Part shown: positions 1-64,000 of the stretch, piece after piece
Layout: each line of letters begins with the position of its first letter
Position numbering within the stretch: the stretch's first letter is position 1
Assembly (NCBI RefSeq): GCF_033958435.1
Contig: NC_134160.1
Span: 13,317,001-13,381,000, forward strand
Source of the DNA: Carettochelys insculpta
Lineage: Eukaryota; Chordata; Testudines; Carettochelyidae
Length of the DNA: 64,000 nt
Reading direction: 5' to 3'
Program-made: the position numbers and the translations under genes
Notes under the pieces: model-generated
What the model saw: the letters and a program-made list of their open reading frames with translations, nothing else
Databases searched by the model: none
What the model was told of the DNA's origin: nothing

Positions 1-180
1 AGCCTAACCGCCAAAGTCAGTATGGATCCCTCCCCCCGCAGCCAGGGCAGTGCGGCCGAACCCCCAAAGTCAGTACGGATCCCTCCCCCCACGGCCGGGG
101 CAGTGCGGCCGAACCGCCAAAGTCAGTACGGATCACCCCTGCAGTCAGGGCAGTGCAGCCTAATAGCCAAAGTCCAACCT
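1..180. repeat. Tandem repeat, units of 50-53 bp
   Basis: The motif CCAAAGTCAGTA recurs at about 11, 64 and 117, and in decayed form at 167. The spacers all share GGATC and a GCAGTGC(G/A)GCC segment. There are at least three units, and the array runs off the left edge. It lies inside the LTR-like block described for 1-850. Confidence 0.75.
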
Positions 181-597
181 CAGCAGCGTAGTCAATGTCT
201 GTAGGCCTCAGCAGCCCGGCCAAGGTTTGCAGGCCTCCATGACCTAGCCAATATGTGTCAGCCCAGCTGCCTAATATGTGTCAGCCAATATGTGTCAGCC
301 CAGCTGCTAGGCCCAGTGGCCTAGCCTCAGTTTGCAGGCTTCAGCGGCCCAGTCATATTTCCCCCTTCCGCAGGGTCCCGGGGTGGGGGTAAGGGAGCTT
401 GGGCCCTCCCTGTCTACCGAGTTCCAGGCCAGGGCCCTGTTGTTGGTGGGCATGGGACCCCAGCACCAGCTCAGCGGGGATCCCCACCACAACACACTGA
501 GGTCACAGCCTGGGCCCTCCCAGTTCCCTGCCCTGGGCTGCTTCCTACCCTATTCTGGAGGCGATGGGTCACCCTGGCTCTGTCTGCGTCTCCCCGG

Positions 598-604
598 GTT
601 GTTG

Positions 605-639
<35 letters not shown>

Positions 640-640
640 C
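598..640. repeat. CAG/CAA triplet run (GTT/GCT on the plus strand)
   Basis: About five GTT triplets are followed by about nine GCT triplets. On the minus strand this reads CAG then CAA, so an open frame there encodes serine, glutamine or asparagine runs. I treat these reading frames as repeat artefacts, not as protein genes. Confidence 0.85.
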
Positions 641-1359
641 CTCAGGCAGCGCTGCTCCACCTGTGGTGAGTGTTGCCCCCACTCTGTGGCTAGAGCTCTT
701 GCTACTAGGGTGACCAGCCCCAGCTGACTGGCCTTTATACCTGGGCTGTAGCTGGAGCATGCCCAGCAGGGCCATGGGGGCGGGGCCTTTTCCACCCAAT
801 AAGCCTGGCCCCTATCCCCGGTCAGTGCCGGGTTGATGCATTCCATCACACAGCCTCATTCCACATGTGCAGGAACAAAAGAAGTCCTAACTGTGGTTTA
901 GACCAATGACTAGATTGAGATGGTAAAACTGTTAATCACGAGGCAGAAAAGGTGATGTGTTCCATAAACATTTTTGTTCTGTATTCGGAAAGAAGCAAGT
1001 TTCTGGCACATGAAAATGATGTCTGGGAAAGGAGAGAATTTCTAGTCGACTGGTAACCAAAGAGGTTGTTGAATGACATTAGCTAGGGATGAACATTAGT
1101 TAAGAAGGTGGCTTGGAGAACTTTCACCTAAGAGTCCAAAAAGCTTGCTGAGGAGATCTCTGATACTAATTTTTAATAAATCTGGGAATACCAGGAAAGC
1201 CTCAAAAGCCTGGAAGAGTGTTAGTGTGCCAATGTCCAAAAAGGGCCAGAAGAATGGCCCAGATAGCCAAAGGCTGGCTAGCACGACATCAAACCCAGGC
1301 ATAGTAATGCAAAAGTTCATATAGGATTCAGTTAATAAAGAATTACAGGAGAGGAATAT

Positions 1360-2300
1360 AATTAATACCAGGCGATATGGTTTTATTGAAAATAGGTCTT
1401 GATTTTGTCCTTTGAAGTGATTCTGAGTTTGGCTGACAAAGGTAACTGAGAAGATGTAAAATACTTAGACTCTTGTCAGGTTGAAAAATTAGCACTATCC
1501 ATGGTCAGCGAAGTACATGTTAAATGGAGTAAGAATGGACTAACTGACATGTCAAAAAATAAAGGTCAGTGCGGAGGGCCCATGTGTAATCACTGCTGAT
1601 GGAATTTGCAGGTAATGCATGAGGAGAGCCAGTCGCATCCTGAATTTATTGGTAAACTGGGCCTATTCAAACAAACTGTGTCTAATTCAGCCAGGTATAC
1701 AATTGGACATACAATTGGACAAGGAACACCAATGACACCCACAAAATGTGTGACTGTGCAAAGGACGCAGGGGTCCTAAGTAACTCACCGTGAGCGCGCA
1801 GTGGCCGAAAGAGCTGGTGTAATCCTGGGATATGTAAAATGTGGCGGGGATTTTAGATCTGTATGTGGCATCAGTGAAACCAAAACTGGAACACCAGGTA
1901 CAAGTCCTCTGGACACATATTTTAAAAGGATGTGGAACATTTGAAGGGGGGAGTGCAAAAAAGAGCATCAAATATTATTTGCAGGCTGGGAAAATGCCTG
2001 ACAGTGAGAGAGCTCAGTCTGTTCAGTTTGTCAAAAAGAAGATTGAGAGGTGATTTTGCAGCATATCAGGACCTACGCAGGGAGCAAACATCGATATTAC
2101 ACAGCTTGTTAATCTAGTTGGGAAAGGCAGAAGAAGAACCAATGGATGGAAACCAAAGCCAGGAAAATTCCGATTAGAAGTCAGGCACTCTTTTTTTTTT
2201 TTTTTTTTTTTTACAGTGAGGCTGATCAACCACTTGCACAAACACCCAAGGAAAGTGGTAGATTCTCTGTCATGTGATGTTAATCAAGACCTAATGCCTT
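1360..2300 (+). pseudogene. Degraded CR1/L3-type LINE, reverse transcriptase to 3' part
   Basis: The order of recognisable segments matches the 3' half of an L3/CR1 ORF2. Near 1385-1480 is the segment ending in GTAAAATACTTAGACT. Near 1650 comes the GGTAAACTGGGC segment. From 1810 to 2120 lies the C-terminal block, with decayed equivalents of the usual wording around 'LEYCVQFW' and 'EKRRLRGD'. From 2212 to 2300 there is an ACAGTGAGG-like segment and a segment resembling GTGGATTCTCC. Many stops and frame breaks show it is old. A 22-base T run interrupts it at 2191. Sequence from about 1080 to 1360 may be the same element but is too worn to claim. Confidence 0.65.
2191..2212. repeat. Poly(T) run of 22
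   Basis: A run of 22 T lies inside the old LINE relic, at the place where related elements have a short T run before ACAGTGAGG. It looks like slippage expansion of that run. Confidence 0.9.
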
Positions 2301-2310
2301 TATCGAAGAT

Positions 2311-2617
2311 GCTTTTCCAAGTCAGCAGCAGAGGCAGCAACCATGGGGTTTGTTTTTGAAGCCTCTCTCACTATTTCCTTCCATCTTTTACCTGTCCAGT
2401 CAGGGGGGCTTAGTTTCTGTAGACTAGCTCCACACCAATCTACTATATCATCTACTCATTCTCTTCTCTTTGAATTTTTTGTTATCACTCATGTCTCACA
2501 TCCGTTCAACAAGCTGCTGAATACACACATTTTCAAGATGCTCAGCTTTTCATTTCTAAGCTAATTGCTTTGCTTTTCCAGATCTTATCCATTGCCTTCA
2601 AACTCACTCTTGCTTTT
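2311..2617 (-). pseudogene. RTE-like LINE, C-terminal coding part, split from its upstream half
   Basis: Read on the minus strand, the first codons give a segment resembling 'KAMDKIWKSKAISLEMKS'. This is typical of the region after the reverse transcriptase domain in this LINE group. Broken frames follow, ending near a 'WKSIFDK'-like segment. It continues the LINE fragment at 3908-4465. A PLE of about 1.29 kb inserted between them with an 11-bp duplication. Several stops show that it is dead. Confidence 0.6.
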
Positions 2618-3907
2618 AAAACAAGAAGCAGTCAAGTAGCATTTTAAAGACTAGCAAAATAATTTATTAGGTGAGCTTTCGTGGGACAGACCCACTTCTT
2701 CAGACCATAACCAGACCAGAACAGACTCAATATTTAAGGCACAGAGAACCAAAAACAATAATCAAGGAGGACAAATCAGAAAAAAATGATCAAGGTGATC
2801 AAATCAGAGAGTGGAGGGGTGGATGAGGGGAAGGTCGTGAATTAGATTAAGCCAAGTATGCAGATGAGCCCCTATAGTGAGTCAGAAAATTCCCATCCCA
2901 GTTCAAACCACGTGTTAATGTGCCAAATGTGAATATAAAAGCCAGCTCGGCTGTTTCTCTTTGAATAGCGGTGCAAAATTTTTTTTTCAGTAACATGCAT
3001 ACTCTTAAGTCATTTACAGAATGGCCCATTCCATTAAAATGTTGACTAACTGGTTTGTGGGTCTGGAAAGTTTTGATGTCTGTTTTGTGCCCATTAACCC
3101 TTTGTCTAAGGGAGTGAGAAGTCTGTCCAATATACAAAGCATCTAAGCATTGTTGGCACATGATGGCATAGATGATGTTAGTAGAGGAGCATGAGAAAGT
3201 GCCCGTGATTCTGTGAGTAACCTGGTTAGGTCCAGTGATGGTATTTCCGGAGAAGATATGTGGACAAAGCTGGCAGCAGGCTTTGTTGCAAGGAAAGGTT
3301 CCAGGACTGGTATTCCTGGGGTATAGACTGTCGCTGTTTGTGAGGATCCTCATAAGTTTGGGAGGTTGTCTGTAGGAGAGAGAACAGGCATGTCACCTAG
3401 GGCCTTCTGGAGTGTGGCATCCTGATTAAGGACAGGTTGTAGGTCTTTAATAATTCGTTGTAGTGGTTTGAGTTGGGGGCTGTAGGTGATGAGCAGTGGT
3501 GTTCTGCTCTTGGCTTTTTTGGGCCGATCTTGGAGTAGCTGGTCTCTGGGTATTCATCTGGCCCTGTCGATTTGTTTTTTTATTTCTCCTGGTGGGTAAT
3601 TCAGGTTTATGAATATTTGGTAAAGATCTTGTAGTTTTTGGTCTCTGTCAGTTGGATCAGAGCAAATGCGATTGTATCTAAGAGCTTGACTGTAAACAAT
3701 GGATCCAGTTATGTGTGCAGGATGGAAGCTAGAAGGGTGTAGGTAAGTATAGCGATCAGTAGGTTTTTGGTACAGTGTGGTACTGATCAGGCCATCCTTG
3801 ATTAGTACTGTAGTGTCCAGGAAATGTATCTCTTGCGAGGTGTAATCAAAGCATAAGTTGATGGTGGGGTGTAGATTGTTAAAGTCTCTGTGGAATTCTT
3901 CTAGAGT
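2618..3907 (-). mobile_element. Penelope-like element, 5'-truncated, nested in an RTE-like LINE
   Basis: The plus strand carries CTCTTGCTTTT at 2607-2617 and again at 3908-3918, an 11-bp target duplication. On the minus strand the element begins inside the reverse transcriptase C-terminus; near 3900-3840 codons read like 'EEFHRDFNNLHPTINLCFDY', and a 'LYQKPTDR' segment follows. Then come the linker, the GIY-YIG endonuclease domain and a 3' untranslated tail whose last bases read CTTCTTGTTTT. An in-frame TGA lies near 3557 and a two-base gain near 3385 shifts the frame, so the copy cannot make the full protein. PLEs are retroelements that pair a reverse transcriptase with a GIY-YIG nuclease. 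Confidence 0.85.
2847..3353 (-). pseudogene. PLE GIY-YIG endonuclease domain (168-residue open stretch)
   Basis: The stretch is open for 168 codons. It contains cysteine pairs (CNKACCQLC, then CQQC), the nuclease core 'ALYIGQTSHSLRQRVNGHK' and a later 'RETAELAFIF' segment that carries the family glutamate. The tyrosine, the YIG-like core, the arginine and the following glutamate expected of GIY-YIG nucleases are all visible. In an intact PLE this domain nicks target DNA during retrotransposition. The first methionine here is internal: the frame upstream is joined only after correcting a two-base gain near 3385. It is therefore a domain relic and not a gene with its own start. Confidence 0.8.
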
Positions 3908-4465
3908 CTCTTGCTTTTGCTATTCTACTCGCTATTTCCTTCTTCCAGTCTAGATCATACATTATGTTGCTCCCCACCTACGTGAACTTCTCTGTTCTCT
4001 AGTTCAATCCCATCTACACTGACCTTCCTTCCTATTTCTTTATCTCCAAATACCATTGTTTTTGTTTTATCGATGTTTATAATCAGTCTGTACTACTTCC
4101 CTTCCTCGTTTAGCACCTGCACTGTTTTCACTAGCTTCTCATCTTCCTCAATGTTAACTATATCATCTGCGAACCTCAAGTTGTTAATTCTTATCCCATG
4201 CACAGATATCCCTTCTACCTCTTCCTGATCTTGTCCATCACTCTCTAGATGCGCAAAGAAGATACTCAGTGATGTCGGATCTCCTTGTCTTGTACCTCTA
4301 TTTGTTCTAAACCAGCTTCTCAATTCTCCACACATTCTCACTGCTGTATCCACATTGTCACTGATAGCCTTCAACAACCATATTATTCTGCCATCCACTC
4401 CATACGACTCCAGCACAGTCCAAGTCACTTTCTGTTCTATACTGTCAAGTGCCTTGGGCTCAATG
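3908..4465 (-). pseudogene. RTE-like LINE reverse transcriptase fragment
   Basis: On the minus strand, residues read from about 4465 downward include 'KALDSIEQKVTW', 'GTRQGDPTSL' and 'INNLRFADDI'. The last holds the FADD form of the YxDD catalytic motif. Further on, near 4060-3930, come 'KTKTMVFGDKEI' and 'KFTYVGSNIMYDLDWKKEI'. The order of motifs fits a non-LTR reverse transcriptase of RTE or a related clade. The thumb region and everything downstream continue at 2311-2617, beyond the PLE insertion. It is truncated at its 5' end near 4465. I am less sure of the clade than of the class. Confidence 0.7.
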
Positions 4466-4557
4466 CAGGGGTAGCTAGGTGAAATACAGTAGCCTATTAT
4501 ATGCATGAGGTCAGACTAGAAGTTCTAGTGAGCTCTTCTGGCCTTCACCTCTGTGAA
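4466..4557 (+). repeat. L3/CR1 LINE 3' tail
   Basis: The segment GAGGTCAGACTAGAAG, followed by TTCTGGCCTTCACCTCTGTGA, matches the widespread L3/CR1 3' terminus. In that terminus a GAGGTCAGACTAGATGATC-like block precedes a TTCTGGCCTT block. It abuts the truncated RTE-like LINE. Confidence 0.6.
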
Positions 4558-5581
4558 CTTTGGTGTTGGCATCAGGGTACAGCTCACACAATAACCAGGC
4601 TTCCCAATAGCTCTTCCCCTCCCCTGCCTTGCCATTGGCCTCTTCCCAGCTCTCTCTAATGCCCTTTGTGGAGCCTTTGTTTCTGCCAGCCTGTGTTGTG
4701 TCCAGGCAGCAGGGCGCTGCTTTGGTGGAACCTCCATTCTGCCAGCCATTCCTCAGCAGAAGCTGCCCCCTCACAAACACACTCAGCAGGCTTTCCAGAG
4801 AGTGCCTTGTGACCGGACCAGGCTGCACAGGGCTAGGGATGGGTCAGGTGAGCAGCACGGGCCGTAGGGGTTTTGTGCCCAAGACATCCCTATTGCACTG
4901 TCAGAGCTCTAATACACAGCCACGCAGGATGTATGGCCCTTGGAGGCAATGCAGGTAGCTCACAGTCGGGCCCTTTCTCTGCTGGAAGCCTTAGGTCTGA
5001 ACTCTGCTGATCTGGTCTGGTCTGGTGGTCAGCTGGGTGGGTTAAAAGCTGCTCTGAGGAGGACACTGAGGGCTTCAGCATGACTGGATGACTGCTGCTG
5101 GTTAGAAGGGAGACACTGGGGGCTCTGCTGCTGAGAAGGGCTGATGTGCATTGGCAGAGCTGTGTGGGAGTCCAGGACCAGAGCAGCGGGTGGTGCTCAA
5201 GCTTAGGAGTTTGGTGCCCAGAGCTGTGTGTGGCAATGGACAGAGTTTTTTTGGTGCAGCCAGAGGTGTGGCTTCAGCCCAGGTAGCCATACCCAAGCTT
5301 GCTAGCTCCAGTCACAATACCAGTGAAGCTGCAGCAGCGTGGGTTAGCCACTCGAGTATGCACCCGGCGTGCCAGGCAGGCTTGTACAGGCTGCTGCAGC
5401 CTCACTGCTGTTCTTGGAACTAGCTAGCTCAAAGCCCGCTCGGCTGTGTATACACAGGCAGTGACCGCACCTCTGGCTGCAGAGTAGGCATTCCCTGATC
5501 AAGCACTCAGCCATGATTTGCCTTCATACCTTCATTGGTCCCAGCTCACTACAGAGCGGAGAGCAGCGGAGAACAGCCAAG
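4558..5581. other. Stretch without a recognised gene
   Basis: I recognise no gene or repeat here. Several open frames of 60-110 codons occur on both strands, but they lack any known domain and overlap each other. Confidence 0.5.
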
Positions 5582-6017
5582 GGCTATGTCTACACATGCC
5601 CCAAACTTCGAAATGGCCATGCAAATGGCCATTTCGAAGTTTACTAATGAAGCGCTGAAATGCATATTCAGCGCTTCATTAGCATGCGGGCGGCAGCGGC
5701 GCTTCGAAATTGACGAGCCTTGCCGCCGCGCGGCGCGTCCAGACGGGGCTCCTTTTCGAAAGGGCCCCGCCTACTTCGAAGTCCCCTTATTCCAATGAGC
5801 TCATGGGAATAAGGGGACTTCGAAGAAGGTGGCGTCCTTTCGAAAAGGAGCCCCGTCTGGATGCGCCGCGCGGCGGCAAGGCTCGTCAATTTCGAAGCGC
5901 CGCTGCCGCCCGCATGCTAATGAAGCGCTGAATATGCATTTCAGCGCTTCATTAGTAAACTTTGAAATGGCCATTTGCATGGCCATTTCGAAGTTTGGGG
6001 CACGTGTAGACACAGCC
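5582..6017. mobile_element. Fold-back Harbinger MITE, family A, full length
   Basis: The element is one long palindrome of 436 bp, centred on GAGCTC at 5797-5802, with arms of about 215 bp that differ at only a few positions. It starts GGCTATGTCTACAC and ends GTGTAGACACAGCC, which are the ends of the larger Harbinger elements in this window. A 3-bp duplication AAG flanks it (5579-5581 and 6018-6020). Subterminal CATTTCGAAGT motifs are repeated. It encodes no protein; reading frames on the two strands mirror each other. It presumably moves by transposase supplied in trans. Confidence 0.85.
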
Positions 6018-6683
6018 AAGGAGTGTCTTGTCCCACACAATAGTTGTGGGTTCACAGAGGTTTTCAGTGGCCCTGTTGAATCGCAGGCCATTGGTTCAGT
6101 TTTAAGGCCTGTTTTTAAATCATTTGCCCTGGTTTGGTGCTGGGGCGGGGATGGGGCATGACAGTTATGAACTGCATGAGTCGCACACCTTCATGGTGCT
6201 GCTGGCCTCTCCACACAAGGGAGTGATTCGCCTACAAGTGTGTCCACAAAAAGACAGTAGAGGTGCAGCTGCTAGGAGCAGGCCTGCATGGGGTTAGAGG
6301 CCCATGGCCTACATTTGGCTTGGAGGAGAGATACACAGAGGTCAAGCCTGGGGTTTTGTTGCTTAGTGAGAGGAACCAGATTGGTTTCCTGTGTTTTTTT
6401 CAAAGCAAGCTGGTAAGAGTGTTTGGTTTTCCTGAATTATACAATCCCTCACTTTAAAACTGAAATGGCTTTAGGAGGGGTGTGCTTTGTGTCAGGAATT
6501 ACATCAGGGAAACAGGTGGAAGGACGAGTAATAAAAAGGCACAGTGACAGTCATCAGACCCATTAGTTTAAATTGCAAAGGCATTAGAAGAAAAGCAGCA
6601 TTTCGGATCAGAACGCAATCTTTTCCCAGCCTCAAATGAACCTGAAATGTCTATTCCAGGAAACTCAATCTGATGGAGCCACT
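6018..6683. other. Stretch without a recognised gene
   Basis: I see no coding region or repeat that I can name. Confidence 0.5.
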
Positions 6684-6774
6684 ATGGGCCAGATCTCCCC
6701 CTGGAGTAAATGGGTGTAGCCTCTCTGAAGCCAGGGGGTCTGCTCTACTTCATACCTGTTGTGGATTTGGCCCA
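6684..6774. repeat. Old palindromic interspersed repeat
   Basis: Ends GGGCCAGATCT and GGATTTGGCCC are imperfect inverted repeats, with a CTGGAGTAAATGG-type centre. Related fragments occur at 13852-13935, about 18985-19040 and 33500-33560. I recognise the type as an ancient reptile or amniote repeat but cannot name it. Confidence 0.4.
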
Positions 6775-7239
6775 TGTACCTTCCCCCTCCCCACACACTG
6801 GCTGCCTTTTGTGGGAGGATATTTCTACATTATTATAAATTGAAACAATCCCTTTCCTTAATCCAAAAGCATTCTGTGGTTTTAATTTCTGCTAGGGCTG
6901 CCTCCTCTCTTTGCTTTCCTTCCCCTGGTGCTCCACCCTCCCCCCCTCATCCCCACCCCCACCCCACACACACATATCTGGGCCAGCACTGTGGTACCCA
7001 TCTTCTCTCCATGGATTCTTTTTGAAGGCCCACTGATTCCTCCTGCAGAGCTCCCTGGATAGTTGTGCTTTGGAAGGATTTAGCTCTTTAGCACAGATTT
7101 TCTGTGATGGCACTTTTTTCACCCTCCCGTCTTCATGTTCACATGCAAGCAGGATCCTTGTTATTCTGGCAGGGTCCCAAACCTTATCCCACTCCCAAAG
7201 TCACAGCTTGTGATGTCTGATGCTCTCATGGGCTGGGGA
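6775..7239. other. Stretch without a recognised gene
   Basis: Mostly unique sequence with a C-rich patch near 6930-6970. No gene or repeat is recognised. Confidence 0.45.
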
Positions 7240-8018
7240 ACGCGAGTTGTCAGGCCTGATCCCCACTCTGACACTCCAAGTGCAGGTGGGGGCCCACAAA
7301 AGACCTTAAAAATATCTATGCTCTGCTTGAAGAGCTTCCCCACGTCACAGATTCCCTGACCCTGGGAGGTAACTGCCACCCTCCAACTGAGGAAAAAAAA
7401 CCTTTAAATCCCAGGAAGACACACTTGGGATGTCTCCCTGTGGGGTAACCCTGGTTTTAAGCCTCCCTTAGGCAATAGCTTGAAAACAAAGAAATTAAGC
7501 TGTAATCTGCTAGCTGACCTTCCAGTCTTAGGCATGAATATACACAGACTCTGCTTTAGGACATGGGAATCAAATCATTGCCCATAAAAATGTAATTTAT
7601 TAATAAAACAAAATATAAAGTATAGCAAGAAAGTGATAAGCACAGAGAATTACTTCCCTGGGATTCAGTTTAGAAGATACACATGACGGGGGTGAATACA
7701 TAAGTCAGCCTAAGAATTTCCACACCAAACCCAAAATAGAAATACCCTGATCACGTCTGACAAAACAGTTCCTTCTACTTACATATCTGTATGCCCAGGT
7801 CATGCTGTGGCCTGATTATTTACTGGATTCATTAAGCTTGCCCAGGATTAAAATGTCTTGATCTCTCTGCTCTGGCCAGACAAAGAAAAGACACCCTTCA
7901 GCAGGCAACTGTTTCAATTCAAAGAATCCCTTCTCTTCCTATTGGCTCACCTGGCTGCTTGCCGACTGAGAACCCACTGTGTCTGGGTTTAACCCTTTAC
8001 AGACATTCAGTCATGACA
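7240..8018 (-). mobile_element. LTR-like sequence, probably a solo LTR
   Basis: Read on the minus strand it starts TGTCATGACTGAATG at 8018, has a CCAAT-type segment (GAGCCAATAGGAAG) near 7950 and carries AATAAA signals near 7597-7602. This resembles a turtle retroviral-type LTR, but I could not find the far edge, a CA end or a target duplication. The left boundary given is a guess. Confidence 0.35.
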
Positions 8019-8099
8019 GAAGTAGACTGTGTACGTACTCTGATAGTGGGAAAAGGGATCAGTTTGATAAAGGTACCAGATCTGCTCTATTGCCATCAC

Positions 8100-8325
8100 A
8101 GGTGAGAAAAGTACCCAAAAAGTTACTTGAGTAAAAGTGCAGCTGCTTTCACTTCTGCATACTTGAGTAAAAAGTAGATATGTGTGTGTGTGTGTGTGTG
8201 TTTTCTCAAGTAGCTTTCCAGAGGAACACGAGTGACTTGTACTTTACATTCCGCCCACCCTCTAAAAGCATCTACACTTTTACTCAAGTAACTTTTTGAG
8301 TACTTTTTCCATCTTTATCTAGCAC
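8100..8325. mobile_element. hAT-like MITE with a TG microsatellite inside
   Basis: Arms at about 8105-8150 and 8264-8310 are inverted copies sharing AAAAAGTTACTTGAGTAAAA. A TG dinucleotide run lies between them at 8181-8201. Arms of this wording are common in vertebrate hAT-type MITEs. I did not find a clear 8-bp duplication, so the class is an inference. Confidence 0.5.
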
Positions 8326-9419
8326 AGTGCATTCACGTGCAATCACACTCTTAAACTGCCAGCTGTCCATTGCAGAGATATCCTAGTAAACTTTAGGGCC
8401 AATCTATATGAATACATAATAATTCTGCCATTAAGAGGAAGTCATTATTTTTAGTCCTTTTTCTAATGAGAAAATAAGATCCTGTAGATCTTCTAAATAT
8501 AGAAAAATCAATGCATATGGTAGCAATTATAGCCCAGGTAAATTTTGACACACATATGCAGACAAGGGTACTATAACCACACTCACTAAACCCAGACTGG
8601 TATGTGCACGAATTAAGTGTACCTGTACCAAGGGAGCTAAAATGACTCAGCTGTGCTCACAGTGCAGGCATCCTGAGAGGATGATTGTAAGTCTTTGCTG
8701 CAGGAAGCGGTTTGTTTAACACTCACTTCCTTGAATGTGAACGGTAAGACTCCCTTTGATGCCATAATTCCAGGGCCAGGCCCTCAAGCTGCCATCATAG
8801 CACTTAAATATGTACGGAGCAGTTGAGACATGCAGTGCCCTGGAGACACACTTTGTCCATGCAGTGCTGGGCTCTGAGCCTACACTCAGATGGTTAGCAG
8901 ATCCACTCAGGTGGGCGCGTCCACTGACACTAATGAATAACCAAATCCATGGAATTAAATTCACCCCCCACACATACATACGCACACACATGCAATTAGC
9001 ATGACTGGGCTCCCCTGTCAGCAGTCTTAATGGGAAGGCTGAGAAGTGATCGAACCGTGGAGCATGAACTCCTCTTTCCTCCTGAGATGTAGATCTGCAT
9101 CAGGGTTGAGTTACCTTGCTGAGGTGATTTGTAGGATGCTCGTGCTGCCATTGCCCCGGCTGGCTAAGCCATGACCTTTGACCCCAGGCCTGTCATCCAG
9201 GCACCATTTCTCAAAATTACGTTTTTGGTTTTTTTTTTAAACGAACGGGTAATATTCAGTGGTTCTGGAATGGTCTGTACAGTGCAGGTGCTGCAAGCCA
9301 TTGAGCCACACTGTAAATCGTGGATATGATGAAAAAAAACTTCAAGTGAGAGAGTGCAGCAGCCCTCCCAGTACCCCTAGTTCTTCTGCTCATATCTCGT
9401 CAAGTGAGTGGTGTGTGTG
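8326..9419. other. Stretch without a recognised gene
   Basis: No gene or repeat that I can name. Short ACAC- and T-rich patches lie near 8970 and 9230. Confidence 0.5.
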
Positions 9420-10890
9420 TGCTGTGTGCACAACCAGGGCGATTGGCTCCTGTGGGATCATTCAGTCAGGTGGAGGCCCAGGACCTGGCAGCTTTGTGGT
9501 TGAACCCCGTTGAGCAGGCGTGCTCCGAACACATGCAGCAAGTCCTCCTCAGCAGCAGCAAGCCATCTACACAGTGTTTGTACTTGGTTATGGACACACT
9601 TCTTCTGCTTGTGTCTTCAGCATGACCTCATACCTATGTCTACCTCTGTCTGCCAGGTGCTGGATTACCTTGTTTCCCTGAAGCAGCAGTGTCTCATTTC
9701 TTCTTCCCTCAAGGTCCATTGGGCAGCCATCTCAGCCTTCCATCTTGGGAAGGGTGGGCATTCTGTTTTCACGAACCACATGGTAGGGCACTTCCTCAAG
9801 GGCATGGACCACCTTCACCTGCTATCCTGCCTGCCAGTTCCAGCCTGGGATGCTAACATGGTATTTCGGGTATTGCAGTCTCCCCCCACATATACCCTTT
9901 GAACCTTTGGCCACATGCTCTATCCTTTACCTCTCCTGAAAAGTGTCCTTCCTGGTGTCCGTCACCTCCACCAGTAGGGTGTCTGAGCTCCAGGCCCTCA
10001 TGTTGGGAACCCTGTACATGGTGTTCCATGGATAAAGTCAAACTCCTCCCTCACCCAGCTTTCCTGCCAAAAGTGGTCTCCAGCTTCCATACTAGTCAGG
10101 ACATCTTCCTTCCTGTCTTACACCTTAAACATCAAAGCTCCCCACAGGATTATTAGGTGCACTCTCTCAGTGTGAGGCGCATGCTTGCTTCTACATTAAA
10201 AGGACCAAGCCCTTCCACAAGACTTCACAGCTCTTTGTGGTGGTTGCTGAGTGTACGAAAGGGCTTCTTGGGGGTTTCATTGCAGTGGTGCTCTTCCTGG
10301 ATCACATCTTGCATATGAACAGACTATGACCTCACCAAGATTACCCTGCCACCTATTACAATGCATGCTACATGAGCTCAAGCTTCCTCTACTCCCTGGT
10401 TCACATTCTTCTCCAGGAAAGCTGTCACGTTGCAACATGGTCCTCAGTACACACTTTTACATTGCGTTAAATGCCACTATGCAACAGTTTAGATGGGATG
10501 CAGCCTTCAGGGCTGCTGTCCTTGAGTCAGCCACACGTCGACTCTGACCCCTCCTCCTGGATTTGGCTAATGTGAATGGATGTGAGCAAGCACTTGAAGA
10601 AGAAAAAGAGGTTACTCACCACTGTAACTGTTACTCTTTGAGATGTGTTCTTCATATCTTTTTGAAACCCCTCGCCTGCCCCAATGTTGGAGTAGTCAGG
10701 AAGCAGGAACTAAGGGGCTGTCATGCCTAGGGCACCTCACCAGTGCCGTTCCAGGGACTCCACAGCCAAGCTGATGGGAAGCAGGTAAGGTAAAACTTTC
10801 CAACTGTTGTGCATGCAGCATGCGCCCACCAAACTTGCATATATACAAGCAACACATTTGGAAAAACAACAGTTACAATGGTGAGTAACT
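9420..10890 (+). mobile_element. DIRS-type retrotransposon, 3' part with tyrosine recombinase and inverted repeats
   Basis: A decayed tyrosine recombinase gene (about 9430-10546) is followed by a non-coding end. In that end, GTTACTCACCACTGTAACTG at 10611 returns in inverted form at 10868-10889 with one mismatch over 22 bases. DIRS elements use a tyrosine recombinase in place of an integrase and carry inverted terminal repeats, so both features agree. The reverse transcriptase part is absent, so the copy is truncated at 5'. No target duplication is expected for this class. Confidence 0.65.
9430..10546 (+). pseudogene. DIRS tyrosine recombinase, frameshifted
   Basis: Segments in order are 'LWLNPVEQACSEHMQQVLLS' (near 9500), 'LKVHWAAISAFHLGKGGHSV' (near 9710-9770) and 'WDANMVFRVLQSPPTYTL' (near 9850). 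Near 10040-10100 comes 'KLLPHPAFLPKVVSSFHTSQ'. The C-terminal region around 10430-10546 has 'CNMVLSTHFYIALNATMQQF', where the tyrosine may be the family's active-site residue. These match DIRS recombinases of fish and reptiles in wording and order. The frame changes at least three times and a stop follows 'PPTYTL', so no functional enzyme is made. Confidence 0.62.
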
Positions 10891-13851
10891 TGTCTCCAAC
10901 ACCTACGGTAATGTTACAAGACTTCCCCAAAAGCACTGTCAGTATCTCTGTAGGGAGGTAGTTCATAGCTAATGGTAACAGTAGATGGTGCTCAAGAGCA
11001 CGTGGCATTGATCCTGAACAAAGCTGGCTGGAAAATACCATTGGTATGTTTTTCCCTTGGAAAATATCAATGCCAAAAGCAAAAGGTTTTGTGGAAACAT
11101 GTCAGCAGTGAAGAAGAGTTTTTGAAAACAAATGGAAAAAATGTAGCTATAAGGTCGAAATGTTGAATTAGAACATGTTCAAAATAGAGCATTCGAATTT
11201 TTCCATTTTTAAGTTACTTTTTCCTTAATTTGAAGTAATGTAATGTAATATAAATACAATTATAATTAAAGGGGAAAATGAAAGTTGCAATAGTCTGGTT
11301 CCTGCTCTGCTCCTTTTTGTTGCTTTCTAGGACCTTGTGCTTCTAGGACAAGTGGCTTAAGCTGTGCAGCTCTTTAGTTTCGCTCTTCACACATTTTTTT
11401 TTCTTCTTAAAGGAACAGTATCATTTCTGCTACGACATAGCACTGGAATACCTGGAATCAATGGAGAAAAGATAGCACTGTGCCAGAAGATGGAAGGCAA
11501 ATGTTTGTTTAGGGTTCATACCAAACAAGTATTTTGCACTCAGACTTCGAGCTAATGCTACTGGTGCAAGGGGGAAAAATAATGATGGACAGAAGAAAAA
11601 AAATACATCAATGAAAGGCAGGACGTGAGGAAATGCCAGCCATTCTAGATCTTCACCCCATGTTTCTCCATCGCCCAGCCCCTCCTTCCACCCTCCGCAT
11701 GGGGCAGCGCTCAGACAGGCTTGTTGCCAGCCCTAGTGCCACTACTAATGATGCCTCGGTGACAGCCATGGCTGTATAACGAGCACACAGAAGGAAGGAC
11801 AAGCAAGAGGACCGACAATTTTGGAGACTTCCAACGTGCAGAGCAGGCCAAGGCTAAACCAGATGCAAAGTGAGAATGGAAAAAAGAGAGGAATTCAAGC
11901 CTGTAAACACTTCATGGAAACAACAGGCTTTTTGGGGAGCGGGGGTGGGGGGGATGTTAATTCTATTTTCAGTCTAAGCAGCTTTTCTGAGGAGCCCAAG
12001 AGGTTTTCTGCAGGCTTTGCCATATGTGGCAATACCAGCCATCTTGAAGTGAAGACACTAAAGTGAGTTGGGTTGTTTTCAGACTCAGTTTTAATCCTGA
12101 GTTAGCTGTTCACTAATGGATGCCAGCTTTCTGGATTCCTGATAGAATCGTATTTCATCTGCATATGTTCCTACAGCATACAGCCCCTTCCACACATGAG
12201 AACGGTGGAATCCAGGTTGTATTAAATGGGGAAGGGCCATAATGAATGCTCTTGTCCAGGTGCTCACTCCCAGGCTGAGCTATCCTGCCAAGATTATCTG
12301 AAGTGACTAAGTGATTCTGGATGCCCACAATGAGATACATTAAAGGTACCTGATTTCCAGAGGGTGAGTTCTCAATGCTTCCTGGAAATCTGATTCTTTC
12401 AGTGTGTCTCAAGCTGTGTGATTGAGCCAGAGTTGCCAGCACCAGCAGGTGCATGGGACTAGGTCTGGGCTGGGTAGCCACAGCTGGAAACGGTGGAGGC
12501 CTCAAAAGTAAGGTAAAAATATTTCAAGCAGGAGAGTCAAATTCAACCATGAGTTTAGAGCCAGGGGGACCCCAAGGAATGGCCAAATCAGCATGCAGTT
12601 ACAACTGGCATAAATCAGACTGATTCCTTTTGAAGCCAGTGGGCCAAAATGTTCTCTTGTGGATACCATTGTAAATGCAGAACTCACTTGCAATCACAGC
12701 CCTGATGCTGCAGGGTGTTACACCTCAGTAAATCTAGATCCACCCAAGTGACACTTCTAGGAAGTCCTCAGTTTCTCTGCTCTGAAATGGGGATTAGAAC
12801 CTACACAGATAGGTAATAATAGATTTGGGGGTCTAATTCTTAGGGCAGCTGAGCAGGCAAGGATGAGGGTGGGAGATCTGGCCTTGTAGCCAACATACAG
12901 ATGGCAACTGCAGCTGTCCCAGAGAGCAGTGAGCTGCAGCGAGCTGGTATGGAAGGGCAGAGATGAGGTGAGCTGGGGTGACACATGAGGAAGCTTTCTT
13001 ATAAGAAGGTGCAGCAAGGTCAAAGTCATGGAACATCAACTGATGTGGACAAAACTTTTCAGTTTCTGGTTGCATTGATCAACGGTCACTTTCCTGTACT
13101 TCATCCTGATGTCGGTTCATTCCAGCAGGATGCAGCCCATACAGCGTCCAGCTTTGGGGGTGACATACAGGGAGGGTTCTTGTCCGTAGTTCAGCCATTG
13201 CCTCTCAGTCTTGACCCTGAATCCTTTGTGTTATCCTCTGCAATAATTAAAACTGGAATGGCACTGACAGCCAGGCTGACTTGGGCTTGGAACGGAATTA
13301 CTCTGAACCTGCTGGTTTAACTGTTGCTTGCTCTCAGTGTTCATAGGTGAGCTGTTAAAAAGCTACTTTGCCATTTCAGGCAGCTCCTGGTCTCTGCTGA
13401 TGGTTCGCTGCTCCACTGAACAACTCATTTCCAGTCTTGCTCCACAACTAGCTGCAACAAGCAGCAGCAAGTGGCAGCAAGTGTGGTATGTGCCACCATA
13501 ACTCAGAGAGCTGAGGGCTGCCAATCTGACTCAAGGGTCAGGCTGCAATCTCTTGCCCCATGATAGAATTACTGTCTTTGGGAAAGAGATCAGATGCCAA
13601 CATCCTTATCTGCTTGATGGCGCTGTGTGCAGCCATACTATTCAATAGCTATGCCCAGCTGTCAGTGACTTGCCTCTAGCTAAGTCTACCCAGAGCCATC
13701 CTAAGCTACCCCGCAATCAGCCACTTTTCCCATGATATTTGACTGTGCCATCATATGTGTGGTGCCTTGTAGGTTTACAATGGGAAATACCATGCTAAAT
13801 TCAACCTCACTGTAGTTCATCTGTTCTGAGTGGACTCAGAGCTGACAGCCA
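10891..13851. other. Stretch without a gene; one AT-rich old MITE
   Basis: About 11025-11275 is AT-rich with TTTTTCC and GGAAAA inverted patches, resembling the old AT-rich MITEs at 14180, 27730 and 29115. The rest has no feature I can name. Open frames up to 116 codons near 12155-13320 show no domain. Confidence 0.45.
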
Positions 13852-13935
13852 GCTCCTCAGCTTGTATAAATTGGCGTGGCTGCATTGCAATGAGTGGAGT
13901 AATGCTGGTTTACGTCAGCTAACTAGCTGTCCCTG
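13852..13935. repeat. Old palindromic repeat fragment
   Basis: CAGCTCCTCAGCTTGTATAA and the later TGGTTTACGTCAGCTAACT are worn inverted partners around a GCATTGCAATGAGTGGAG centre. It appears to be the same fossil type as at 6684. Confidence 0.45.
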
Positions 13936-13954
13936 AAAGACCAGCAACTCTTTG

Positions 13955-14035
13955 TAGAATCATAGAAAGGTAGGATTATATGAGACCTTGAGAAAGGCAA
14001 GACTAAGTATTAGCTAGACCATGCCTGATAGGTCC
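13955..14035 (-). repeat. CR1 LINE 3' fragment
   Basis: On the plus strand it reads AGAATCATAGAAAGGTAGG and then AGCTAGACCATGCCTGATAGG. This is the reverse of a CR1 3' end in worn form. Confidence 0.5.
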
Positions 14036-14179
14036 AGCTGAATGCTTCTGGCAGTCTAGGCCATATTCCAGTTCTTAAGGCCGTGTTTCGGGACTATCCT
14101 CAGGGCACTGGCTTTTCCAACTGACCAAGGCTTAGGGAGGCACTGCTGGGCAGTGTGCACCCCTTGAGCACTTCACTCA

Positions 14180-14345
14180 GATGGAATGAAAAATTTCTGC
14201 CAAAGCATTTTAAATGGAGAAATTGTTTTCCAACAGAAAATGGAACATTTTGCAGGAAAAAACCCACTTTCCTAAAAAGCCCATTTGGTTATTTAGTGGA
14301 AACCTGAAGAAATACTTTGCCCAAGATAAAAACATTTTCTTTTTC
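14180..14345. repeat. AT-rich old MITE fragment
   Basis: GAAAAATTTCTGCCAAAGC and GGAAAACAATTT-like patches recur in opposed orientation. The wording resembles the AT-rich element at 29115-29440. Class is uncertain. Confidence 0.35.
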
Positions 14346-15098
14346 CTCACAGCTGCTGCGGGGATGGAGGCCAGGATTTCCCAGCCAGCTCTAGTGTTCA
14401 TCCCCAATCCTGAGCAGAGCAGAGTGGGGGAGGGGATCGTGAAGAATGTGACTGAGTATAAAACCCTGCCAGCTTGTACATGAACTGGTCCCAGGTTGCC
14501 AGACCTGTAGTCTTGAGGAGATGAAAGCCCCTTCAGCAGTGGCACAAAATGGGATCGGTGGAGGTGAGAGCAGGCACTTGCTTCCTCAGAGCATGTGCCA
14601 CACATGCCTGTCCCCTCGCCTGCTAGGAAAGGCTGGGCGGCACACAGACCCCACAGATGGCCAAATCCAAACCCCCTGGCAGTCAGGCAGCCTCAGAACA
14701 AGGTTCAGTGTGTCAAAGGCAGGGCAGGGCATTCAGACAATGTCTGGCACCATGCTTAAGAGCTTCTCCATTTAATTTCTGAATCACTCTTATAATGTAA
14801 AAGCAATGGAGTGGCATTAAACCCTCTCCCCAAGGCCCTGCTTACTGCATACATTGGGTGACTTTGTGGCTTAGAGTGCCAGATTGGGTGTGGAAGGGCA
14901 TGTCATTGCTGGAAGGACACGGAGATAGTGGAAGACCTGAAAGAACTTCATGAATGATTTAGTGGCTGAAGGTGACTGGCTTGTCAGCAAAGCTGTGAGA
15001 GAATAAGCCTGCCTAGCTCTGCAGAAGGGTGGCCATGGGTCCATAGAAGAACAGACTACAAATATGGACAGGATACAGATATCTGGGAGGAGAGTTTG
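14346..15098. other. Stretch without a recognised gene
   Basis: Nothing recognised. Open frames of 80-130 codons lack domains. Confidence 0.5.
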
Positions 15099-15322
15099 CA
15101 TGAGCTCATGGGAATAAGGGGACTTCGAAGTAGGCAGCATCCTTTTGAAAAGGAGTCCCGTCTGGACGCGCCGCGCGGCGGCAAGGAGCATCAATTTCGA
15201 AGCGCCGCTGCCGCCCGCATGCTAATGAAGCGCTGAATATGCATTTCAGCGCTTCATTAGTAAACTTCGAAATGGCCATTTGCATGGCCATTTCGAAGTT
15301 TGGGGCACGTGTAGACACAGCC
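15099..15322 (+). mobile_element. Fold-back MITE family A, right half only
   Basis: The sequence matches the right arm of the element at 5582-6017 from its GAGCTC centre (here 15102-15107) to GTGTAGACACAGCC at 15322. The left arm is missing, and the break falls within a few bases of the palindrome centre. That suggests loss of one arm at a hairpin rather than random truncation. Confidence 0.8.
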
Positions 15323-15961
15323 TATATCATTTACATGGCTTTCAGTTCAATGCTTCTAGCTTTGATGCATCCATTGTTATTAAACAGCTGTAGGTTCCAT
15401 GCTTACCAGGAGGTGGCATCCCAGGGTGCACCCAATGACCTGAACCAGAGGTGACTGGTGCAGGGATTGGTGGGGGGAGGGGGGCATGCCACATGCCCTT
15501 GCCTTGCCCCCCTTCCCTCCCCTGCTTGTCCCATGCCCCACCCCTGTTTCTCCTCCTGCCCCTGCTCCACCCAGACCCTGCCTCTTCCCGCACAAGTGTC
15601 AAACTGCTTCTGGTGAGTACAGGGCAGCCCCTCTGCCAAGCAGTGTGGCCTGACAGTAGCATGAGCGAGGAAGCTCACCCTGCTCTCAGGCTGCACTGCT
15701 CCAGGGGGAGGGCGGGACTCCCCCCACACTCATTGGAAGCTGCCAAGTGCTGATGGTGAGTGCAGGGGGACACCACTGGGGGTGTGCACTTGTGCCCCCT
15801 GTGCTCCCCCATGAGTTGCCTGTGAATTGAGCAGAGAGCCTAAGTGTCTGCGTCAGATGAAGTTAACTCCTCCTAGAGGAGGCCTGTTGAGGTCTCTGGG
15901 CAGCTGTGCCATGACATTTGGCAAAGGGTCGGTTCTCAGTACGGTGGCATGTAAATGTGAC
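15323..15961. other. Stretch without a recognised gene
   Basis: C-rich around 15480-15600. No gene or repeat is recognised; GC-rich open frames on both strands overlap and have no domain. Confidence 0.5.
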
Positions 15962-15973
15962 ATAACTGCTGAG

Positions 15974-16624
15974 CAGTCCTGTGGTGCTTTAGTGATTAAC
16001 AGATTTATTAGGTCATGAGTTTTCAGGGTAAAACCCACTTCTTCAGATGGGTGGAAATGCCATCCACAGAAGCTCATGATCTGTTTGCTAGTGTCAAAGT
16101 TAGACTCAAGACTCACAATTTGTCAGACCACTCTGTTTATTAGCAAAGCTGCTCTGCTAATACATTTAGAAAAGTGAGTCCCCTCCCAGGGCTCAGGTCT
16201 CTTAACTTATACAGATCAAGAAGGCAAGTTAATAGACAAAGGAAAAAAAGCCAGACACACACACACCCCATATAGTCCCTGAGACCAGTCACGTATCTTC
16301 ATTTCCATATCACCCTCAGCAATCCCCTGCCAATGACTCCCTGGGTACCTTAATTAATTACTGTCTAGCACCTACTGCTCTGCTTCCTGCTTCCCCAGGC
16401 ATACCTGGCTCCATCCAAACCCACCCTACATTCCTACACACAGTATCAACATAACTTTCCCTTCTTGAGCTCAGAAGTGACATTGTAGCATAGTGTGATT
16501 TAAGCTCTTTTTACAATGTAACTCTTTTATGTACAATGTCACATCTTATACTTCCACACTAGTCTCTAAGGTGCCCCAGGACTGCTAGTTTTTGAAGTTA
16601 TAGACTAACCTGGCTACCCGTCTG
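15974..16624. mobile_element. PLE tail fold-back insertion, split by a solo LTR
   Basis: The left part (15974-16091) is a PLE 3' tail on the minus strand, with AAACCCACTTCTTCAGATGG. The right part (16563-16624) is the end of the tail on the plus strand, with ATAGACTAACCTGGCTACCC. The flanks read ATAACTGCTGAG (15962-15973) and ATAACTACTGAG (16625-16636), a 12-bp duplication with one change. The LTR at 16092-16558 came later. Confidence 0.7.
16092..16558 (-). mobile_element. Solo LTR, class I endogenous-retrovirus type
   Basis: The 467-bp block begins TG and ends CA, and CTAG stands on both sides (16088-16091 and 16559-16562), a 4-bp duplication. On the minus strand there is a TATA-like TATAAGTTAAGAGA near 16215, an AATAAA near 16140 and a TG...ACA frame. 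A 4-bp duplication is usual for gammaretrovirus-like (ERV1) LTRs. No viral gene is present, so it is a recombination relic. It lies inside the PLE tail insertion and is younger than it. Confidence 0.78.
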
Positions 16625-16636
16625 ATAACTACTGAG

Positions 16637-17029
16637 GGCTTTGGCACTGGAATAACCTAGCTCAGAATCTGTCCAGACATGGGAGATTTGCCATTGATAT
16701 CACCAAACACCTGGCTTTGTGTGACACAGTTCTAATGATCATTTGCTCCAAGGACTACAACAGGCACATCTTCCATCACTGCCTACTTGCAACGATACTG
16801 CAGGCTCCTTAAAGAACAAACCAGTGAATCAGAAAGAAACCAAACTGGAGAGCTACTGTGGTGAACTGCTGCAGGGCCCATCTCCAAATGCTCACAACGG
16901 AGTCCTTCATGAGTTAGCCTCTCCTCCTCACCATCTTTTATTCTTAAATCTCTGCACTGCCGTCCCACCCTGACACAAGCTGATACTTTGCTTTACCCTG
17001 GCCAGAGCATCAGACTCTGCAGTGATGCT
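16637..17029. other. Stretch without a recognised gene
   Basis: Nothing recognised. Confidence 0.5.
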
Positions 17030-17190
17030 CCCAGTGAGGAGTGGAGGTTTTTAAGGCTTTTAAGTCCCAGCTTGATATAGTTCTGGCTGGGATCATTTAG
17101 ATGGAATTGATCCTGCTTTAGGGAGGGGGCTGAACTAGATGACATCCTGAGGTCCCTTCCAGACCTAGAATTCTATGATTCTATAAGGAG
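17030..17190 (+). repeat. CR1 LINE 3' end
   Basis: It has GGCTGGGATCATTTAGATGG, then GATGACATCCTGAGGTCCCT and the terminal ATTCTATGATTCTAT repeat, the standard CR1 3' terminus. It is truncated at 5'. Confidence 0.8.
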
Positions 17191-18018
17191 TAATCCCACT
17201 ACCTGCATTAAAAGCCTGAACTGAAATAAAATGTAGATCTGATTGCCGTCAGTCCTGTTCACAAGTTTAATGTCTCTTTGTACTGCCTGGAGGAGAATGG
17301 CAGGGCTGGGTCATAGCAACAGTGTTACTACTTTCGTTCCTTCTTCATGGCCAATGCCAAGTGAATTAGTGCTTTATATAATGGGTATTATGTAAATCAG
17401 ATGAGTGGAATGGCTGATAGATAAGTTGGTCCTCGTGATTGCCACCACCTATGGAGCTCTGGCAGAAGAATGTTAGATCCAAGGGGAAGATGAGATTAGA
17501 AGGGACTGGGCTTTCATTTCTGGAAATAAACAAGTAAATATTTTCTATGAACTGAAAATGTTATATTTTGTGTGGCAGAACTGGAAAACTTGTTACGGTT
17601 TTTGAGTGTGTTGCCCTGCCCCCAAGGTCCCACTTGGTACCTCCAGTGTGGGTTGTTTGTGCATTATCTCCAATTTATTCTGAGCAGAGGGTAGAAAATA
17701 TTCGGCAGTGTGAATTTTTTTTCCCTTCCCACTCATTTGTTCCAGTGCTCACAGGTAAAATGCTACCAGAAAGGCATGCAAAAAAATTCGACACCCCCCT
17801 GCCACCTTCATTCTGGAGGTGAAACAGAGTCTGGATGAGCTGTATATGAGTTTTACATGCAAGTTTTTTTGATATTCTCTTTGTTGTCCGTCTCTGAATT
17901 TTTAGTGATGCTCTTTGGAAGGGCAAGCTTTAAAAAAATCAAAGTGCTATAACTAACCAACCTTCAACTGCTAACGAGACGTTAGTACAACATGAGGCAA
18001 GGCCATCCTGTACATAGC

Positions 18019-18099
<81 letters not shown>

Positions 18100-19199
18100 T
18101 TGTTAATATGGATAATGTTTATTGCTATTACAAATACAGTGGTGTTTTTTTCTTTTTAATAAAAAATAATAAAAATGAAATTAAAAAAAAAGCAAGAAAT
18201 GCCAAAATCGCACTCATTTTGTCCTCACTGATGTCAGAAGACAGCGGCTTAAGAATGAGGGAAACTGCAGAAGAGCCTAATACTGTTTGGCATGTTTCAT
18301 TGACAAAGGTGACAGAGTGATTGCAGATCTCTGCTTAGCAGACAAGCAGAAGAGTCTTGTGTATTGGTGGGAACTGGTAAGAGGGATGCCAAGAGAGTGG
18401 CATTGCTAATGTGGTTTATACCACACATACGTGGCTGATCTTAACTTCCTTTTTTCTCTGGCATTCTTTTCTTTTGCGAAAAATAAGTTGCATAAATAAA
18501 TGTTCTAAATTTGTGATGGCCTCTGAGTCCTTCACTCGTTCCTGTTCATGATGCCTTCATGTGTTTGTCTCCAAGCCTTCCTTGTCCTCCTTGATGGGAA
18601 AGCTATGGCTATAGGGCACCACTCCCCAGACTTGACTATACAGCAATTGGCACCACGTGTGGTCCTGAGCCATGACTGGAGGGCTACTGCAATGCACATG
18701 ACTTTAATGTAGGCTTGGGGCAGGCAAGGTCTTCTTAGAAGTGGGGGCACTGGAGCAGCTTCCATCCAGCAATAATGCAAGGTTCATAAAATACTTTCTC
18801 AGGCTGAAGATTTTCATGCTTGATCTTAATACTAATTTACTGCTACAGACGGAGTAGCAGCTGCACTAGCTGCTAATGGTGTGCTTAGAGCTGTCACTTC
18901 ATCAGGCTAGCCTCACTGCTTACATTTACTGTGAGCATGGCAGAGGGAAGGATTATGATAAGACCCATAGGACCAAAAGTGCAAAAGATGGTAAGTCCAG
19001 TGGAGCTACACCAATTCACACCAGCTGGAGAGCTTGACCTTGACTACAGTACCTATGTTGATTTGCACCATCAAAGAGGAGTGGCAGGCAGGGATCAGGG
19101 AAGGTCTGGCCCAGGCCATTTTTACCAGGGTCATTTATGTTGCAAAGACTAATGCAGATCTTTAAAGATGAAAGGAAGAAAAGTTGGAAACGTTTCTGG
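17191..19199. other. Stretch without a gene; microsatellite and an old repeat
   Basis: Apart from the AT/AC microsatellite at 18022 and a worn palindromic fragment near 18985-19040 (GTGGAGCTACACCAATTCAC), I recognise nothing. Confidence 0.5.
18022..18097. repeat. Compound microsatellite (AT)n(AC)n
   Basis: About 15 AT units run directly into about 23 AC units. Confidence 0.95.
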
Positions 19200-19290
19200 A
19201 TCTGGATTCTCAATGGTATTTGGGTTTCTAACTCCCAGTGAAGTTAATTGGAGTTAGGAGCCTAAGGGTTTCTGGCTCTGGGCCTAGAGG
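19200..19290. repeat. Old palindromic repeat (TAACTCC...GGAGTTA)
   Basis: TTCTAACTCCCAGTGAAGTT and AATTGGAGTTAGGAGCCTAA form inverted halves. Similar worn fragments occur near 20175-20245, 53476-53540 and 59870-60350. This looks like an ancient amniote MITE type. Confidence 0.45.
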
Positions 19291-19545
19291 TACCAAACAC
19301 AATTATGGAGGCCGAGACATCTGAGGCACTTTCTTTGAGGGCAGGGCTTGGGCCACAAGCCTCTCCAGCAGTTTTACCTTCACTAACACAGAGCAGCTGC
19401 TTTCCTTAGCCAGATTCAAGAGTTCAGCTTTGTCCTGCAAACATCATTTAGGCATCTCCCCAGTTGCTAGGAGATAGCATTGGAGACTATTCTAATAGAG
19501 TTTAAAGTAAACCACAGTCAAGCTAGTTTGGAATGGAAGAGATCA

Positions 19546-20150
19546 GGGGTTGATTGACAGGTGTGTCGTGAACAAGACACGAGAAGTCATTCTTCCACTC
19601 TACTCCGCGCTGGTTAGGCCTCAGCTGGAGTATTGTGTCCAGTTCTGGGCACTGCAGTTCAGGAAGGATGTGGAGAAATTGGAGAGGGTCCAGAGGAGAG
19701 CAACGAGGATGATCAAAGGTCTAGAGAACATGACCTATGAAGAAAGGCTGAAAGAATTGGGCTTGTTTAGTTTGGAAAAGAGAAGATTGAGGGGGGACAT
19801 GATAGCGGTTTTCAAGTATCTAAAAGGGTGTCATAAGGAGGAGGGAGAAAACTTGTTCTTCTTGGCCTCTGAGGATAGAACAAGAAGCAATGGACTTAAA
19901 CTGCAGCAAGGGAGGTTTAGGTTGGACATTAGGAAAATGTTCCTAACTGTCAGGGTGGTCAAACAGTGGAATAAATTGCCAAGGGAGGTTGTAGAATCTC
20001 CATCGCTGGAAATATTTAAGAACAGGTTAGATAGATGTCTATCAGGGATGGTTTAGACAGTACTTGTTCCTGCCATGAGGGCAGAGGGCTGAACTTGATG
20101 GCCTCTTGAGGTCTCTTGCAGTCCTAGTATTCTATGATTCTATGATTCCT
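19546..20150 (+). mobile_element. CR1 LINE, 5'-truncated, well preserved
   Basis: The insertion starts inside the C-terminal part of ORF2. It ends with GATGGCCTCTTGAGGTCTCT followed by the ATTCTATGATTCTATGATTC terminal repeat near 20130-20148. The open frame through its stop and the clean 3' end suggest a fairly young copy. CR1 elements usually leave no target duplication. Confidence 0.88.
19550..20056 (+). pseudogene. CR1 ORF2 C-terminal fragment (168 codons)
   Basis: It contains '[17 protein letters not shown]', '[20 protein letters not shown]' and '[20 protein letters not shown]', then '[15 protein letters not shown]' and the ending 'LDRCLSGMV'. This is the conserved region downstream of the CR1 reverse transcriptase. 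The natural stop is present and the frame is unbroken, but the endonuclease and polymerase domains are missing. It cannot act alone. Confidence 0.88.
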
Positions 20151-21349
20151 TGCCCTGTATGCCCTTGGAGACACCCCTTAGTCTCAGATTCATAAGGTAT
20201 TTAGGAACCTAAAATCCACTGAATTCAGCTGGGTCTTGGCCCTTCAGTGTCCCCAGCTAGTACAATGGGCCTAATCATACCTCTTTCTCTAGGCAGGGAT
20301 GTGGGGGACTGTGTGTGAGGGTAAATACACCAAAGACTGTGAGGTGCCCAGATAGGGTGGGGATAGAGTGGTGAGGTGATGGTGGTACCTAGAATGGATA
20401 GAAGTTTGAACTTGCCCTGAGGCCTCTTATGCAGAGTGGGTGACACCCGGCAACAGTGATAGTGACACACAAATTCTTTTAATGCATTTCCCAGCTGGAC
20501 CATAAAACCCTACTGCGTGCATGAATGTCCCTGGATGAACATGCCTGCTTTGTTTGATGTGATTTATTTGTTACAAAGCTGCCTTCAGTTTAATGGGCTG
20601 CGATATTAAATACTTCCAGAGAATGTTGAGGCTTCATTTAAAGGAGCACAAGGAAAAAAAATTATAATTGAGTCGTTGGGATTGTTTTTCAGCTGTAATT
20701 AAGGCTTGTGAAGTATGCAGTAATTACATTTTGCCAATAAATAATAAAAAGGAGAATAATGCAAATTAAAATCAAGATCTCTATTTACAGAGGGCTGTAA
20801 CTGTGCGTATTGCCACTCAGGCTTAGTGCTGGCCCTGAGCCATGTTCCAGAAGGAATATAATTTCCCCAGGAGCTGGGACAACAAAAACCCACTACTCTT
20901 GGGTCTACAGCAAGATTTCTCTTTCATTCAGTTCTGTTGGACATAGATTCTTACTCCATGGTCGTCATTGTAATAGCTGACTCACAGCCACTCTCCTGCC
21001 ACTCAGTGTGACCGTGCAGCCTGAAGATCTAGCAGCCTCCCTGTTACCCGTCTGTGGGAGATGACTCAAAAGGAATCTGTGAACACAAGATGAATGTCCT
21101 CAACTATCACTGACATCAATAAGAACTGAACGTGCTCAGTCTCTTGGAAAACTAGGCTGAGGGGAGATACCTACACATAATGTGTTGTCCGCAATATTTG
21201 GTTGTCAGAGTGGAGGAGAGCCTACTACTGCTACAAGCTGACGGAGCTACCCCTGCAAGGACAAGGTGGGTGCTCTTCTGAAAGCTCTGCTATTGCTCAC
21301 ACAGACGTTAGGGACTCAATGCAGTAGGTGAGGCTATCTACCCTTTTTT
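20151..21349. other. Stretch without a gene; a candidate conserved non-coding block
   Basis: About 20540-20800 is AT-rich without being low-complexity. It carries TAATTA-type sites, an ATGCAAATTAA octamer-like site near 20759 and several TTTAAT cores, unlike the repeats around it. This is a possible regulatory element, by composition only. The rest of the stretch shows nothing. Confidence 0.3.
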
Positions 21350-21412
21350 GGGCAGGAAGTCAGACTGAGTGATCTTATTGGTTCATTCTGGCCTTACAAT
21401 CTCTGAACCATA
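21350..21412 (+). repeat. L3/CR1 LINE 3' tail
   Basis: GGAAGTCAGACTGAGTGATC followed by TTCTGGCCTTACAATCTCTG matches the L3/CR1 terminus. Confidence 0.6.
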
Positions 21413-22334
21413 ATACAGGTGATAGAGGTCTGAGCTGCTAACACAATAGGTTCTGGGTTCATTGGGACCATTCATGGCTTGACACATGAATGGGCCCTTA
21501 GGAGGGACTTCTAAGAATTTAGCCAGCTCAAACTTCATGGAATAAGACATTTCCGGTACCAGAAAGCCCGTGTGCTTCAGAGGGGGTTGAATGCAGGGGC
21601 AGCTGTACCAGTGGCCATGTTGTGTTGGAAGTTGGACCCTGCTCTTGTGCCTAGGTCACATGTACCTGTCATATTCATTTAGAGAGGCTAAACCGGGGGT
21701 GGGGGGGGTAACAACCTTTTTTTTTTTGCCCCTCCCATGCTATAAAAACTCCATGACCCACCTGTGGCAGACCCACTGGCTTTCTGCATATGAAAGCCTG
21801 AGCCTGCATTAGACCATTGCAACATTCTGAACAGGAAAGAGAGGGCCCACGAGCTGGGTGTCCATTCTTCAAACAACCTCCATCCAGCAGCAGAGCACAT
21901 GCTTAGGCTCAGCAAGGGTCATGTGGCCTGGTGAGACATGGCCTGACACGCAGAGGCATGGCGTGGGCAGACTGGCCACATGTGCCCTGACAGCTGGGGG
22001 TCAGAGGTACAATGGATGTAGCCCAGACGGTGAGTGCAAGGTTGTGTTGAGTAGGACAGGAGGCTGTCACAGTGTGGTGTGTAAGGGTGTGGTCTCTGCT
22101 AGCTAGTACCCATCAGCGGCTGCATAAGTGCCAACTGGACAAGCGCCAGTTATTCATGGTCACTGAGTGCACACCCAACCCTTTGCCTCTGAGCTCACCG
22201 CCAGCCTGTCCTGGATGCAACTGCAGCTCACTGACCCGGCAAAAGAGGGGAGGGGTGTAGAGCGAGGTGGAATGTTCCATATACTCAGAGAAATGCTGGC
22301 CTGGGAGTGGCCTTTGAGGCCAGGTCAAGTAAAC
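21413..22334. other. Stretch without a recognised gene
   Basis: A G run and a T run adjoin at 21700-21728. Nothing else is recognised. Confidence 0.5.
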
Positions 22335-22760
22335 CTAGACCATTCCTGAGATGTCTTTGTTCAATACAGTCTTAAAAAAAAAAACCTCTGGTGCTGCTGA
22401 CACCACAACCTCCCTTGGATGCCTGTTCCAGCACTTAGCTGCTCCACTTGTGTGATCGTTTTCCCTAAGCTCTCTGCTGAAGCCCATTGCGGCTTGTCCT
22501 CCCCTCAGTAACCTGGAGACCTCTTTATAACAATCCTGATCATATTTGAAAACTCTTGTCAGCTCCCCTCCTCACCCCTCTTGGGCTTCTTTTCTGAAGA
22601 CTGCACAAGCCCAGGGTCACAGCGTCCTGCTGAGGCCTCCCCAGTGCTGAGCAGAGTGGGCCAATTACCCCTTGCGTCTTACATACAGTATTTCGTTAAT
22701 ACACCCCAGAATATTAGCCCTTTTCACCGCTTGTTGGAGCAGCCACTGATGCATATGCTG
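22335..22760 (-). repeat. CR1 LINE, internally deleted 3' part
   Basis: The plus strand reads CCTAGACCATTCCTGAGATG, then CACAACCTCCCTTGGATGCC. Next come AAGCCCATTGCGGCTTGTCC and, after a gap in the usual order, ATACACCCCAGAATATTAGC. This is CR1 in reverse, with a middle segment missing and a short A run inserted near 22376. Confidence 0.7.
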
Positions 22761-24474
22761 TGTCCTAATTAGCAGAATACTCCTAGCAATGAGATGATCC
22801 TTTCCCCATTGACTGGGTGATTTAGAGCAATGGCCCATTGTGTAGTGTGTGGGTTTGTGTCTCCAGGGCTGTCTGTGTGGGTAGATTTGGAAAGAGCTGC
22901 CTTTCTGCAGCGCTACTCATGGTGCTGAGAATGGCACAGGGCCAGATGCAGCTATAAATGGGAGCTAGGTACCGACATGCATTTCAGGATCTGGGCCACA
23001 AGCTTGGCGCACACTGTCCAAATGTGCCTCATTCCTGAGCCTGCAGCAACCTCCTGCAATCCCAGTCATTCCCCTTGCCCTTGAGTGAGGACACTGCCTT
23101 TAATCCCTGCAGCAAGCCCTATTCTGCCTAACCCTACCAGTGCACCTCACTCATAGCCTGCAAATGCCTGCCGGGCCATCTGGCCTGCTCTCCCAGCTCT
23201 GGCTACAGTATAACCCGCTGCTCATTCTGAGCCAGGCCAAAGATGAGTGAGAATATAAGCCCTTAAAAAACAATGACAACGTAGCTGAAGAAAGCAGCAG
23301 AAAAGCACACTGCAGCCTGGAATCTCCATGGCACTGAAGGGGTTAAAGAAGTAGCCAGTGTCCCCCAGTGCTCATAGCTCAGGGGTTCACACTCTATCAT
23401 GTGCCAGACAAGGACCCTGGATATTGGCGCTCCCACTTCCAGGGCTGGAGTGATCCTTAGAGGGCTGTGCCCTGGCGCCTGGCATGTTGTCTCTCCCCTA
23501 GCTCCACCCACTCCCTGGAAGCCCTGCCCATGCACAGCTTCTTCCCCTTGAGGCCCTAGAAAGGAGACAGCAGCGGACGGGGCCAGCCTCAGGGCAGTGC
23601 ACTGGTAGCTTGTAAGGGTGGTGGGTTATGAGTGGGACCCTGTGTCATTGTAAACCTGGGACTGCCTGCTCCAGAGATTTGGTCTCTGGTCTGGAGTTCC
23701 AGGGTTAGCCCTCGTCCCTCAGGCGCTCTGGTTCACCAGGGGTTCTTTCCTCTCCTCATTGGTATTCTAAGGTGGGGACCTGGCTCATTGCTTGTAACAG
23801 AACCTGCCTGGGAAATTTGCATCTCAAATGTTAGAAGGAAGAAAAGGTGAAAAGCAGCTTCCTGGGACAGCTCCGCTAATGAGCTCCCGCTCGCCTCTTT
23901 TAATCTGAACCCGTCTTCCTGCCGTGGGCTTGAGTTCCATAACATTACAGGCACGCAGCCTCTGTATGTATACCAGAGCTAGCCTTAGGGAGAGAGGTGC
24001 ATTCAGCATGCTGGGCTCATCCAGACCCCTCCTCTCCCTGCAGCCCCTCCCGTCCTCCCCATAGCTGCAGAGACTCTGGCAAGATTCAAAGTAGAAAGCC
24101 AGGCTGGGCTAATTGTTATTGAGAGGAAGGGAGTCACAATAGATGGATTGCAGGTTAACAAGCCCCTACCCTACCCCAATATGTTCATTTTACTGTCTTC
24201 AAGGCGCATTTTCTCATTTTACAAGCAGCCCTTCCAAAGGCCATTTCCCACATCACCTGCAGGACAGTCTTAGACATGATGCCCTGGGCCCAGGAAAGTT
24301 TTGGCATTGACTTCTACAGGTCTGAGAGTTCACCTCTGGGGCCACCACAGAGATTGGTGGATTCACAAGCCAGAGCTGGAAACTTCACTGAGAGCTGTGT
24401 GGTGCAAACCCAGAGACACTGAGAAGAGAGAGTGAAGTCTCTGCTTTACAGTGTTATTTGAGAGCTATGTGGCT
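22761..24474. other. Stretch without a recognised gene
   Basis: No repeat or coding signal that I can name. Short conserved-looking patches near 23865-23900 cannot be judged without alignment. Confidence 0.5.
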
Positions 24475-24550
24475 TTTTAACTCATGTGGTAAAGCACAGG
24501 GCTTTAGCCCCTAAGGTTGCATGTTTAATCCCTCCTGTCGATGAGCTGTG
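24475..24550 (+). repeat. tRNA-derived SINE fragment
   Basis: AACTCATGTGGTAAAGCACA followed by AAGGTTGCATGTTTAATCCC resembles the A and B boxes of a tRNA-derived SINE in worn form. No tRNA fold is possible over the whole, so it is not a tRNA gene. Confidence 0.4.
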
Positions 24551-25795
24551 TCCATTGGTATTGTACCATGAAACGGTGGTTCACTCACACAAGGCACAGC
24601 TAATGACGCTGCTTTGTTTAGCTGCAAGGCTACCAGGGAACAGTCAGCGTCACACCCCACTTCCCCCCGGGCCACACATGGGGTGCACCTGGCCCCATCC
24701 AGGACCAGAACAGTGGTACTAACCTGAACCTCAAAGAGGTGGTGGATGCACTTTGAATGTTATTTCTCAAGGCAACCAGGTGTCTGGGGGATGAGGCAGG
24801 GCAAGAAACATCTTGGCCCCCTAGTACCAAAGCCAGAGGAAACTGTGGCATCAGTTACAGCGATGATCTCCCTGCCTCAGCAGGTCTTCACCGGGAAGGG
24901 GTCAGCAACAAGTAGTGCCTGAGAGCTGGAATCCCTGCACAGGCTACCTGTGTGCTGAGGGCTGTGGCTTTTCCCCATGAGCAAGCAGCTCACCCAGCCA
25001 GTGGGTTACATTGTCCTTCTCTTTGGCTGGGTTGTGGGTTCAAACAGTCCCGCCTCACGTTGGCAGCAATGGCTCCCATGGGGCAGAGTCAGTGAAAGGC
25101 ATGCAGTGAGCCCAGCTGCTCAGAGAGGAGGTCTTTGTCATTCTTCTTCCTGGTGACATTGCTGCTGCGGCTTGTTAAGCTGCAACTGTCACCAGCGGCT
25201 AATGATGAAGAAGCACTTTCCTCCACTTTTATGAAAGCAATAATTCCGTTCGCCTCCCAGTAATGAGGAGATAAAAGGCTGCTGCTTATCGGGGATGTTC
25301 CTGTGACACAAATACAAACAGCCACCCTTTTATGCACCATTAAAATAATAAATGATTGACTTGGGTTTTGTTGGGGTTTGCACAAATCGAGCTGCCATTG
25401 GGAGTCCATTAATGTCCAGGAGTGATTTACCTCCCTGGGCCGATGCAGAGGTTTCGCTGCCCCCCCCACCCCAGAGATGATTGTCTGGCAAAGTCACCAT
25501 GGGGATGGAAAACAAGTGTGTGGCTTGTAGCTAGGCCATAGGGATAGTGGGAGAATTCATTAAGATGGGGGCCGGGGGAAGCCATAGTTTGGGCTGGGAT
25601 TCATGGGTATTGTTTCCACCCAAACAGATAATGGTCTTGGACAAAAGTTGCAAAGCCAAGGGCCTTGCATTTGCCATCTCTGTTCACCAGGGACCTGATT
25701 TTTAAAAGGTGGTGACTTATCAAAGTCATCGGCCTCTGAAAAGGCTGGACAGACTTAGTGCTGGGCAGAGTTAGATCATAGTCCATTCCCTTTGG
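24551..25795. other. Stretch without a gene; a candidate conserved non-coding block
   Basis: About 25130-25375 contains closely spaced TAATGA, TTATGAAAGCAATAATTCC and ATTAAAATAATAAATGATTG segments in otherwise non-repetitive sequence. It could be a regulatory element, but this is composition only. The remainder shows nothing. Confidence 0.28.
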
Positions 25796-25982
25796 GGTAG
25801 GGTGGGAAACTGAGGCACAAAGCACTCAAGGATCCTTATTAGCAGACCAAATCAGTGGCAGAGCCAGCCCTTCGAGGAGTCCTGGCTCACCATTCCTTAC
25901 TCTCACTGCCAGAGCTGGGAATACAGCCCAGAGACCAAGTCCCAGACCCTTGCTCTAGTTACTAGACAATGCTGCTCTCCCA
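25796..25982 (+). repeat. MIR-like CORE-SINE
   Basis: GGGAAACTGAGGCACAAAGC, CAGTGGCAGAGCCAG and CTCTAGTTACTAGACAATGC occur in the order seen in MIR-type SINEs. Confidence 0.6.
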
Positions 25983-27375
25983 AGCTGCTCCCAGCTGCCC
26001 CGCTGGAGAAGATGGGCAAGTGACTCAGGAAGGGCTGAGGGGACTTGCCTCTCCTACAGGGGAGGGGAAGCGTCTTTCCCTTTTGTGATGGGTTGAGCTG
26101 CCACTCCCCAGAAGACACAGCTGGCTTTGAGCTGCTTAAAATGAGCCCTTTGCACTTCAGTAACTAATCCCAGTGTGTGGTCCTAGTTCCAACTTGGGGC
26201 CTCTGGGGAATTACACACAAAATTAATTGCTTCCTAGCACTGTTATTTGCAACGAACATGCCCCAAACTAATGATTTTGTAATGCCACTGTCACAGCTTT
26301 GTTAGAGGTGACCTGGATAACAGTGCACCATTCATGGATCTGCTCCGAATCCTGACTGACAGAAAGCGCTGGCTGGGCTGGACGAGATATGGACTGGCTC
26401 TCTGGCATGATCACTGGAACAGAAACAGGTTGGAGCAACACAGGAATTCCTGGGGCCCTTGTGCCTCACACAGGGAGTGTTGGTAAAATGATAGGCTTTT
26501 GTCTCAGGAGGAAAATAACAGAATGGATCCCACAGCCCTCTGCCTCCCCCCTCCCCACACCCATAGCACACACACACACAGACAGTGATTTCAGCTCACA
26601 GCAGTATTCAGCTGGTGCACTGTGATTTCACTCTCACTACCTACCAAACCAGAGTCTTATTTAAAAAATACAAATATCAGTATCTAGCTCTGCATTTGAC
26701 CCAAAGAACAGGGAACAGCAGCACCAATCCAGCCAGCCAAAAGCCCCAATCAACTAACTTAACCAACCCCCTTTTCCCAGTTCACTCTGCTTAGGGAAAG
26801 GGAACCCTGTGAAATCCATGTCTTATGCAGTGATGATGACTGCCCTGTACCTCCATAACAACTTCAAGCATTGGTGAGACTTCACAATTCTTATACTGGG
26901 TGTTAGCATAAATTGTAATTTTACAACAACGTGTTTACAATAGATAACACACCATTGCTTCCTTGCTACCCATAAGGCTTTGTTTGCAAGGTGTTACATG
27001 TGCACCCCTTTGCATTTTCATGCAAATGATCTCAAAAGATGCATTCCTTACATTTTAGTGACAGTTTTGTCACAACCCATTGTGCTGGGGCTGTATAAAC
27101 AGAACAAAAATGCAGCCCCTGATTCACAGAACTTGCTACTTATATGGTCCCTGTCACCTTCATTTCTGAACAAGAAATGAAAGCCACATCTCCAGAGTCC
27201 CTAGCTAGGCCTCCGTGTTGTGGGAAGAGGTGTGATCCCTGACTGATGGAGCTGTGCCCCTGCATAGATATAGTTATAATGCCAAAACTGTGCTTTTCAT
27301 GTCTAATTTACTCGTTTGGTGCGGTGCATGTGTGCTTTTACTACCCTGCTGCAGTGTTACGTTGGGTGGTATAAC
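25983..27375. other. Stretch without a recognised gene
   Basis: A short CA run lies near 26566-26580. An old repeat fragment may be present near 27085-27160 (TGTATAAACAGAACAAAAAT). No gene is seen. Confidence 0.45.
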
Positions 27376-27387
27376 TTACACAGAGTA

Positions 27388-27625
27388 ACAGCAACGAAGG
27401 GTCCTGTGGCACCTTATAGACTAACAGAAATGTTTTGAGCATGAGCTTTCGTGAGCACAGACTCACTTCATCAGATGCTGGTCAGCATCAGAGACCAGCA
27501 TCTGATGAAGTGAGTCTGTGCTCACGAAAGCTCATGCTCAAAACTTTTCTGTTAGTCTATAAGGTGCTACAGGACCCTTCGTTGCTGTTACAGATCCAGA
27601 CTAACACGGCTACCCCTCTGATACT
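27388..27625. mobile_element. PLE tail fold-back insertion with a 12-bp target duplication
   Basis: Arms of about 100 bp (27388-27485 and 27492-27593) are almost exact inverted copies of a PLE tail, each with GTCTGTGCTCACGAAAGCTC. The plus-strand arm continues into CCAGACTAACACGGCTACCC and ends CTCTGATAC. TTACACAGAGTA stands on both sides (27376-27387 and 27626-27637). The arms meet at a centre of a few bases. Confidence 0.85.
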
Positions 27626-27729
27626 TTACACAGAGTAGGCACGCTTTAAGCTCACTAAAAAGCTCCTAGTATATTCATGGCCGCACTCTAACACCCTATT
27701 AAACACCTAGAAAGGGACAGAAAACCTGG

Positions 27730-28470
27730 ATTTCCTTCATGCTGGTAATTCTGGCATTTTGAAATTTGTTTTCAGTCTCAGTCAAAATAAAAATTTGGAA
27801 AAATTTCAATTCAGATCAAAACGTTTCATTTCAAATTATGTTAAGTCATTTTGATGCTGTCAATCATTTTCTTTGACTACAATAAAAATTCATAGAATCA
27901 CAGAATCATAGGGCTGGAAGGGACCTCAGGAGGTCCTCTAGTCCAGCCCCCTGCTTCAAGCAGGATCAACCCCTACTACCCCTACTAAACCGTTGTACTA
28001 GAATATAAACTAGTCAGTCTAATGTATTTCTCTAATAAAGAAGTTGAAACAAAGTGAAACTAAAACCACTGCAATGAAACATTTCTACATCGTTGAAACA
28101 AAGTATTTCAACATGATAGAAATGAAATGACTATGGTGATCATATTAACCATTAGAAAAACTCACCAACTGTTGTGGTAGATTTGCTATCACGGGTAATT
28201 TTAAAATCAATATTGGATATTTTCTAAAAGAGCCACTTTAGTTCAAGCAGGAATTATTTAGAGGGAGAGGTCAGGCTGGATGGTTGACATGGCTCCCTCT
28301 TCCTTGGAATCTCCGACTCAAAGATCAAATGATTAATTTTGACTTTTTTCCAAATACAAAATGCCATTGAGAAGGACACTTTCTCACTTTGCCACAAAAT
28401 GGTGCAATATCAATAAAACTGCACTTTTTTATTCCAACAGAAAAACTATTAGTTTAAAACTTTTCAACCA
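27730..28470. repeat. AT-rich old MITE, interrupted by a CR1 tail
   Basis: GAAATTTGTTTTCAGTCTC near 27760 and AACTATTAGTTTAAAACTTT near 28445 look like worn ends of the AT-rich MITE type also seen at 29115. The middle is broken by the CR1 fragment at 27891-27985. Confidence 0.35.
27891..27985 (-). repeat. CR1 LINE 3' end
   Basis: The plus strand reads CATAGAATCACAGAATCATA, GGGCTGGAAGGGACCTCAGG and CCCTGCTTCAAGCAGGATCA, a CR1 3' terminus in reverse with little decay. Confidence 0.85.
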
Positions 28471-28677
28471 CCTCTCTAATCTATCTTCTGTACTTATATG
28501 GCCTACATTATGATCCAAGCCATTCACAATCTTGCAATGTATTTTTTCTCACCATAAGCACTGAACCATAGGTACTGTGTGCTGTGGCTGGTTATATGCA
28601 AAGCAAATCTAAATCTCTGGGCTCCAGAATCTCACATGCATAGGATTTTTCACAAGGCTGCCCTACCACATTTCTAA

Positions 28678-28957
28678 GGCCAGGTCTACACTAGACATTA
28701 AAGTCAATTGTAGGTACACAATTCTAACTATGCCAACTTATCTACAATCGACTTACCTAGTTATCCTCACAGAGGGAGGGAGACGTGAACAACTCTCTCA
28801 TCAACCTCCCTTACTTTTGACATATTGAGGAGTACAGGTGTCGACTACCAACCCCAGATAGTTCAATTTTCTGTGTCCCCACTAGGTTCACAAAATCGAA
28901 GCCTAGAAGATCAACCCTGACCCTGGGTCAATCTTCTGGGTAGTAAAGACATATCTT
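28678..28957. mobile_element. Old Harbinger-type MITE with GTCTACACTAG end
   Basis: It starts GGCCAGGTCTACACTAGAC. Internal segments AATCGACTTACCTAG and TGGGTCAATCTTCTGGGTAG match a very common turtle MITE as I remember it. The right end is worn (GTAGTAAAGACATATC). Confidence 0.55.
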
Positions 28958-29114
28958 GGCTCACCCAAATAACCTTCTGTTAGAACCAGGACTTGCAAAG
29001 GCAGCATGACAACAAAGTGGGAGCAAAGGGAGGTTCCTCAAAAGCAGAACCCATGGCAGGGCTGATTCCAAAATCTGTGATACCGGGTTGAAGTTTGGGT
29101 CAGTTTTAGTTTAT

Positions 29115-29440
29115 TCAAGGTAGTTAGTAAAGCTGAGCGAGAAATGCGTTCCCCCACAGGGGAAAAAATGTTCTATTGCTTTGACATTTCTGCCGTTTTG
29201 TAAAAAGGATTTTCACTATAAAAAAAACCCTTCAATAATTTACTTTTTTTCCCAAATTTGGATTATTTTAACCCCAGACTGAACATTTTTACAAGAACCT
29301 GAAAAAATATACCCCACATTAGCTTTTTTTCCCCAAATTTTGCCAAAATTTTGACCATAGGGACAACTTTCCACAAAAATTCCTTTTAGTTGTAAAGTTC
29401 AAAGTTTTAGTGAGAAAATGCTGACCAGCTCTACCAATTA
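29115..29440. mobile_element. AT-rich MITE with inverted ends
   Basis: AAAGCTGAGCGAGAAATGCG at the left and GAAAATGCTGACCAGCTCTA at the right are worn inverted repeats around AT-rich DNA full of AAAATTT and TTTCCC patches. The superfamily is uncertain. Confidence 0.45.
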
Positions 29441-30511
29441 GCTTATACTTATGAAACAAAGCTCTGTGTCATCCCATCTGTGTCATTTGAAGGATGATGG
29501 CAGGGAAGGACAATGTAGAGTTCATGCTCTCTTTTTAAGTCTCATTTTACTGGTTGGAGGACATGCCCTTCTCCACTTCTGTACACTGCTCTGAACAAGT
29601 GCCATTTAACACACACTTAGCAACAGCTATGACAGGTATTCATGATGGTATGTGCTACAGGACCATGGAGAATGGAGCTGCCACAGCTACAGTGCACATG
29701 CTACAGAGTGCTGATGCCCAGTCTTTCTAATGCAGGAAATGCTCAATAGTGATTTATTTAAACATCCGTAATGGTACTGTGAGCTTTAAATTGATAATGG
29801 CTCCTCCAAATGTTCAGTCAAAAGGCTTGATGGGAAGAGTTTGTATTTCAAAATAAATATTTCCACACAGTATACAAAATATCTAATCATGTATTTATCC
29901 TTAAGTACTTCTAAAAGTCAACATAATTATTCTAGTCCCATTAAATTTAATTTGTGGTAAATTATGCATTTAGCTTTAAGTTGAGGTTGCGATGCGGGTT
30001 AGATAAAGCTTTTGCTGTTTATCAAACAGCATTTCAGTCAGATATAAAATATACAAATGGGTTGGGGAAAAAACCCAGCGCAGACAATCTGGGGGCATTC
30101 CAGATAGTGAGTCTTTCAAAATCCACCCTAATGTAGTAATCTAATTTACGTACTCCCCAATTTCCAGTCATAATACTAATTGCATGGGTTTAACTGTCAA
30201 AAGAATTTGCCTACAGCCTGAAAATTTGGTTTTCCTGAACACAAAATTAGCAAACAAACAAACAAACAAACAAAACCAACCCACCAAATTACTTAACTAT
30301 ATGTTATCAACATCTCTGGACCCAGCGGCCAAGGATTCACAGTGCAAGTGGGAACACTGACTTTATCTGTGGACTATTTATGCTGTATGTCTAGTTGGAA
30401 TAGAGACTATCTATAGTTATCATGCCTCTTTTTACTGATTCAGTTCCAAAGTCCATTGAAATCGATGGAAAGACTTCTATTGATGTCAGTCACTTTTTGG
30501 TTGTACTGTCT
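29441..30511. other. Stretch without a gene; (CAAA)n at 30251-30275
   Basis: A CAAA tetranucleotide run is the only named feature. The rest shows nothing. Confidence 0.5.
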
Positions 30512-30790
30512 AGCTACATCTAAACCAGAGAGTTTTGCCGACAAAAGCCCTGTTTTGTCAACAAATCTTATGGAGCATCCACACTAAAACTATGTTCTGT
30601 TGACAGAACTCGGCGCTTTTGTCAACAGCATTCTGCCTCACCCTCATTCTCGACAGAATCTGTTGACAAAAAAGCTGTGTGGACTCATCAGGAAGCCCTG
30701 TCTGCCATGTTTCCCGATGGCTGGTCTGTCGAAAGAGCGGCCAGACAGCCCCTATTGTGCTTCTCACTGCACCCGGGAAGAGAGAGTCCC
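30512..30790. mobile_element. Harbinger-type MITE fragment
   Basis: It starts AGCTACATCTAAACCAGAG, a worn form of the GGCTACGTCTACAC end. GACAAAAGCCC and TTGTCAACA patches repeat inside in both directions. The right end was not found. Confidence 0.4.
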
Positions 30791-30999
30791 TTGATATCAA
30801 TAGTAGGGAATGGGGTTATTAGAGGATTGGATCTGTACTGCAGTGAGAGGCATAAATAACGTGGTTGGGTTCACTTTCCCTAGCAGAAGGAATTTGTGAC
30901 TCAGGCTCTTAGAAAAGTCATGTGTTAGCTTGCAAGCAGGAAGGCTGGCCATGCTGCTAAGGCATTTATGCAATACAGCTACACTGGGTACTTGACTCT

Positions 31000-31074
31000 G
31001 CTACAGAATCACTATGTGGTCTTAAGCAGGTTATTTAATTTCTCTATGCCTGACTTCATCATCTGTGACACATA
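31000..31074 (-). repeat. MIR-like SINE fragment cut by a Harbinger MITE
   Basis: CAGGTTATTTAATTTCTCTA followed by CTTCATCATCTGTGACA resembles a MIR-type SINE in reverse. The Harbinger MITE begins at 31075 inside it. Confidence 0.45.
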
Positions 31075-31784
31075 GGCTACGTCTACACGTGCACCCAACT
31101 TCGAAATAGCTTATTTCGATGTTGCGACATTGAAAAAGGCTATTTCGATGAATAACGTCTACACGTCCTCCAGGGCTGGCAACGTCGATGTTCAACTTCG
31201 ACGTTGCTCAGCCCAACATCGAAATAGGCACAGCGAGGGAACGTCTACACTCCAAATTAGCACACATCGAAATAAGGGAGCCAGGCACAGCTGCAGACAG
31301 GGTCACGGGGCGGACTCAACAGCAAGTCGCTCCCTTAAAGGGCCCCTCCCAGACACACTTTCATTAAACAGTGCAAGATACACAGAGCCAACAACTAGTT
31401 GCAGACCCTGTATATGCAGCACGGACCCCCAGCTGCAGCAGCAGCAGCCAGAAGCCCTGGGCTAAGGGCTGCTGCCCACGGTGACCACAGAGCCCCGCAA
31501 GGGCTGGAGAGAGAGTATCTCTCAACCCCCCAGCTGATGGCCGCCATGGAGGACCCCGCTATTTCGATGTTGCGGGACGCGGATCGTCTACACGTCCCTA
31601 CTTCGATGTTGAACGTCGAAGTAGGGCGCTATTCCCATCCCCTGATGGGGTTAGCGACTTCGACGTCTCGCCGCCTAACGTCGATTTCAACTTCGAAATA
31701 GCGCCCAACAAGTGTAGACGTGACGGGCGCTATTTCGAAGTTACTGCCGCTACTTCGAAGTAGCGTGCACGTGTAGACGCAGCC
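31075..31784 (+). mobile_element. Harbinger MITE family B, copy 1 (710 bp)
   Basis: The ends are GGCTACGTCTACACGTGCAC and its inverted partner GTGCACGTGTAGACGCAGCC. ATA is duplicated on both sides (31072-31074 and 31785-31787). The left 360 bp match the transposase end of the long element at 54563, including the TTAAAG promoter-like patch and the CAG run after the transposase start. The right 290 bp match its Myb end. Everything between is deleted. It is about 98.7 per cent identical to the copy at 43416 (nine differences counted by eye). Confidence 0.9.
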
Positions 31785-32019
31785 ATAGATTGTGACACGT
31801 TCCATCCCCAAGGCCAGGCTAGAGTGACCATGGGACTTCGTATGCAAAACACAGAACTTCTTTCTGCAAAGTGGCAAAGGCCCCACAGCTCGGTCCCTGT
31901 CTGACAAATGCAAATGCTGGCCTACTAATGGTGAGCTGGAGGTTACAGATGGGACTTGAAAGATCAGGTTGCATTCCTGGCTCTGTCACAGCCTCCTGCA
32001 TGACATTTGGTGCTAGCTA
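31785..32019. other. Short unique stretch
   Basis: Flank between the MITE and a MIR-like fragment. Nothing recognised. Confidence 0.5.
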
Positions 32020-32160
32020 CAAAATTGGTCTGGCCTCAGTTCCCCATCTGTACAATTGGAGGTAATAGTCTGTTCTGTGTTGTTCCCATATCTTGTCTGG
32101 GGCCAGGACTGTGTCTGCCCATATGCAGTGACTAGCACAGCGTGGTCATTCATTTGAGGC
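32020..32160 (-). repeat. MIR-like SINE fragment
   Basis: GGCCTCAGTTCCCCATCTGT and then GTGACTAGCACAGCGTGGTC, in reverse MIR order. Confidence 0.5.
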
Positions 32161-33121
32161 TTTTAGATTCCTTTAGATTGAGGAGCCTAAAGACAATGGA
32201 AAATGAATGATATTTGTTTTCCTGCATCACCTTAGATGCTTCAGAAAAGGGCCTCCTTTACTGCAATGAAATGGTTTCCACCTGATTAGATGCCAGGTGG
32301 GAGCTCCAGGGCTTGATCCCATGGGATCACTGAGGCAGACCCTCAGTTGGTGGGACTGAGCTCCCTGGAGTGTGTGGAGCTATGACCATTTACAGCAGCT
32401 GAAGAGCTATCCCAACATTTCATCTTGTGGCTGCTTAACCACAGTGAGAAATGTTTGTTGCCAAGCCCCAGAACTTTTAAGTACAAATTTTACTGAACAT
32501 TCCTTCTGGCTCTGCTGGACATTTAATGATGTTTTTGGTTTCTAATTTAGGTAGTGAAAAGAAATCCTTTCCTCTCAGCGCCTTCCTCCAGTCCAGATTG
32601 ACGGGCACCGTACCTTGTTATTCAGACTTCCACACCTCCTACTTTACATAGCTTACAAGGAAAGGTAAGCAGTCCTTCAGGGACGGCTTTGAATTCTGCT
32701 GGTGTGATTCCCATTTGCCTCAGTGCATTCTCACCATATAAGCCTGGTAGCAGAGCAATAATCTGTTAGTAAAACAGTGCACAAACTTGGATATCGTGGT
32801 CAAACTATGTTGGAACAGGCTATTGATTAAGCTTTCATCACACTTAAATGAATATTGTCAAAAAACAAAGAATGTTGAGTCATTCATCTGGCTTATATTT
32901 GGTCAGATACATACCCTGGTTTGAAGTGGAATCAGTCAACTAGGCATATTTGGGAGTTTGTTTTAATTTGAGTCTCTCAAAGCTTCTGATGGACTCTAAC
33001 ACTTGTAATCCAGAAAAATCCTTAAATCTAAATCAAAACAGTACAGGTGCTTGCCTGAAGGTGAGAGGGGTTGTGATGATTGTGGCAAAAAAGGGGGCTT
33101 GAGAAAGGACTGTAATCCAAA
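32161..33121. other. Stretch without a recognised gene
   Basis: Nothing recognised. Confidence 0.5.
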
Positions 33122-33129
33122 GTCTAGCA

Positions 33130-33458
33130 CAGGGGTCAGCAACCTTTCTGGGGCAGAGTGTCGAACTTTGACCTTTTGTCCTCTCCGTAGGTTCCAGGTG
33201 CTGGTGATACTTTTAGTTACTACTAGTCCTACTTACAACAGCTTCATTAATAAATAAGTTAAGATTCAGAGTTTTAACATTTAGGTGGCAGTTGGCACAG
33301 CATTAGCTGGTCTTTTGTTACTCCATAGGTGGCCTGGCTTTGAGCAAGCTCCTGGCTACATGGGGGAGGAGAGGTGAGGCTGAGCTCCTCCCTCACACGC
33401 CGATAAAAATTGGCTTGCATGCTGCTCTTGGCACCCGTGCTGGAGGTTGCTACCCCTG
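33130..33458. mobile_element. hAT MITE with an 8-bp target duplication
   Basis: The ends are CAGGGGTCAGCAACC and GGTTGCTACCCCTG, typical hAT ends (CAGGGGT). The flanks are GTCTAGCA (33122-33129) and CTCTAGCA (33459-33466), an 8-bp duplication with one change. The 329-bp body has no coding region. Confidence 0.82.
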
Positions 33459-33466
33459 CTCTAGCA

Positions 33467-35274
33467 TGAAACTGAGACCAGCTGACAGGACATATTCTCA
33501 GAAGGTGCAATTACCCCATTGACTTCAGTGGAGATGTGCTGATTTACACAACTGCAGTGTGTCCATCCTTGGAAGATTCTCAGGGATAGGTGAGCTGAGC
33601 ATTTTGCATCTTTCCTAGTGCAAGAATTGGTGTTTGGGGGTAATTAGGCCAATAAAGGTGGCCATATGTAGTCAAGTCCTGCCATTGAGAATTATTGCTA
33701 TTGGGCCATATCTGGAAGCTCTGATGCGAATAGTTACTCAGATCTTAGGAAAATTTACATTGTAGCCCATAGGCCAATGCCTTCCTTTCTATATCAATCT
33801 ATCCTTCTTTATGACGCACTCTTGTTTATACAGAATGGATACAGATATGTTGATAATACTATGGGATTTACAGCAAGGGTGCAGCCCTGAAAAGCGAGGC
33901 CAGTCAACCAATTATGTTAGGTAATAACTTCTGCTTAGATGAGGAAATCCTCTTGTTGAGCTTAAGTCACGGATTAAGGAAAGGCACCTTCTGTGCAGCC
34001 AATGGAGTTGTTCTTGATGATGCTGTCATTGGTCTTGGCCAAAAATAGAACAGAATGGGTGCTGCAGATGTGCTGTCAGCAATTCTGGTCCTTAGCAGAA
34101 CTGACAGAAGTGAAAATAGAACTCAAGGAATTCTGAAATTGCAGCTGCATATTCAAACAAAAGTTTGCTTAGGTGAAAATTATGAAGGAAATAGAGCGGT
34201 CTCTGAGTCGGAGACACCAGCAGCAAATCAGAATGTGCTACCTTCATTTCTGATCACTTTGCCCAGGCCTGTAAGGGGCTGGTTAAGAAATAATGTACTA
34301 CATCCTCCCTGGCATAAATCTGCTGGCTTCAGTACAGCTACAATGGGAACAAGACTGGCCTGCATAAAACCTGATTCTGGTCCCACATACAGCTGTCTAA
34401 ATCCACAGTAACTCCTGTGAGATACATGAGTGGGAACCCAATATAACCAAGAGCCTTGGTAGGGCTAAAGAGAGGCTTCATTGCTCAGACAAGCACTTAG
34501 CACCAGAGCACCATCAGCTACCAAGCTCCTCTGCCCCAGTTCTCACTCATTGCTTTGGACAGCATGGCCAGGAGACCACCCAAGACTGGCCTTCCTTTCC
34601 TGGAATGGGGTGCTCTCAGCAGAGACATTTCTCTGCCAGCGGCCTAAGCCACCTGCACAGCAAGAACCCTGCTGTTTGACAGGATGACCGTGTGCTTTGT
34701 TGAATACTTCCTTATACTTCTTTTAAACCGGCTGCTGATTAATTTCATTGGGTGACCCCAGCTGTGACATGTGCATGCCCCATCCCCTATCCAGACCCTC
34801 CTCACTCAACACTAAATGATGTGCTCTGAGCCTCAACCATTCACTCGTCTCTCCAGCACCCCCATTCTCTATCCTGAGTCCCCACGCCCAACCCCCTGTC
34901 CTTTTTGGACACTCATTTGTCCGTGCCAAACCCTGGAGAGAAAATAGCTGCCTCACCCCTAGGCTCCCAGGAAGCGTAATTGCAAAAACCAGGATCAGCC
35001 CTGATCTGCTTTAAATCACGAGACTATTTAGGAAGTGTTAGCGTATCCCTCTGCCCCCCAGCCCCACCACATAAATTTGAATCAGGTGTTTACTCACCTT
35101 AGCTCCAAACAGAGCTCTTAACTGCAACACAGCCGGAGGTTAACTCTACACTAGCTTGGAAGAGTGACTGGCTCAGAGTTGATTTTCCAGGGTTCAATGT
35201 TGTGCATCTTGTAGTGATGTGTGAAATCAATGTCTCAGGGGTTGCGGTTGAGCCCTGTACGCCTTGCAAGATGT
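33467..35274. other. Stretch without a recognised gene
   Basis: A worn palindromic patch (CATTGACTTCAGTGGAGATG) lies near 33520. C-rich wording near 34770-34900 recalls the C-rich tandem repeat at 42680. Nothing else. Confidence 0.45.
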
Positions 35275-35649
35275 GCGCTACATCTACACTTGCGCAAAAC
35301 TTCAAAATGGCCCTGCTGATGGCCAAATCGGAGAATACTAATGAGGTGCTGAAATGACTATTCAGTGCCTTGTTAGCATGCCAATGGCTGTGGCACTTCA
35401 ACAGTGCTGCATTTTGCTCGCACACTGCTCATCTACATGGGGGTCTTATGATAGGACTAAGGGGATATCAACATGCCCAGGGTGCTTTCGAAAAGGACCC
35501 CTGGGTAGACGACCTGCACATGAGTGAAACACAGCACTTTCGAAGTGCCACAGCCATCGGCATGCTAATGAGGCACTGAATATTCATTTCAGTGCCTCAT
35601 TAGTATTCTCCGATTTGTCCATTAGCTTTGCCCAAGTGTAGACACGGCC
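35275..35649. mobile_element. Old fold-back MITE related to family A
   Basis: It starts near CGCTACATCTACACTTG and ends CAAGTGTAGACACGGCC. The two halves are worn inverted copies with the AATGAGGCACTGAAT segment and its partner. The layout equals family A, but with many changes and a shorter length. Confidence 0.65.
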
Positions 35650-36302
35650 ATAAGGGAGGTTGCCTGGAGAAACTCTCCCAACAGCCTTCCTCAGGAAGGA
35701 CAGCCAAATAAACAAAGCACAGATACCTTGATTGCAGCTATGCCATTGCATAGCTAGAACTGCATATCTGCAGTCAACTTACTTTGCTGGTGTAGCTATA
35801 GCCTGTGAGCAATTACTTACAGGCTTAAGTATAGTTCACAGAACATATGTATCCAGGGCAAAGCAGACTGTGCTGTATAGTCGTTAACCATGTTAAGTGC
35901 TTATTATTGCTGTAACCCACCTCTGTGCTGCAGATGATTTATATGTGCTTTCTTTCTTATCCTGGGCAATTTGACTTTGTTTAGTTGTAAACATTCACTC
36001 AGTAAAACACCTTTTTTCTGTGGTATGCGGTGTGGTTCCTCGGGAGAATTTTCTGGAGGTTGGCTGGATGTCTGTAGGTTGATTAGATGATCCTGAAAGC
36101 ATTGTCAGGTGCTCCAGTCGAAAGATGGGAAACAAAGTGTGGGCTAACAGGAGACCGTCTGTGAGGGATTTTAAAGGCAGAAGTTAGGCATTGGGGAGGG
36201 AGGGTGGCTAGATACACAACATTCTTTAAACTTCTTTAAACTAGAACCCAAACCATCAGATTTTTTAAAAAATGGAATTTTCACAACAGTTTGGAAAAAG
36301 AG
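35650..36302. other. Stretch without a recognised gene
   Basis: Nothing recognised. Confidence 0.5.
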
Positions 36303-36657
36303 GCTGCTGAATTCTCTTTTATATTTGAATTTGACACATTAACACATGGTTTGAACTGGGATGGGAATTCTCTAGCTCATTATAGGGGCTCTTTGTATAC
36401 TTGGCTTTATCTAATTCTTGCCCCTCCCTTCTGCCCCTCTGCTCTCTGATTTGCTCACCTTGATAATATTTTTCTGATTTGTCAACCTTGATTATTATTT
36501 TTGGTTCTCTGTGCCTTAAATATTGAGTCTGTTTGGTGTGGCTATGGTCTAAAGAAGTGGGTCTGTCCCATGAAAGCTCATCATCTAATAAATTATTTAA
36601 AGTGCTACTGGACTGCTTTTTTGTTTTGATAGTGAATAGACTAGCACGGCTATCTCT
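36303..36657 (+). mobile_element. PLE 3' end with last coding part, 5'-truncated
   Basis: The first 110 bp encode a segment like 'TLTHGLNWDGNSLAHYRGS', matching the C-terminus of the PLE at 2618. Then come the tail GAAGTGGGTCTGTCCCATGA and the end AGACTAGCACGGCTATCTCT. A Harbinger MITE landed at its extreme 3' end, at TCT 36655-36657. Confidence 0.8.
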
Positions 36658-37353
36658 AGCCACGTCTACACGTGCCGGCTACTTCGAAGTAGCTGCGCCA
36701 ACTTCGAAATAGCTCCCGCCACGTCTACACGTGGCGAGCGCTATTTCGAAGTTGAAGTTGACATAAGGCAGCGAGACGCTGAAGTCACTATCCTCATGAG
36801 GAGATGGGAATAGCACCCTACTTCGAAATTGAATGTCTAAGTAGGGCAAGTGTAGCCGATCCATGTACCGCAACATCAAAATAGTGGGGTCCACCATGGC
36901 GGCCATCAGCCGAGGGGTTGAGAGATGCTCTCTCCAGCCCCTGCGGGGCTCTATGGTCACCGTGTGCAGCAGCCCTTAGCCCAGGGCTTCTGGCTGCTGC
37001 TGCTGCAGCTGGGGATCCATGCTGCATGCACAGGGTCTGCAACCAGCTGTCGGCTCTGTGGATCTTGTGCTGTTTAGTGCAACTGTGTCTGGGAGGGGCC
37101 CTTTAAGGGAGAGGCTTGCTGTTGAGTCCGCCCTGTGACCCTGTGTGCAGCTGTTCCTGGCACCCTTATTTCTGTGTGGGCTGCTTTGGTGTGTAGACAC
37201 TCCCCTGCAGCGCCTACTTTGATGTAGTGCTGCCCAACGTCGACGGCACCAGCCCTGGAGGATGTGTAGACGTTATTCATCGAAATAGCTTATTTCGATG
37301 TTGTTAAATCGAAATAAGCTATTTTGATGTAGCATTCGTGTGTAGATGTAGCT
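36658..37353 (-). mobile_element. Harbinger MITE family B, copy 3, older, reversed
   Basis: It has the same structure and deletion breakpoint as the copies at 31075 and 43416, but reversed and with many more changes. TCT is duplicated (36655-36657 and 37354-37356). Its counterpart of the transposase start codon and CAG run is still visible around 37005. Confidence 0.88.
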
Positions 37354-37365
37354 TCTCTGTTACTA

Positions 37366-38120
37366 TTCAGTAAATCACCAGGAACTGACAGTGTTTACCC
37401 AAGAGTTTTGTAATAACTTAAATGTGGAATTGCAGAACTAGTAACCTATCCTTTAAATCAGCTTCTATACCAAGTGACTAGATGATAGCTAATGTGACAA
37501 AAGTTTACAAAAAAAGAAGGCTTTAGAGGTGATCCTTGCAGTTACAAGCTGTTAAGTCTACCTTCAGTATTGGGTATATTGGTTGAAACTACAGTAAAGA
37601 ACAGAATTGTCAGACACAGAGATGAATGTAGGTTGTTGGGGAAAAAGTCAGCATGGTTTTTGTGAAGGGAAATTATGCCTCACCAATCTACTAGACTTCT
37701 CCAAGGGGGTGAGAAAGCATGAGGACAAGGGTAGTCCAATGGATACAGTGAATTTAGATGTCTAGAGAGCCTTTGACAGGATCCCTCACCAAAGGTCCCT
37801 CACCAATCCTCTCATGGATTGATAACTGGTTAAAAGATAAGAAAGATAGGGTAGGAATAAATGGTCGGTTTTCAGAATAGAGCTACATGAATAGCTGTGC
37901 TCTCCAGGAATCTGTTCTGTGACCAGTTCTGTTCTACGTATTCATAAATGATCTGGAGAAAGGTGTAAATGGTGAGACGGCAAAATTTGAAGATGACGAA
38001 GCCGCTCAAGATAGCTAAGTCCACAAAAGACTGTGAATAGCTTCAAAAGGATCTCATGAAACTAGGTGACTGGGCAACAAAATAGCAGATGGAATTCACT
38101 GTTGATAAATGCAAAGTAAT
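37366..38120 (+). pseudogene. CR1 LINE, reverse transcriptase region, no 3' end
   Basis: Segments in CR1 order include TTCAGTAAATCACCAGGAAC, AACTTGTAGGTT-like patches, GTACAGTGAATTTAGATG and GACAGGATCCCTCACC. Later come ATTCATAAATGATCTGGAG and AATGCAAAGTAATGCATATTGG. Stops and small gaps show it is dead. It breaks off where a PLE tail begins. Confidence 0.75.
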
Positions 38121-38125
38121 GCATA

Positions 38126-38310
38126 TTGGAAAGCGAAACAAAAAAACAGTCATGTAGCACTTTAAATACTAACAAAATAATTTAAGTGATGACCTGTTGT
38201 GGAACAGACCCAGTTCTTCAGATCTGGAAATTCTGATGAAAGTAAACTTGCACAAAGAGAATTTAACAGAAATATGGAAAAAATTAAATGAAATTGACAA
38301 CTCAGTTCCA
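38126..38310 (-). repeat. PLE 3' tail
   Basis: The plus strand reads ACAGTCATGTAGCACTTTAA, then GAACAGACCCAGTTCTTCAG, the reverse of the PLE tail wording. It directly follows the CR1 fragment. Confidence 0.65.
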
Positions 38311-38731
38311 TAGAACAGAAGGTGGGGGGAAGACAGGGAAGCAATTGATATTCACAGTCATCTCAGGCAAATCACTTAATAGACACTTCCCCAACTTACA
38401 CGGAGCTTGTCTTCTTGTGCAACCCCATGTAAGTCATATTTTGTATAACCTGGGGAGCCAGTGCTGGTCAGTTTCTCCACTCCTGTCACTGGCGGCAGCC
38501 AGTGGGAAACCGCTCCTGTTGGGGCGGCAGCCTGACTCTCTCCACCCCTGATAGGAGTGGGGTAGCAGCCTGACTCTCACTGCCCCAACAGGAGCAGGGA
38601 AACTGACAGCTCTCAGCTGCCGCCCTTGACACGAGTGAATGCCAGGCATCTGGTGCCATCTCTGGTCACTTTCCTGGCTCTCCTGAGAGGCAGGCAGCTG
38701 GGAGCCAGGCATGAGCTCCTTGCCACTCAGA
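38311..38731. other. Stretch without a recognised gene
   Basis: Short GGGGCAGCAGCCTGACTCTC-like repeats occur around 38520-38600. No gene is seen. Confidence 0.45.
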
Positions 38732-39168
38732 GGCTACGTCTACACTAGCCCCAAACTTTGAAATGGCCACGCAAATGGCCATTTCGAAGTTTACTAATGA
38801 AGCGCTGAAATGCATATTCAGCAGCTCATTAGCATGCGGGCGGCCACGGCACTTCGAAATAGACGCGGCTCGCCGCCCCACGGCTCGTACCAATGGGGCT
38901 TCTTTTCAAAAGGACCCCCACCTACTTCAAAGTCCCCTTATTCCCATGAGCTGATGGGAATAAGGGGACTTCGAAGTAGGCAGGGTCCTTTCGAAAAGGA
39001 GCCCCGTCGGGACAAGACGTGCGGTGGCGAGGGGCGTCAAGTTCGAAGTGCTGCGGCCGCCCACATGCTAATGAGGCGCTGAATATGTATTTCAGCACCT
39101 CATTAGTAAACTTCGAAATGGCCTTTTGAATGGCCATTTTGAAGTTTTTGGCTAGTGTAGACACGGCC
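38732..39168. mobile_element. Fold-back Harbinger MITE family A, full length
   Basis: 437 bp, centred near 38950, from GGCTACGTCTACACTAGCC to GGCTAGTGTAGACACGGCC. The arms match each other and the copy at 5582. The flanks do not show an exact 3-bp duplication, unlike the other full copies. Confidence 0.85.
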
Positions 39169-39218
39169 CCAAAGGGGGAAAAAGACCTAGGATATCATGG
39201 TATGTGGCAGGACTCTGT

Positions 39219-39538
39219 GGCTATGTCTACATGATGGGAGCTATTTTGGGATACAACAGTATCCCAAAATAGCCACCCCATGTCTATGCAATGTGCCTGT
39301 CATTTCAAAATATTTTTTTGAAATTATCGGCACGCTATTTCAACATCCTTGTACACCTCATAGCAGGAGGAGTAAGGGATGCCTTGAAATAGCACTTCAT
39401 TTTGCCATGTGGCCCTGTTTAGGCAGTGACACATGTCGAAATAGCCTATTTCAAAATTGACTCAAAATATGCTACACAATATGCACAGTGCAAACTGCAT
39501 AGTTTATTTTGAGTTTAGACTGTCGTGTAGCCTTAGCC
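39219..39538. mobile_element. Harbinger-type MITE, another subfamily
   Basis: It starts GGCTATGTCTACATGATGG and ends GTCGTGTAGCCTTAGCC. Inside are inverted patches such as GGGATACAACAGTATCCC and GAAATAGCCTATTTC. About 320 bp, no coding region. Confidence 0.6.
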
Positions 39539-39571
39539 TGGAAGGCCAAGAACACTGAATTTAAAAACTAA

Positions 39572-39926
39572 CAAGAACTCCTGTGGCACCTTGTAGACTC
39601 ACCTCCACATTAGCATCTGACAACGGGCCACATCCCCCCTGACTGAACTGACTTGTTTTCTCCTCTCTTGATGTTCATATTAACTGCCGATAATGGGCCA
39701 TTTCCACACTGGCTGAATAGACCTTTTCAGCGCTAGCCCTCCTCTTTACGGAGATCCCCTCTTTAAATCCTCCTCTGAACGCCCCCCCCCCCACCACATA
39801 TGCATCTGATGAAGTGGGTCTTTGCCCACAAAATCTTATGCTCCAAAATATCTGTTAGTCTATAAGTGCCACAGGACTTCTTGTTGTTTTTGAAGATACA
39901 GACTAACTTGGCTACCTCTCTGATAC
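39572..39926. mobile_element. PLE tail fold-back insertion with a perfect 12-bp target duplication
   Basis: TTTAAAAACTAA stands at 39560-39571 and again at 39927-39938. Inside, a short minus-strand tail (CTCCTGTGGCACCTTGTAGA) lies at the left. A plus-strand tail is at about 39800-39926 (GAAGTGGGTCTTTGCCCACA to the end CTCTGATAC). A unique filler of about 190 bp separates them. Confidence 0.82.
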
Positions 39927-39938
39927 TTTAAAAACTAA

Positions 39939-40199
39939 GTAAATGATGGGAAAATGTGGGGGCAGGAGGGGTGATCTTAAATATGGCACTAGAACCACTA
40001 GAACAGACAAAGTTAATAAGCCAAGCATAAGAAAAGGAACATACTAGATTTAAGAGAGGTCTGCAGCTCTAGGGCAGTGTGGGACATAGTGCAATGACAG
40101 GAAAGGTAGAAATAGGCTGAGGCTCCAGATCATAGCTGATGCACCAGCTACTCAGGGAAAGGGCTGCTTGGTGTGTCTCCCAGCCAGGCTGTCATTGTT
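39939..40199. other. Short stretch without a gene
   Basis: Nothing recognised. Confidence 0.5.
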
Positions 40200-40480
40200 C
40201 CTGCCTGTTATTACTATCAATATTTTATAACTGCTTTGTGTTCTGCAGATGCTTTATTAGCAGTATATCAATAGCTCTTCGTGTTTCAAGTAGCAGCTAG
40301 AGACCCACACAAATCAGGGCCCCTCTGTACTGGGAACTAGCCAACTACAGAGCAAGGGATAGTCCCTCTGAAGAACAGACAAAGAAAGGGGTTTCATCCC
40401 CCTTTTCTACCTGGGGATCTGAGACACAAAGAGACTGGGAAAACTTTCAAATCACTTAGGAGCCCTAGTCCCATTTGTAA
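40200..40480 (+). repeat. Widespread amniote interspersed repeat (MIR- or L2-class), worn
   Basis: ATTACTATCAATATTTTATA, ATCAGGGCCCCTCTGTACTG and AGTCCCTCTGAAGAACAGAC follow the order of a repeat common in turtles and birds. The exact family is uncertain. A second fragment lies at 63690-63775. Confidence 0.45.
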
Positions 40481-40659
40481 ATAAGGATTAAGCACCAAAC
40501 AGCATCAACACTGCTGGCTTTGAATTAGACTTTGGCTCCTTGGGTCTAGATTCCCAAAGGGGCAGCATCATGGCTGACCAGAACAGTGAACAGGCATTTG
40601 AGAATTACAACACATTGACACAGGGGTAACAAAGGTGTAAGGAGGTATCACAGTCAGGG

Positions 40660-40747
40660 TTGACATGGTAGGGGGTGATCCTGCTTGAAGCAGGGGGCTG
40701 GACTAGATGACGTCCTGAGGTCCCTTCCAGCCCTATGATTCTGTGAT
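40660..40747 (+). repeat. CR1 LINE 3' end
   Basis: GATCCTGCTTGAAGCAGGGG, GATGACGTCCTGAGGTCCCT and CCCTATGATTCTGTGAT form the CR1 terminus. Confidence 0.82.
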
Positions 40748-40804
40748 CACAGTCCCTTAAACAGGCTGCTGGAGAACAGAGACCAGTTTCTGTTTTACAG
40801 TTCA

Positions 40805-41060
40805 CCTCCACTTTAACTTTGGCAAGTCATTCCCTTTTTTATCTGACGAAGTGGGTCTTTGCCCACAAAAGCGCCAATAAATCTGTCAATCTATAAGGTG
40901 CCCCAGAACATCTCGTTTTTGCATATACAGACTAACATGCTACCCCTCCGATAATTTCTGTGCCTTAGTTTTCTTGGCAGTGAACTGAGCTCCCTTGTAA
41001 AGTGCTTTGAGCTCTGCTAATGAAATGTGCTAGATAAAAGCCTTGTGTTTTTATTATAAT
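40805..41060 (-). repeat. MIR-like SINE split by a PLE tail
   Basis: TTTGGCAAGTCATTCCC before the insertion continues after it as TCTGTGCCTTAGTTTTCTTG, then TAAAGTGCTTTGAGCTCTGC. This is one MIR-type repeat in reverse with the PLE tail at about 40840-40953 inside. Confidence 0.55.
40840..40953 (+). repeat. PLE 3' tail
   Basis: GACGAAGTGGGTCTTTGCCC leads to ATACAGACTAACATGCTACC and CTCCGATA, the same tail type as the fold-back insertions but single-sided. No clear target duplication. Confidence 0.75.
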
Positions 41061-42679
41061 GTGCCAAGGTTTTATTTTATTGCAGGTGGTGCCACACTAC
41101 AGTCAATGATATTGATGGAACTGTGTATCTGTCCCAAATAGCACTTATGCTCTAAGCTAGTGTGAGCCAGGACAGCTCCATGAACTTCACCTTTGGCACC
41201 AAGTCCTTGCAGTCACCATAAGTGATCTTGTAATGTGGGTGACCCTGAAAGCCCATAGCAACTCAGCAGGTGAACTCCATTTTGTGGTGAGGTGCATGAG
41301 TGTTAGCTCTACTGATGGGACTGGTTGACAAGATGCTGATTACATGGAATGTTAGAGAGCTTAACCTCCTCTATCACCAAAACTATAGCCCACAGAAAGG
41401 CTGTCCAGGCTGCTTTGGATTGCATTGAAAGCTGAGTGGCCCCTTCAGAGTGAGACCGGCAGCATTCCCAGCTCAGCCGATTGGTTACTGGCACTTGCTT
41501 TAGACAAGACTGCAGGGCCTTGATCTCCAGACATGCTCAGACCCGGGCAAGAGCTAATGGGCCAGCGTAGTCCAAGATCTTGCGTCAGCCCCGTCAGGAT
41601 TGAGGAAATGAATTTTTAGCCTCTCTGAAGAAGTCTTTTATTTCTGATCAAGCTCTGAACCAGCAGTGAGGCAGAGCTCTGGGGTGACTTGCAAGGTGAA
41701 ACCTCCCTGTCCATCCTGCTCTGTACCCAGGCCAAGGCCACACCTGGCCAGTGACAGAAGATTTCCCTTGAACAACACAGAGGGGTGTCAGGAGCCGACA
41801 GTATTTTGCACTGGCATCAAGAAGACAGGGGAGAACCTTCTTGCAGTGCCCAGAGGAGGGGCTTTTCCCTCCCTTTCACTACAGGAGACTTACTGCAGGG
41901 TCTAGAGATGCCATGCTGTCCCAGCTGCTAAAGGAGTAAAGCTGCCTCACAGCGGGGGCTGGCTGGTGGCCATACAGCAGCTGTAGAGATCTAAAAGCTG
42001 ATGTTCACAAAGGTGGGGTGGCTGCTAGAGGGGCAGATGATCCCCCAGGAGCAGGGGCCTTTAGCAGTGGTCTGCCAGGACGCTACCCAGGTAGCTGGAT
42101 GTCTGAAGAGGGTCATGGAGCCAAGTCTGGGGAAGAGCATTGCAGGAGACGTGTGTCAGGAAGCCAATTCCAGCTGCTTCAAGCAAGGGCCCTGGGCTAG
42201 AGCCCAGAGCAGTGGGTGAGTCTGGATTCCTGTAACAGCCCCAGCCATGGAGCAAGGGGGCCTGATTCCCAGGAGGCTGGACTGTTGACCCTTCACTAAG
42301 TTTCAGGGGCAACGAGTTAAATGGGCCTGTGGCACCCAGGCCCCAGGAATATTCCTGACCTGGGGACCCTGCTACACCAAAGTTCAAAGCCAGCTCCACC
42401 CTGCCCGCCAGCCATGTGCATCTCCCCTGGTTGCAGCCATCACTGCTGGTACCGCGAGGGGGCTAACGTGGCTTCCTGCCTGCTCACTCTGGGCGGCTGT
42501 TGACATGCCCTGTGGACCCTGGGCAGTGTGGGGGTGGGGTGTGTATCTCTGTATGCTTCCCTGACCCTGAATGTACCTGTGGCCAATGGGAGCTGTGGGG
42601 GAGACCCCTTGGCCCAGGAACAGCTGCCCAAGCTGGGTGGGGTCATTTACTAGAGCTGACCAGGTAAGTGCAGTGTCCC
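41061..42679. other. Stretch without a recognised gene
   Basis: Nothing recognised. Open frames up to 114 codons on both strands have no domain. Confidence 0.5.
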
Positions 42680-43060
42680 ACACCCCTACCAGCTCCTCCA
42701 CACCCTCTTCTTGCCTCCAAATTCCCACCCAGATCCTGCACCCTTCACCCCCAATCTCCTGCCCCCAGCCCAGAGACTATACCCACTATCCAAACTGTCC
42801 TAGAGCCTGCACCTCCTACTGCATCCCAATCCTCTGACCCAACCCAAAGCCCACTCCCCAACTCCCCCCCAGCACTTGCACTCCAACCCCTCTCGTGCAC
42901 CCACACTTCCCCCAGCACCTGCATGGCAATCCCCTGCCCCAACCCAGAGCCTGCACCCAGCATCCAAATTCCATACCAGAGCCTGAATCCAACCTCCCTA
43001 CCCCACACAAACCCCATCCGAGAGCCAGCGCCCCCCTCCCACCCAAACTCCCTGTCATGC
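42680..43060. repeat. C-rich degenerate tandem repeat
   Basis: Units of very roughly 50-70 bp repeat the wording CCCAACCC(A)GAGCCTGCACCC and CCAAACTCCC. A similar C-rich patch is inside the hAT MITE at 51600-51800. A proline-rich open frame across it is an artefact of composition. Confidence 0.6.
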
Positions 43061-43412
43061 CAATCCATGCTTTATGAAAACTGTCTTGTGACTATGAATA
43101 TGCATAACTCAAAGATGCCATAAACAAGTACCTTATGTAATATGAATTTAAAGTCGCAGTCTGCTGAATGTGTTTTACCTATATTTGTGCATGTATTGTT
43201 CTTGTGTGTAAAGTTAGAAATATGAAGGGTGGATCTGTTTATAAATCTAAATGTGCTAATGAAAGCCATCACTGAGTGGCCTGGTGATCAAGTCAATGAC
43301 CTGCGAATAGCCTTGTTTTTCCTATAAACCCAAACTTTGGCTGGTTCTTGAAAGACATGGGGCCAGGACACGTGATGCTGACATCCATTTTGGATCCATT
43401 AATTTTCCCCTC
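43061..43412. other. Unclassified sequence left of a MITE
   Basis: The wording (TTGTGACTATGAATATGC, ATAGCCTTGTTTTTCCTATA) and its continuation after 44128 could be one interrupted repeat, perhaps retroviral. I cannot support that further. Confidence 0.3.
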
Positions 43413-43415
43413 AAG

Positions 43416-44125
43416 GGCTACGTCTACACGTGCACCCAACTTCGAAATAGCTTATTTCGATGTTGCGACATCGAAATAGGCTATTTCGATTAATAACGTC
43501 TACACATCCTCCAGGGCTGGCAACGTCGATGTTCAACTTCGACGTTGCTCAGCCCAACATCGAAATAGGCACAGCGAGGGAACGTCTACACGCCAAAGTA
43601 GCACACATCGAAATAAGGGAGCCAGGCACAGCTGCAGACAGGGTCACGGGGCGGACTCAACAGCAAGTCGCTCCCTTAAAGGGCCCCTCCCAGACACACT
43701 TTCATTAAACAGTGCAAGATACACAGAGCCAACAACTAGTTGCAGACCCTGTATATGCAGCACGGACCCCCAGCTGCAGCAGCAGCAGCCAGAAGCCCTG
43801 GGCTAAGGGCTGCTGCCCACGGTGACCACAGAGCCCCGCAAGGGCTGGAGAGAGAGTATCTCTCAACCCCCCAGCTGATGGCCGCCATGGAGGACCCCGC
43901 TATTTCGATGTTGCGGGACGCGGATCGTCTACACGTCCCTACTTCGATGTTGAATGTCGAAGTAGGGCGCTATTCCCATCCCCTGATGGGGTTAGCGACT
44001 TCGACGTCTCGCCGCCTAACGTCGATTTCAACTTCGAAATAGCGCCCAACAAGTGTAGCCGTGACGGGCGCTATTTCGAAGTTACTGCCGCTACTTCGAA
44101 GTAGCGTGCACGTGTAGACGCAGCT
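43416..44125 (+). mobile_element. Harbinger MITE family B, copy 2 (710 bp)
   Basis: The length equals the copy at 31075, with nine base differences by eye, several of them at CpG sites. AAG is duplicated (43413-43415 and 44126-44128). It carries the same deletion joining the transposase-start region to the Myb-side end. The closeness of the two copies points to recent spread. Confidence 0.92.
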
Positions 44126-44128
44126 AAG

Positions 44129-44548
44129 GTGACACAAGCTTGAACTAAACACAAAGAATTCTCACCTTGGGCAAAAGGGACATAAAGGATGGGAGGGATG
44201 AAGAATAAGGCAGTTGCCAGATGCCAGGAATGACCCCCCCACACCACCACTTCTTACTATCTAAGATTCCTGCTGGAAACATCTAAGACTGAGCAGGGGG
44301 AAGAATCGGGCCTAATCTAGGAGGCAGCTTAGTTTGTGAAAGAGGTGTTTGGAACAATTGTTTAGGGTGAGAATTTGTACGTAACAAGTTTCTTAATGGA
44401 CTAGAACTAGCTATCAGTTTTTGTTCATTTTAATTTAGGGACACACAGGGACAATGAAAACCATGAAGAAAGAGTTGATAGTAAAGTTTTTTGAAAAAAA
44501 AGTGTCGCTGAGGGGAGGGTATTTGGCTTCCCTCTTCACTATACAGCT
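44129..44548. other. Stretch without a recognised gene
   Basis: Possible right part of the unclassified sequence at 43061. Otherwise nothing. Confidence 0.35.
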
Positions 44549-44822
44549 TGGCTGCATATACACTACAGTCCCCCTTTGAAAGGGGAATGCAAATGAGTCA
44601 AATTGGAAATGTAAATGAATTGCTGATTTACTTATCTCGTGCTTCATTTGCATGATCACATTTTCAAAAGAGAGTCTTTCTAAAGAAAAGCAGCAGTGTA
44701 GCCAGGGTTCTTTCGAAACAAAACCCATTTTCGAAAGCACCCTTGTTCCTAATTCTTTTCAGGAAGAAGGGTGCTTTTGGAAATGGGGTTTTATTCTAAC
44801 AGAACCCATCTACACCGTTGTG
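44549..44822. mobile_element. Harbinger-type MITE, old
   Basis: It starts GGCTGCATATACACTACAG and holds inverted patches GGGTTCTTTCGAAAC / TTTCGAAAGCACCC and GCAAATGAG / CTTCATTTGC. The right end near AACAGAACCCATCTACACC runs into a SINE tail. Confidence 0.5.
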
Positions 44823-44880
44823 AGTGCCAGGGACTGGACTCAATGGCCTACCGCGGTCCCTTCCAGTTCTATGAAACAGG
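44823..44880 (+). repeat. Cry-type SINE or CR1 3' tail
   Basis: CAGGGACTGGACTCAATGGC, then GGTCCCTTCCAGTTCTATGA equals the last part of the SINE at 63240, which shares its tail with CR1. Confidence 0.65.
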
Positions 44881-45081
44881 TGTATGTCCATATAAAATTG
44901 CTACATTGTCTTTCCAAAACATGCACTGAACTTATAATGGAAGCAGGAATCTCAGCTGGCCTCCACCTGCATTCCCTGTGTTTTCTGGGGAGGGGAAAAA
45001 ACGATGACGAAAGAGAATAGGGAGGGTGAGGAAAAAGATTTTATAATTGTAATCACAAGGATTTTGCAGAAAGCAGCAGGT

Positions 45082-45600
45082 GTTTGCAATTGGCAGCAAG
45101 TCCCCAAAACTATTTTTGGCAGGGGGGGTTTCAGTGGTGGGGGCCAGTTGAAGTAGTCCCCCGTTGGCAAGAAGCCACTGAAAATCTCAGCTGCTAGAGG
45201 AATGCATATTTGGGGGTGGGGGGGTATGGTCTGTAGTCTGTGGCTGCAGAGCCAGTTGAAGAGGTTCCCCCAGGTGACAGCAAGTCCCTGAATGTCTCAG
45301 CCACTGGGGGAAACTTCCCCCTGGCAGCAGTAAGCCCTCCCAGTCCTTGTGGGGGGCTTGGGATGTGGGCGGTTTCAGTTGGGGGGGCAGTTGAAGTAGT
45401 CCCCCCTTGCAGCAGCAAGCCCCTGAATATCTTAGCTGCTGGGGAAGACTTCCTCCCAGAAGCAGAAAGGCCCTGAAAATATTTTTGGTGGAGGGTCAGT
45501 TGAAGGAGTCACCCTGTGCAGCAGCCAGGCCCTGAATATCTCAGCCCCTGGGGGAGACCTCCTTCCAGCTGCAGCAAGTCCCTGAAATTATTTCCTGTCC
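45082..45600. repeat. Degenerate tandem repeat, about 4 units of 110-140 bp
   Basis: Each unit contains a GGTCAGTTGAAGTAGTCCCC-like block, then GCAGCAAGCCCCTGAATATC and then GCTGGGGGAGACTTCC. Units start near 45082, 45200, 45322 and 45460. Half-units echo each other through the word CAGCAAG(T/C)CCCTGAA. Confidence 0.7.
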
Positions 45601-46070
45601 TTGGTGCCCTAACCATGCACAAGCCAGGACATGGTGCTGCCTGGCAGCATAGTCAGCACTGAAGGGCAGGCATGTCCTTTTATTGGGTTGGGGGGTACCC
45701 AAGTGATGTGGCTGAGCTCAGGAAAGACCCCGACTGCATGGCGCCTGCGGGGGAGGGGAATGGGGGGGTGCACACAAATATAAACTGCTGAGAAGTTTCT
45801 TGGCTTCTTAAGCAAGCATGACCCCCACCACAGCCTTGTTGCCAGGCAGGGGAGCAGCTGGTGCCAGGCAGCGCAGAAAAAAATACCAAGTATAGAGGCA
45901 GAACCACAAACTCTGTGCTGGGGCCATTTGAATGGTAGATGAGCTCACAGCGCTAATAATGAACAAATAAACCTTTCCTCAGGCTCTCATACAAACACGA
46001 CCCCACAGCCACAGGCTTCTTGGTCCTGATTTGAAATTCATGGTGCTCCTGTTACCTTATTCCCGCACAC
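45601..46070. other. Stretch without a recognised gene
   Basis: Nothing recognised. Confidence 0.5.
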
Positions 46071-46497
46071 CTGAGCTGTGTCTACACGTGCACGCTACTT
46101 CGAAGTAGCGGCACTAACTTCGAAATAGCGCCCGACGCGTGTAGCCGCGACGGGCGCTATTTCGAAGTTAACTTCGACGTTAGGCGGCGAGACGGCGAAG
46201 TCGCTAACCTCATGAGGGGATCGGAATAGCGCCCTACTTCGACATTCAACGTCGAAGTAGGGACCGTGTAGACGATCCGCGTCCCGCAACATCGAAATTG
46301 CCGGGTCCTCCATGGCGGCCATCAGCTGGGGGGTTGAGAGACGCTCTCTCCAGCCCCTCAGCTCACTGGTGGCCGTGTGGAGCGGCCCCTTAAAGGTCCC
46401 CTCCCCCTCCCTTCCTCTGCAGGAAGCTGAGGGAACGTGCAGGCTGCAGCCTGCACACGCGGCCAGCCTGCACCACCCTCAGCCCCACACAGCTGCG

Positions 46498-48305
46498 ATG
46501 GCTGGCCGGCAGCTCCCCCAGCGCCCCCAGGGGACCCCCCCCAAGGGGAGCCAGGGCAGCCAGGATGGCAAGCGGCAGCGGGGCCCCTCCTGGACGGAGG
46601 CTGAGCTGCGGGACCTGCTGGGGCTCTGGAGCGAGGAGGAGGTGCTCCAGGTAATGGGGAGCAAGAGGCGGAACGCGGATGCGTTCGCTCGGCTGGCCGA
46701 CGGCCTGGCTGCCCAGGGTCACCCTGCCCGCACTCCTGATCACGTCAGGAGTAAGGTGAAGGAGCTGCGGCAGAGTTACTCCCGGGCCCGGGATGTGGCC
46801 AGCCGATCTGGGGCCGCCCCCGTCACTTGCCCCTTTTACAGGGAGATCAGGGACATCCTGGGCTCCCGGCACACCTCCTCCCCTCCGGCCACCCTTGACA
46901 CCTCGGCCGACGAGCCCCAGCAGGCCCTGCAGATGGAGTCCGCCCCGGAGGCAAGCCCCGCACCCCGGGGGCCCCCCCTGGAGGCCACCCCCGGGACATC
47001 GCGGCAGGAGGAGGAGGAGAAGGAGGGGGAGGGGGGCTCCTCCTCCGCAGAATCCGGGCTGCAGATCCTCCTCCTGCCATCCCGGAGCAGCAGCAGGGCC
47101 TCTGCCCCCCGGGGATCTCCAGACTGTGGGAGCGGACCGACAGGTAGGTACCCCCCTCTGGTGGACGCCCCTGGGCTTGAGGGGTGGGGGTAAGAGATAT
47201 GTGTCCAGGGCCCCCCACATGCTCACATGGCCATGGCCCCAAGGACACCAGGGCCACGGGCCTCACAGCACTGCATCCATCAGCCCCTGCCCCCCCGACC
47301 CCGCATGACAGTGCCATGCCCCATCCCCGGGCCAGGGGGAGCGGAACCTCGAGGGGCCCCCGGGAGGAGGTGGGACACCCCTCAGCAGCAGCATGTGATG
47401 GAGTGGGGGGAGTGCCAAAGGGAGTGCCAAAGGGAGACTCAGGCTACATATGAGCAACAAGAGCCGAATAGCTCCCAGGGGCAAAGGAGGATCCTGGGGC
47501 TACAGCTGGCAGGTGACACCTCTGCCCTGAACAAACAGGAGGGAGGAGCCGAGCTGGCTTGGACTTGGGGGGCGAGGGCGGGGGACACAGGTAGAGGCTA
47601 GGGGAAGGGAGATCTGGAAGGCAGCCAGCCTGAGGAGGGGGAAAGCTACATCCCCGAGGGGCACCCCTTGGGGTCTTCTCCCCAGGATGGGTTGGAAGGA
47701 CTGTCTCTTCCGACAGCTGGTGCTGTCACTCCTGGGAGAAACTGGGCATCTGTGGCCTAAGAAACCTCTCCTGCTCTCAGACCCTGCGGGGTGAAGTGAG
47801 AGTCGCGCCCACCAGGGGACGGGGTGCAGGGCCCTGAACCCCATCCATCACAGCAGCATCGCTCCAGGGCAGCCCCTCGGCCGAGGACCGACCGGCCCCA
47901 CGGCGGGCTAGACGGCGGACCCCGCGCCACCAACCGCTGACGGTGACGGACCCCCAGCTGCTGGCCATCCACCGTCGGCAGCTGGAGGTCGCGGAGCAGC
48001 ACCTCCAGCTGCAGGAGCAGGCGCTGGCCTGGCGCCAGGAGGCATGGGGGGCCTACATGGAGACATTTAACCGCTTGGTGGACTACCTGGCCCCCCATGC
48101 CACACCGGCTGCAACATCGCCCGCCCTGCCTGCTCCTGCAGCCCCACCACCAGCTGCTCCGCCCGTCGCCGTCCCGTCCGCCGTCACCCCGCCACCCACC
48201 GGCGAGGGCCGGAGCGCTGAGGGACCCCTGGAGCCACCTGACACTCGCCGGCCACCGTACCTTCCAGTCCAGCCCGCTCCCACCCAGCCACAGACCAGGT
48301 TGTGA
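46498..48305 (+). CDS. Harbinger Myb/SANT-like DNA-binding protein, two exons, apparently intact
   Basis: In Harbinger transposons this partner protein binds the element ends and helps bring the transposase to DNA in the nucleus. Exon 1 is 46498-47143, ending CAG|GTAGGT. Exon 2 is 47854-48305, after ATCACAG. The exon lengths (646 and 452 nt) join in phase, giving about 365 residues and a TGA at 48303. Residues about 28-100 form the trihelix/Myb-like domain: 'PSWTEAELRDLLGLW', 'RRNADAFARLADGL', 'RSKVKELRQSYSRA' and then 'CPFYREIRDILG'. An acidic and serine-rich linker follows, then a glutamine-rich helix ('RQLEVAEQHLQLQEQALAWR') that may be a coiled coil, and a proline/alanine tail. I chose ATG 46498 because the matching gene at 58134 starts at the same place; ATG 46312 in the same frame is an alternative. 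The intron is predicted, not proven. Confidence 0.82.
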
Positions 48306-48564
48306 CCGCGGCGGGGCTCCCGGCCGCCAACGCCCAGTGCCGGGCTATAGGGGCGAGGGGCCCGGGACGTGGCCCCCCCCCCTTGTGTATAGTTGGACCC
48401 TCTTGTTTTCGGCCCCCAGTTTGCCCCGTCCCCCCCATGTAAATAGTTCTCCCCTTTATCCTCCCTGGTTTTCTTTTTATTATTGCAGACAGTTGTTTCT
48501 TTGTATTGTTTTATTTTTGTACATATTGCTTTTGTTCAACATTTGTACATAGTTTTTGGTTTGT

Positions 48565-48600
48565 GGTTCAAATATTTATTTACAGTTAAAAAAAAAAAGG
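48565..48600 (-). terminator. Possible poly(A) signal of the transposase gene
   Basis: On the minus strand the sequence reads TGTAAATAAATATTTG about 180 bp after the transposase stop. It lies in the short A/T-rich spacer between the two convergent genes. Confidence 0.4.
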
Positions 48601-48760
48601 TTCGGAAAGAAAAAAAAAAAGTTTACGTTCAGCCACAAGTGCGTGCTGTCATTTGTCCAGGACAAGTGGGAGGGGGTTGCGGTGGGGTGCTCCATGGTGT
48701 AGGCGTTGGGGCAGGAGTGTGGGGGAGGAAGGGGCGGGCAGTAGGGGGCCTGGGCAGAGT

Positions 48761-50086
48761 TCACCCCGCAGCCTGTTCATCAAAGTGGGCCCGCCCGGAC
48801 CCGGGTCCCCTCGGGGTCCACCTGCCGACTGGGGGCAGCAGGTGGCTGGACGTGTGCCCTGGCAGCCTCCGCAGCCCAGCCCTGGAAAAAGATCTCCCCC
48901 TTGCTCTCGACCAAATTGTGCAGGGCGCAGCAGGCACCCACAATCTGGGGGATGTTGTTGGGGCCTGCATCCAGGCGGGTCAGGAGACATCTCCAGCGTT
49001 CCTTGAGGCGGCCAAATGAGCGCTCCACTGCCTGGCGCGCGTGGTTCAGGCGCTCGTTGAAGCGCTCCTGGCTAGCGGAGAGATGGCCCGTGTAGGGGTG
49101 CATGAGCCACGGCTGGAGGGGGTAGGCCGCATCTGCGATGACGCAGAAGGGCATGGTGGTGTCCCCCAGAGGGATCTCCCGCTGGGGGATGTAGGTCCCC
49201 GCTTCCAGCCGGCGGCACAGGCCCAAGTTCTGGAAAACCCGGGCGTCGTGGGTGCTGCCAGGCCAGCCCACATAAATGTCCTAGAAACGTCCCCGGCTGT
49301 CCACCAAGGCCTGGAGGACGACAGAATGGTAGCCCTTTCGATTCAGGTATCATCCTCCACTGTGATGCGGGGTGCGGATGGGGATGTGAGTCCCATCCAG
49401 AGCCCCGAAGCAGTTGGGGAAGCCCAGGGTGGCAAAGGCGGCGATGGTGGCATCTGGGTCCCCCAGCCTCACGAGCCTGTGCAGGAGCATGGTGTTGATG
49501 GCACGCACAACCTGCAGAGAAAGCACATGGGACAGCCCCAATGAGGGGTGAGCAGGGTGTGCGTGGCCCTGCCCTGCCCTGCCCTGCCCTGCCCTGGCCC
49601 CCCTGCCCTGCCCTGGCCCCCCTGCCCTGCTCTGCTCTCCCCCCGTGGGTTTTCTTACCTCCATGAAGACAGCCCCGACGGTGGCCTTGCCGACACCAAA
49701 CTGCTGGCCCACGGATCGGTAGCTGTCTGGAGCGGCCAGCTTCCAGACAGCGATGCCGACCCGTTTCTGCACTGTGAGGGCACGCCGCATGGCGGTGTCC
49801 TGGTGCCTGAGTGCGGGGGGTGAGCCACTGGCACAGCTCCATAAATGTCTGCTGGCTCATCCTGAAGTTCCTGACTCCAACTCGTCCCACTCCCCAAGCA
49901 CCAGCCGGTGCTGGTGGGGTAGCTCCACAGCCGCCGGCGTGTGAGGCGGGGTGGGGGGCGGGGTGCTGCAGGGGTAGGGGTTGAGCCCTGCTGCCCTGGG
50001 GGCATCTCCTCCTCTGGGGCAAGGAGGTGCTCAGCTGGGTGGACCTCTAGCTGCTGCTGCTGCTGCTGCTGCTGCTGGGGGTCCAT
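48761..50086 (-). pseudogene. HARBI1-type (DDE) Harbinger transposase, broken
   Basis: The start at 50086 reads MDP and a glutamine run. Near 49880-49660 is the helix-turn-helix part ('ALTVQKRVGIAVWKLAAPDS', 'SVGQQFGVGKATVGAV'). A predicted intron lies at 49512-49658 (GAG|GTAAG ... CTGCAG). Exon 2 has all three catalytic acids in their usual setting: 'FGALDGTHIPI', 'GSTHDARVF' and 'AVERSFGRLKERW'. Breaks are frame changes near 49815 and 49900, a TGA at 49350-49352 and a TAG at 49281-49283. Near the end a frame change alters the tail, and the stop of the original frame is at 48761. An active relative would cut and join DNA at the element ends. Confidence 0.88.
49557..49640. repeat. CCCTG tandem repeat inside the transposase intron
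   Basis: GCCCT units repeat, with CCTGGCCCCC interruptions. In the sense direction of the transposase this is a run of GGGCA with many G triplets. It lies within the 147-bp intron. Confidence 0.85.
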
Positions 50087-50439
50087 GACTGCGGCGCCCA
50101 GGGTCTGCGTGCCTATGGCTCCTCAGACCGCGTGCTGTGCAGGCTGAGTGTGTCTGGGAGGGGCCCTTTAAGGGAGCGGCTCGCTGTTGCCCCGGAAGCG
50201 CTAGTCCGCCCAGTGACCCTGTGTGCAGCTGTGCCTGGCATCCCTATTTCGATGTGTGCTAATTGGGCGTGTAGAATTTCCCTCGCTGCACCTATTTCAA
50301 TGTTGGGCTGCATCGACGTTGCCGGCCCTGGAGGACGTGTAGACGCTATTCATCGAAATAGCCTATTTCGATGTCGCCACATCGAAATAGGCTACTTCGA
50401 TGTAGGCTTCACGTGTAGACGTAGCCCTGGAGAGCAGCA

Positions 50440-50697
50440 GTCAGAGTGGAGCACTGAGGGGCATTGTGGGTTACACACAGGACACCTCTGGAGGCTAAGG
50501 ACTTCGATTTTAAGATGTGGCGCTTCCACACTGGCCTTTTCTCAAACTTTTAAATTCAAACTTGATACTATACCCAGCCAGTTCCAACGATATGCTCCCT
50601 AAATCGAGCTAATGGTATTTACAGTGAATGGTATTAACGTGGCAATAGAGAACTAACTGCCTTAAATTCGAATTTGTCTCATAGTGTAGTCGTAGCC
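50440..50697. mobile_element. Old Harbinger-type MITE remnant
   Basis: The right end reads CATAGTGTAGTCGTAGCC, with CTTAAATTCGAATTTGTCTC just inside it and the partner patch TTTAAATTCAAACTTGATAC. The left end is not visible; the long Harbinger element ends a few bases upstream. Confidence 0.5.
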
Positions 50698-51452
50698 TGT
50701 GGGTCTTGGTGTCACTTGCCTGTGCTTTGATTCTCTCCTTTCTGCTGCTGCTCTGCATGTGGAGATAGGAGAATGGCTAGGCTGGAGCAGAGCAGTGCAC
50801 CAGAGAGTCCAACCTTCAGTCCTCCATAGCTGGGTAACGTGACCTCCAGTTTCATAGGGATGGTCCCAATATTTGGAGCTTTGTCTTATATGGGGCCTCT
50901 TGCCACTTGCTATCTGATCACCTGTTCAATAGCTGTCAGTGCCACAGCTTCAGAAGAATTCTAACCCTCCGCTAGACATCTACTAGATAATCTGCCTGTG
51001 GGGTATGTTTTTTCCTGCTTCACTACCTGGCTTTGTTAGCTTATGATTTGAGACATAACTGTTGATATTCAGGGTCAAATTGAGGCATAGGTACTCCAGG
51101 AATTAACCTGAAGACCCTGGGATCTAAGATGAGATCACAAACAGCTTAAAAAATTGTTTCTAGCCATCCTGGATGCAAAGGTGGACAGCTATGTTTGGGC
51201 AGGTTTTCATCTGCATGAGTCTTCCGAGAGCCTGAAACAACCATCCTGACAGTTGTGAAGTGCTCCATTTATCCTAGCTCTGAAACCAGTTGCCATGCTT
51301 AGGGGAGGTGGGGCTGTGGTTCAGGGGAGGAGCAGAATGGGAAGGCTGGGGAGTGCTCTGGATCTCATTTTTCTTGAAGTCAGTGCCATCAATACCCCTT
51401 GGCAATGTGTACTCTAGCTAAGGTAGCCTCTTGTTTCCACCCATTCTGTGCC
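50698..51452. other. Stretch without a recognised gene
   Basis: Nothing recognised. Confidence 0.5.
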
Positions 51453-51460
51453 CCCTAGAG

Positions 51461-52070
51461 CAGTGGTTCCCAATCTTCTTGAGACAGCTACCCATTTTGA
51501 CAATTCAATAAGACTTTGTGACCCAAGACGATTCAAAACTGGGGACAAGTGGAGGTTCTTCCCCAGGGAAATTTTTTTATAGATTTTGATTCGACCCCAT
51601 CCCAACCCCCAGGTTTATACTCCTCACATGCCCAAACTTCCACCCCTGCCTCCAGGCTTAAACCCCTTGCAGCCCCAAAATGCCCTCCCCCTGGCCTACC
51701 TCACATGAGCACCACTTCTGTCTCTGCTGCTCCTGCGGTGGGCCACCACCACCTCCTCCACTTGCCTCCCCCCAGCCCTCCTACTCCCTTCCCCCACCTG
51801 CAGTATGCCTGCAGCACTGAAATGGGGCTCAGTTAAATTGGTTCAATGGCCAGCTCCCTCCTGCTGGCCGTTAAACCAATTACAATCAGTTCCATTTCAG
51901 TGTAGCAGGGCGGGGACTGGGAGGTGGAGGACTGAGGAGTGCCAGTGGCAGGAGCTGTAAATGGCTCCTTAAAGAGCCACATGTGGCTTGGAGCTACCCA
52001 AATTGTGACCCTTACAAAAATCTAATGGCAACCCATATTTGGGAACTAACCCATAGGTTGGGAATCCCTG
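51461..52070. mobile_element. hAT non-autonomous element with an 8-bp target duplication
   Basis: The ends are CAGTGGTTCCCAA and TTGGGAATCCCTG. The flanks are CCCTAGAG (51453-51460) and CCCTAGAA (52071-52078), an 8-bp duplication with one change. The 610-bp body includes a C-rich patch and no coding region. The end wording is typical of Charlie-like hAT elements. Confidence 0.8.
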
Positions 52071-52078
52071 CCCTAGAA

Positions 52079-53335
52079 GTTTTCTCTTCTGGCCAAGTTG
52101 GAAGCATGTCCATTTCCTCTGTGTTACTTTATAAAATGGATCAATTTCCAGCTCTCTCTGCCCAGCTAATGTTCAAAGGGACCCAAGCTCCTGCTATGTG
52201 GAAAATTCTTAATTGCACAAAAAGCACAACTGGTGGAGATAATCAATGTAAAAAAACAATGATGAGTAAAGTTGGCAAAAAAAGTGGAATTTGCATAATA
52301 GGTTTCTAAATATTTCATGCAAATTGGAGTGTAAAAATAACACATTTACTGAACGTGGAGTAGTCTTGGGACTTTCTGGCTCCCCATTCCAGCAGACCAC
52401 ACAGGCTGTGAAACTCCAGCTAGCTACACAGCAGGCAATGTGGGTAGTGAGATGAGCCCTCTGGCAAATTGCACAGCTGCATATGAGAACGACAAAGCTG
52501 TTTTAAGATAACTAGGAGGATGAGCCAAGTAGGCTTGCTGGGATAGTTTGGTTCACAAGCTTTGCTGGAGTCTAGTTCAGAGATGAATCTAAAACAGGGA
52601 GCCTGGATTCATGTTGCAACATTTGGACCCCAGGTTCAGGACTGCTCGCATCCGGCCAAATCCAAAGGTACTTTCAGTTCAGATCCAGAGGGGAATTTGC
52701 CTCATGAAGCCACCTCTAGTTATTATTGCTTTGGATAGCATCCAGGAGGTGCCACCACTTATTGCCTAAACACTCAGGAAGGAGCTGGCAGGCTAAGGAC
52801 TGACAAGTTGATGATCTCTAAACTCCACACTGGCTGGAGATAGCATGAGGATTTCTTTTTCTGGATGATCCCCACCACTTCCTGCTTCTAGCTGAGGCTC
52901 AGCTGAACAGAGATATGCATGCTGATCATGCCAGAAACATGTCCCCTTCTCCCCCACCTCAAATATGGGCCCCTTGGATGGGAGGGAACTGGGAGTCAAA
53001 GGATCAGACAGACCTAAGTGTTCTGAATTTTGGACTGTCATCATTTAAAAGGACAGATTCTGCTTCCCTCTGCAGCACTGCACCTGTTAACTTTATATTC
53101 CGTTATAACCTCCAATACACACACCACGCAGGGCTAGTAGGTGCCCAGGGGGCACAGATGCATGGGATGGAAGGCAACATGTGTGAAAAAGCTTGGATCA
53201 TGCCTCTTCACTCTCCCCTCTCCTCCACACACCCTTTATGGGCTGTAAAATACGACTGTGGGTTGGGACTGGGAGGAGTTAGTCATGCCTGGGAAGCAGC
53301 AACCGATCTCTGTGATTCCCCAGCAGGTGGCTTTA
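52079..53335. other. Stretch without a recognised gene
   Basis: Nothing recognised. A 149-codon open frame at 52915-53364 runs into a CR1 tail and shows no domain. Confidence 0.5.
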
Positions 53336-53420
53336 GAATCCTAGAATCCCGGGGCGGGAAGTGACCTCAAGAGGTCATTGAGTCCAGCCCCCCTGCCTAA
53401 AGCAGGATCAGCCCCAGCTA
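53336..53420 (-). repeat. CR1 LINE 3' end
   Basis: AGAATCCTAGAATCCCGGGG, GTGACCTCAAGAGGTCATTG and CTAAAGCAGGATCAGCCCCA form a CR1 terminus in reverse. Confidence 0.8.
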
Positions 53421-54559
53421 AATCATTTATTCTTATGCACTGACTCCTATCAAACAGGAAACTAGTTGTAAACATGTTTGTTACGTTTCAGGCAGGGCAA
53501 GGGAAATTTTCAAAGGCCCTGATGGCAGTTTAGAGCCCAAGTCCCACTGCTTCCCAAAGAGAGCGCTGTATAAAACATGCTCCTTCACTGAACTGGACTG
53601 AATCTGCTTAAAATTACGCAGAGGCTCACATGCTTTGGATTTTGAACTATAGCTGCCCAGCCCACAAGACTGGGAGTAAGCACTGAATGGGGCAGCACGT
53701 GGTTCTTCACACAGTCCAGCCAGCAGTCTCTCCCAATATCTCCTGCAATTTTAGGGCCTTTAAGGGAACACTGGAGTCTGGCTTTTCATCAGCAGCAGTG
53801 CCATGAGGCTCTTTGTGTGCCTTTCCCCCGCTTGCTGTGCCATCTTTCACCCTGCTTGGTGAGCTGTTACAGCAGCATGCCGAGTGCCCCTGTCAGAAAC
53901 GACACTTCGTCCTCCAGCAAGATGGCTGCTGACAACAGCAGGAAGCTGGGGGCCTGCAGTTTTTAATGGAAAAAGCATTCACCTCAAATTCATTCAGCTC
54001 AGGGCATGAAGTGCCTCTCTTTGTGTCGTTGCTGCTGCCTGTTAGGATAATTAAGTTCCATTCAACAGTATTTTTTGCAACAGGAGGAAAAAAGAAATAA
54101 GCACAGGCACTGAATAGAGTTTGTCTTAAAAATAAAACACAGCTAGGAGTAGAGCTTGACCCAAAAAATGCCACATCTTGAGCTGAGTGTCTTATTATTT
54201 ATACGACAATAACACTTGGGCCTCAACTGAGATCAAGGTCCCACTGAATCTCCAGTGAATGAGGCGGTAAAATCTCCTTCCCAAGAGGCTTGACAAAGCC
54301 CTGAGTAGGAAGATTTAGTTGACTATTTGTCTCTGGTACTTGTCATATTGGGAGTTACATCCTGCTCTCACCCTTTGATACCACTGCAGCCAAAATTTTC
54401 CTGGAAATTCAATCCAGTTTGATTTAGCCAATAGTCAAATCTCCCTATTTAAAGCCAGAAGTGGGGTAGTGCCCCTCAGACTAGAAGCTTGAATTTGGAT
54501 CCACATTCTGGATACACCAAAGTATCAGGATGTTTGATCTGTTGGGTTTACTTAAGCCC
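53421..54559. other. Stretch without a gene; a candidate conserved non-coding block
   Basis: A worn fragment of the TTTTCAAAGG palindromic type lies near 53500. About 53900-54130 is non-repetitive with GGATAATTAAGTTCCATTC and similar AT cores, and could be a regulatory block. No coding evidence. Confidence 0.25.
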
Positions 54560-54912
54560 ATTAGCTACGTCTGCACTGGGATGCTACATAGAAATAGCTT
54601 ATGTAGCGAAATCGAAATAAGCTATTTCAATGAATAGCGTCTACACATCCTCCAGGGCTTGTGCCGTCGACGTTCAACGTCGACGTTGGACAGCACTACA
54701 TCAAAGCAGGCACTGCAGGGGAGCGTCTACACACCAAAGCGGCCCAAATCGAAATAAGGGTGCCAGGAACAGCTGCAGACAGGGTCACAGGGCGAACTAG
54801 CCCTTCCAGGGCAACAGCAAGCCACTCCCTTAAAGGGCCCCTCCCAGACACACTCAGCCTGCACAGCACGCAGTCTGCAGAGCCACAGGCACACACATCC
54901 TGTGTAAGCAGC

Positions 54913-56291
54913 ATGGACCCCCAGCAGCAGCAGCAGCAGCCAGAGGTCCACACACCCGCCCCTGGAGGAGCAGTGGTTGCCCTGCTCAGTGCCATGCAGG
55001 AGGCAGCTGACCATCTTTTATTTGAGGAAGATGAGCTGTCCTCGGGGGATGAGGAAGCAGCCCCAGACCTTGTTGCCTTCCCAGCCCCCCACCGCCTCCC
55101 ACTGCACACGCCGCCGGCTGTGGAGATACCCCACGAGCATCGACTGGTGGGAGTGGCCGGTGCTTGGTGAGTGGGACAATGACCGCTGGCTCTGGAACTT
55201 CCAAATGAGCCGGCAGACATTCCTGGAGCTCGGCCAGTGGCTCACCCCTGCCTTACGGCACCAGGATACCCCCATGCGACGTGCCCTCACCGTTGAGAAA
55301 AGGGTCGGCATCGCTGTCTGGAAGCTGGTCACTCCAGACAGCTACCGATCCGTAGGGCAGCAGTTCGGCGTGGGCAAGGCCACTATCGGGGCTGTCCTCA
55401 TGGAGGGAAGAGGACCTAGGGGGAGGGGGGAGAGCCTGGGGGGGAGAGGGGGGAGCCTGGGGGGGAGCCCGGGGGGGGAGCCCGGGGGGGTAGGGCCAGA
55501 CACACCCTGCACACCCCTCACCGGTGCTCTCTCATGTCCTTCCCCTGCAGGTCGTCCGCACAATCAATGCCCTGCTCCTCCACAGGCTCGTGCGGCTTGG
55601 GAACCCGGATGCTTCCATTGCAGGGTTTGCCCACCTGGGCTTCCCAAATTGCTTTGGGGGCTCTGGATGGGACCCATAGCCCCATCTGTGCCCCAGAGCA
55701 AAGGGGAGGACGCTTCCTCAATAGGAAGGGATACTATTCCATGGTCCTCCAGGCCTTGGTGGACAGCTGGGGCCGCCTCTTGGACAATTATGCACCCATG
55801 ATGCCCGGGTGTTCAGAAATTCAGGCCTGTGCCACCAGCTGGAGGCGGGGACCTACATCCCCCAGCGGGAGATCCCTGTGCGGGACAGCACCATGCCCCT
55901 CTGCGTTGTCGCTGACGCGGCGCACCCCCTCCGGCCCTGGCTCATGCACCCTTACACGGGCCATGTCACAGCCAGCCAGGAGCAGTTCAACACGCACTTG
56001 AACCATGCACGCCAGCTGGTCAAGCGCATTTTTGGCCGCCTCAAAGGGCGCTGGAGGTGTCCCCTCACCCGCCTGGATGCAGGCCTCACTAACATCCCCC
56101 AGGTTGTGGGCGCGTGCAGCGCACTCCACAACCTGGTGGAGAGCAAGGGACAGGCCTTCTTCCAGGGCTGGGCTGTGAAGGCCGGCAGGGCCGACGTCCA
56201 GCCACCCGCTGCCCCCAGTCGCCAGGTCAACCCTGAGGGGATCCGGGCCCGGGAGGCCCTGAGGGCCCATTTTGACCAGGCTACGGGGTGA
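54913..56291 (+). pseudogene. HARBI1-type Harbinger transposase, broken, catalytic Glu changed to Lys
   Basis: It starts MDP plus a glutamine run. A frame change near 55100-55130 leads into 'LGEWDNDRWLWNFQMSRQTF' and the helix-turn-helix segment ('SVGQQFGVGKATIGAV'). The intron at 55406-55550 has lost its donor (GGAAGA where the sister copy has GTAAGA) but keeps TGCAG. In exon 2 an extra G in the GGGGG run near 55660 shifts the frame before 'ALDGTHSPI'. About 15 bases are missing before 'THDARVF'. The last catalytic position reads 'LVKRIFGRLK', with AAG where the sister copy has GAG. From 55809 to the stop at 56289 the frame is open. An AATAAA follows at 56417. Confidence 0.88.
55406..55550. 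repeat. G-rich intron of the transposase
   Basis: Runs of five to nine G alternate with AGCCT. The sister copy has a GGGCA array at the same intron, so both copies carry G-triplet repeats there, but with different wording. Confidence 0.75.
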
Positions 56292-56416
56292 ACGCTGGCA
56301 GGGCCAGCTGTGGGTGAGCCACCCACTGCATCCCCCCATCCTCCACAACACTCCCTGCCCCCACGCCCACACCACAGAGAACCAGAGAGCACACCCCCCC
56401 CCACACACTTCTGTGC

Positions 56417-56422
56417 AATAAA
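56417..56422 (+). terminator. Poly(A) signal AATAAA of the transposase gene
   Basis: It lies 126 bp after the transposase stop, followed by a T-rich patch, on the sense strand of the gene. Confidence 0.6.
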
Positions 56423-56614
56423 AAAATGGAATTTTTTTTTTAAACAAAACCCTGCAACCTTGTATTATTAATATGAAAACAGAAGAAGAAGGGGGGAACT
56501 ATGTACTGGGGGGCAGGTACAAAACGGGTAGAACAAAAAACTATTTACATAAAGATGGGGGGAATGAGTCAAAAGGAGGGAGCCTTGGGGGGCAACGTCC
56601 TCGGCCACGCACCC

Positions 56615-58134
56615 CTATTGTCCTGCGCCTGGTGTTGGGGGCGGGGCGCGACGTACGTCTCGGCCGGAGGCCTGGTCGAGGCTGCGAGGGGCTGGGAGAA
56701 CTGGCAGATAGGGCTGGGCGGTGTCTGGAGGCCCACGGTCCCCCTCAGTGGCAGGCCCCAGGACGGCCCATGGTGGAGGGATGGCAGGCGGAGCGGCGGG
56801 CGGAGCGGTGGGCGGAGTGGCAGGGGGGGCCAAGTGCTGCATGATGGCATCGAACGTGCGCATGAAGACCCCCCAAGCCTCCTGGCGCCAGGCCAGCGCT
56901 TACTCCTGGAGGTGAAGCCGCTGCTCCTCCCCCTGCAGGCACCACTTGGACACCTCCAGCCGACGCTGGAGGGTGGCGAGCAGCTGGGGGTCCGTGGATG
57001 CCCGCAGATGGCTCTGCCGCTGTCAGGCTCATCCTGGGGCTGGTCCGTGCTCTGCCGAGGGGCTGCCTTGGTGGGATGGCCCCGGTGGGCTCTCCAGGAC
57101 CACAGACGGTGCGCCGGTGCTCTCTGTGCCCTCTGATGGTGCAGCTGCGGAACAGAGGCGGGGAAAAAGAGTGGAGACAGTTGGGGCCGTGACCCGTGGA
57201 CTTTCTCCCCCCCACCCCTCTGCTGCTGGTTCCCCATCCCCATCCCCCCAGAGATGCTGCTGCTGCTCCTGCTGGGTGTCCAACCCCGCCCCGCCGGGAC
57301 CCTAGGTTCCACTCCCCCGATCCCCAGGGATGGGGCATGGCGCTGTCCTGCTGGCGGGGGAGGGGCTGATGGACTCTTCTGAGGGACATGCCACTGCTGT
57401 CCTCGGGGACATGGTCATCTGGATGTGTGGAGGGCCCTGGTCATGTCTCTTGTCCCCGCCCCTTAACCCCGGGGGTGTGCACAAGGGGGGTACATACCTG
57501 ACACTCCGCTCCCACGGTCGGGGAACAGCCATCGGGTGGACGCCCTGCTGGAGCTGTGGGAGGGGAGGGCAATCTGGAGCCCCCCCCCCATCGCTGGAGG
57601 CCCCCTCCTCCTCCGGTGTCCCAGGGGTGGGCTCCTGGGGGGACCCCTGGGGTGCAGGGCTGGCCTCCGGGGCAGAATCGGTCTCCGGGGCCTGCTGGGG
57701 CTCGTCGGCCGATGTGTCAAGGGTGGCTGGGGGCGGGGAAGGAGGTGTACCAGGGGCCCAGGATTTCCCTGAGCTCCCTGTAAAAGGGGCAAGCAGCGGG
57801 GGTGGCCCCAGATTGGCTGGCCGTGTCCTGGGCCCAGGTGTAACCCTGCCACAGCTCCTTTACCTTACTCCTGATGTGGTCAGGAATGCAGGCAGGGTGA
57901 CCCCCAGGCAGCCAGGCCCTCGGCCAGCCGAGCGAATGCATCCGCGTTCCACCTCTTGCTCCCCATTACCTGGAGCACCTCCTCCTCACCCCAGAGCCCC
58001 AGCAGGTCCCGGATTTTGGCCTCTGTCCAGGAGGGGCCCCACTGCCTCTTTCCCCTCTGGCTGGCAGGCTGGGAGCCCTGAGTCCCCTTGGCGGGGGTGC
58101 CCTGTGGGCGCTTGGGGGGCTGGCTGGCTGCCAT
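56615..58134 (-). pseudogene. Harbinger Myb/SANT-like gene, broken
   Basis: It starts at ATG 58134. The Myb-like domain reads 'PSWTEAKIRDLLGLWGEEEV' and 'RWNADAFARLAEGLAAW'. An extra G near 57905 then shifts the frame; the rest of the domain ('RSKVKELWQGYTWA', 'CPFYRELREILG') is in another frame. Exon 1 would end at 57498 (CAG|GTATGT) and exon 2 begin at 57144 after CCGCAG. In exon 2 a TAA at 56900-56902 interrupts 'LQE-ALAWRQEAW'. The tail is rich in proline and alanine and ends at 56615. The exon structure matches the intact gene at 46498. Confidence 0.82.
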
Positions 58135-58514
58135 GGGGTGCAGGGTGCTGGCTTGGGGCTGCGGAGGGACGTGCAGGCTGGGCACGTGGCTGTGCTGCAG
58201 CCTGCACGACCTCTCAGCTTCCTGCACAGGAAATAAGGGGGAGGGGAGTTTTAAGGGGCTGCTGCACACGGCGACCACAGAGCTCAGGGGCTGGAGAGAG
58301 TGTCTCTCAACCCCTCAGCTGATGGCTGCCATGGAGGACCCCACTACTTCGATGTTGCAGGACGCGGATCGTCTACATGTGCCCTACTTCGACGTTCAAC
58401 GTCGAAGTAGGGCGGTATTCCCATCTCCTCATGAGGATAGTGACGTCGACGTCTCGCCGCCTTACGTCGATTTCAACTTCAAAATAGCGCTCGGCGCGTG
58501 TAGACGCGGCTATT

Positions 58515-59315
58515 GTGTTGTTGAAGAATGATACATAACTCCTACATGGGAATTTTCATCCACAGCTCTCCAATTGCTTTGCAGAGGACGTTTCAAACCA
58601 CTTCTCCCATTTTACAAAGTGGGAAACTGAGTTACAAAGAGATGAATTCACTTCCACCACACCCAAATAGCAGTAGAATGAGGATTGCAACACTCATAGC
58701 CCCTAACAACCTGGCCAACACCTGGGTTCTCAAACCAAGATGACTGCCCCCATTGAGGACTGTTTGTAGCTGTTATTCTAGGTCAGGCCCATCTCTGAGG
58801 TTCTGATCCCACTTCTATCGAAATAAGCCTAGTTCTATGTGGGCCAAACAAGGCTTAAATTTTTGACTTAGATGGTAATTAGATCCTCACTTTTATTGTA
58901 GTTTAAAAAGGCCATTTGATGCTCCATGGAGCAAACTTTTTCCCTTTTGATGACACTGTAATAAATTAAGAGGAGCCCTGTCTGCCAGCAAGCGTCAAAC
59001 AAAAGAGAGTCACTGCCCTGGTGATTAGATCTTTCCTGCACAGTTTGTGTGAGGGGTTTATGGGAGGCAGCTGTAACATGTACAGAGAAGTGACAGGTGT
59101 AGGTCAAAGCAGTTGATTTCTCTTCCCTTGCCTTACCACCTCCAAGCAGCCAGCCTGCAAGTTAAGTAGCCCAGGAAAGAGAGCAAACGATCTTTTATTT
59201 GTTATAAGGTGGATGTGAGATGGGGAGCAAAACACAATGGGACAGCAATGGATGAGGGAGTCCACAATGCACTGATAAAACAATATGGAGAGCAGGAGCA
59301 TTGTTTATGCCTCTT
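58515..59315. other. Stretch without a gene; MIR-like fragment at 58590-58710
   Basis: TTTACAAAGTGGGAAACTGA followed by AATAGCAGTAGAATGAGGAT resembles a MIR-type SINE on the plus strand. Nothing else is recognised. Confidence 0.5.
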
Positions 59316-59318
59316 TTT

Positions 59319-59758
59319 GGCCGTGTCTACCCCAGCCCCAAACTTCAAAATTGCCATGCAAATGGCCATTTTGAAGTTTACTAATGAAGCACTGAAATAC
59401 ATATTCAGCTCCTCATTAGCAAGCGGGCGGCTGCGGCACTTCGAAATTGATGGGCCTCGCCGCCGTGCAGCTCATCCTGACGGGGCTCCGTTTCGAAAGG
59501 ACCCTGCCTACTTCAAAGTCCCCTTATTCCTATGAGCAAATGGCAATAAGGGGACTTCGAAGTAGGCGGGGGTCCCTTCAAAAGGATTCCTCTTGGGACA
59601 AGCCGCGCGGCAGCGAGGCGCATCAATTTTGAAGTGCTGCGGGCGGCTGCCCGCATGCTAATGAAGCGCTGAATATGTATTTCAGTGCTTCATTAGTAAA
59701 CTTCAAAATGGCCATTTGCATGGCAATTTCGCAGTTTGGGGCTAGTGTAGACATGGCC
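59319..59758. mobile_element. Fold-back Harbinger MITE family A, full length, older
   Basis: 440 bp from GGCCGTGTCTACCCCAGCC to GGCTAGTGTAGACATGGCC, centred near 59538. TTT is duplicated (59316-59318 and 59759-59761). More changes separate its arms than in the copy at 5582, many at former CG pairs. Confidence 0.85.
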
Positions 59759-59761
59759 TTT

Positions 59762-62700
59762 GGTTCAGATGTTGTTGAAAGGCATTCAGGGATTGGTCTC
59801 TTCAGGATTGCAGGTTTTTAAGGATTTAGGAGGTCTTGGGGGCTTTTGACAAACTCACAAAATCACCTTTTTCAAATGGGAATCAGGCCCATATCCTCAG
59901 GTAGTTAGGTGCTTAAATGTTTTTGATTTTCAACAACTTTTAGGTTCCTAATGGTCTGTCACTTTTGAAACTGGTATGTAGCCAGTGGGACTACCTACAC
60001 AGCAAGAAAGACCCTCAACCAGCCAGCATCAGAGTTTGATTTGACTGCCTCAGACTCACAAAGCAAGGCTAAAATAGCAACGGAGATGTCCAGGCTTATG
60101 AGGGACCCAAGGCTTTGAAAACTGGCTGTCAGGGAGGGTCTCAGATCCTACATCTGAATACTGACACTACTATTTTTGCCACCCACAGCTGTACAAGTCC
60201 TGTCAGATGGGCAGCTCTGATACTCCCTTCCACAGTGGGTGTAGATGTTCCCTGAGTCACTTAGGGCAAGATTTTCAAAGAGAGTTAGGTGCCTCAAGGT
60301 AGGGCTCATAACGAAGAAGCTTTAATGGGTGCCAGTCTCATTGGGTGTAGGCAGCAGGGATTGGAAAGGGAAATGCACTAGTTAGCCACTATAGCCTCTA
60401 GCTCTGATTCCAGCCCTCCCAGTTTTTCCTGCTGGAATTCTTGACTACCCTGGCCAGACTCTGGCTTTCATGGTGGGGTTCAGTTTCAGGCCTTGCTGCT
60501 GGCTGCCAGGCACCAAAGCCAAGACTAAACTTTCCCCAACAGCTAAGCCTGGCCCTCAAAAGCCCTTTGCCAAATTTGCCTGTCTGGCCTGGCCAGACCT
60601 GGCGCCCATTGCTGCAAAGTGGCCATTGGGTCATTGCATTACATTGCAAAGTGGATGCATTACTCACATCAGCATTTCCAGGAAGTGCCACTCTCCTTCT
60701 GTCACTGTCACTCTCATGGAGAGTGGTCAGCTCAATGGTTAGAAGGCATTGACCCACTGGCTGAACTAAACCTGTGAGTGACAAGCTCATCCAGATGCCA
60801 CTGAGCTGGCTCCAGCACAGCTGTATTGCACTCAGCAGAATGGAAATATACTTCACCTGAAGACAGCAAAAGTAGTGGCAGACCACAAGCCCCTGCCAAG
60901 GCAGCAGGTCAGAATAAAACTCTTGCTCCTTTGCACAAAGCTTGAGAAGACCTTTTTTTTCAAATCCACCCACCCCACATACACCTAGACAAACTGTCAT
61001 GCCCACCCTCTCCATACTGCCTATTTAATGCTGGGCATTGATTGCTAAGGGAGCTGTGTCAGCAGCAGCCTCCTCTCTGCAGCCACCTTCTTCTCTTGCC
61101 TCTTTATTGTAGGGTGGAAGGGGAAAGCCATGTCTGGTGCATGAACGCATAGGAAATGGGAGCTGGAGGCTTTTCTCTGTGCCCCAGAGCCACTCTTGTA
61201 AAGTTCACTCAGAATGAGGAATGAAAGGCAGTCAGTGAGATCACTAACAATTTGTAAATCTCTTTGAGAACTTCAGACAGAAAGTACTGTGACATACTAC
61301 AGCCTGATACCACAATGATGGGCTCTTCAATAGTATCGGGATAGATTAGACTGGATAGGCGACATCTAGATGTGTTAGAAATACATAGGGAGAACGAGCC
61401 ACGAGGATAGAACGTCAGGTTAGAAATGCCAGGGTAACCAGACAGCTAGATAGGTATCTTAAACCCTCGTGGGTGGATAAGTGGACAGATAAGAGGTGTA
61501 TATGGGGCTAGACAATAAGTGTTTATGTGAAAACAACATCTCTTCTCAGGGTGAGAAGTTGTGGCAGTGACTACATGCACTTGATGCTGAATCACAGACA
61601 GCAGATCAATAATGAATGGATGACATGGCCCTTGCTCTGCCCTCCCCCAATACTCCAATTCTCCCATTAAATCAGCAGTGATGTGGAAGGAGACGCAGAA
61701 AGGGGCCAAGAGGCTGTCCCCATCTGGCTGTTCCAGTGTCTCAGTCCCATGGTAGGACTCCTTTGAAAGGAAAGAGGCAACGCCTGTAACAAATTTTTAT
61801 GAATAAAGAAATCCCTTTTCTTGGTCCCTAATGAAATGCGCTATGATGAATGTGAATGTTGGGCAAACACCTAGAAGCCTTTCTGGTTATATAGCAGGCC
61901 GGCCAGCTGTTTTACTAGTAATTAGAGACCCTGAGATTGTCCATTTCCCAAAAGACATGTGGAGCATTCAGACCTGGAGGCTTATGAAAGCACTGAGCTT
62001 CAAAGCAATGCACTCTACAAAAGTGGCAGACAATTTTGCCTCCCCAAATCTATCATTTCCTTGTTTACAATCCAGAGAGTGAGGAGTAAAACAAAAGATT
62101 TCTCTGGGCCAGGAGGCCAGTCATCACCTGGGGAAACTCAGCCCTCAGCTTCAAAACGGTCTGTCTGTTGCCACTTGTGTCTGCAGCTGGTAGCACCCTT
62201 ACTAAGCCAAGTCAAAGAAGAGAAGAGACCCCTAATGCAGCTGGCTGGTCCCTGTCCATCTCCTTCTGCCCAGCGCTGATCTGTCCATATCCTCTAGCAT
62301 TTTGTTCAGCCTGGTTCTAAAATGACCAGATCAACGACCCAGCCCAAAGGATTCCCATTGTACAGGCAGAAAGATGAGCAGCTGTTTCAAAAGTAACCCT
62401 TCCATAGTCAAGACCTCCAGGGTGGAGACTGGATTCTGAATAGCACCTCTCTAACTTCTGGGGTGGAGATGTAGGGGGACTGGACTTTGTAGAAGAAGGT
62501 ACCCATTCAAAGGAAGAAGAATTATCAAGCACCCAAACCTGTATGCCACAGATATTGGGGTGGGGCTGCAGAGCTTAGGTGGCCACTAATGTGAGAGAGT
62601 GGCATTCAAGCCCCAGTTCCAGATCAGCTGGGCTGAGGGTATCCGAGTCTGCCAAGAGCCCAGTGGTATGGGTACATCTCCAGGGTGCAGGGGACCCTAC

Positions 62701-62872
62701 TTTGAATCCCTGCTCTGCCTGGCTTGAAAAAGGTGCATAAGCTGCTAGCTGCCATATCCCAGTCCGTAACAGGCATCTCCCTCTGGCTTGGCCCTGGGTG
62801 CCTGAGTGACCAGATTTGTCGTAGGCAGCATGGATCCCCGGAGACAGGAGGGAAAAGGTGGGAGAGGTTCCT
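59762..62872. other. Stretch without a recognised gene
   Basis: Worn fragments of the TTTTCAAA/TTAGG palindromic repeat occur near 59870-60000 and 60265-60350. Open frames up to 205 codons (60398-61015, minus) have no domain and low-quality wording. No gene is supported. Confidence 0.45.
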
Positions 62873-63020
62873 CTTTTATTGGTTCCTCTTTTATTGAACC
62901 CGTGTCTGTTGGTGAGACAGACAGATGCCATGACCCTTGGAAGAGTGGCATGGCTTCAAAGCTGGTCTCTCACCAACACAAGTTGGTTGAATAGAAGATA
63001 AGCCCACCCCCACCTGGTCC
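62873..63020. repeat. Fold-back of a retroelement tail (PLE-like wording)
   Basis: The left arm CTTTTATTGAACCCGTGTCT is followed by GTTGGTGAGACAGAC. The right arm GGTCTCTCACCAACACAAGT is followed by TGGTTGAATAGAAGATA, in opposite orientation. The wording matches a common turtle repeat tail ending near ACCTTGTC-type sequence. The spacer between the arms is about 40 bp. Confidence 0.45.
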
Positions 63021-63239
63021 CTGCAGATCAGTTTCAGGCAGCATCGTCAGTCCCGGCGATTAGAGGCAAGGTTCAGGAGGGCAGGTCAATAGCTTTCTCT
63101 GGTCCAGATCAGTGGGAGTTTATCATTCAAGTCCCTTTGCTGACCCAAGCCCCACCCCTTCCCTCTTTATTTCACTCCTGGCTAGCTCAGGAGACTCCCC
63201 ACTCAGCTAGCTGGCTCCTGGAATCACCTCATTAGCTTG

Positions 63240-63430
63240 TGGGGAGGGATAGCTCAGTGGTTTGAACACTGACTTGCTAAACCTAAGCTTGTGAGTCCAA
63301 TACCTGCATGGGCCATTTAGGGATCTGAGGCAAATAGATTAAAAAAATCTGTCAGGGATGGTAGGTCCTGCTCTGAGTGCAGGGGACTGGATTCAATGAC
63401 CTCTGATGGTCCCTTCCAGTTCTATGAAAT
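63240..63430 (+). mobile_element. tRNA-derived SINE of cryptodiran-turtle (Cry) type
   Basis: It has GGGGAGGGATAGCTCAGTGG (A box), TTGTGAGTCCAATACC (B box, worn) and GGGCCATTTAGGGATCTG. The 3' region GGACTGGATTCAATGACC leads to GGTCCCTTCCAGTTCTATGA and is shared with CR1. The wording and order fit the polIII/SINE of hidden-necked turtles as I remember it. This is the main clue to the host group. Confidence 0.82.
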
Positions 63431-64000
63431 AAGTTCTAGACCTTGCCAGGCCTTGCACAGGAAGTCTGTGTGCTTAAGGCAGAGCAGTGGGTTGCTGCTG
63501 GGCCCCCAGGAGTTAGACATTGCAACCCCCTTTATGCATTTATCCCAGACTCCCTGTCACCCCTCCCATCCCTGCAAACGGGGTGATAAGGCATCCTTAC
63601 CAAGCAGTGGTGCTGTAAGAATTCATGTCTGGATGATTGCAAGGTGCTCAGAGACTTCAGTAAGCAGAGCCCAGATGAAGCAATTCCAGTTGTCCTCTTT
63701 ATTATTAGCAGTATTACCATTGCACCCAGAGGTCCCAGACACGAGTAGGGCCTGTTATGCTGGGTGTTGTGCGTGCACCTAGTAACACACTCTTCTGAAG
63801 AATTCATTCTTTACTTGGACAACACTGACAGATGGTGATAGAGGGAAACTACGGCGAAGCAACAGGTCTAGGATGACCATATTTCCCTTTGTGAAATACA
63901 AGACACCTGCTAAACTGCTTGGAGTTAAGCAAGTTCAATGGCAATCCATGAAAACTATGCTGTGCAAGCATCCAAAATGGCATTAAGTTCACTGAGCTCC
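63431..64000. other. Right-edge stretch without a gene; old repeats
   Basis: 63690-63775 (TATTATTAGCAGTATTACCA, CACCCAGAGGTCCCAGACAC) is a fragment of the same amniote repeat as at 40200. From about 63872 (GGATGACCATATTTCCC) another common repeat type may begin and run off the edge. Confidence 0.4.

Follow-up and report, generated by a model that had tools for sequence, protein, structure and literature searches.

Head-to-head Penelope-like element insertions flanked by 12-bp target duplications in a turtle genome

Three short insertions in the window (the whole 64,000-nucleotide stretch of DNA analyzed) were each found to be a head-to-head pair of arms from the pseudo-LTR (pLTR) end of a Penelope-like element (PLE), enclosed by a 12-bp target duplication. 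Comparison with other copies in the same genome confirmed that the observation is real and general. Head-to-head pairs with a 12-base repeat suggest that both strands of the target were cut 12 bases apart and that RNA was copied into each, and we consider it likely that pieces of PLE pLTRs are inserted by two-ended target-primed reverse transcription. The interpretation in the first-pass annotation of this DNA is partly supported.

Results

The first-pass annotation had the coordinates and the duplicated 12-bp words of the three insertions correct on re-reading. It described each insertion as two opposed PLE tails. The arms are indeed inverted, with the minus-strand arm on the left and the plus-strand arm on the right in each, but they are not equal: in all three, the terminal ~36 bp present in the right arm are absent from the left. 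All three insertions are non-coding.

Insertion 1 comprises ~190 bp of PLE fold-back interrupted by a later solo LTR. Its target duplication, ATAACT(G/A)CTGAG, lies at 15962-15973 (ATAACTGCTGAG) and 16625-16636 (ATAACTACTGAG). The tail-less left arm (15974-16049, minus strand) matches, in reverse, the plus-strand arms of two other copies in the window, at 39 kb and at 40.9 kb (tail at 40873-40957). The tail-bearing right arm (plus strand) is divided into an inner part at ~16062-16091 and an outer part at 16559-16624 by the younger, non-PLE solo LTR, which was read from the sequence as TGTCAAAG..TTCCACA (16092-16558) and is surrounded by a CTAG duplication (16088-16091 and 16559-16562).

Insertion 2 lies between two copies of TTACACAGAGTA (27376-27387 and 27626-27637). 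Its tail-less left arm (27388-27483, minus strand) and tail-bearing right arm (27493-27625, plus strand, with the tail running to 27624/27625) are separated by a junction filler, AGCATCAGA (27484-27492), between the two presumed cDNA heads. The tail-less start point falls within the right arm near 27584-27590. By eye, the plus strand at 27502-27529 contains CTGATGA..GAAA, which resembles the core of the hammerhead ribozyme, a motif found in the pLTR of canonical PLEs. Rfam searches returned no hammerhead match, and the matches to miRNA families, all below their gathering scores, reflect the hairpin form of the fold-back.

Insertion 3, flanked by TTTAAAAACTAA at 39560-39571 and 39927-39938, is asymmetric. 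Its tail-less left arm (39572-39602, minus strand) is merely ~31-43 bp long, and its tail-bearing right arm (39603-39926, plus strand) extends into the upstream pLTR.

The upstream body of long copies is a Penelope-like element. A frame upstream of the pLTR at locus L071 matched RVT_1 (E 4.1e-8), and sequence upstream of the pLTR at L057 matched GIY-YIG (E 1.7e-5). Canonical, endonuclease-bearing (EN+) PLEs encode a telomerase-like reverse transcriptase with a GIY-YIG endonuclease C-terminal to it. Three long copies were also inspected at their 5' parts: one (L138, upstream of L115) contains an inverted tail-less pLTR, and the other two gave only weaker or partial matches.

Copies were collected by searching the turtle's own genome (2.18 Gb), in which PLEs are abundant. 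Each query gave 195-1456 first-look candidates, of which the best 40 were scored; because scoring went best first, young copies are favored in the samples, and the search with the 27-kb insertion as query was also biased to fold-backs. Loci L009-L115 (107), once repeats of the same insertion had been dropped, gave 88 different 27-kb-type insertions, of which 64 are fold-backs. The best-scoring copies include many short inverted ones spread over different loci, as the first-pass annotation had anticipated. It had also proposed a fixed inverted structure, which is not what the copies show: arm lengths, turn points and filler vary from copy to copy, and 24 of the 88 insertions (14 short and 10 long) have no second arm inside the fetched stretch. 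Two more families, in smaller samples, resemble the 27-kb type; the inverted form is not restricted to one subfamily.

Duplications occur well beyond chance. A score of at least 9 was reached by 52 of the 64 fold-backs compared with 22 of 3766 mismatched left/right flank pairs used as the shuffled control, and a score of at least 11 by 45/64 compared with 2/3766, although the choice of boundaries shifts individual scores (L035 scores 3 or 9 and L038 8 or 14, depending on the boundary set). Perfect duplications (n = 47) were 12 bp long in 22 cases, 13 bp in 12, 14 bp in 3 and 9-11 bp in 10. The counts at 12, 13 and 14 bp fit those expected for a true length of 12 bp with chance extension (20.8, 10.4 and 5.8). 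The proposed 12-bp stagger is accordingly near-constant, though not strictly fixed. Single copies with duplications of 11-12 bp were found as well (L050, L059, L088 and L096). At the boundaries used, 12 of the 64 fold-backs have no duplication of score 9, an observation that counts against the two-ended reading; these 12 include the sole tail/tail copy (L055) and the sole tail-less/tail-less copy (L092).

The target word is present once at three paralogous empty sites (L025/L073, L090/L100 and L096/L083). Comparisons of L109 with L073 and with positions 37611-37968 of the window gave no information, since both paralogues carry a deletion there. Exact 12-bp duplications are preceded by C in 21/23 cases and followed by G in 14/23, and the target in these cases looks dyad-like and loosely symmetric. 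Among 17 further insertions outside the discovery set, which were hand-picked for a legible duplication and several of which permit more than one 12-bp register, G follows in 14 (5.7 expected) and C precedes in 10 (6.4 expected).

The two arms begin at different places. Numbering was set with coordinate 1 at 28 bp after the start of TATTTATA, the presumed RNA 5' end. Starts fall in zones 128-139 and 92-102 in 51 of 52 cases, the exception being a left start at 61; a few starts lie just off the zones, at 88-89 and 125. What is new, along with the copy-specific turn points and the C/G preference at the target, is the division of starts between the arms: with a query blind to the tail, 21 of 22 fold-backs combine one arm from the tail site with one starting ~36 nt inside. 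Inverted or tandem pLTRs, one of which may bear a 30-40-bp tail, are a trait of canonical PLEs. Another 18 insertions recovered by this query had no visible second arm, and of these 11 carry the tail and 7 do not. What the first-pass annotation called a "PLE 3' tail" is better read as an internal site, close to the 5' end of the RNA, at which reverse transcription starts, as published for an Anolis PLE (PMC11167929).

The heads of the two arms were compared in 60 of the 64 fold-backs (gap at most 60), the pair at L012 being inflated by a palindromic overlap. They agree within 5 nt in 42/60 cases (22.7 on permutation), in 11/22 of the less biased set (2.3) and, outside the presumed start, in 8/19 (1.6). 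Such agreement is more than independent cDNAs should show and speaks against the two-ended reading; a shared template, joining at palindromes or snap-back would be indicated instead. In a snap-back, a single cDNA primed at the tail site would fold on its 3' end and copy itself, and the hairpin end would join the other side of the break. Palindromic or near-palindromic turns (L060, L073, L074 and L082) would suit such an origin, as would the minor alleles that the two arms of one insertion share more often than separate insertions do (fraction 0.158, against 0.032 on permutation with a maximum of 0.072). We nevertheless regard snap-back as unlikely. It predicts a copied-back arm with the same outer end or with scattered ends, whereas that arm ends at 92-102 in nearly all copies; the heads lie more than 5 nt apart in 18/60 pairs and in 11/22 of the less biased set; and the tail arm should reach at least as far upstream as its partner, whereas the tail-less arm reaches farther in 26/60, the tail arm in 5/60, and the two are within 2 nt in 29/60. 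Most of those 26 stem from the fold-back query; the less biased set gave 9 against 2 (P 0.065).

The fold-back might instead be a short non-autonomous unit that replicates with an inherited structure, through a hairpin RNA or as a foldback/MITE-like DNA transposon. All 40 of the best scored places for the 27-kb query were fold-backs at 88-100% identity, a count biased because the query is itself a fold-back, and some rare alleles are common to both arms (10 shared, 166 not). Such a unit is very improbable given that turn points and filler differ between copies, that the staggered outer ends are unequal, and that duplications of the same length also flank single and asymmetric copies. A fixed inherited fold-back was rejected on the differing turns, and equal terminal inverted repeats of a Foldback/MITE DNA transposon on these and on ends unequal by ~36 bp. 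PLEs being abundant, two independent insertions could have struck one hot site in succession, or single copies could have recombined, but a single 12-bp duplication lies outside the pair, no duplication was seen where the arms adjoin, and 21 of 22 fold-backs pair the two start types; we give this origin the least credence. Synthesis from both nicks, which the first-pass annotation proposed, survives as the simplest account. An L1-like inversion of a single cDNA was rejected because the arms start ~36 nt apart, in two zones, and turn points are particular to each copy.

Discussion

Two-ended target-primed reverse transcription could proceed as follows. A dimeric RT-endonuclease, whose dimeric state and nick order we infer, would nick the two strands of a target with loose dyad symmetry 12 bp apart, leaving a 3' end on either side. 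One of these ends would prime cDNA at the outer start site on the RNA, giving the tail arm; its counterpart would do so at the inner one, ~36 nt nearer the RNA 5' end, giving the tail-less arm. Both cDNAs, presumably copied from RNA, would run towards and often halt near the probable RNA 5' end at coordinate 1. Their 3' ends may then be joined head to head through short or no homology, sometimes with filler, and filling in of the 12-nt overhangs would produce the target duplication. This model accounts for the commonness of short mirror-image copies.

A narrower form of the model is plausible, though somewhat less likely than not. A symmetric endonuclease dimer would sit on a C^N12^G dyad (weakly GWNWC on each outer side) and nick 5' of G on both strands, with a spacing of exactly 12 bp. 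Of the two half-sites, the one matching better would prime the tail-site cDNA and its partner the inner-site cDNA; both would use the same RNA, each start site being used once per insertion. If so, the PLE tail, long a curiosity of these elements' ends, marks which strand was primed by which subunit.

In twin priming of LINE-1, two primings at staggered nicks produce an inverted segment; duplication length is variable and priming is from poly(A). The insertions described here differ in their two fixed start zones and near-constant 12 bp.

Inverted pLTRs with one tail have already been published for rotifers (PMC3846280). Pen2a_Av and other Penelope elements of Adineta vaga carry an inverted pLTR, head to head with the direct one and 37 bp shorter, and share with the turtle copies the optional tail on one inverted pLTR, the junction palindromes and the flanking target duplication (PMC3846280). 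The rotifer duplications differ in being 8, 9 or 10 bp or absent, among few copies (PMC3846280). Neither a constant 12 bp nor a dyad was found in the PLE literature searched.

Views of PLE integration range from self-priming, favored by the rotifer authors and possibly on an antisense template (PMC3846280), to two-strand cutting with internal starts in vitro, the later steps being unverified (PMC11167929). Hundreds of natural products in one genome provide a footprint comprising the stagger, the start used on each strand, the junction and the target preference, and this footprint makes the two-ended model testable by genome mining and with the existing purified enzyme.

That enzyme belongs to the Poseidon PLE of Anolis carolinensis (PAc), for which both strands are cut and extended and reverse transcription begins at two adjacent internal sites bounding a 30-40-nt tail (PMC11167929). 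The text searched makes no mention of "duplication" or "stagger" (PMC11167929). Counting against the two-ended reading, the PAc enzyme prefers 5'-ATT in vitro, in place of the dyad seen here, and shows no start-site difference between strands (PMC11167929). In PAc the start lies within an ORF (PMC11167929); in the turtle-type copies examined, no open frame covers the start region. The two systems are alike in their RT and GIY-YIG protein, their pLTRs and a predicted dimer, and the PAc start, ~111-118 nt into the ORF (PMC11167929), lies near the outer start described here by our own count from the ATG of CTGATGA.

Fold-back Insertions and Element Identity

The insertions at 15974-16624, 27388-27625 and 39572-39926 (the 16-, 27- and 39-kb insertions) had been described as mirror pairs each flanked by a 12-bp word, and the window sequence bears this out. 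In all three, a minus-strand arm on the left is joined head to head to a plus-strand arm on the right. Long genomic copies carry RVT_1 (E 4.1e-8) and GIY-YIG (E 1.7e-5) frames directly upstream of the pseudo-LTR (pLTR), which on sequence grounds marks the element as a Penelope-like element (PLE). A solo LTR-like insertion (TGTCAAAG..TTCCACA; 16092-16558) with a CTAG 4-bp duplication lies inside the 16-kb PLE fold-back and is later than it. Four further pLTR pieces were absent from the first-pass annotation: three of a sister family (2618-2704, 36548-36660 and 38149-38227), whose tail-less end is AAACAAAAAAGCAGTCC, and one of the same or the sister family (40841-40957). A hairpin at 27447-27529 matches several Rfam miRNA families at scores under their gathering scores; PLE fold-back insertions could pass wrongly for miRNA precursors.

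Genome Sample and Target Duplication

The species' own assembly (2.18 Gb, 134 contigs) was searched with the 27-kb insertion, and the best 40 of 601 candidate places were scored. All 40 matched on both strands, a biased figure because this query is itself a fold-back; two more queries were therefore used, the tail alone and a stretch shared by the two arms (the tail-blind query). With repeats of the same insertion dropped, the fetched loci (L009-L115) comprised 88 distinct insertions among best-scoring copies: 64 fold-backs, 14 short singles and 10 long insertions whose other end lies outside the fetched stretch. Inverted short copies are thus numerous at different loci, as anticipated. One fold-back with identical flanks occurs twice about 23 kb apart (L044, C1:4047772-4049015; L045, C1:4024807-4026050) and was therefore copied by segmental duplication.

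Duplication scores were at least 9 in 38 of the first 40 places, against 37 of 1934 shuffled pairs. Among the 64 fold-backs, 52 scored at least 9 and 45 at least 11, compared with 22 and 2 of 3766 shuffled pairs. The predicted peak was found: the commonest perfect length in the fold-backs sampled was 12 bp (22), then 13 bp (12), with 9, 10, 11 and 14 bp in 4, 1, 5 and 3. The 12-, 13- and 14-bp counts fit a true length of 12 bp lengthened by chance (expected 20.8, 10.4 and 5.8). Nine of the 14 short singles scored at least 9; of these nine, four had duplications of 11 or 12 bp, one of 17 bp and one, imperfect, of 24 bp. The joined flanks of three insertions (L025, L090 and L096) align to unoccupied repeat copies, paralogous and diverged (69-81% identity) rather than orthologous alleles, in each of which the word occurs once. 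Judged from these alignments and scores, the flanking words of the sampled insertions were duplicated.

Target Preference

Twenty-three insertions, namely 22 fold-backs and one single, have a duplication of exactly 12 bp. In these 23, C preceded the word in 21 and G followed it in 14; G occupied -4 in 11 and C +17 in 14. AT content was 71% in the word versus 56% in the near flanks. Folded about the centre, the 46 half-sites had G at outer +1 in 35, A/T at +2 in 37 and at +4 in 35, and C at +5 in 25. For 13-bp words in free register, C came before in 10 of 12 and G after in 9 of 12. Among 17 hand-picked insertions outside the exact set, G followed in 14 (5.7 expected) and C preceded in 10 (6.4 expected), so in this group the right side is better confirmed than the left. 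If the flanking bases are read as reflecting cutting, the two nicks would be separated by 12 bp, each directly 5' of a G, and would leave 3' overhangs.

Start Zones, Turns and Priming

Coordinate 1 was set at the G of GACCAGCATCTG. Tail arms start at the outer tail site, and tail-less arms about 36 nt further in. Among the fold-backs that have a duplication (52), starts fall at 125-139 for right arms and at 88-102 for left arms in every case but one, where the left arm starts at 61. That fold-back (L070) has a 13-bp duplication, and its start is possibly a third RT start site. Of 22 fold-backs obtained with the tail-blind query, 21 had one arm of each kind and the remaining one was tail-less/tail-less; where no second arm could be seen (18 insertions), the arm present was tail in 11 and tail-less in 7. 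The wider set, from queries other than the fold-back, numbered 26: one of each in 22, two tail arms in one, two tail-less arms in another, and two ambiguous cases; no duplication was found at the tail/tail (L055) or tail-less/tail-less (L092) insertion.

Related families behave similarly. An opposite-strand arm was present in 15 of 21 copies of the 39-kb type (20 fetched plus the window copy), 11 of the 15 starting at 84-93. Fourteen of 23 scored copies, including the window 16-kb and 40.9-kb copies, reached at least 8 (65 of 2195 shuffles); their frequent mismatches point to older copies. The sister family had an inverted arm in 6 of 14 fetched copies, and four of these six scored 9-13 (shuffles at most 8).

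The inverted structure had been called fixed, which does not extend to the turns: these are blunt, overlap by 1 nt, overlap palindromically at greater length (L060, L073) or contain filler repeating neighbouring letters (window 27484-27492, L013, L033, L090). Heads, the inner arm ends, cluster by coordinate 1, lying at 1-8 in 8 of 14 short singles and at 0-8 in 16 of 61 arms retrieved with queries other than the fold-back. TATTTATA starts at -28, and coordinate 1 may on this account be the RNA 5' end.

Two-ended priming, in which each nick would prime cDNA at a start site of its own, is the account that the data favour. Snap-back, in which a single cDNA folds and copies itself, is less favoured because it gives no reason to expect a fixed end for the tail-less arm. 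The two heads agreed within 5 nt in 42 of 60 fold-backs (22.7 permuted) and lay further apart in the other 18; the less biased set had 11 of 22 further apart. Of the 60, the further-reaching arm was tail-less in 26 and tail in 5 (less biased set, 9 versus 2, P 0.065). Minor alleles were common to both arms of one insertion at 0.158 versus 0.032 permuted, a pattern compatible with two copies made of one RNA, with snap-back or with a shared source.

Comparison with Known PLEs

We found no report of a 12-bp PLE duplication, stagger or target dyad in the open-access papers searched. For rotifer PLEs, one study describes duplications of 8-10 bp, proposes self-priming, and finds pLTRs in inverted arrangement, one of them 37 bp shorter, with a tail on one (PMC3846280). 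For an Anolis PLE, both strands are reported to be cut and extended, and RT to begin at two adjacent sites bounding the tail (PMC11167929). One long copy that ends in a tail (L115/L138) has an inverted tail-less pLTR upstream within the fetched 3.2 kb, an architecture resembling the rotifer PLE arrangement.
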